21,557 nucleotides of DNA from NCBI GenBank assembly GCA_018985235.1, contig JADGIG010000090.1, positions 1-21,557 of the forward strand, in the 5' to 3' direction. A program made the position numbers and the translations under genes. Shown one piece after another: positions 1 through 21,557 of this stretch. Positions within the stretch are counted from its first letter, which is position 1; each line of letters opens with the position of its first letter. Source of the stretch: Sanchytrium tribonematis (taxonomy: Eukaryota > Sanchytriomycota > Sanchytriomycetes > Sanchytriales > Sanchytriaceae). The notes beneath the pieces were generated by a model. The model saw only the letters and a list, made by a program, of their open reading frames with translations. It had not been told where the DNA came from and searched no databases.

Positions 1-192
1 AAAAAAAGGCGACCTAAAGCTCCTTCCCCGATATCTAGTAAAAGACCAAAGTTTGATGTCAAGTCATTGATCCAACAATCAAATAATTTTGCATCCGAGT
101 ACGATGATTTTATGGATTTTCAGCCAGGACTTGATCGACTTTTAGAAGAATGCGAAAAGGATATCTTAAACACAAAGAATCTTTTACATTAG
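1..192 (+). CDS. 3' end of an unrecognised gene (partial)
   Basis: Frame 1 is open from the first base and ends at TAG 190-192, giving the last 63 residues of a protein whose start lies left of the window. The tail opens with a basic, proline-rich stretch (KKRRPKAPSP) and continues into an acidic, probably helical end. The basic patch could be a nuclear localisation signal. An AATAAA signal at 200-205, eight bases after the stop, supports a genuine gene end. I do not recognise the family. Non-coding sequence 193-387 follows; it is very AT-rich, holds that poly(A) signal and presumably the promoter of the next gene, and I see nothing else in it. Confidence 0.6.
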   Translation, partial: KKRRPKAPSPISSKRPKFDVKSLIQQSNNFASEYDDFMDFQPGLDRLLEECEKDILNTKNLLH

Positions 193-387
193 TGATATAA
201 ATAAATTGCAAACACTTCAAAAGACATAATAATCCATTGATTTTGGTAAATAAATCAGTAACGTATACCCAGAAACCTGCCTCTTGAAAAGCACTAGATT
301 AACATCAATAGTGAATTAAATTTTAATTACATTCAATTTGAATTAAAGATATTATTAATTCTTTAATTCATATTTCCCTGTAACAAA

Positions 388-1452
388 ATGTTGAGCGAAT
401 TTCCAAAAAATATTTTAAAAGACTTAACATTACCAAATTGGGAAGTTAATGAACCTCGACATAGCACTCCTCTAAATGGTTATATGTACATTGACACAAT
501 ACAGGCACTAAAAGCTATGATCGAGGATTTGAAAAATCATTCAGAAATTGCTGTGGATGTCGAGCACTACGCATTCCATTCTTATTCAGGTGATACATGC
601 CTTATACAAATATCGACGAGATGTCATGATTACATCGTAGATGCATTGAAGTTAAAAAATCAATTATTCGGCTTAAATACTATATTTTGCAACAAAGATA
701 TTATAAAGGTTTTACACGATGCTTCTTCAGATATTATTTGGCTTCAAAAAGATCTTGGATTATATCTCGTAAACATTTTCGATACATTTATTGCTTGTAA
801 AAATCTAGATAAAGGAGGACAGTCTCTAGCAAAATTATTGAAATTTTATTGTAATATTGAAAGTGATAAGTCACATCAAAGAGCTGACTGGTCCATCAGG
901 CCTCTTCCAAAAGATTGCTTGATATATGCACAATGTGACACACATTTTCTACTTGAAATTTACGATAATCTTAGAAATGAACTTATAATTACTAATGCTA
1001 TAGAGGTTTTCTTTTCACAATACAAAATTGCATCTTACAAAAACATCAAACCACTTTTACCTTATGATTACAAAAGCAGTTGGAAAAGTCATTTGGAAAA
1101 ATTTAAAAAGTCATATAAGCGAAAAATTAGCCCCTTGAGTGTGCTAACCTTTAAGTTCTTGCACTATTTTAGGGACTCCATTGGACGGCATAAGAATCTT
1201 AATATCCACCGGGTATTTACAAACAAGGATCTGTTCAAGATCTCTTTTTATCTTCCTCAAGATCTCTGTATGCTCCGTAAAAACATATCCAAACAAACAC
1301 TCACAGGCCACATTATACCATTTCTTGATAAATTGCTCGCAGTTCTGCATTATGCTCCTACCCTTGTAAATGTTAGAAAATTAAAGTTTTATGCAGAAGA
1401 TATAGATATGATTAAAGCAATATTGTCTTTGGATGAAATTGACACTGAATAA
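388..1452 (+). CDS. RRP6: Rrp6/EXOSC10-like 3'-5' exoribonuclease, short form
   Basis: Nuclear exosome-associated DEDDy exonuclease that trims and degrades RNA 3' ends. The 354-residue product shows Exo I with D57 and E59 (VDVEH), Exo II with D115 (HDASSDIIWLQ) and Exo III as YAQCDTHFLL with Y180 and D184, so all five catalytic residues are present. ADWSIRPLP before Exo III is typical of Rrp6. A divergent HRDC domain covers about residues 250-320. Family members are usually 700-900 residues and begin with a PMC2NT domain that binds Rrp47/C1D. Here the exonuclease module starts almost at once, and only 195 bp of non-coding sequence separates the ATG from the previous gene, leaving no room for that domain. 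AATAAA at 1460-1465 follows the stop. The catalytic assignment is strong. Confidence 0.93.
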   Translation: MLSEFPKNILKDLTLPNWEVNEPRHSTPLNGYMYIDTIQALKAMIEDLKNHSEIAVDVEHYAFHSYSGDTCLIQISTRCHDYIVDALKLKNQLFGLNTIFCNKDIIKVLHDASSDIIWLQKDLGLYLVNIFDTFIACKNLDKGGQSLAKLLKFYCNIESDKSHQRADWSIRPLPKDCLIYAQCDTHFLLEIYDNLRNELIITNAIEVFFSQYKIASYKNIKPLLPYDYKSSWKSHLEKFKKSYKRKISPLSVLTFKFLHYFRDSIGRHKNLNIHRVFTNKDLFKISFYLPQDLCMLRKNISKQTLTGHIIPFLDKLLAVLHYAPTLVNVRKLKFYAEDIDMIKAILSLDEIDTE

Positions 1453-1459
1453 TGTTGGA

Positions 1460-1483
1460 AATAAATTGAGGTTCAAATTTATT
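1460..1483. terminator. Inverted-repeat poly(A) region shared by two convergent genes
   Basis: A nine-base inverted repeat (AAATAAATT and its complement) with a short spacer places AATAAA at 1460-1465 for the plus-strand RRP6 gene and AATAAA at 1483-1478 on the minus strand for the small gene ending at 1479. The minus-strand signal contains that gene's own TAA stop. The double use as 3'-end signals is inferred from position. Confidence 0.5.
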
Positions 1484-1752
1484 TAACAATTGAGCCTTTG
1501 GCATTCTGCTCATACTTCATAATTTCACTTTGAGTTTCTATTGGCAAATCTTTTAGAGACACCTTTTTAACTACCACTACACTTTGTTCCTTCACATTTG
1601 ACTTCTTGGTAAAGATTGGCAAAGTCCAAAAGGTCACAAACGCCGACCAAATTGTGATAAAGATTTTGCAAAAGCTCATCCTGACCTTTTAACATCGAGC
1701 CACTTTTTGGCCTATATATAGTCCAATTATAAATTTCAGCGATTCTAGGCAT
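1479..1752 (-). CDS. Small unrecognised protein gene, one or two exons
   Basis: Two overlapping minus-strand reading frames lie here. Model A starts at ATG 1752, reads MPRIAEIYNWTIYRPKSG, continues into an amphipathic helix, and reaches the downstream frame if a 19-nt GT...TAG segment at 1577-1595 is removed, giving 84 residues. Model B is an unspliced 66-residue ORF from ATG 1679 with an N-terminal hydrophobic segment (FITIWSAFVTFWTLPIF). Both end at TAA 1479-1481, which lies inside AATAAA. Model A fits the intron size class seen elsewhere and the natural-looking helix, but its candidate intron is less AT-rich than the four well-supported ones. For model B, TATATATA at 1713-1720 would sit about 35 bases upstream of the ATG. 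I do not recognise either product. Confidence 0.42.
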
Positions 1753-1788
1753 TATATTGACAGACGTTACTCGCACAATTTTTCTTAC

Positions 1789-2697
1789 ATGCGCCAAATT
1801 CCTTTTCATTCTGAATTACTAGAAAAAATTATAAATTGTCCAACAAGATCACTAATAGTATTAAAGGACCCTAGCATTGTGAATCTTTATAACGAATTGG
1901 ACAATTCCAAAATAATTCGTCCAGGATTAGATTCTCTGGATGTTACCGAGGATGAGATACATGATTTTGATTATATAGTTATTGAAAATGCTGAACAAAT
2001 TGTAAATCAACCAATTTTATATACCGTGCTAGATCAAATACAATACAGTAATTGTAAAATTATTTTGTCCACTTGCAAAACTGATTTATTAGATTTATTC
2101 GAGAAAAGGATTAAAAGTAGATTTAATAATTGTGTCATCAATCTATTTGAATTTTACATGAGTAAATCTGGTTGCGAGATTGTGACTGAGATTTTAAAAA
2201 ACATGGATGCAGATAATGATTCCCTCGAACGATTTGAAGAAAATAGGTCTAAAATCAATGAATACTGGGAAACCTGCCAAAATATTGGGCTTTTGTTTCC
2301 GATTTCTAATGCGATTATTTGCAATGATAACTTAGATCCTCTATTTCCCAACAGATTAGATATTTTAAAATTGACCGATATGGAAAAAAATATTTTAGTA
2401 GTCTGCATTGAGCAAAATCAAATTCATCCATATATTACTTGTGAATTAATTAAAAAGTATATTGAAAAGAAATACAGGTTTTCTTCCCTAGTACTACAAC
2501 AAAAAATGGACCGCCTGTGTGAGCTTGGATTTATAGTGCCTTGTGAGTTAAATTGGAGGGCCGCTGGAATTCCCAGGAAATACCAACCTTTTCAATGTAT
2601 TGCTGACAATTATGATTTGGCTACATTACAAAATCAAAAATTAGAAATTCACGGCGATTTTGACAATTCGTACTTTAGTTTTGAAAGAGAAGAATAA
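1789..2697 (+). CDS. ORC4: ORC4-like origin recognition complex subunit without a P-loop
   Basis: Subunit 4 of the origin recognition complex, which marks replication origins and loads MCM helicase. The 302-residue product matches ORC4 best at residues 76-119: a QPILYTVLDQIQ strand-helix, then TDLLDLFEKRIKSRF, the family's segment carrying the arginine finger (R107/R111) that faces ORC1 ATP. The C-terminal third fits the ORC4 winged helix, with LTDMEKNILVV near residue 190 and a LCELGFIVP helix. At the N-terminus, where the family has GxxGxGKT, it reads SLIVLKDPSIVNLY, and the Walker B region reads IVIENAE. ATP binding by this subunit is therefore probably lost. The first in-frame ATG was used; the frame upstream is open to 1693 but has no ATG. 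Human ORC4 has 436 residues. Confidence 0.82.
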   Translation: MRQIPFHSELLEKIINCPTRSLIVLKDPSIVNLYNELDNSKIIRPGLDSLDVTEDEIHDFDYIVIENAEQIVNQPILYTVLDQIQYSNCKIILSTCKTDLLDLFEKRIKSRFNNCVINLFEFYMSKSGCEIVTEILKNMDADNDSLERFEENRSKINEYWETCQNIGLLFPISNAIICNDNLDPLFPNRLDILKLTDMEKNILVVCIEQNQIHPYITCELIKKYIEKKYRFSSLVLQQKMDRLCELGFIVPCELNWRAAGIPRKYQPFQCIADNYDLATLQNQKLEIHGDFDNSYFSFEREE

Positions 2698-2704
2698 ATT
2701 TATT
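2693..2704. terminator. 12-bp palindrome holding two stop codons and two AATAAA signals
   Basis: AATAAATTTATT is a perfect palindrome. On the plus strand it contains the ORC4 stop TAA (2695-2697) inside AATAAA. On the minus strand it contains the RBM22 stop TAA (2702-2700) inside a second AATAAA. The two convergent coding regions are separated by two bases. Confidence 0.6.
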
Positions 2705-3560
2705 TTTCCTTCTTTTTCTCGGCCCATTGTACTAAAATAGGCTTGTCTTCAATAATAAGTTGGTTATAAGCGCCAGTGGCAGCTTTCTCAGCAGATTCGC
2801 GGTCTTTAAAATTGATGAAAGCCGCCCGCTTTTTTTTGTTGATAATTACACTTTTAACCTCACCATAACGGTTAAAAAGTTCATCAAGCGTTGTCTCGTT
2901 AATATTCAAAGGCAAATTTTCCAGCAAAAGCGTCATTATTTTAGTATTTTCGGGTGGCGTTATAATATCTTCTTCATTCATTTTGCCTAAGATTCTAGCA
3001 GCCAGCGGATCATCGATTCCGAAGTATCGATTTCTATATATCCTCTTTCCATCAGTATTATCATCCAATAAAACTTTCTCATGCAGATAAGGACATTCCG
3101 CACCTCGATTGCATTTGTCTCTTACCCAAAATGTACACACATTTGCTTTTCTGTTATATAATTTATGTTTATGAGTCCGAGATAAGTCTCTAAGCAATTT
3201 GTCCTGCTCTGCTGTGGGTTTTTGCCTGTAGTACGCACCTTTCTTCAGTTGATTTCGAAGTTGTTCCAAATAATATTGCTTATTTGTTTCCGTAGTAGGC
3301 AATTCATTTTCTATCTGCATAACTGATTGAATCACTTGAACAGGAAGCACATAAGATATGTCCATCAGGCAACACTGGCAACAGTTTTTTAATTTCGAGC
3401 AAGTGGGACAGATCTCAGTTATAGATTTAGGCTTCCAATGAAAACCATCGAATGAACGGTCACAAACTCTGCATTGTCTAATACTCTTTATCATTTTTTT
3501 GTCTCCACTCAAGCAAAGCGCACAAGCAATTGGAAAATCAGCAGTGTCGTATGCCTGCAT
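2700..3560 (-). CDS. RBM22: RBM22/Slt11-like spliceosome activation factor
   Basis: Splicing factor of the NineTeen-related complex that contacts U6 snRNA and the intron in the activated spliceosome. The 286-residue product begins at ATG 3560 with a DFPIACALC-type start, as in RBM22. Features in order: N-terminal zinc-binding cysteines with C51 and C54 in CPTCSKLKNCCQCC (residues 51-64); a CCCH finger C142-x7-C150-x5-C156-x3-H160; YFGIDDPLA (residues 179-187), close to the family's YYGINDPVA; and an RRM at about 208-282 with RNP1-like KRAAFINF. The frame stays open upstream for 98 codons, but that extension lies antisense to LST8 and has no family match, so it was left out. It is divergent from LST8 with 52 bp between the two ATGs. 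Confidence 0.93.
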   Translation of the reverse strand: MQAYDTADFPIACALCLSGDKKMIKSIRQCRVCDRSFDGFHWKPKSITEICPTCSKLKNCCQCCLMDISYVLPVQVIQSVMQIENELPTTETNKQYYLEQLRNQLKKGAYYRQKPTAEQDKLLRDLSRTHKHKLYNRKANVCTFWVRDKCNRGAECPYLHEKVLLDDNTDGKRIYRNRYFGIDDPLAARILGKMNEEDIITPPENTKIMTLLLENLPLNINETTLDELFNRYGEVKSVIINKKKRAAFINFKDRESAEKAATGAYNQLIIEDKPILVQWAEKKKEK

Positions 3561-3612
3561 CTCCCTTCGTTTCTTATTTATAATTTTGCTGGGAGAAACT
3601 ATCGAAACAACA
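3561..3612. promoter_or_regulatory. 52-bp bidirectional promoter between RBM22 and LST8
   Basis: Both start codons are fixed by protein family alignment, so these 52 bp are all that separates two divergent ATGs. Promoter elements and 5' UTRs must fit here or extend into the neighbouring coding sequence. I see no clear TATA box. Confidence 0.55.
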
Positions 3613-4539
3613 ATGGAAACTTCAGTTATACTTGTAACCGGCGGTATGGATAGCCAAATCAAATTTTGGGAAGCACTCACAAGGCTAACTTCCAAAACGA
3701 TACCGTTTCCAGAATCCCACTTAAATTGTTTAGACATTAGTGCCGACAAGCATTTTTTGGTTGGCTGTGGCAATTCCATTATCAAACTATTTGACACGAA
3801 GTCCACAACGAAACCTTTAGTTACTCTCGACCACCCTGGGAATGTTGTTTCCAATTATTTTTATGGTCCAGGTCTTATGAGTTGTAGTGAGCAAGATCTT
3901 AGATTATTTGACTTGAGAAGTAATAGTACACCTAAAATTATACCCCACAAAGAAATGCTTACTCAAATGGTTGTACACAAGAATTTTGTAATTGCGGCTG
4001 ATCAAATTGGTCAAATTACCATGTGGGACATACGGTATGAGAAACCATTCCATGCATTATGCCCAGTAGAAGATGTTGCAATGAGATGTTTATCTATCAG
4101 TCCTAATGGAAATTCTCTTTACGCTGTAAACAATAATGGAACTTTATTCAAATGGGAAAATGCTGAATTTGATGAGTCCCCTGCCGATGACACAGTTATG
4201 ATCAATCAATCTTTAAAACTAGCACAATCAGTACAAGCACATTCAAAATATATATTAAAATGCATGATGGCACCAAATGGAGGTGCGCTGGCGACTTGTT
4301 CAGCTGACTCGACCATCAAGCTTTGGCGTCCAGATGATCTCTCCGAAATTAAAACTCTGAAAGGGCATTCAAGATGGGTTTGGGATTGCCGATTTTCAGC
4401 TGACTCTCAGTATTTAGTTAGTGTCAGCAGTGACCATTCAGCAAGACTTTGGGATTTAAATCAAGGAGAATCTATTAGGCAGTACACCGGACATCAGAAA
4501 GCTGTTGTTTGCGTCGCATTAAATGATCAAGCCTCATAA
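3613..4539 (+). CDS. LST8: LST8/mLST8, WD40 subunit of TOR complexes
   Basis: WD40 propeller that binds the TOR kinase domain in TORC1 and TORC2. The 308-residue product (303-326 is usual) starts at ATG 3613 with ILVTGGMDSQIKFWEA, matching the mLST8 start, and ends with GHQKAVVCVALND, the family's C-terminal signature. Repeats are clear throughout: KLFDTK, RLFDLRS, TMWDIR, LATCSADSTIKLWRP and VSVSSDHSARLWDL. The frame is open upstream to 3499, but that part overlaps RBM22 and its promoter. The stop TAA overlaps AATAAA at 4538-4543. SEC23 follows on the same strand after 56 bp, so its promoter is very short. Confidence 0.95.
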   Translation: METSVILVTGGMDSQIKFWEALTRLTSKTIPFPESHLNCLDISADKHFLVGCGNSIIKLFDTKSTTKPLVTLDHPGNVVSNYFYGPGLMSCSEQDLRLFDLRSNSTPKIIPHKEMLTQMVVHKNFVIAADQIGQITMWDIRYEKPFHALCPVEDVAMRCLSISPNGNSLYAVNNNGTLFKWENAEFDESPADDTVMINQSLKLAQSVQAHSKYILKCMMAPNGGALATCSADSTIKLWRPDDLSEIKTLKGHSRWVWDCRFSADSQYLVSVSSDHSARLWDLNQGESIRQYTGHQKAVVCVALNDQAS

Positions 4540-4595
4540 TAAATTGCAAGAAAATCTTCGTAAATTTATAATTTTCGTAACAGGGAGTTTCAAAT

Positions 4596-6840
4596 ATGGA
4601 AGTTTATCACCAAATAGAAGAAACAGATGGCGTTCGAATGACTTGGAATATACTCCCAAACTGTAAACAAGCAAACACAAAATTAGTCATCCCGACTACG
4701 GTATGTTATACTCCCCTAAACTTACGTGAATTTCAAAATCTCGGATATTACGCTCCTGCCCGTTGCACCAATTGTTCAGCAGTATTAAATCCGTTTACCC
4801 AGATAGACCAAAATGGTTCGTTCTCATGTTTATTTTGCATGTATAAAAATATAATTCCCCAACAAACTTTAGCAAATTTACAGGGTAACATGCTGCCAGA
4901 ATGTCATCCTAGTTATACAACTAATGAGTACATTATTAAACAGTCTCTTCCAATGACCTTGTTATTTGTGGTAGACTTGTCTATTCTTGAAACAGAATTA
5001 GATGCTTTAAAGAAGACATTGCTTGCTTTGATACAGGTTCTACCTGAGAGTACTCAGGTTGGGTTAATTACATTCCACAAGCATGCTTTTCTGCACGATC
5101 TTTCGGATACATTAGGGCTTACCCGTTGCTTTGCGTTTAAAGCCAAGCCTTATACCAGCAAAGATTTTGCAAATATATTACATCTTAATTCACAAAACAA
5201 CAATCCTCAGCAAGCTAAATCATACAAATTCTTAGCGCCATTATCAGAAGTGGAATTTCATTTGACCAATTTAATAGAAGGTTTAAAACCCTCACCTTGG
5301 CCCACTCCGTCTGATCAGCGGTACGAAACATGTACTGGCACAGCTCTTAATTTAGCCACCAGTTTACTGGAGCAGATGGTGCCGAAAACTGGAGCTCGAA
5401 TTCTAACATTTTTAGGCGGACCATGTACTCTTGGACCTGGCCAGATTGTAGACATTCCCTTGAAAAACCATTTGCGTTCGCATCATGACATAGACAAAGA
5501 AAATGCCCCTTTTTTCAAAAAAGCAACAAAGCACTACGATGAGCTGGCGAAAAGAGCGAGTGACAATGGACACGCAATTGATTTGTACACTGGATGCTTG
5601 GATCAAGTAGGTTTGGCTGAAATGAGATCGTTAGCTTCCATGACTAACGGTACCTTAGTTCTGAGTGATTCTTTTATGACATCCATTTTCAAGCAGTCTT
5701 TGTTGAAATTTTTTATGGGTAACGAAGATGGAGATCTGGATATGGGTCTAAATGCAACCATAGAGGTATTCAGTTCTCAAGATTTAAAGGTTTGTGGTTG
5801 TATAGGAAATTTAACAAGTTCGTCCAAGAAGGCTGTCAACGTGTCTGATACTATTATTGGAGTGGGAGGAACTTCCCTATGGAAAACGTCATCTCTGAGC
5901 CCTAGTTCTAGTTTTTCGTTTTACTTTGAAAATTCCTCCACCCAAGCTCAAGGCAAAACCACTGGATATATTCAATTTGCCACGACATATCAAACAGCTG
6001 TCAATACTTACAAGTTGCGAGTGACGACGGTTGCTCGAAAGTACTTTTATTTGATTTAGTTATGGGCAATCTCCGGATGGGCAAGATTCCTTAGCCAGTT
6101 TTGATCAAGAGGCTGCCGTCATTTCTATGGCACGAATTGCAATATTCAAAGCCGAGATAGACGAAGCTGCAGACGTATTACGTTGGTTAGATCGAATGCT
6201 AATTCGCTTATGCCAAAGAGCCGGAGACTTCCAGAAAGATGACGCATCTTCTTTTCATTTGAATCCTTTGTTCACTCAGTTTCCACAATTTTTGTTTCAC
6301 CTTAGAAGATCTCAGTTTTTGCAAGTATTCAACAATTCCCCTGATGAAACTGCATTTTATAGACATATATTAAATCATGAAACTGTTGGAGAGACAATTA
6401 TTATGATCCAGCCTACACTAATGCAGTATACTTGCGAGGCACCTGACAATCCAATTCCAGTATTACTTGATAGTGCATCTGTTACGAATGATAGCATTTT
6501 ACTACTGGACACCTTCTTCCATTTATTAATCCACAAAGGCGAACAAATCGCTCAATGGGTCAAAGAAGGTTATCATGAACAAAAAGAATATTCATATATA
6601 AAAGATCTACTTTTAGCGCCAGAAAGAGATGCTAAAGAGGTACTTGTGGATCGTTTTCCAGTTCCGAGGTACATTGTTTGTGATCAAAATACCTCCCAAG
6701 CTAGATTTTTATTGGCAAAGTTGAATCCATCTTCGACTTATCAATCTAATCAACAAGGCCAAGCTATTTTTACCGATGACGTTTCCCTCCAGGTTTTTAC
6801 AGATCATCTCAAAAAACTTGTAGTTAGCGGTTCTCAATAA
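4596..6840 (+). CDS. SEC23: SEC23, COPII coat GTPase-activating subunit (two exons)
   Basis: Inner COPII coat protein that activates Sar1 GTP hydrolysis and packs cargo at ER exit sites. Join 4596-6040 with 6060-6840 gives 741 residues (about 760 is usual). The N-terminus ([11 protein letters not shown]) and zinc finger C57-x2-C60-x17-C78-x2-C81 are typical, followed by trunk, beta and helical domains and a C-terminal gelsolin-like domain. R697 in [13 protein letters not shown] lies 44 residues from the end, matching the Sar1-GAP arginine finger position in yeast Sec23 (R722 of 768). The unspliced frame stops at TAG 6057-6059, inside a family-conserved stretch; removing 19 nt gives VARNYG and continues to [14 protein letters not shown], both expected. 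The stop lies in AATAAA (6836-6841). Confidence 0.95.
6041..6059 (+). other. 19-nt spliceosomal-type intron in SEC23
   Basis: GTACTTTTATTTGATTTAG interrupts the SEC23 frame in phase 2; joining AA to T restores an Asn codon. Family sequence continues on both sides (VTTVAR before, FDQEAA after). The terminal TAG of the intron is itself the in-frame stop if it is retained. TTGAT, with its A six bases from the 3' end, could be the branch point. Confidence 0.85.
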
Positions 6841-6859
6841 AGGAAATCGTCTGATTCAT

Positions 6860-7655
6860 TTAAGCAGCTTTTTTATTGTTTTTATCCGCAATGGCTTTAG
6901 CGAGTTCCTGTTGTTTTTTCTTTTCACTGATAGAGCGGAAGCTTCTTACTTCGCTTAAACATTCTACCATTTTTCCAAAATAAACTTGTTCAATCAATCT
7001 TCTCAGATTGTTTTCATGTGATTCAACAAGTTTTCCAATATTTAAGATGTGCGATGATGGAAAAGATTCTACAGGGGCAGTCACGCTTGTCTATATTAAA
7101 ATTATTTACAGATCTATGTAAATTACCACCTAAAATGACGGTATTTTGTCCCATGAAAACATGAATGGTACTTGTAAGCTGATACTCAACTTGGCTCCCT
7201 TCTTTAAATTCAATTATATGAATGGCATCCCATTGAGCATTTTCAATCACGTTTTTTATCAATATGGCAACATTGATTTGGTCTTCCACCTGATAAACAT
7301 ATACAGAACTTATTCCGGTTGCATAATATAAATTGGTATAGGTCTCAAATGCACTGTTTAATTCCTTTTCCAGCGATAATAACTTTTCATTTACATCTCC
7401 ATTTTTTTCGGCCTTCTTTGTCTCAAGAGAATAAAACTTGTTATCGAAAGGACTTCTGAAAAGGTCTCCGTCCCTATTGTAATCACTCATCAGGAAAGGC
7501 TGCTCTGATTTGAAAACTTGTAGCGGCTGATCGACACTGGAAAGTAGGTCGTCCGTTAATTCAGGCTTGATATCGATTAAATCCCCTAGAAAATTTTTGG
7601 TAGGTGGTAGCTTTTGATAAATGCTAAGCATATGGTTTAAGGCTTCCTCTGACAT
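6860..7655 (-). CDS. CAPZB: F-actin capping protein beta subunit (two exons)
   Basis: Beta subunit of the heterodimer that caps actin filament barbed ends. Join on the minus strand 7655-7110 with 7090-6860 gives 258 residues (about 270-285 is usual). Diagnostic segments: LPPTKNFLGDLIDIKP near the start, LLSSVDQPLQV at about residues 37-47, DYNRDGDLFRSPFDNKF at about 58-74, SSVYVYQVEDQINVAILIK, and LTSTIHVFM with GGNLHR just before the splice. After splicing the sequence reads SSHILNIGKLVE and then QVYFGK, the family's C-terminal helix. Without splicing the frame runs into an unrelated tail. AATAAA lies inside the last codons rather than after the stop. The start is the first ATG and matches the family. 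Confidence 0.93.
7091..7109 (-). other. 19-nt spliceosomal-type intron in CAPZB
   Basis: Read on the minus strand, GTAAATAATTTTAATATAG separates HRS from TSVTAP in phase 0. Retention shifts the frame and gives a stop downstream. TTAAT near the 3' end resembles a branch site, and the donor GTAAAT is the closest of the set to the canonical form. Confidence 0.85.
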
Positions 7656-7815
7656 TCACTTCGATTGCAGCAAGTCGTGTTTCAAAAAAGAAGAAATAAA
7701 CCCTGTTTCCGAAAAATTTCAATTTTCTTGAAAATGTTAGCGTTTACTTGCAGTTCAAAAGCATTTAAGAATTTATTCCAGTGCACCGCTTTAGGCCAAA
7801 AGTTTATGAAATCAG

Positions 7816-8895
7816 TTAAGGATCTTTGTGCACTGTTTCTAATTCAACTGGTTCATAATCAGTGTTTGTTTGAAATTCTTCTAAATGTAAAATATAGAAT
7901 CCTAGGCAAAGGACTATCGATCCGATGATCATATTCCATGAAAGATTTGATTTTTGTAGGGCAATATCGCAAAGTAGAACACTTGGAATGCTCAAAAGAC
8001 AGCCAGCTGCAGCAATGGTCGGACTAGTCATTGAAATTAGCTGAAAAAATAAAGTGTCAAATAAAACTCCTGTGAAGACCACTATGCTTAATATCGAAAA
8101 TTCGTACAAGGTTGGAAATTCAAATATTTCTTCTCCTGTTGCGCTGTTGATGGCAATAGGGATCCAGAACGTAAAAAACGAACTAATTCCCATAAGCCCA
8201 GTGAAAAAGAAAGAAAATTGAGAGCTTGGTTTTGATGGATTGACAGCATTTAAATAATACAAATTTTCATACAAGCCATACAAAATAGCTCCTATAAGTC
8301 CTAGAAAATTTCCATATAGATGGCTTTCCTCGGACTCGTAGCCAACAAGAGCAATAATACACACGCCTGACATACTTAGAAGCACCCCAAACCATTTTCG
8401 CAACATAGATTTTTCACCAATTAATAGAATACTAAAAATGTAGGCGAAACAAGTTCCAGAATTGAAAATGGCTGTAAGTTCATTTGTAGTTGTATGCACA
8501 ATAGCCAAATACCAGAAATATGTGCACAAGTTATACAAAGTGACAAGCCAAGCGCTGGTCCACAATATTTGAGAGAATGATCTATCGCTCATATAATCAA
8601 GACATTCCTGGATGTAACTGTATATGTGTGCTTTTGAAGTAATTAATTTAAAGCTAAGACTGTGGCCTTTTCTAATCAAAAATTGGATATATTCTGAAAG
8701 CAACACTAATACGAATGACCCATGCACGCAGTAAACAATAAATGTAGGTTTGTTATAAAATCCTTGCAGATAGCCTGCCATTTCTGTTTGGATGGTCACG
8801 CTCAAAATGGCACCAAATAAAACAAACCACATTTTCCGGAACCCTAGGAGTTGCAAAAATAATGAAGAAATTAAGTTACCGCATCTTGAAATCAT
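7816..8895 (-). CDS. SLC35F-like drug/metabolite-transporter family protein
   Basis: Multi-pass membrane transporter of the DMT superfamily, closest by eye to the SLC35F/YML018C group. The 359-residue product from ATG 8895 has about ten hydrophobic segments. GFYNKPTFIVY after the first segment parallels the YNKPFF motif of the group. The stretch TSAWLVTLYNLCTYFWYLAI, then ELTAIFNSGTCFAYIFSILLIGE and a RKWFGVLLSMSGV helix, is typical of the first EamA-like half; a second half follows (ILSIVVFTGVLFD, SPTIAAAGCLLSIP). Substrate is unknown. A second ATG at 8832 begins directly before the first transmembrane segment and could be the true start. No AATAAA follows the stop closely. It diverges from the Sds3-like gene with 98 bp between ATGs. 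Confidence 0.82.
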   Translation of the reverse strand: MISRCGNLISSLFLQLLGFRKMWFVLFGAILSVTIQTEMAGYLQGFYNKPTFIVYCVHGSFVLVLLSEYIQFLIRKGHSLSFKLITSKAHIYSYIQECLDYMSDRSFSQILWTSAWLVTLYNLCTYFWYLAIVHTTTNELTAIFNSGTCFAYIFSILLIGEKSMLRKWFGVLLSMSGVCIIALVGYESEESHLYGNFLGLIGAILYGLYENLYYLNAVNPSKPSSQFSFFFTGLMGISSFFTFWIPIAINSATGEEIFEFPTLYEFSILSIVVFTGVLFDTLFFQLISMTSPTIAAAGCLLSIPSVLLCDIALQKSNLSWNMIIGSIVLCLGFYILHLEEFQTNTDYEPVELETVHKDP

Positions 8896-8993
8896 AATAT
8901 TTATTTGCGCATATTTCACATGTCAGAGCAAGCCTCCAAAACTTCAATTATAATCTTGTCTCAAGAAAATCTAGCTCTCCTTTAAACCAATAA

Positions 8994-9817
8994 ATGTCAC
9001 AGAAAAAAGCTGTCAAAAGTTTGTCCCAGCTAGAGGAACAACTTGCGGCACTGAAAGAAACGGTTATGGTAGAGAGGCTTACAATTTTGGGAATCGAGGA
9101 GGTCCTTACCAAAATAAAGTTTGTACACCCGCAAATACATGATTTGATAAAAATTGCAGCAGAAAAATTTAAAAATGATCTGGAGGGTCAAGCTACAATG
9201 GAGAAACTTACCATTAAACAGGCCGAAAAGCAAAGAGATATAGCAGTGAAGCATGCCAACAAGGAATATGAAAAGAATCTAAAACATGTACGAAAAATAT
9301 TAATACAAGAAGTATTTTACAAAATGCATCATCTCAAGAAAAACAGTGTGCGTCTAGGACCCCATCCATTATCAAAGAGAATAGATCGAATGAGATTGAT
9401 GCACAAATTGAGTTCCAAGCACATTATGCCAACCCCTTCATCTAAATCCACCAACGCAGAATTAGAATTCGATTTGAATGTTATTAAAGTAGATGTTTAT
9501 TAATTTAGAAAAATAGCGAAGATATACCATTTCATTTACAGCCGTTTTCGGATCCATCAGGCATACTGATATATTTTGTTCCGGAGCATTATCTCATCCG
9601 CTATGCTGGAAAATGCATCAAAGCTGGTGATACATTTATGATGGTTATTAATCACCAAAAAACAGAATGTAAATTATTGCAAGTCAGATCGAGAGAAGTA
9701 ATTTGTGTTTTATTAATTGCGTCAAATGCTGAGAAAGTGTTCACTGTAGGAGAACTACGGAGTCCCAAAATTAAATTGGACTTACTGGAAGTCAAAAAAG
9801 AAACAGAAATAAACTGA
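8994..9817 (+). CDS. Sds3/SUDS3-like histone deacetylase corepressor subunit (two exons)
   Basis: Sds3 proteins scaffold the Sin3-Rpd3 histone deacetylase complex in the nucleus. Join 8994-9488 with 9509-9817 gives 267 residues (human SUDS3 has 328). Exon 1 encodes a long charged coiled coil (about residues 10-115) with repeated K/E/Q heptads, as in the Sds3/BRMS1 family. Exon 2 encodes a C-terminal beta-rich domain: AGKCIKAGDTFMMV, then TECKLLQVRSREVICV and FTVGELRSPKIKL, which lines up with the SUDS3 C-terminus (a YLESKDN-type strand, ISSVGANEIWVRK, YLGQLQRG). Without the 20-nt intron the frame stops at 9503 and the C-terminal domain is orphaned. The family call rests on recollection of SUDS3 and is moderate. 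The TGA stop directly abuts the stop of the next gene. Confidence 0.72.
9489..9508 (+). other. 20-nt spliceosomal-type intron in the Sds3-like gene
   Basis: GTAGATGTTTATTAATTTAG lies between IK and KNSED in phase 0. It contains an in-frame TAA, so a retained intron ends translation. ATTAAT just before TTAG resembles a branch site. Support is slightly weaker than for the other three because the family is more divergent near the junction. Confidence 0.75.
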
Positions 9818-9820
9818 TCA
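9808..9820. terminator. Back-to-back stop codons of convergent genes
   Basis: AATAAA (9808-9813) sits inside the last codons of the Sds3-like gene, followed by its TGA (9815-9817) and at once by TCA (9818-9820), the minus-strand TGA of the coiled-coil gene. The two stops form the palindrome TGATCA with no base between them. Confidence 0.55.
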
Positions 9821-12445
9821 CAAAATTGTAGTGCCAATAGTAGAATCAATAACATCTTGAAAAATTGAATTTGTTATAAAATTTAGTAGATTTTCTTTTT
9901 CTTGATTGAATGCATCCCAACTCTTTTCTTCTAATTTGACTTCATCCATCAAAACTTCATCAAAAAACTCGTCTGCTCTGTAAGATAACCAGACTTCTAC
10001 TTTTTTCTTTAATTCTCTTGATATCCTTTCTTTAGATATTGTCGGACTTTTAAAATGGGTCCAAATTTCTTGAAAAGCCTCCGCAATCAAGTCTAAAATA
10101 ATCATTGTATCTGATCCATTTGCAACAACTCGATTACTAATAACTGGGAAATTGATTGCAGTCATATCATCTGGCATATCTTCAAACATTAAATTGATAA
10201 GATTCTGTATTGAATCAACGTCAAATGAGACTTGAATTTCTTTGGAAACATATTTTGCGGCCAACATATCATTGACAGCTTCCTCTAAGATAATTTCGAA
10301 TACTCCATCGCAGACCAAAGTCATCTTGTCGCTATTAGCTAGGGATGAGTCATCAATCAGGCTTTCACCTTTCTGGGAATTAAGCGATGAATTTCTAGAT
10401 GAGTTTTGTGACAATTCCCTAGAATTGGATAAAAAGACTTTCTCTACTATGTTTTCTATATTTCTTTCTACCTCAAAAACGTCAAGCTTTGGCTTACTTG
10501 AAGGCCAAAGTGTTTGCTCAATCGGGTTTTCGATACTTTCATTAAAATTGCCTTTTAACATTTCAGCAATGGAATCTTCAATTTGAGAAAGTCTGTCCTT
10601 CAGTTGGACTTCTTGCTCTCTCATTTTCAACTTGCGTTCCCGCTTTCTTTTTTGTTTTTCAAGGTCTAATTCCTGTTGTTCTTTTAATTTGGATTCGATA
10701 TCAAATTTAAGCTTATTCACTCTACCTTTGACTACTGAAGTGTCGGTCGTAATGTCTTCCAATACTTCGTGTGTTTGGGAAATTGACTCGAAGTCGGGCA
10801 AGTATATATTTTCGATTTCTCTCACTGGTTGCCTTTCCAAATCTTTTGTTGCATTCGTAATATTTGACAGGTCCAATGCAGCTGAAATTAACGAGTCAAT
10901 TTGAGAAGCTACTGAGTCTTTGCTTATTGTATCTGGTGAATAACTTCTAGGGGAGCTGTAAATGGGAACACTTTCTGTTTTCTGATTTGATAAAAATTCT
11001 CCAGCCTTTATCAATTCTGAAATTGAATTTTCTCTTTGCGAATTATTTTGGGCACTAAATTCGTTACGGATATTATCTTCAAATTCAATCATTTCAGGAA
11101 TGGTTTTCCTGGATAAAATTTTCTCTTCGCTTCTAAAATCCAAGGGATGATCCCAACCTATTTCATTGGCCTCGGTTTGAGTCCCTTCAGATTTGTCTTC
11201 TTGGAAAGTTTGAACACTTTCGTTCTCGGTGGAGCACTTTTGTTGTAGGTGAAATTCTGAAATTTCAGATAAATCGGTGATATCAGGTGTTGTAAAATTA
11301 TCAACCAATATTTTGGTTTCTAGAATGGATTTTAGAAGAGAAACTATCTTGTTAGAATCATTAGAAGATTTAATATCATATTTTAAAAGACGTTCTAAGC
11401 CAGTCGCAATTAAGTACTTCGGATCATTCATATTCAAATCGAAAACTTGCTGAAATTCCGTAGTATTTTTTAAGCTTTTAAGTGAATCGTTGGACTCAAA
11501 TAAATTATTATAGATCTCGGAGAGACCGGATTTCATGTCTTGTGGTTCTAAATTGAATAATACTCGACTTTCAGTAGATGTTATCATAATATCGGATTCA
11601 GATTCAATACGTTTCTTCCGCAGGATATCTTTCTTATTTACCAATATGGGAAGTGACTGCTTTGGTTCATTATCTGAAATAGAACTCAGGTCACTGACGC
11701 TCGTGCTATGCGGTAATTCTTTTGGAGTGTATTTCTCAAATTTACCTGCAGAAGTCTTTAGAACGGATTTACTCTGCAAAATTTGATACGCGCTTTTGCA
11801 TTTGGCATCAATGTAATTTATGTTTTTGATTCGTAATGATGATGAAGATTCGTCATAATGAGCTACACAATCAGTTTGGTCAACAGTTTCCTCTGATAAA
11901 GTGTCGTCATCGTCACTTGATACCTGGCCATCAACAAGGCTAGTATGCAAGGAAAGCTCAAATTGATGGTGGGGATATGTGGGTTTTGTTATCAGATGCT
12001 GAACCTTTGATGACAAGGATTTTGATAGAAATATTATATTTTGGAGCTTCTGATCTATTACGGCGCTAGTTTTTATCAATTCTGGATCCAGATTCATTTT
12101 TGTGATTGATTTTGGATAACTCTTCAACCTTCTATTGCTTTTTAATCTCGGGAGTGCTGTGTATATTGGAATCAAATTTGGCGATTGGATAATTTTTTCA
12201 CTCAATACATTGGTGGAATTTGACTCTGTCTTTAACATTTGAGGTTTTTTTTTGTAAGGATGATTTCTTTTTTTCATTTTAGATAATTGTTCTCTTCTAT
12301 ACTGCTCCAATTGAAAAAGTCTCTCCCTGATTATTTCTTTATTCTTTTGTTTGTCCGTGATATCAATTAGTTTGGGCTTACTAGTCAATATTGGCTGAGA
12401 TGGAATGAATGAGAGCGTTTTCGAAACTCGTTTTTTTTCAAGCAT
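9818..12445 (-). CDS. Large coiled-coil protein, possible CEP350/DUF4378-like C-terminus
   Basis: 875 residues from ATG 12445 as a single exon. The N-terminal part is basic and low-complexity (ERLFQLEQYRREQLSKMKKR near residue 45). The middle is Ser/Asp/Glu-rich and probably disordered, with an acidic SSDDDDTLSEE patch. A strongly charged coiled coil lies at about residues 580-635 (EKQKRKRERKLKMREQEVQ). The last 60 residues are helical and acidic (FFDEVLMDEVKLEEKSWDAF, then NFITNSIFQDVIDSTI), a pattern of EE-W spacing followed by IF..L..DT that resembles the C-termini of CEP350-type centrosomal proteins and plant DUF4378/TRM proteins. That resemblance is weak and from memory. A centrosome or basal-body role would fit a zoosporic organism but is only inference. 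Confidence 0.7.
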   Translation of the reverse strand: MLEKKRVSKTLSFIPSQPILTSKPKLIDITDKQKNKEIIRERLFQLEQYRREQLSKMKKRNHPYKKKPQMLKTESNSTNVLSEKIIQSPNLIPIYTALPRLKSNRRLKSYPKSITKMNLDPELIKTSAVIDQKLQNIIFLSKSLSSKVQHLITKPTYPHHQFELSLHTSLVDGQVSSDDDDTLSEETVDQTDCVAHYDESSSSLRIKNINYIDAKCKSAYQILQSKSVLKTSAGKFEKYTPKELPHSTSVSDLSSISDNEPKQSLPILVNKKDILRKKRIESESDIMITSTESRVLFNLEPQDMKSGLSEIYNNLFESNDSLKSLKNTTEFQQVFDLNMNDPKYLIATGLERLLKYDIKSSNDSNKIVSLLKSILETKILVDNFTTPDITDLSEISEFHLQQKCSTENESVQTFQEDKSEGTQTEANEIGWDHPLDFRSEEKILSRKTIPEMIEFEDNIRNEFSAQNNSQRENSISELIKAGEFLSNQKTESVPIYSSPRSYSPDTISKDSVASQIDSLISAALDLSNITNATKDLERQPVREIENIYLPDFESISQTHEVLEDITTDTSVVKGRVNKLKFDIESKLKEQQELDLEKQKRKRERKLKMREQEVQLKDRLSQIEDSIAEMLKGNFNESIENPIEQTLWPSSKPKLDVFEVERNIENIVEKVFLSNSRELSQNSSRNSSLNSQKGESLIDDSSLANSDKMTLVCDGVFEIILEEAVNDMLAAKYVSKEIQVSFDVDSIQNLINLMFEDMPDDMTAINFPVISNRVVANGSDTMIILDLIAEAFQEIWTHFKSPTISKERISRELKKKVEVWLSYRADEFFDEVLMDEVKLEEKSWDAFNQEKENLLNFITNSIFQDVIDSTIGTTIL

Positions 12446-12587
12446 CTTTGGCCTGATTCAAAACACTAACTTTGCTAAGCATTTGAATAAGGAACGAGGC
12501 AGGTTGTAAATTTTGTTTTAGAAATCGCATTACATTATTTGGAATTAGTTAAACACTTGGAGCACAAATTTATTAAGCATATTTTAT

Positions 12588-13106
12588 CTAGGGTTTTAAT
12601 TTAAACAATTCCTTTTGGTATACTCTTTTGATTGTCGGCTTTCGTAACTTGTTAGCCTCTGATGGTTTGGGAAATCTTATTCTTTTTCGAAAGTTTCTAA
12701 CTTTTAAGGACTCCATCAAATTAACTTTTTCATCCCAGGAATGTTCTGGACAGACATAAACATGTTTTAGCGTATCATACGAGCTGGTAGTTATCATATG
12801 TCCGCAGGGACACTGATCCTTAAAGTTCCACAATTGTTTTACTTTCTCTCTACATTCTATAGAGTCGATTTTGTCTTTGTCCAGCAAAGTGCGGTCCCAA
12901 GTAATGTTTGGGGGAAACTGCGTTTTCATTGAGCTGCTTTTGAAATTCTTATGACTTTTGAGATTTAAAATCAATTTGTCTAAGGCACTTACATGATGAC
13001 ACTTTCTATAATGTCTAGTGTATCTAGATTGATCTTTATTTTGTGTGCCGCAAATGCACTTAAAATTAAGGCTATGCACTGCAGATTTTTCAACCACGCC
13101 CAGCAT
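12588..13106 (-). CDS. Protein with two CxC-HxxxC zinc-finger-like repeats
   Basis: 172 residues from ATG 13106; the frame extends eight codons upstream without another ATG. Two similar modules are visible: C17-x-C19-x12-H32-x3-C36 (CICG ... HYRKC) and C99-x-C101-x13-H115-x3-C119 (CPCG ... HVYVC), each with CxCG first and HxxxC second and each followed closely by a further His. This suggests a tandem C2HC-type zinc finger. The C-terminal 50 residues are very basic (NFRKRIRFPKP, RKPTIKRVYQKELF), consistent with nucleic-acid binding. I do not recognise the family. TAG 12590-12588 is followed on the minus strand by AATAAA about 15-20 bases downstream. Sequence 12446-12587 between this gene and the promoter side of the previous one holds nothing else I can identify. 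Confidence 0.72.
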   Translation of the reverse strand: MLGVVEKSAVHSLNFKCICGTQNKDQSRYTRHYRKCHHVSALDKLILNLKSHKNFKSSSMKTQFPPNITWDRTLLDKDKIDSIECREKVKQLWNFKDQCPCGHMITTSSYDTLKHVYVCPEHSWDEKVNLMESLKVRNFRKRIRFPKPSEANKLRKPTIKRVYQKELFKLKP

Positions 13107-13136
13107 TGTATTTTCAAGGAGAACTTGCAAGAAAAT
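13107..13136. promoter_or_regulatory. 30-bp gap between divergent start codons
   Basis: If both chosen ATGs are right, only 30 bp lie between the zinc-finger gene and the 624-residue gene. An in-frame ATG further upstream in the plus-strand frame (13077) would overlap the minus-strand gene. Promoter use is inferred. Confidence 0.35.
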
Positions 13137-15011
13137 ATGAAAGAGATAGACGTCTTCGAAAAATATATCTCTAGAAAAGGTTATAGCGAAGATGAAATTG
13201 GAAAATATAAAAGCATATCTACAAAGTATTTTGCTTTCTGCAAAGACAATAATTTAAAAATCAATAGCTCATCAAAGCCTGCCCTACATGAACAAATTGT
13301 CAAATTTATTCAATCCATTGACAGGTCCGAAGTATCGAATATACACGGATTAGATCTACTTATGCAATTTTACGGAACGGAATTTGCCCTTGATGATCCA
13401 TCAGTCATTGCTGCAATTGAGGGTGGCTTTGAAAGCATTATTGATCCTTTTGCCAACTTTGATCCTGAAAAACGTCAGGTTCTCACTTCAATTGCTCAAA
13501 AAATTAATATTGATCCTCGAAGTTTTCCAGTCGATGTGATTGATAATATACCAGATTTTGAGATTTTTGAAAATATATTAGCTGCCAAACCAGACATTTC
13601 GTTAGAGAAGCAATTGGACTTAATCAATTTGATTATCCAAAAGTTAAATTACGCTTCAATGTTCACTCACATACCTACCAAATTAAACACACCAAACTTA
13701 CATCCCTCAAGCTATTTTTTTGACAAACATGGAGGGAAACACTATTATTTTTATTTCGATTTTGACAGCCATAGCTTTTATGTGTCATTTTGTAAGTTAC
13801 CACACTCGGGAGAAACATTTATAATCTTTGATACCAAATATCAAAAAATCCAAGTTATTCATTCCTTAGCTATTCTTTATTTGCTGTCGATTGGCAAATT
13901 TAGTCGGATTATAGACCTTCGAATTGTCTTCTATTATAAAGAATCGGAAAATTGTTATGTAAACTTTTTATTTCTTTATTTAATTTTTCGTGGACTTTCC
14001 GAAAAACGCCTTGATCAGACTATAATGTTTCCAAATCTAGCCAAAGACAATGCAGATGTGAGTAAGTACCTTTTGCGATTAATATTGGATCAGAGTACTG
14101 ACAGTTTTACTATGGATGATTGGATTGATGCTGAATTGTACAAAGTTGCAATAACAGAGTCGGAACTTCAAAAATTTAGATCGGCCGAAAATTTTCAAAA
14201 GCTCTCTGATTATCAATCCTTATTTGATATTAAAATCGATTCCAACATAAATGAAATCCAGATCGATTCCAAATCTGAAAATTTGGTGGGTATAGATCAA
14301 ACCCAAGACAATACTGTTTTAGATTTGACAAACATCTCTGATTCGGGTTCTTCGGAAGATCCAACATTACAAATTCTTCGACGAAATCCCGAATCGCAAA
14401 ATTTCCCTAACAAACGAAGAAAACTTTCATTTGATCAAAAAAGTATAACTTCTCCAATAATATCAAATCAATTGAACTCCAACACATCTTCTACAGATTC
14501 TACTTATTCAAGTCAAATTCATGATGCTTCACCCGTTAGTGATTTAAGTCCCAACAAATACAATTCTAGTCCAGCCATGGCGACAACTGAAATGGGTCGC
14601 AGTCCCAGCAAATTTGAGATAACAGAGGCTTTTTCAAAGCAATCAGAAGCTTCAGGAAAATCAAAGCGTCAAATAGCAAAAGTTGATGACGCTTTTCAAA
14701 AGTACACTCAACCAAGTCCCAAAAAGGTTCAAGATAGCTGTAAAAAACAAATTACTAATTTTGTTGATAAAGAGAAGGATAAATCGTCTTTGTCAAGCAA
14801 TTATAATGCCTTCCAACTCAAAAATATGGTCACCAAATCAGCGTTTGGTTTTGAATTTGAGGGAAAAATCATAACTTTGGACCAAGCAGAGGCATTAGAA
14901 AGTGAAATGCTGCTTGAGGCAGAAATTTTAGAAACGGAAATTAAAAATTTGCTTCAAGCTTCTAACAACATCAGTTTTGTAGAAACGATTGAACAATTTG
15001 TAAATCAATAA
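13137..15011 (+). CDS. Unrecognised 624-residue protein with possible degenerate Ulp1-like core
   Basis: Single exon from ATG 13137; earlier in-frame ATGs overlap the minus-strand gene. Residues 1-180 are helical. Residues 195-295 carry a beta-rich stretch with H202 (GGKHYYFYFDFD), D232 (ETFIIFDTKYQ) and C273 (ENCYVNFLFLYLIFRGLS), in the order His-Asp-Cys of C48 (Ulp1/SENP) proteases, and the last segment resembles the family's DCGVF helix and its following G-loop. The usual Trp after His and the Gln and Gly around Cys are missing. Residues 390-560 are Ser/Asn-rich, with VLDLT followed by acidic residues (394-408), a plausible SUMO-interacting motif, and KRRKL (426-430), a likely nuclear signal. 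The tail has an acidic helix. Function is unknown; the protease resemblance is speculative. Confidence 0.75.
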   Translation: MKEIDVFEKYISRKGYSEDEIGKYKSISTKYFAFCKDNNLKINSSSKPALHEQIVKFIQSIDRSEVSNIHGLDLLMQFYGTEFALDDPSVIAAIEGGFESIIDPFANFDPEKRQVLTSIAQKINIDPRSFPVDVIDNIPDFEIFENILAAKPDISLEKQLDLINLIIQKLNYASMFTHIPTKLNTPNLHPSSYFFDKHGGKHYYFYFDFDSHSFYVSFCKLPHSGETFIIFDTKYQKIQVIHSLAILYLLSIGKFSRIIDLRIVFYYKESENCYVNFLFLYLIFRGLSEKRLDQTIMFPNLAKDNADVSKYLLRLILDQSTDSFTMDDWIDAELYKVAITESELQKFRSAENFQKLSDYQSLFDIKIDSNINEIQIDSKSENLVGIDQTQDNTVLDLTNISDSGSSEDPTLQILRRNPESQNFPNKRRKLSFDQKSITSPIISNQLNSNTSSTDSTYSSQIHDASPVSDLSPNKYNSSPAMATTEMGRSPSKFEITEAFSKQSEASGKSKRQIAKVDDAFQKYTQPSPKKVQDSCKKQITNFVDKEKDKSSLSSNYNAFQLKNMVTKSAFGFEFEGKIITLDQAEALESEMLLEAEILETEIKNLLQASNNISFVETIEQFVNQ

Positions 15012-15036
15012 GGATTTCATAAAAATTTGGACCTTG

Positions 15037-15059
15037 AATAAACTATTATAATTTTATTA
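15037..15059. terminator. Paired poly(A) signals between convergent genes
   Basis: AATAAA at 15037-15042 serves the plus-strand gene ending at 15011, and a minus-strand AATAAA at 15058-15053 overlaps the TAA stop (15059-15057) of the prenylcysteine oxidase gene. Confidence 0.5.
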
Positions 15060-16355
15060 AAGAATTCTTTTTTCGATCAATTTTGCCAAATTCATACCAG
15101 AGACTGACTGAGTTTCCATAGTTGATAATATTGGTTCAAAGGATGAAGCATAAAAAAGGTTTTTTGCAATCTCAATAGGCTGGACTTCGGGATTTGGATG
15201 TAATTTAGGGTAGGAGTAGTACTGTTGTATTTTTTCAAATTTAACATCTGTAAACATACGATGTGTCAAGTCTGGTATGCTTTGATTTGTAAACACTTTA
15301 TAAAGATGAGTTTTATCGCCCAAACGAATTTTTGATACAGATGTAAATTCGCAAGAGTACCTTAAACAGAAGATTGAATCTGGAACTTGCTTTAGTCCAA
15401 AGTAACTCGCATTTATATTCCCTTCCACTACCGTGATATATATTTTATAGTAGTCTATTTTTTTGATGTTTTTAATTTGAAAATCTACTTCAATCCCACT
15501 TAAAAAGAAATCTCCAGCTGCATGAACAATATAGTCATATTCGTATCTCCATTTTCCGTCAACTAATAAGTCATATCGAGAATCGTTCTTTGATATTTTC
15601 TTGACAGCTGATTTTGTGTGAACATTAGCGATGGAATTTGCAAGAAAACTTTCAAATATTTTAGAATTACCTCCATCAATGGTATATGAATTATCACTAA
15701 GAATGCCCACTAGACAACCTAATGCATGTGACTGATCCAGGTCCCTACCATAATTCACTAGCGTGGTCACCTCAGCTATCTCATTTTTAAAATTTTCACT
15801 GAGCCCAGCCAAGGCAATTCTTGCAGTTGTATTTAAAGTCTCCCATAGATCCAAGTCCCCCAACAATTTTCCAATATCATCAAATGAGTCGAGTTCATAG
15901 ATTTTTTTGTATTTGGCTGCTGCCTGGTCACCTAAATCTGTCCCTCGCTTTAATGAGTAACCATATCTCCAAAGCATCCTTATTTTCGTTAACCATCCGT
16001 AAGGTGATGACTCAAATACAAATTCCTTGCCATTGTAGAATCCAAAAGTTCCACTTTCATTTAAATATTTCAAATTGAATTTCTTACTTGCGTTAACTAA
16101 AATTGGATTTGAATCAACAAATATAGAAGCACCAAAATCCACCTTTATTCCACCGTTAAATGGGACTGCAATGCTATCCACTCGACCTCCAATTTTATCG
16201 CTCTTTTCAAACACATCAATCTGTAAATTTGTAGATTCTGAATCAAAATGGTGAGCAAATGAAGTACCTGCAGGACCGGCTCCGATGACTGCAATTTTGA
16301 CATCTTTCGTTTTAATATTCAATTGCAAGCTATTAGCCAAGGACAGGAAAAACAT
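15057..16355 (-). CDS. PCYOX1: Prenylcysteine oxidase (farnesylcysteine lyase) family
   Basis: FAD-dependent thioether oxidase that releases cysteine and a prenyl aldehyde from prenylcysteines left by breakdown of prenylated proteins; lysosomal or vacuolar in known cases. The 432-residue product from ATG 16355 has a short hydrophobic N-terminus (MFFLSLANSL), the dinucleotide-binding GAGPAG at 25-30, FEKSDKIGGRVDS (about 49-61), and family stretches FGFYNGKEFVFES, IRMLWRYGYSLKR, VTTLVNYGRD and DGGNSKIF. Family proteins run to about 500 residues, so it is slightly short. The longer frame to 16451 overlaps the divergent PPR gene and was not used. The gene is absent from budding yeasts as far as I know. 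Confidence 0.85.
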   Translation of the reverse strand: MFFLSLANSLQLNIKTKDVKIAVIGAGPAGTSFAHHFDSESTNLQIDVFEKSDKIGGRVDSIAVPFNGGIKVDFGASIFVDSNPILVNASKKFNLKYLNESGTFGFYNGKEFVFESSPYGWLTKIRMLWRYGYSLKRGTDLGDQAAAKYKKIYELDSFDDIGKLLGDLDLWETLNTTARIALAGLSENFKNEIAEVTTLVNYGRDLDQSHALGCLVGILSDNSYTIDGGNSKIFESFLANSIANVHTKSAVKKISKNDSRYDLLVDGKWRYEYDYIVHAAGDFFLSGIEVDFQIKNIKKIDYYKIYITVVEGNINASYFGLKQVPDSIFCLRYSCEFTSVSKIRLGDKTHLYKVFTNQSIPDLTHRMFTDVKFEKIQQYYSYPKLHPNPEVQPIEIAKNLFYASSFEPILSTMETQSVSGMNLAKLIEKRIL

Positions 16356-16374
16356 TTGTAACCTGGAGATTGAA
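16356..16374. promoter_or_regulatory. 19-bp gap between divergent start codons
   Basis: Only 19 bp separate the ATG of the prenylcysteine oxidase gene from that of the PPR-like gene. If both starts are right, transcription must begin inside the opposite coding region or the mRNAs must be nearly leaderless. Confidence 0.4.
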
Positions 16375-18822
16375 ATGACAACCTTCTTCAGAAGAACGCT
16401 TTTGGAAATACCGAAAGCTATATTAAATATGCCAGTAGAAAAGGCTATCACCTCAAAACATGCATTGGATATGTGCGCCTTATATCTGAGTGATCAAAGA
16501 CTTAATATTTTTAATTGGCAAATGTATTATGATCGATTTCCAATTAGAAGCCTTTGGCCAATGCTCGTAAAAGATTGGAGTGACTCTTCAACTCTGCTGT
16601 TACTTTATTCGCACTTAGATGATTATCATGCTTTTCCTTTTGAATTTTTAAGAAAAGTCAAACCAATTAATTTAATGATGGGACATGCATTACTGGTGGC
16701 ATTGTCTCATTCTAGACAAATGTCGCTCAGTTTACAGACGAAATCAGTTAATATTAAAACAGTATTACATATGTTAATAAGTTGTGGCATTCCACTAACG
16801 GAAGTGACGATTCAACTTGCATTTGAAGCACTTGTTCGTAAAGTTGGATACACCACTAGGCTAGCAGAGAATCAAAATATTTTGAATCTTATAGAAGAAA
16901 TATCAATGATTCAACGTCGGTCAGGTGTTCCAAATTCTCACCAGATTGATATTGCCAAATTGAAAGTTTTAGGAAGCAATAAGGCATACAACGAAATGTT
17001 TGCGCATTTTGAAATTATGGAGACGAAAGATCAATTGGCTTATATTTATTTGTACAGATATTCTAGAATGTCTCTTGAATCTGCTAAACAATGCGCCGGG
17101 AAATATTTGGATGCTATTTTCTCGTTTATCAAGCCTAGCAAGGATCTGTTTTATCAAGCTTTTCGGGTGGCTAAGGAATCTGACTCAATTGACTATATTC
17201 CCAAGCTTTTAGATGCATATACTTCACAATATGAGATAACTCCTAGGCTTTACGATCTTTTAATTGGAATGCTTATGGTTCAATACGGTAAACTTGATTC
17301 TGTTGAGACTCTAATGAATGACATGCAAGCGCAAAATATTAACTTCAGTAACACCACTTACTACCATTTAATGACTTATCATAGCTCTGTCGATCCAAAT
17401 AGTCGTGATCTTAATAGCCTTATAACAATGATGAAGGAAAGAGACCATTCTGAACTCCCTCTTGAAGAATCAAATTTAGATCAAATTTATACGTCTACTA
17501 AAGCGAATCTACAGTCAGGCTTTTCAGTGTCATCTTTTTATGAATTTTTAAAATTTAGAAGAGATTTCCCAAATCAGAGCGTAGACCTAGAAAATCTTAT
17601 CCCTTCTGAGTATATCCATATGATCCCACCGCCGCCCCATTTGAGGAACCCTAATTTGGTTGCGTTTGACTCAAGTAATGCGATATATGACGCCAATTCT
17701 CCTTTAAATTCAATAAGGAGAAATATTAAGTGGGATCTAAATGGAAAGGAAGAAAACTTGTTTATATCAACTGAAAACTTTGTAAATGACAATACTCCTG
17801 CAACCATTCTTTCTAAAAAAGACTCGAAACACACTTCTGACACATCTTATGTAGAATTTGATGGTAGGATGTGCCTTAAGGTATTAAGGTGTCTCGCGCA
17901 GGAAAATAGATTACCTGGGGCATTGTATTATTGGTCTAGAATTTTGTCAGGTTTAAAAACCTCCATTGGTGGATATTATGTGTCTCGCTATGAGTCCTAT
18001 GATACAAATTATGATCCTTTGAAAAATTTATTGATCTCCACCAAATCTATATACAAAGATGACGAAAAACTTGAACTCAAGGAAAAATATTTAAAATATG
18101 TACCATATTGCGATAAAAATGTTACAAAATCACCATTAACTGCATTTTATCCGCGTCCATCTGGGCTACATTACCCTGTAACAGGATCCATTTATCTTCC
18201 TAGTGATTTGGTAAAAGCGACAGTATTGATTATTGATTATATTCATCGATATGAAGTGATGTCTGATTTTCAATATCCAGAATTAGATACTAGTGCATTT
18301 TTGAAACCAGATGTATTTAAAAATAGAAAAATTGACAATTGGCTAGGCAAACCAGTGTACTTGGATATAATTTACTCCAGCCTGGATGAATTTTCTGCTT
18401 TATGCAAAGAAAATCATAAATTCACCCGAATTCCGAATATAGAAGAGTACGAGTCTGTCCCTACCATACAGGATCCTGTACTACTTGGGCTGCTTTGTAG
18501 AAGGCTGTTTTTGGATACTATTGCTATAACTGTCGATACCTTTGATCAACCAAAAGATATTGCTCATTTTTCATGGTTTAAAGATTTATGTTATCGATTA
18601 TCCATACCCTCGATTCAATTTGAAAGGAAGTCTAGGCGGAATAACAATTATATTCTCAGGGAAGGTGATTATGGGAGTCTTGGTCTTACGGGTGATGTTA
18701 ATTCTATGCTAAAATCAATATTGCCAAAGGATAATGGTATATTCGACAAGGGCGCACCGGATTTTGACAAGGATGCCTACACGCATCATTCGAGTCAGAC
18801 TGCTCACAATACCGCCCAGTAA
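16375..18822 (+). CDS. Mitochondrial PPR-like helical-repeat protein
   Basis: 815 residues from ATG 16375. The N-terminus MTTFFRRTLLEIPKAILN is basic, amphipathic and free of acidic residues apart from one Glu, as in a mitochondrial presequence. The body is made of helical pairs; the clearest pentatricopeptide-like unit is at about residues 291-336 (LYDLLIGMLMVQYGKLDSVE, then LMNDMQAQNINFSNTTYYHL). Fungal PPR proteins of this size commonly act in mitochondrial RNA processing or translation, so a similar job is inferred. The C-terminal half (from about residue 420) has no motif I know; it includes RMCLKVLRCLAQENRLPGAL, which may be another degenerate repeat. A longer frame from 16285 overlaps the divergent gene and was rejected. 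Confidence 0.72.
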   Translation: MTTFFRRTLLEIPKAILNMPVEKAITSKHALDMCALYLSDQRLNIFNWQMYYDRFPIRSLWPMLVKDWSDSSTLLLLYSHLDDYHAFPFEFLRKVKPINLMMGHALLVALSHSRQMSLSLQTKSVNIKTVLHMLISCGIPLTEVTIQLAFEALVRKVGYTTRLAENQNILNLIEEISMIQRRSGVPNSHQIDIAKLKVLGSNKAYNEMFAHFEIMETKDQLAYIYLYRYSRMSLESAKQCAGKYLDAIFSFIKPSKDLFYQAFRVAKESDSIDYIPKLLDAYTSQYEITPRLYDLLIGMLMVQYGKLDSVETLMNDMQAQNINFSNTTYYHLMTYHSSVDPNSRDLNSLITMMKERDHSELPLEESNLDQIYTSTKANLQSGFSVSSFYEFLKFRRDFPNQSVDLENLIPSEYIHMIPPPPHLRNPNLVAFDSSNAIYDANSPLNSIRRNIKWDLNGKEENLFISTENFVNDNTPATILSKKDSKHTSDTSYVEFDGRMCLKVLRCLAQENRLPGALYYWSRILSGLKTSIGGYYVSRYESYDTNYDPLKNLLISTKSIYKDDEKLELKEKYLKYVPYCDKNVTKSPLTAFYPRPSGLHYPVTGSIYLPSDLVKATVLIIDYIHRYEVMSDFQYPELDTSAFLKPDVFKNRKIDNWLGKPVYLDIIYSSLDEFSALCKENHKFTRIPNIEEYESVPTIQDPVLLGLLCRRLFLDTIAITVDTFDQPKDIAHFSWFKDLCYRLSIPSIQFERKSRRNNNYILREGDYGSLGLTGDVNSMLKSILPKDNGIFDKGAPDFDKDAYTHHSSQTAHNTAQ

Positions 18823-18828
18823 ATATTA

Positions 18829-18990
18829 TTAATTGTCAACTAATTTGCCATGCTTAGCTTGTTGTTTTGCAATATCGTTTAGAACAAAATTGCTGCATTT
18901 TAAAATCCATGCAATCACAAGATCTTGCGTAAACCAAGCGATTAAATCCCTTATTTCTCTGGGAAGGCGTTTCTTCATCATTTTCACCAT
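18829..18990 (-). CDS. Possible 53-residue small protein
   Basis: A minus-strand ORF from ATG 18990 to TAA 18831-18829 fills the only otherwise empty gap here (18823-19056). It has a basic start (MVKMMKKRLPREIRD), a hydrophobic amphipathic helix (LIAWFTQDLVIAWILKCSNF) and a charged tail. Spacing fits the local style: six bases to the convergent PPR stop and 66 bp to the divergent RPN10 start. The helix pattern faintly recalls a histone-fold central helix, but I cannot name it. It may equally be chance. Confidence 0.4.
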   Translation of the reverse strand: MVKMMKKRLPREIRDLIAWFTQDLVIAWILKCSNFVLNDIAKQQAKHGKLVDN

Positions 18991-19056
18991 AAATTGTTTC
19001 AAAAATAACAAAATAGTAGAATTTTATATTTCAACAAATATCGGAGTTGAAACATA

Positions 19057-19918
19057 ATGTCTTCTTTGCAAGCTACTGTCGTCTTGGTTGATAATTCAAA
19101 TTGGATGAGAAATGGGGATTACTACCCTAGTAGATTCAGATCAACTTTAGATGTATTAAACTTGATATTTACAACTAAAACACAGCAACATCCAGAAAAT
19201 ACATTAGCCGTCATGACTGCCTCAAAACCTAGGGTACTTACAACATTTACAAACCAACTTGGGCCATTTTTAAGTGGTATTCATCACATGGACCTTGATG
19301 GAAACAACGAATTTTTAGATGCGCTTTTGGTTGCTCAACTGGCACTTAAGAATAGAACTAACAAGAATCAAAATCAATACATTCTCGCATTTGTGGGATC
19401 CCCATTGACCGACAGTAAAGACGATTTGATAAAAATGGCCAAAAAGCTGAAAAAAAATTCAATCGCAGTAGACGTGGTGTCTTTTGGAGAGATTAAAGAA
19501 AATCAAGAAAAGTTGGAAGCTTTTGTTGGAACCGTAAATAACAATGATAATAGGTCTTAATTATTTATATAGTCATTTGGTCCCAATTGAGCCATGTACC
19601 AACCTTTCTGATCAGTTGATACAAACTCCAATATTCGCAAATACTGCAATGCAGCAATTTGAGTTTGGAGTAGATCCTGATTTAGATCCTGAGCTCGCGA
19701 TGGCTCTCAAGCTTTCAATGGAGGAAGAAAAGGCCAGACAAGGCGGTGTAGATGTCAAAGAAGATGTTGTAATGGAAGAAATGGATCCCGAGTTGGCAAA
19801 GGCAATTCAGATGTCCATGCAAGATAATGAGATGTCCACCGATGAGGAGCTTCAAAAAGCACTAGAGATGTCAATGCAGCAAGATACCGATATGAAAGAT
19901 TCAAAAAATAAAAAGTAG
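19057..19918 (+). CDS. RPN10: RPN10/PSMD4, proteasome ubiquitin receptor (two exons)
   Basis: Subunit of the 26S proteasome regulatory particle that binds polyubiquitin. Join 19057-19553 with 19573-19918 gives 280 residues. The N-terminal VWA domain starts VVLVDNSNWMRNGDYYPSRF (D12-N13-S14) and includes ILAFVGSPLTD and KLKKNSIAVDVVSFGE. After splicing the sequence reads NDNSHLVPIEP, matching the family's GSHLVTVPPG. Three ubiquitin-interacting motifs follow: DPELAMALKLSME (204-216), DPELAKAIQMSMQ (237-249) and DEELQKALEMSMQ (256-268). Yeast has one such motif and human two. The unspliced frame would stop at 19560 and lose all three. AATAAA (19907-19912) lies in the last codons. Confidence 0.96.
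19554..19572 (+). other. 19-nt spliceosomal-type intron in RPN10
   Basis: GTCTTAATTATTTATATAG interrupts the frame in phase 2; AG plus T restores the Ser of the conserved SHLV segment. It contains an in-frame TAA. The donor GTCTTA departs from GTA, while the ATAG end matches the others. Confidence 0.85.
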
Positions 19919-19927
19919 CTATTTATT
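19907..19927. terminator. Mirror-image 3' ends of RPN10 and UTP18
   Basis: RPN10 ends AAT AAA AAG TAG and UTP18 ends, on the other strand, AAT AAA TAG. Both poly(A) hexamers (19907-19912 plus; 19927-19922 minus) lie in coding sequence, and the two stops abut as TAGCTA (19916-19921) with no gap. Confidence 0.6.
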
Positions 19928-20806
19928 AACACTATACATGGACACTTTGCCCTTTGAGTTTCCTAAAATTAAATTATCCTCAAGAAAGGATGAACATTCG
20001 ACATAGCCTAAAGGAGTTGCGTGTGTTGGCCAATTGCTCAAAACTTGTAGATTGGGAATGTCAACGATTCGGAGACTGTCTTTCTTTTGATTTGAGTGCA
20101 TCAATAAATAATCTTTGTAGAATTCGAGTCCATTGATACTAGTCTTTAAATTACCGAATTCTTTAATAAGGGTATGAATTTCATTTTCCCATTTATAAAG
20201 ATAAACAACTCCGGATTCACTGCCTGTCGCTAAATATCCTTGTTTGCTGTTTCCTGTTATTGCTATTTTTGTCGTTTTAAAGTTGGTTTCTTTAAATGTT
20301 TTTATGCAAGTAGATGATCGTAAATCATAATGATACATCAAGTCATTTGCACAATATAGAAATTCAAACTCGTTAAAAAACCTAAAATCACTTATCGGAC
20401 AAGTAGTTTTAATAGTTTGTATCAATTGCTTTTTATCACTGTCAACTATATGTATGTTGCGTTCATCAACCATTGCCAAATATTCTTCCATTTGAAATAA
20501 TTTCATTTTCTTCCCGGTTACAAAGTGAACCTTGAATGGTTGAACAGAATTTATATTATAATCGTATGAATAAATGCTTCTATAGCTTGTTAATATGGCT
20601 TGTTTTCTAGTCATCGCACTGCTTATAATTTTGTCTTTTTGAAGTTTGAAATTGCACAATTCGTTTTCTAAATCAGTCATCTTTAAACATCCGTCTCGAC
20701 TGGTCGTCATGACAATGCTTGGAATCGCAGGATGGCGGTGGATACCAGTTATCATTTTGTTGTGCTGTGGCAAATCATCCAATCTTTCGACTTTTATCCC
20801 TGTCAT
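19919..20806 (-). CDS. UTP18: UTP18-like U3 snoRNP/SSU processome WD40 protein, short form
   Basis: Nucleolar propeller protein of the UTP-B module in 18S rRNA maturation. The 295-residue product matches UTP18 across the propeller: GIKVERLDDLPQHNKMITGI corresponds to the family's segment leading into FHP-type repeat 1. The C-terminus DSLRIVDIPNLQVLSNWPTH, then TPLGYVECSSF and GNSKGKVSMYS, is diagnostic. UTP18 proteins are normally 500-600 residues, with an N-terminal extension that includes the motif recruiting Mtr4. Here the first ATG falls just before the propeller; upstream the frame is open only to a TAA at 20860-20858, with no other ATG. Either the extension is lost or it lies in an exon I could not join convincingly (see the ORF at 20908-21119). 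Confidence 0.85.
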   Translation of the reverse strand: MTGIKVERLDDLPQHNKMITGIHRHPAIPSIVMTTSRDGCLKMTDLENELCNFKLQKDKIISSAMTRKQAILTSYRSIYSYDYNINSVQPFKVHFVTGKKMKLFQMEEYLAMVDERNIHIVDSDKKQLIQTIKTTCPISDFRFFNEFEFLYCANDLMYHYDLRSSTCIKTFKETNFKTTKIAITGNSKQGYLATGSESGVVYLYKWENEIHTLIKEFGNLKTSINGLEFYKDYLLMHSNQKKDSLRIVDIPNLQVLSNWPTHATPLGYVECSSFLEDNLILGNSKGKVSMYSVNK

Positions 20807-20907
20807 ACCCTTTTTCGCAATTACTAATTTTTTTACGAAAAGTGATTTAGGTTGTTCTTATGCTTTAACTAAGATATATGGAAGTTGTAACATTGTGAAA
20901 AACTATT

Positions 20908-21557
20908 TTATTCAAAAGAAACGCTTTCATTATGTTGCTGAAGAAAAGAATTTTCAAAATCCAAAAGCGGAAAGGTGTCAGGGTCTTTTAGTAGTAACAT
21001 TTTTTGTAAAGCTTCGCTGGGCAATTTTTCTTCTGTAGCGTACAAATCGGGTAAAATTAAATCATTCACAGTCGAAGATTGCAATATAAACTCACTCACA
21101 TCATCCATAACGTATCCATTTAGTATCTTACCGCCAAATACGTAACAAAGAGCCAAAAAGACTTCAACTCGTTAAAATGAAATTTTTCTTGGCCCCCTGA
21201 TTTTTTGTGCAATTGGCAAAGAACTTGAACCAGGCAAATATGTTTTAAATGAAATTTTAAAAGCAGATAAATTCCAATCCTATTAAATTCTAAAATATAT
21301 TCATCCAATAAATTTATGGCATTTTTGTATTCCATGTGTCTTAAATAAAAATTAAGGACGCGAACACAGTCATTTGAAGGTATGTAGTGATTTAAAAACT
21401 CTTCCTTAAAATATTTACCTCTGAACCAACTTATTACGATTGCATAGCTCAAAAAGCATTTTACTTGAGATTTTTTTGTCGTAATAGCAAGACCTCTTTT
21501 GCACATTTCTTCTGCTTTTTCAAAGTCGTGTTGCGATATATGCAATATAGTGCGCTG
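20908..21557 (-). CDS. Helical-repeat protein, 3' part, possibly spliced (partial)
   Basis: The frame is open from the right edge (21557) to TAA at 21120 and reads as helical repeats (FEKAEEMCKRGLAITTKKSQ, VLNFYLRHMEYKNAINLLDE). A second, clearly protein-like frame covers 21119-20908 (MDDVSEFILQSS, EALQKMLLLKDPDTFPLLDF). A 20-nt GT...AAG segment at 21127-21146 would join them in phase 0 to give 209 residues. Alternatively the second frame, with its ATG at 21108, is a separate small gene or the missing N-terminal part of UTP18. The first part faintly resembles the repeat region of PEX26 (cysteine spacing, a VKC motif), too weak to name. Its 3' end could also use a 20-nt intron at 20903-20922 and stop at 20858. 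Confidence 0.6.
21127..21146 (-). other. Candidate 20-nt intron joining two frames
   Basis: On the minus strand GTTACGTATTTGGCGGTAAG has the right length and GT/AG ends to connect the two frames in phase 0. It ends AAG rather than TAG and is richer in G+C than the four supported introns, so it is only a candidate. Confidence 0.35.

Follow-up and report, generated by a model that had tools for sequence, protein, structure and literature searches.

Thousands of introns of 15-16 nt have been described in the heterotrich ciliate Stentor coeruleus, with the branch A at position 10 of 15 or 11 of 16 (PMC9505925). The nucleomorph of the chlorarachniophyte Bigelowiella natans contains 865 introns of 18-21 nt (PMC6461891), and Mikrocytos mackini, a member of the Rhizaria, has 224 introns of 16-17 nt; 17-19 spliceosomal proteins have been identified in mikrocytids (PMC10245619). 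For the microsporidian Encephalitozoon cuniculi, 37 introns of 22-76 nt are reported (PMC3629993). The genomes of two Sanchytriomycota, Amoeboradix gromovi and Sanchytrium tribonematis, show accelerated evolution, have G+C contents of 36.3 and 34.6% and assemblies of 10.5 and 11.2 Mb, and had their ORFs called by TransDecoder (PMC8371127). The main text of that paper contains the word 'intron' once only, in its reference list, and in a second paper on which we looked for introns of Sanchytrium the word is likewise confined to the references; a literature search for sanchytrids together with introns returned no paper.

How does the genome of a probable fungus compare with these systems? We analysed a stretch of 21,557 nucleotides (the window), in which four genes are each interrupted by a segment of 19 or 20 nt, together with its draft assembly (6.34 Mb, 311 contigs, G+C 35.3%). 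With great confidence, we interpret these segments as U2-type (major) spliceosomal introns that would have shrunk genome-wide to a near-fixed 19, less often 20, nt in a small-genome organism, probably a fungus.

Results

Four interrupted genes in the window

The four GT...TAG segments described in the earlier note were found where it had placed them, with lengths of 19, 19, 20 and 19 nt. In SEC23 (forward strand), exon 1 (4596-6040) and exon 2 (6060-6840) flank a 19-nt intron at 6041-6059, GTACTTTTATTTGATTTAG, which lies in phase 2; its putative branch A is the 14th of the 19 bases, at 6054. CAPZB is read from the reverse strand: exon 1 (7110-7655) and exon 2 (6860-7090) are separated by a 19-nt phase 0 intron at 7091-7109, GTAAATAATTTTAATATAG, with a putative branch A at 7096. 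On the forward strand, the Sds3-like gene (exon 1, 8994-9488; exon 2, 9509-9817) is split in phase 0 by a 20-nt intron at 9489-9508, GTAGATGTTTATTAATTTAG (putative branch A at 9503). RPN10, also on the forward strand, carries a 19-nt phase 2 intron at 19554-19572, GTCTTAATTATTTATATAG (putative branch A at 19567), between exon 1 with the VWA domain (19057-19553) and exon 2 with the UIM motifs (19573-19918). The 5' end of the RPN10 intron is GTC, a less usual variant.

Excision restores the frame in all four genes, as had been claimed, and each joined frame runs on to a stop. The conserved sequence noted earlier across the SEC23, CAPZB and RPN10 junctions is borne out by solved homologues, which align ungapped at all three. 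Residues 2-739 of joined SEC23 align with Sec23A, and residues 1-251 of joined CAPZB with CapZ beta, with a one-residue gap a few residues downstream of the junction; this junction (residue 182) lies within the Pfam F_actin_cap_B match (residues 7-225). Across the RPN10 junction, marked by a slash, VNNNDN/SHLV in the window faces VNNNETSHIV in an RPN10 homologue. In the Sds3-like protein no domain spans the junction (about residue 165): the Pfam match covers residues 8-117 (26.2 bits, cut-off 25.4), so that the intron there rests on frame, motif and length. The motif and length of this segment agree with the genome-wide intron class.

A genome-wide class of 19- and 20-nt introns

Motif and frame tests were run on 254,255 bases, taken from 25 sequences of the assembly and read on both strands. 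In this sample GTA...TNATNTAG is matched by 23 segments of 19 nt and by 9 of 20 nt. The background is lower: lengths of 41-60 nt average 1.95 matches each, a first-order Markov control averages 2.09, and the top single value at the other lengths from 13 to 40 nt is 7, at 35 nt. When at least 40 open codons were demanded on each side after excision, 22 of 23 matches at 19 nt and 7 of 9 at 20 nt passed, compared with 2 of 55 at the remaining lengths of 13-44 nt (21 nt, counted separately, gave 1 of 2). Among the 40 frame-restoring motif sites, some are chance. A motif site at 4513-4531 of the window lies inside an intact WD40 gene and looks like chance.

Is the length peak a product of the motif? 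A motif-free search for GT...AG segments of 12-120 nt that join two long ORF blocks also reaches its maximum at 19 nt (31 segments), with 8 at 16 nt and 12 at 22 nt; the runner-up, 24 at 115 nt, falls where background is high. TNAY occupies the branch position in 24 of the 31 segments of 19 nt. Among 19-20-nt segments bridging ORF blocks, GT/AG ranks first of 256 dinucleotide pairs. TNAY has peaks at 19 and 20 nt, which TNAR lacks. The putative branch A stands 5 nt before the last intron base and is followed by a pyrimidine. A second length peak was not seen up to 120 nt in the 254 kb searched of 6.34 Mb, background being high at long lengths. A codon-model scan, a weak model, gave 20 solutions at 19 nt versus 4-15 at nearby lengths; single longer lengths reached 22, and the scan was therefore replaced by the ORF-block and motif tests.

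Over the whole assembly the intron pattern is matched 621 times at 19 nt, 139 times at 20 nt and 48 times at 22 nt. The pattern read backwards, the search tool's own control, gives 185, 142 and 184 matches at these lengths. By this control the 20-nt class shows no excess, although it does appear in the frame test. Since the backwards control is mismatched in level (at 22 nt the forward count is only 48), the forward count at 22 nt was taken as background, which leaves about 660 consensus introns in the assembly. Non-consensus or longer introns may exist besides the 19-20-nt class. In 17 of 28 further joined gene models a Pfam domain spans the junction; in 6 of these 17 the match extends no more than 16 residues past it on the shorter side. 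In the other 11 the junction lies outside any Pfam match (one of them, PP2A, was covered separately). The window segments outnumber chance and are part of a genome-wide class: the earlier observation was correct but understated.

The same junctions in related species

EukProt contains relatives whose proteins are 74-80% identical to those of the window. In two relatives the SEC23 ORF reads GTACTT at the junction codon of the window and then stops, and the CAPZB ORFs of five relatives and the RPN10 ORFs of three break at the corresponding intron points. Seven CAPZB and RPN10 tails are informative, and six of them are compatible with a TNATNTAG intron of 19-21 nt; among comparable GTA sites, 1.1-1.6% are. 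For P0124, the CAPZB tail has no TNATNTAG consensus fit at any length of 13-26 nt; a 25-nt intron ending in AAG would fit. The P0243 tail and both SEC23 tails are short and little informative. Judged from these protein records, the same tiny introns appear to be kept at the same places in related species. False short tails at introns occur in the public proteins P0005, P0075, P0122-P0125, P0242 and P0244, and the P0243 protein ends exactly at an intron. The headers of P0005, P0124 and P0244 are in what we take to be TransDecoder style.

Spliceosome components

U2 and U6 RNA genes score above the Rfam cut-off; U6 has ACAGAGA, and U2 keeps the branch-recognition sequence GUAGUA. The U1 RNA scores 43.7 bits, under its Rfam cut-off of 69.5, and has a canonical 5' end, AUACUUACCU. 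Prp8 is an open frame of 2239 amino acids. The SF1 gene has a 19-nt intron of its own, which splits the KH domain; the domain is whole once the exons are joined. SF1 was found through this domain after the SF1-HH profile had matched nothing. No clear match to the U2AF large subunit was found in the genome (best 51.6 bits versus a cut-off of 310.3), and the best U2AF-like match, L028, looks by eye like RBM39. The Cwc25 N-terminal domain was likewise not found, its profile matching nothing anywhere in that search. Because SF1-HH failed although SF1 is present, a failed domain search does not equal absence, for U2AF and Cwc25 as well. In the window itself, a gene at 2703-3560 on the reverse strand resembles RBM22/Ecm2 (Pfam STL11_N 51.4 bits, cut-off 27; RRM_1 43 bits, cut-off 20.7; zf-CCCH_RBM22 30.2 bits, under its cut-off of 53) and is a probable retained splicing factor. 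With genes for U1, U2, U6, Prp8 and SF1, the genome appears to encode a major spliceosome.

Placement of the host

All named matches among the 120 best for SEC23 are fungi. In the SEC23 tree the window and three relatives group with 100/100 support, the nearest named row being Paraphysoderma at 1.99, then Rhizophagus at 2.13; this tree holds only fungi and one further row and therefore cannot show that the window is fungal. The best named CAPZB matches are animals at 41% identity, with fungi at 36-39%, and the CAPZB tree does not settle the place of the window. In the RPN10 tree the window and the fungi share one side of a branch that has 52/90 support and appears in 44% of bootstrap trees; nearest among the named rows are Rhizophagus and Calcarisporiella rather than the three blastocladiomycetes. 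We regard a fungal host as probable, perhaps one near Sanchytriomycota, a placement that the three trees do not settle. With fungal SEC23 matches and CAPZB and RPN10 trees that leave the position unsettled, the wording 'fungus-like' of the earlier note stands.

Discussion

Could the segments be something other than introns? Frame breaks are a usual sign of assembly or sequencing errors, and with 311 contigs this assembly is a draft. Errors, however, would not keep producing a 19-nt word of constant build (GT, branch motif, TAG), as is seen hundreds of times here, and the relatives' proteins, which come from separate records, break at the same codons; the motif and the length peak in practice refute error, which we regard as exceedingly improbable. 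It also strikes us as very improbable that the segments are kept in the mRNA and that ribosomes hop over them or shift frame. Translational bypassing, of which the byp elements of yeast mitochondria are an example, likewise skips short segments without splicing, but a skipped segment has no reason to carry splice signals, whereas here GT/AG ends outrank all other pairs, an A with a pyrimidine after it holds a constant place, the A standing 5 nt before the last base, and U1, U2, U6, Prp8 and SF1 are present in the genome. Short, frame-restoring segments found genome-wide would also be expected of DNA-eliminated elements, like the internal eliminated sequences of ciliates, that are missing from an expressed version of the genome; to this reading we assign a vanishingly small probability, for the segments carry splice-site ends and a branch motif, and the best named SEC23 matches are fungal, not ciliate. 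On these grounds all three readings were rejected.

It is very improbable, too, that the introns are real while some true borders differ and lengths vary beyond 19-20 nt. Many ORF pairs can be joined by an alternative GT...AG, and 144 of 170 are without an 18-21-nt motif solution; homologues nevertheless pin the junctions of SEC23, CAPZB, RPN10 and SF1 to the borders given here, and the motif-free search is still maximal at 19 nt. The spliceosomal interpretation advanced in the earlier note is supported, as far as sequence can speak to it, by the restored frames, domain continuity, near-fixed length with branch motif, the spliceosomal RNAs, Prp8 and SF1, and the relatives' junctions.

The intron unit reads GTA-N8 or N9-T-N-A-Y-N-T-A-G, the A before Y being the putative branch A. 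On the spliceosomal interpretation, the 5' GUA would be read by U1 and then by U6, and SF1, then U2, would pick the A 13 nt (14 in 20-nt introns) past the first intron base. Lariat closure would form a loop of about 14 nt, and the AG ending 5 nt after the branch A would serve as 3' splice site, with seemingly no room for a polypyrimidine tract between the two. With the 5' site, branch site and 3' site almost in contact, the intron as a whole may act as a single length-measured signal (intron definition by length).

Stentor offers a close likeness, with one dominant AU-rich length, a most abundant intron, GUAAUUUUUAUAUAG, that resembles the class described here, a branch A 5 nt before the last base (here putatively 14 of 19 and 15 of 20), and conserved U6 ACAGAGA and U2 branch recognition sequence (PMC9505925). 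It differs in that the introns here have 4 nt more from 5' site to branch A and a plain branch consensus (TNAY), and number about 660 consensus introns, as opposed to thousands, in a 6.3 Mb, probably fungal assembly. The B. natans nucleomorph is alike in the range of intron lengths, in being a reduced genome with many introns and in its canonical U6 ACAGAGA; no 5' site motif is said to be identifiable in its introns, and its U1 and U5 have shrunk, whereas the introns here show a plain GTA, TNAY and TAG and the U1 has a canonical 5' end (PMC6461891). Nor is the window genome a relict endosymbiont nucleus. Mikrocytids resemble it in their reduced genome, near-single intron length and conserved motif (PMC10245619); the introns here exceed theirs by 2-4 nt, and the genome has SF1, Prp8 and an RBM22/Ecm2-like gene. 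The earlier list of comparable cases was right about the nucleomorph (18-21 nt) and incomplete without mikrocytids (16-17 nt; PMC10245619) and Stentor (15-16 nt; PMC9505925). Microsporidia, compared through E. cuniculi, likewise have a reduced genome and stand on the fungal side of the tree, but their introns are few, longer and variable in length (PMC3629993). The introns here are shorter than any fungal introns that we found described. Sanchytriomycota are similar in G+C (36.3 and 34.6% there, 35.3% here) and in their accelerated evolution, and differ in assembly size (10.5 and 11.2 Mb there, 6.3 Mb here) (PMC8371127).

Introns this short probe the minimal distance between 5' site, branch site and 3' site in one spliceosome. 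A host that is a fungus, if it is one, would place this question closer to yeast, with its genetics and its spliceosome structures, than do ciliates or nucleomorphs. The 5-nt branch-to-3'-site spacing reported for Stentor recurs here, which suggests that the 3' end is physically limited and that length varies only in the stretch between 5' site and branch site. Gene callers that disallow such introns cut these genes, so that gene-content claims for the lineage may need a second look. We lean, by a modest degree, towards the view that a whole fungal lineage, perhaps sanchytrids and their kin, has cut its introns to a single 19-20-nt length-measured cassette, apparently independently of heterotrich ciliates, chlorarachniophyte nucleomorphs and mikrocytids, and stopping like Stentor at the 5-nt spacing. 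If true, such a lineage-wide reduction would reveal a hard geometric limit of the spliceosome, in a fungus that has kept genes for SF1, Prp8 and an RBM22/Ecm2-like factor.

Probable short introns in four genes of the window

The earlier note had placed GT...TAG segments of 19, 19, 20 and 19 nt in SEC23 (6041-6059), CAPZB (7091-7109), an Sds3-like gene (9489-9508) and RPN10 (19554-19572), and all four are present there, that of CAPZB on the minus strand and the other three on the plus strand. Upon excision the frame is regained in each gene and runs open to a stop codon. The claim that family-conserved sequence continues across the junctions of SEC23, CAPZB and RPN10 also holds, as the joined proteins align there without gaps to Sec23A, CapZ beta and RPN10. 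For SEC23, residues 2-739 align with Sec23A (E 6.7e-201), and VTTVARNYG faces VTTIARNWA at the junction. The CAPZB product aligns over 1-251 with CapZ beta; its junction is ungapped, and a gap of one residue follows a few positions downstream. RPN10 reads VNNNDNSHLV against VNNNETSHIV. No Pfam domain was found over the junction of the Sds3-like gene, so the intron there is supported by frame, motif and length. The window also encodes a protein of 875 aa (9821-12445, minus strand) with a weak DUF4378 match (22.2 bits, cut-off 25.7), and a prenylcysteine lyase gene (15060-16373, minus strand; 149.7 bits).

A length class at 19-20 nt

Do these four introns belong to a larger population? The assembly that holds the window comprises 6,336,753 bases in 311 contigs. 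We sampled 20 stretches, 4 more and the window, giving 25 sequences that together hold 254,255 bases and cover about 4% of the assembly. The choice was non-random, in that 17 of the 20 contigs of the first batch were taken from a WD40 match list and the 4 added stretches sit on four contigs already sampled, but introns played no part in it. The pattern GTA...TNATNTAG has 23 matches of 19 nt and 9 of 20 nt, compared with a maximum of 7 (at 35 nt) at any other length of 13-40 nt, a mean of 1.95 per length at 41-60 nt and 2.09 per length in a first-order Markov control. The frame test demanded at least 40 open codons on either side after excision, where read-through would hit a stop. It was passed by 22 of 23 sites at 19 nt, 7 of 9 at 20 nt and 1 of 2 at 21 nt, but only by 2 of 55 at the remaining lengths of 13-44 nt.

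A search of this sample for frame-restoring GT...AG gaps likewise gave its top count at 19 nt. Here any GT...AG of 12-120 nt was accepted, regardless of motif, if it bridged two ORF blocks that were each 60 codons or longer. Over all these lengths the maximum was 31, at 19 nt (8 at 16 nt, 12 at 22 nt); the runner-up was 24 at 115 nt, a length with high background. Among the 170 joinable ORF pairs, 26 can be bridged by a motif-bearing segment of 18-21 nt, and the other 144 will include same-strand neighbouring genes and antisense frames.

Across the whole genome, the consensus with TNAT was counted 621 times at 19 nt, 139 times at 20 nt and 48 times at 22 nt, which, if the 22-nt count is taken as background, is an excess of about 573 and about 91 at 19 and 20 nt, respectively. 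This excess would grow with TNAC and other variants. A reversed-pattern control yielded 185, 142 and 184 at 19, 20 and 22 nt, and is not level-matched, since it far exceeds the forward count at 22 nt. Judged by this control alone there is no excess at 20 nt, so support for the class of 20 nt comes from the frame test and the length profile.

Splice signals

Once base content is corrected for, GT/AG comes out on top of all 256 dinucleotide pairs at 19-20 nt. Of the 31 motif-free bridging segments of 19 nt, 24 carry TNAY at the branch position (19 TNAT, 5 TNAC); the other 7 look like chance matches. The consensus refined with TNAY has 30 matches of 19 nt and 9 of 20 nt in the sample, versus 2.74 per other length, and with a purine after the branch A instead of Y the length peak is absent from the sample. 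Of the sites that match GT...TNAYNWAG, 60 are 19 nt and 30 are 20 nt long; excision restores the frame in 33 and 7 of them, respectively. Over the 26 remaining lengths of 13-40 nt, the figure is 39 of 769 (5%). Given this background, a few of the 40 frame-restoring sites are expected to be chance matches. One 19-nt site that passes the frame test (window 4513-4531, plus strand, GTCGCATTAAATGATCAAG) lies near the 3' end of an intact WD40 gene, LST8-like by reading, and is probably a chance match that illustrates the false-positive rate.

Position 3 is A in 30 of the 33 frame-restoring 19-nt sites, and position +5 is T in 20, A in 9, C in 4 and G in none. The 5' end of U1 is nevertheless canonical (AUACUUACCU), and 5' sites of the class, judged from their letters, are expected to pair more weakly with it than GUAAGU would. 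The phases of the 40 frame-restoring sites number 14, 14 and 12. Thirty-five of the 40 lie past the midpoint of the joined frame, toward its 3' end, a skew that may be distorted because the test demands 40 open codons per side and some sites are chance. Intron-poor genomes generally show the opposite, a 5' bias of intron position.

Protein evidence beyond the window

We joined 28 candidates of the sample, excluding the four of the window, and scanned all 28 with Pfam. A domain crosses the junction in 17 joined models: NAD kinase, C2, MBOAT, ATG2, Sec3, CNH, G-beta, amino acid transporter, mitochondrial calcium uniporter, anoctamin and EML propeller, together with six in which the match reaches at most 16 residues beyond the junction on its shorter side (acyl-CoA dehydrogenase, RGS, E2-binding, ketol-acid reductoisomerase, proteasome and choline transporter). 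In the remaining 11 of 28 the junction was not crossed by a Pfam match, which was missing, ended before the junction or began after it. One of these 11 is a PP2A-like phosphatase with its junction at 140; the match table lists PP2A over query positions 1-170, across the junction, and the alignment shown with it is to a different phosphatase. Tiny introns in this small genome interrupt the genes for the mitochondrial calcium uniporter (stretch L026, minus strand, near 9665) and anoctamin (stretch L027, near 3921).

Junctions common to relatives

Relatives' SEC23 proteins are 72-77% identical to that of the window. P0001 is full length; either its organism lacks this intron or the record was spliced. 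P0005 (EukProt, NODE_335) and P0075 stop at the intron, with ARKYF as in the window, which corresponds to a 5' site starting GTACTT. The CAPZB records P0122-P0126 and the RPN10 records P0242-P0244 likewise stop soon after the junctions that these genes have in the window. The relatives' tails were reverse-translated and fitted to a TNATNTAG intron. CAPZB tails fit at 21 nt (P0122), 20 nt (P0123) and 19 nt (P0125, and P0126, a long-branched protein of only 49% identity), and RPN10 tails at 20 nt (P0242) and 19 nt (P0244). The CAPZB tail of P0124 gave no fit to a TNATNTAG intron, the RPN10 tail of P0243 is too short to tell, and the SEC23 tails, for which 21 nt is possible, are weakly informative. 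Chance fits among comparable GTA sites amount to about 1.1-1.6%; 6 of 7 informative tails fit, with P about 1e-10 assuming independence, which tails of related species violate. Records P0075, P0122 and P0243 share the same longest contig figure, 37,340 bases; a single contig of that relative may thus carry SEC23, CAPZB and RPN10 together, just as the window does, which would be conserved gene order.

Splicing machinery

U2 RNA (115.9 bits, cut-off 46) keeps GUAGUA and U6 RNA (61.8 bits, cut-off 44) keeps ACAGAGA. U1 RNA scores 43.7 bits, below the cut-off of 69.5, yet its match spans the whole model. Prp8 is encoded in a single frame of 2239 aa, and an RBM22/Ecm2-like gene lies within the window. 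The gene for SF1, the branch-point binding protein (stretch L029, 976-2188, plus strand), was missed by the helix-hairpin profile and matched by the KH domain profile only at positions 3-46 of 76, because the KH domain is interrupted by a 19-nt intron (GTATTTCGAACTTATTTAG, L029:1657). Once joined, the protein can be aligned with SF1 over 126-350, junction included. The SF1 gene thus itself appears to depend on splicing of an intron of this class. The domain search returned no clear match to the U2AF large subunit and no Cwc25 N-terminal domain; its control genomes were prokaryotic, so absence of either is unproven.

Placement of the host

Named SEC23 matches among the best 120 are fungi, at 48-51% identity. 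In the SEC23 tree (31 rows) the window groups with three relatives (100/100) on a long branch, 1.05 and 0.65 either side of the midpoint root; the nearest named rows are a blastocladiomycete (1.99) and Rhizophagus (2.13). As this tree holds only fungi and one other row, it is no test of the window being fungal. In the RPN10 tree, which includes plants and amoebae, the window comes out on the side of the fungi at weak support (52/90; seen in 44% of bootstrap trees), and the three blastocladiomycetes are not its neighbours. The CAPZB tree does not resolve its placement, and the best named CAPZB matches are animals. The long branches, a G+C content of 35% and the style of the EukProt record headers match Sanchytriomycota (PMC8371127), although the assembly here is smaller. 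We consider the host probably a fungus and, somewhat more likely than not, a sanchytrid or close kin.

Discussion

Intron anatomy, length class, restoration of frames and domains, core machinery and junctions common to relatives are shown by the sequences. On these signals, GUA at the 5' site would be recognised by U1 and U6, and TNAY by SF1 and U2; the branch would form on the A that lies 13 nt past the first intron base, and the AG ending 5 nt beyond it would serve as 3' splice site. In Stentor, the branch A is described as nucleotide 10 of 15-nt introns and nucleotide 11 of 16-nt introns (PMC9505925), the same 5-nt distance to the intron end as here but with a different 5' spacing. Equal 3' and unequal 5' spacing in two unrelated lineages suggests that the distance from branch to 3' site has reached a floor.

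Intron populations of this size are described in heterotrich ciliates, Stentor among them (15-16 nt; PMC9505925), mikrocytids (16-17 nt; PMC10245619) and chlorarachniophyte nucleomorphs (18-21 nt; PMC6461891); introns of E. cuniculi are given as 22-76 nt (PMC3629993) and those of Paramecium as 25-45 nt, and one intron of 23 nt is on record for Trichomonas. In the titles, abstract openings and passages of the open-licence literature, we came across no fungus described as having introns of about 19 nt, which does not prove that there is none. The relatives' public proteins P0005, P0075, P0122-P0125 and P0242-P0244 are cut at these introns, mostly with short false tails, and gene annotation in this lineage has probably suffered. 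The population is apparently an independent case of ultrashort introns and, if its host is a fungus, the first such case for Fungi within the literature searched.
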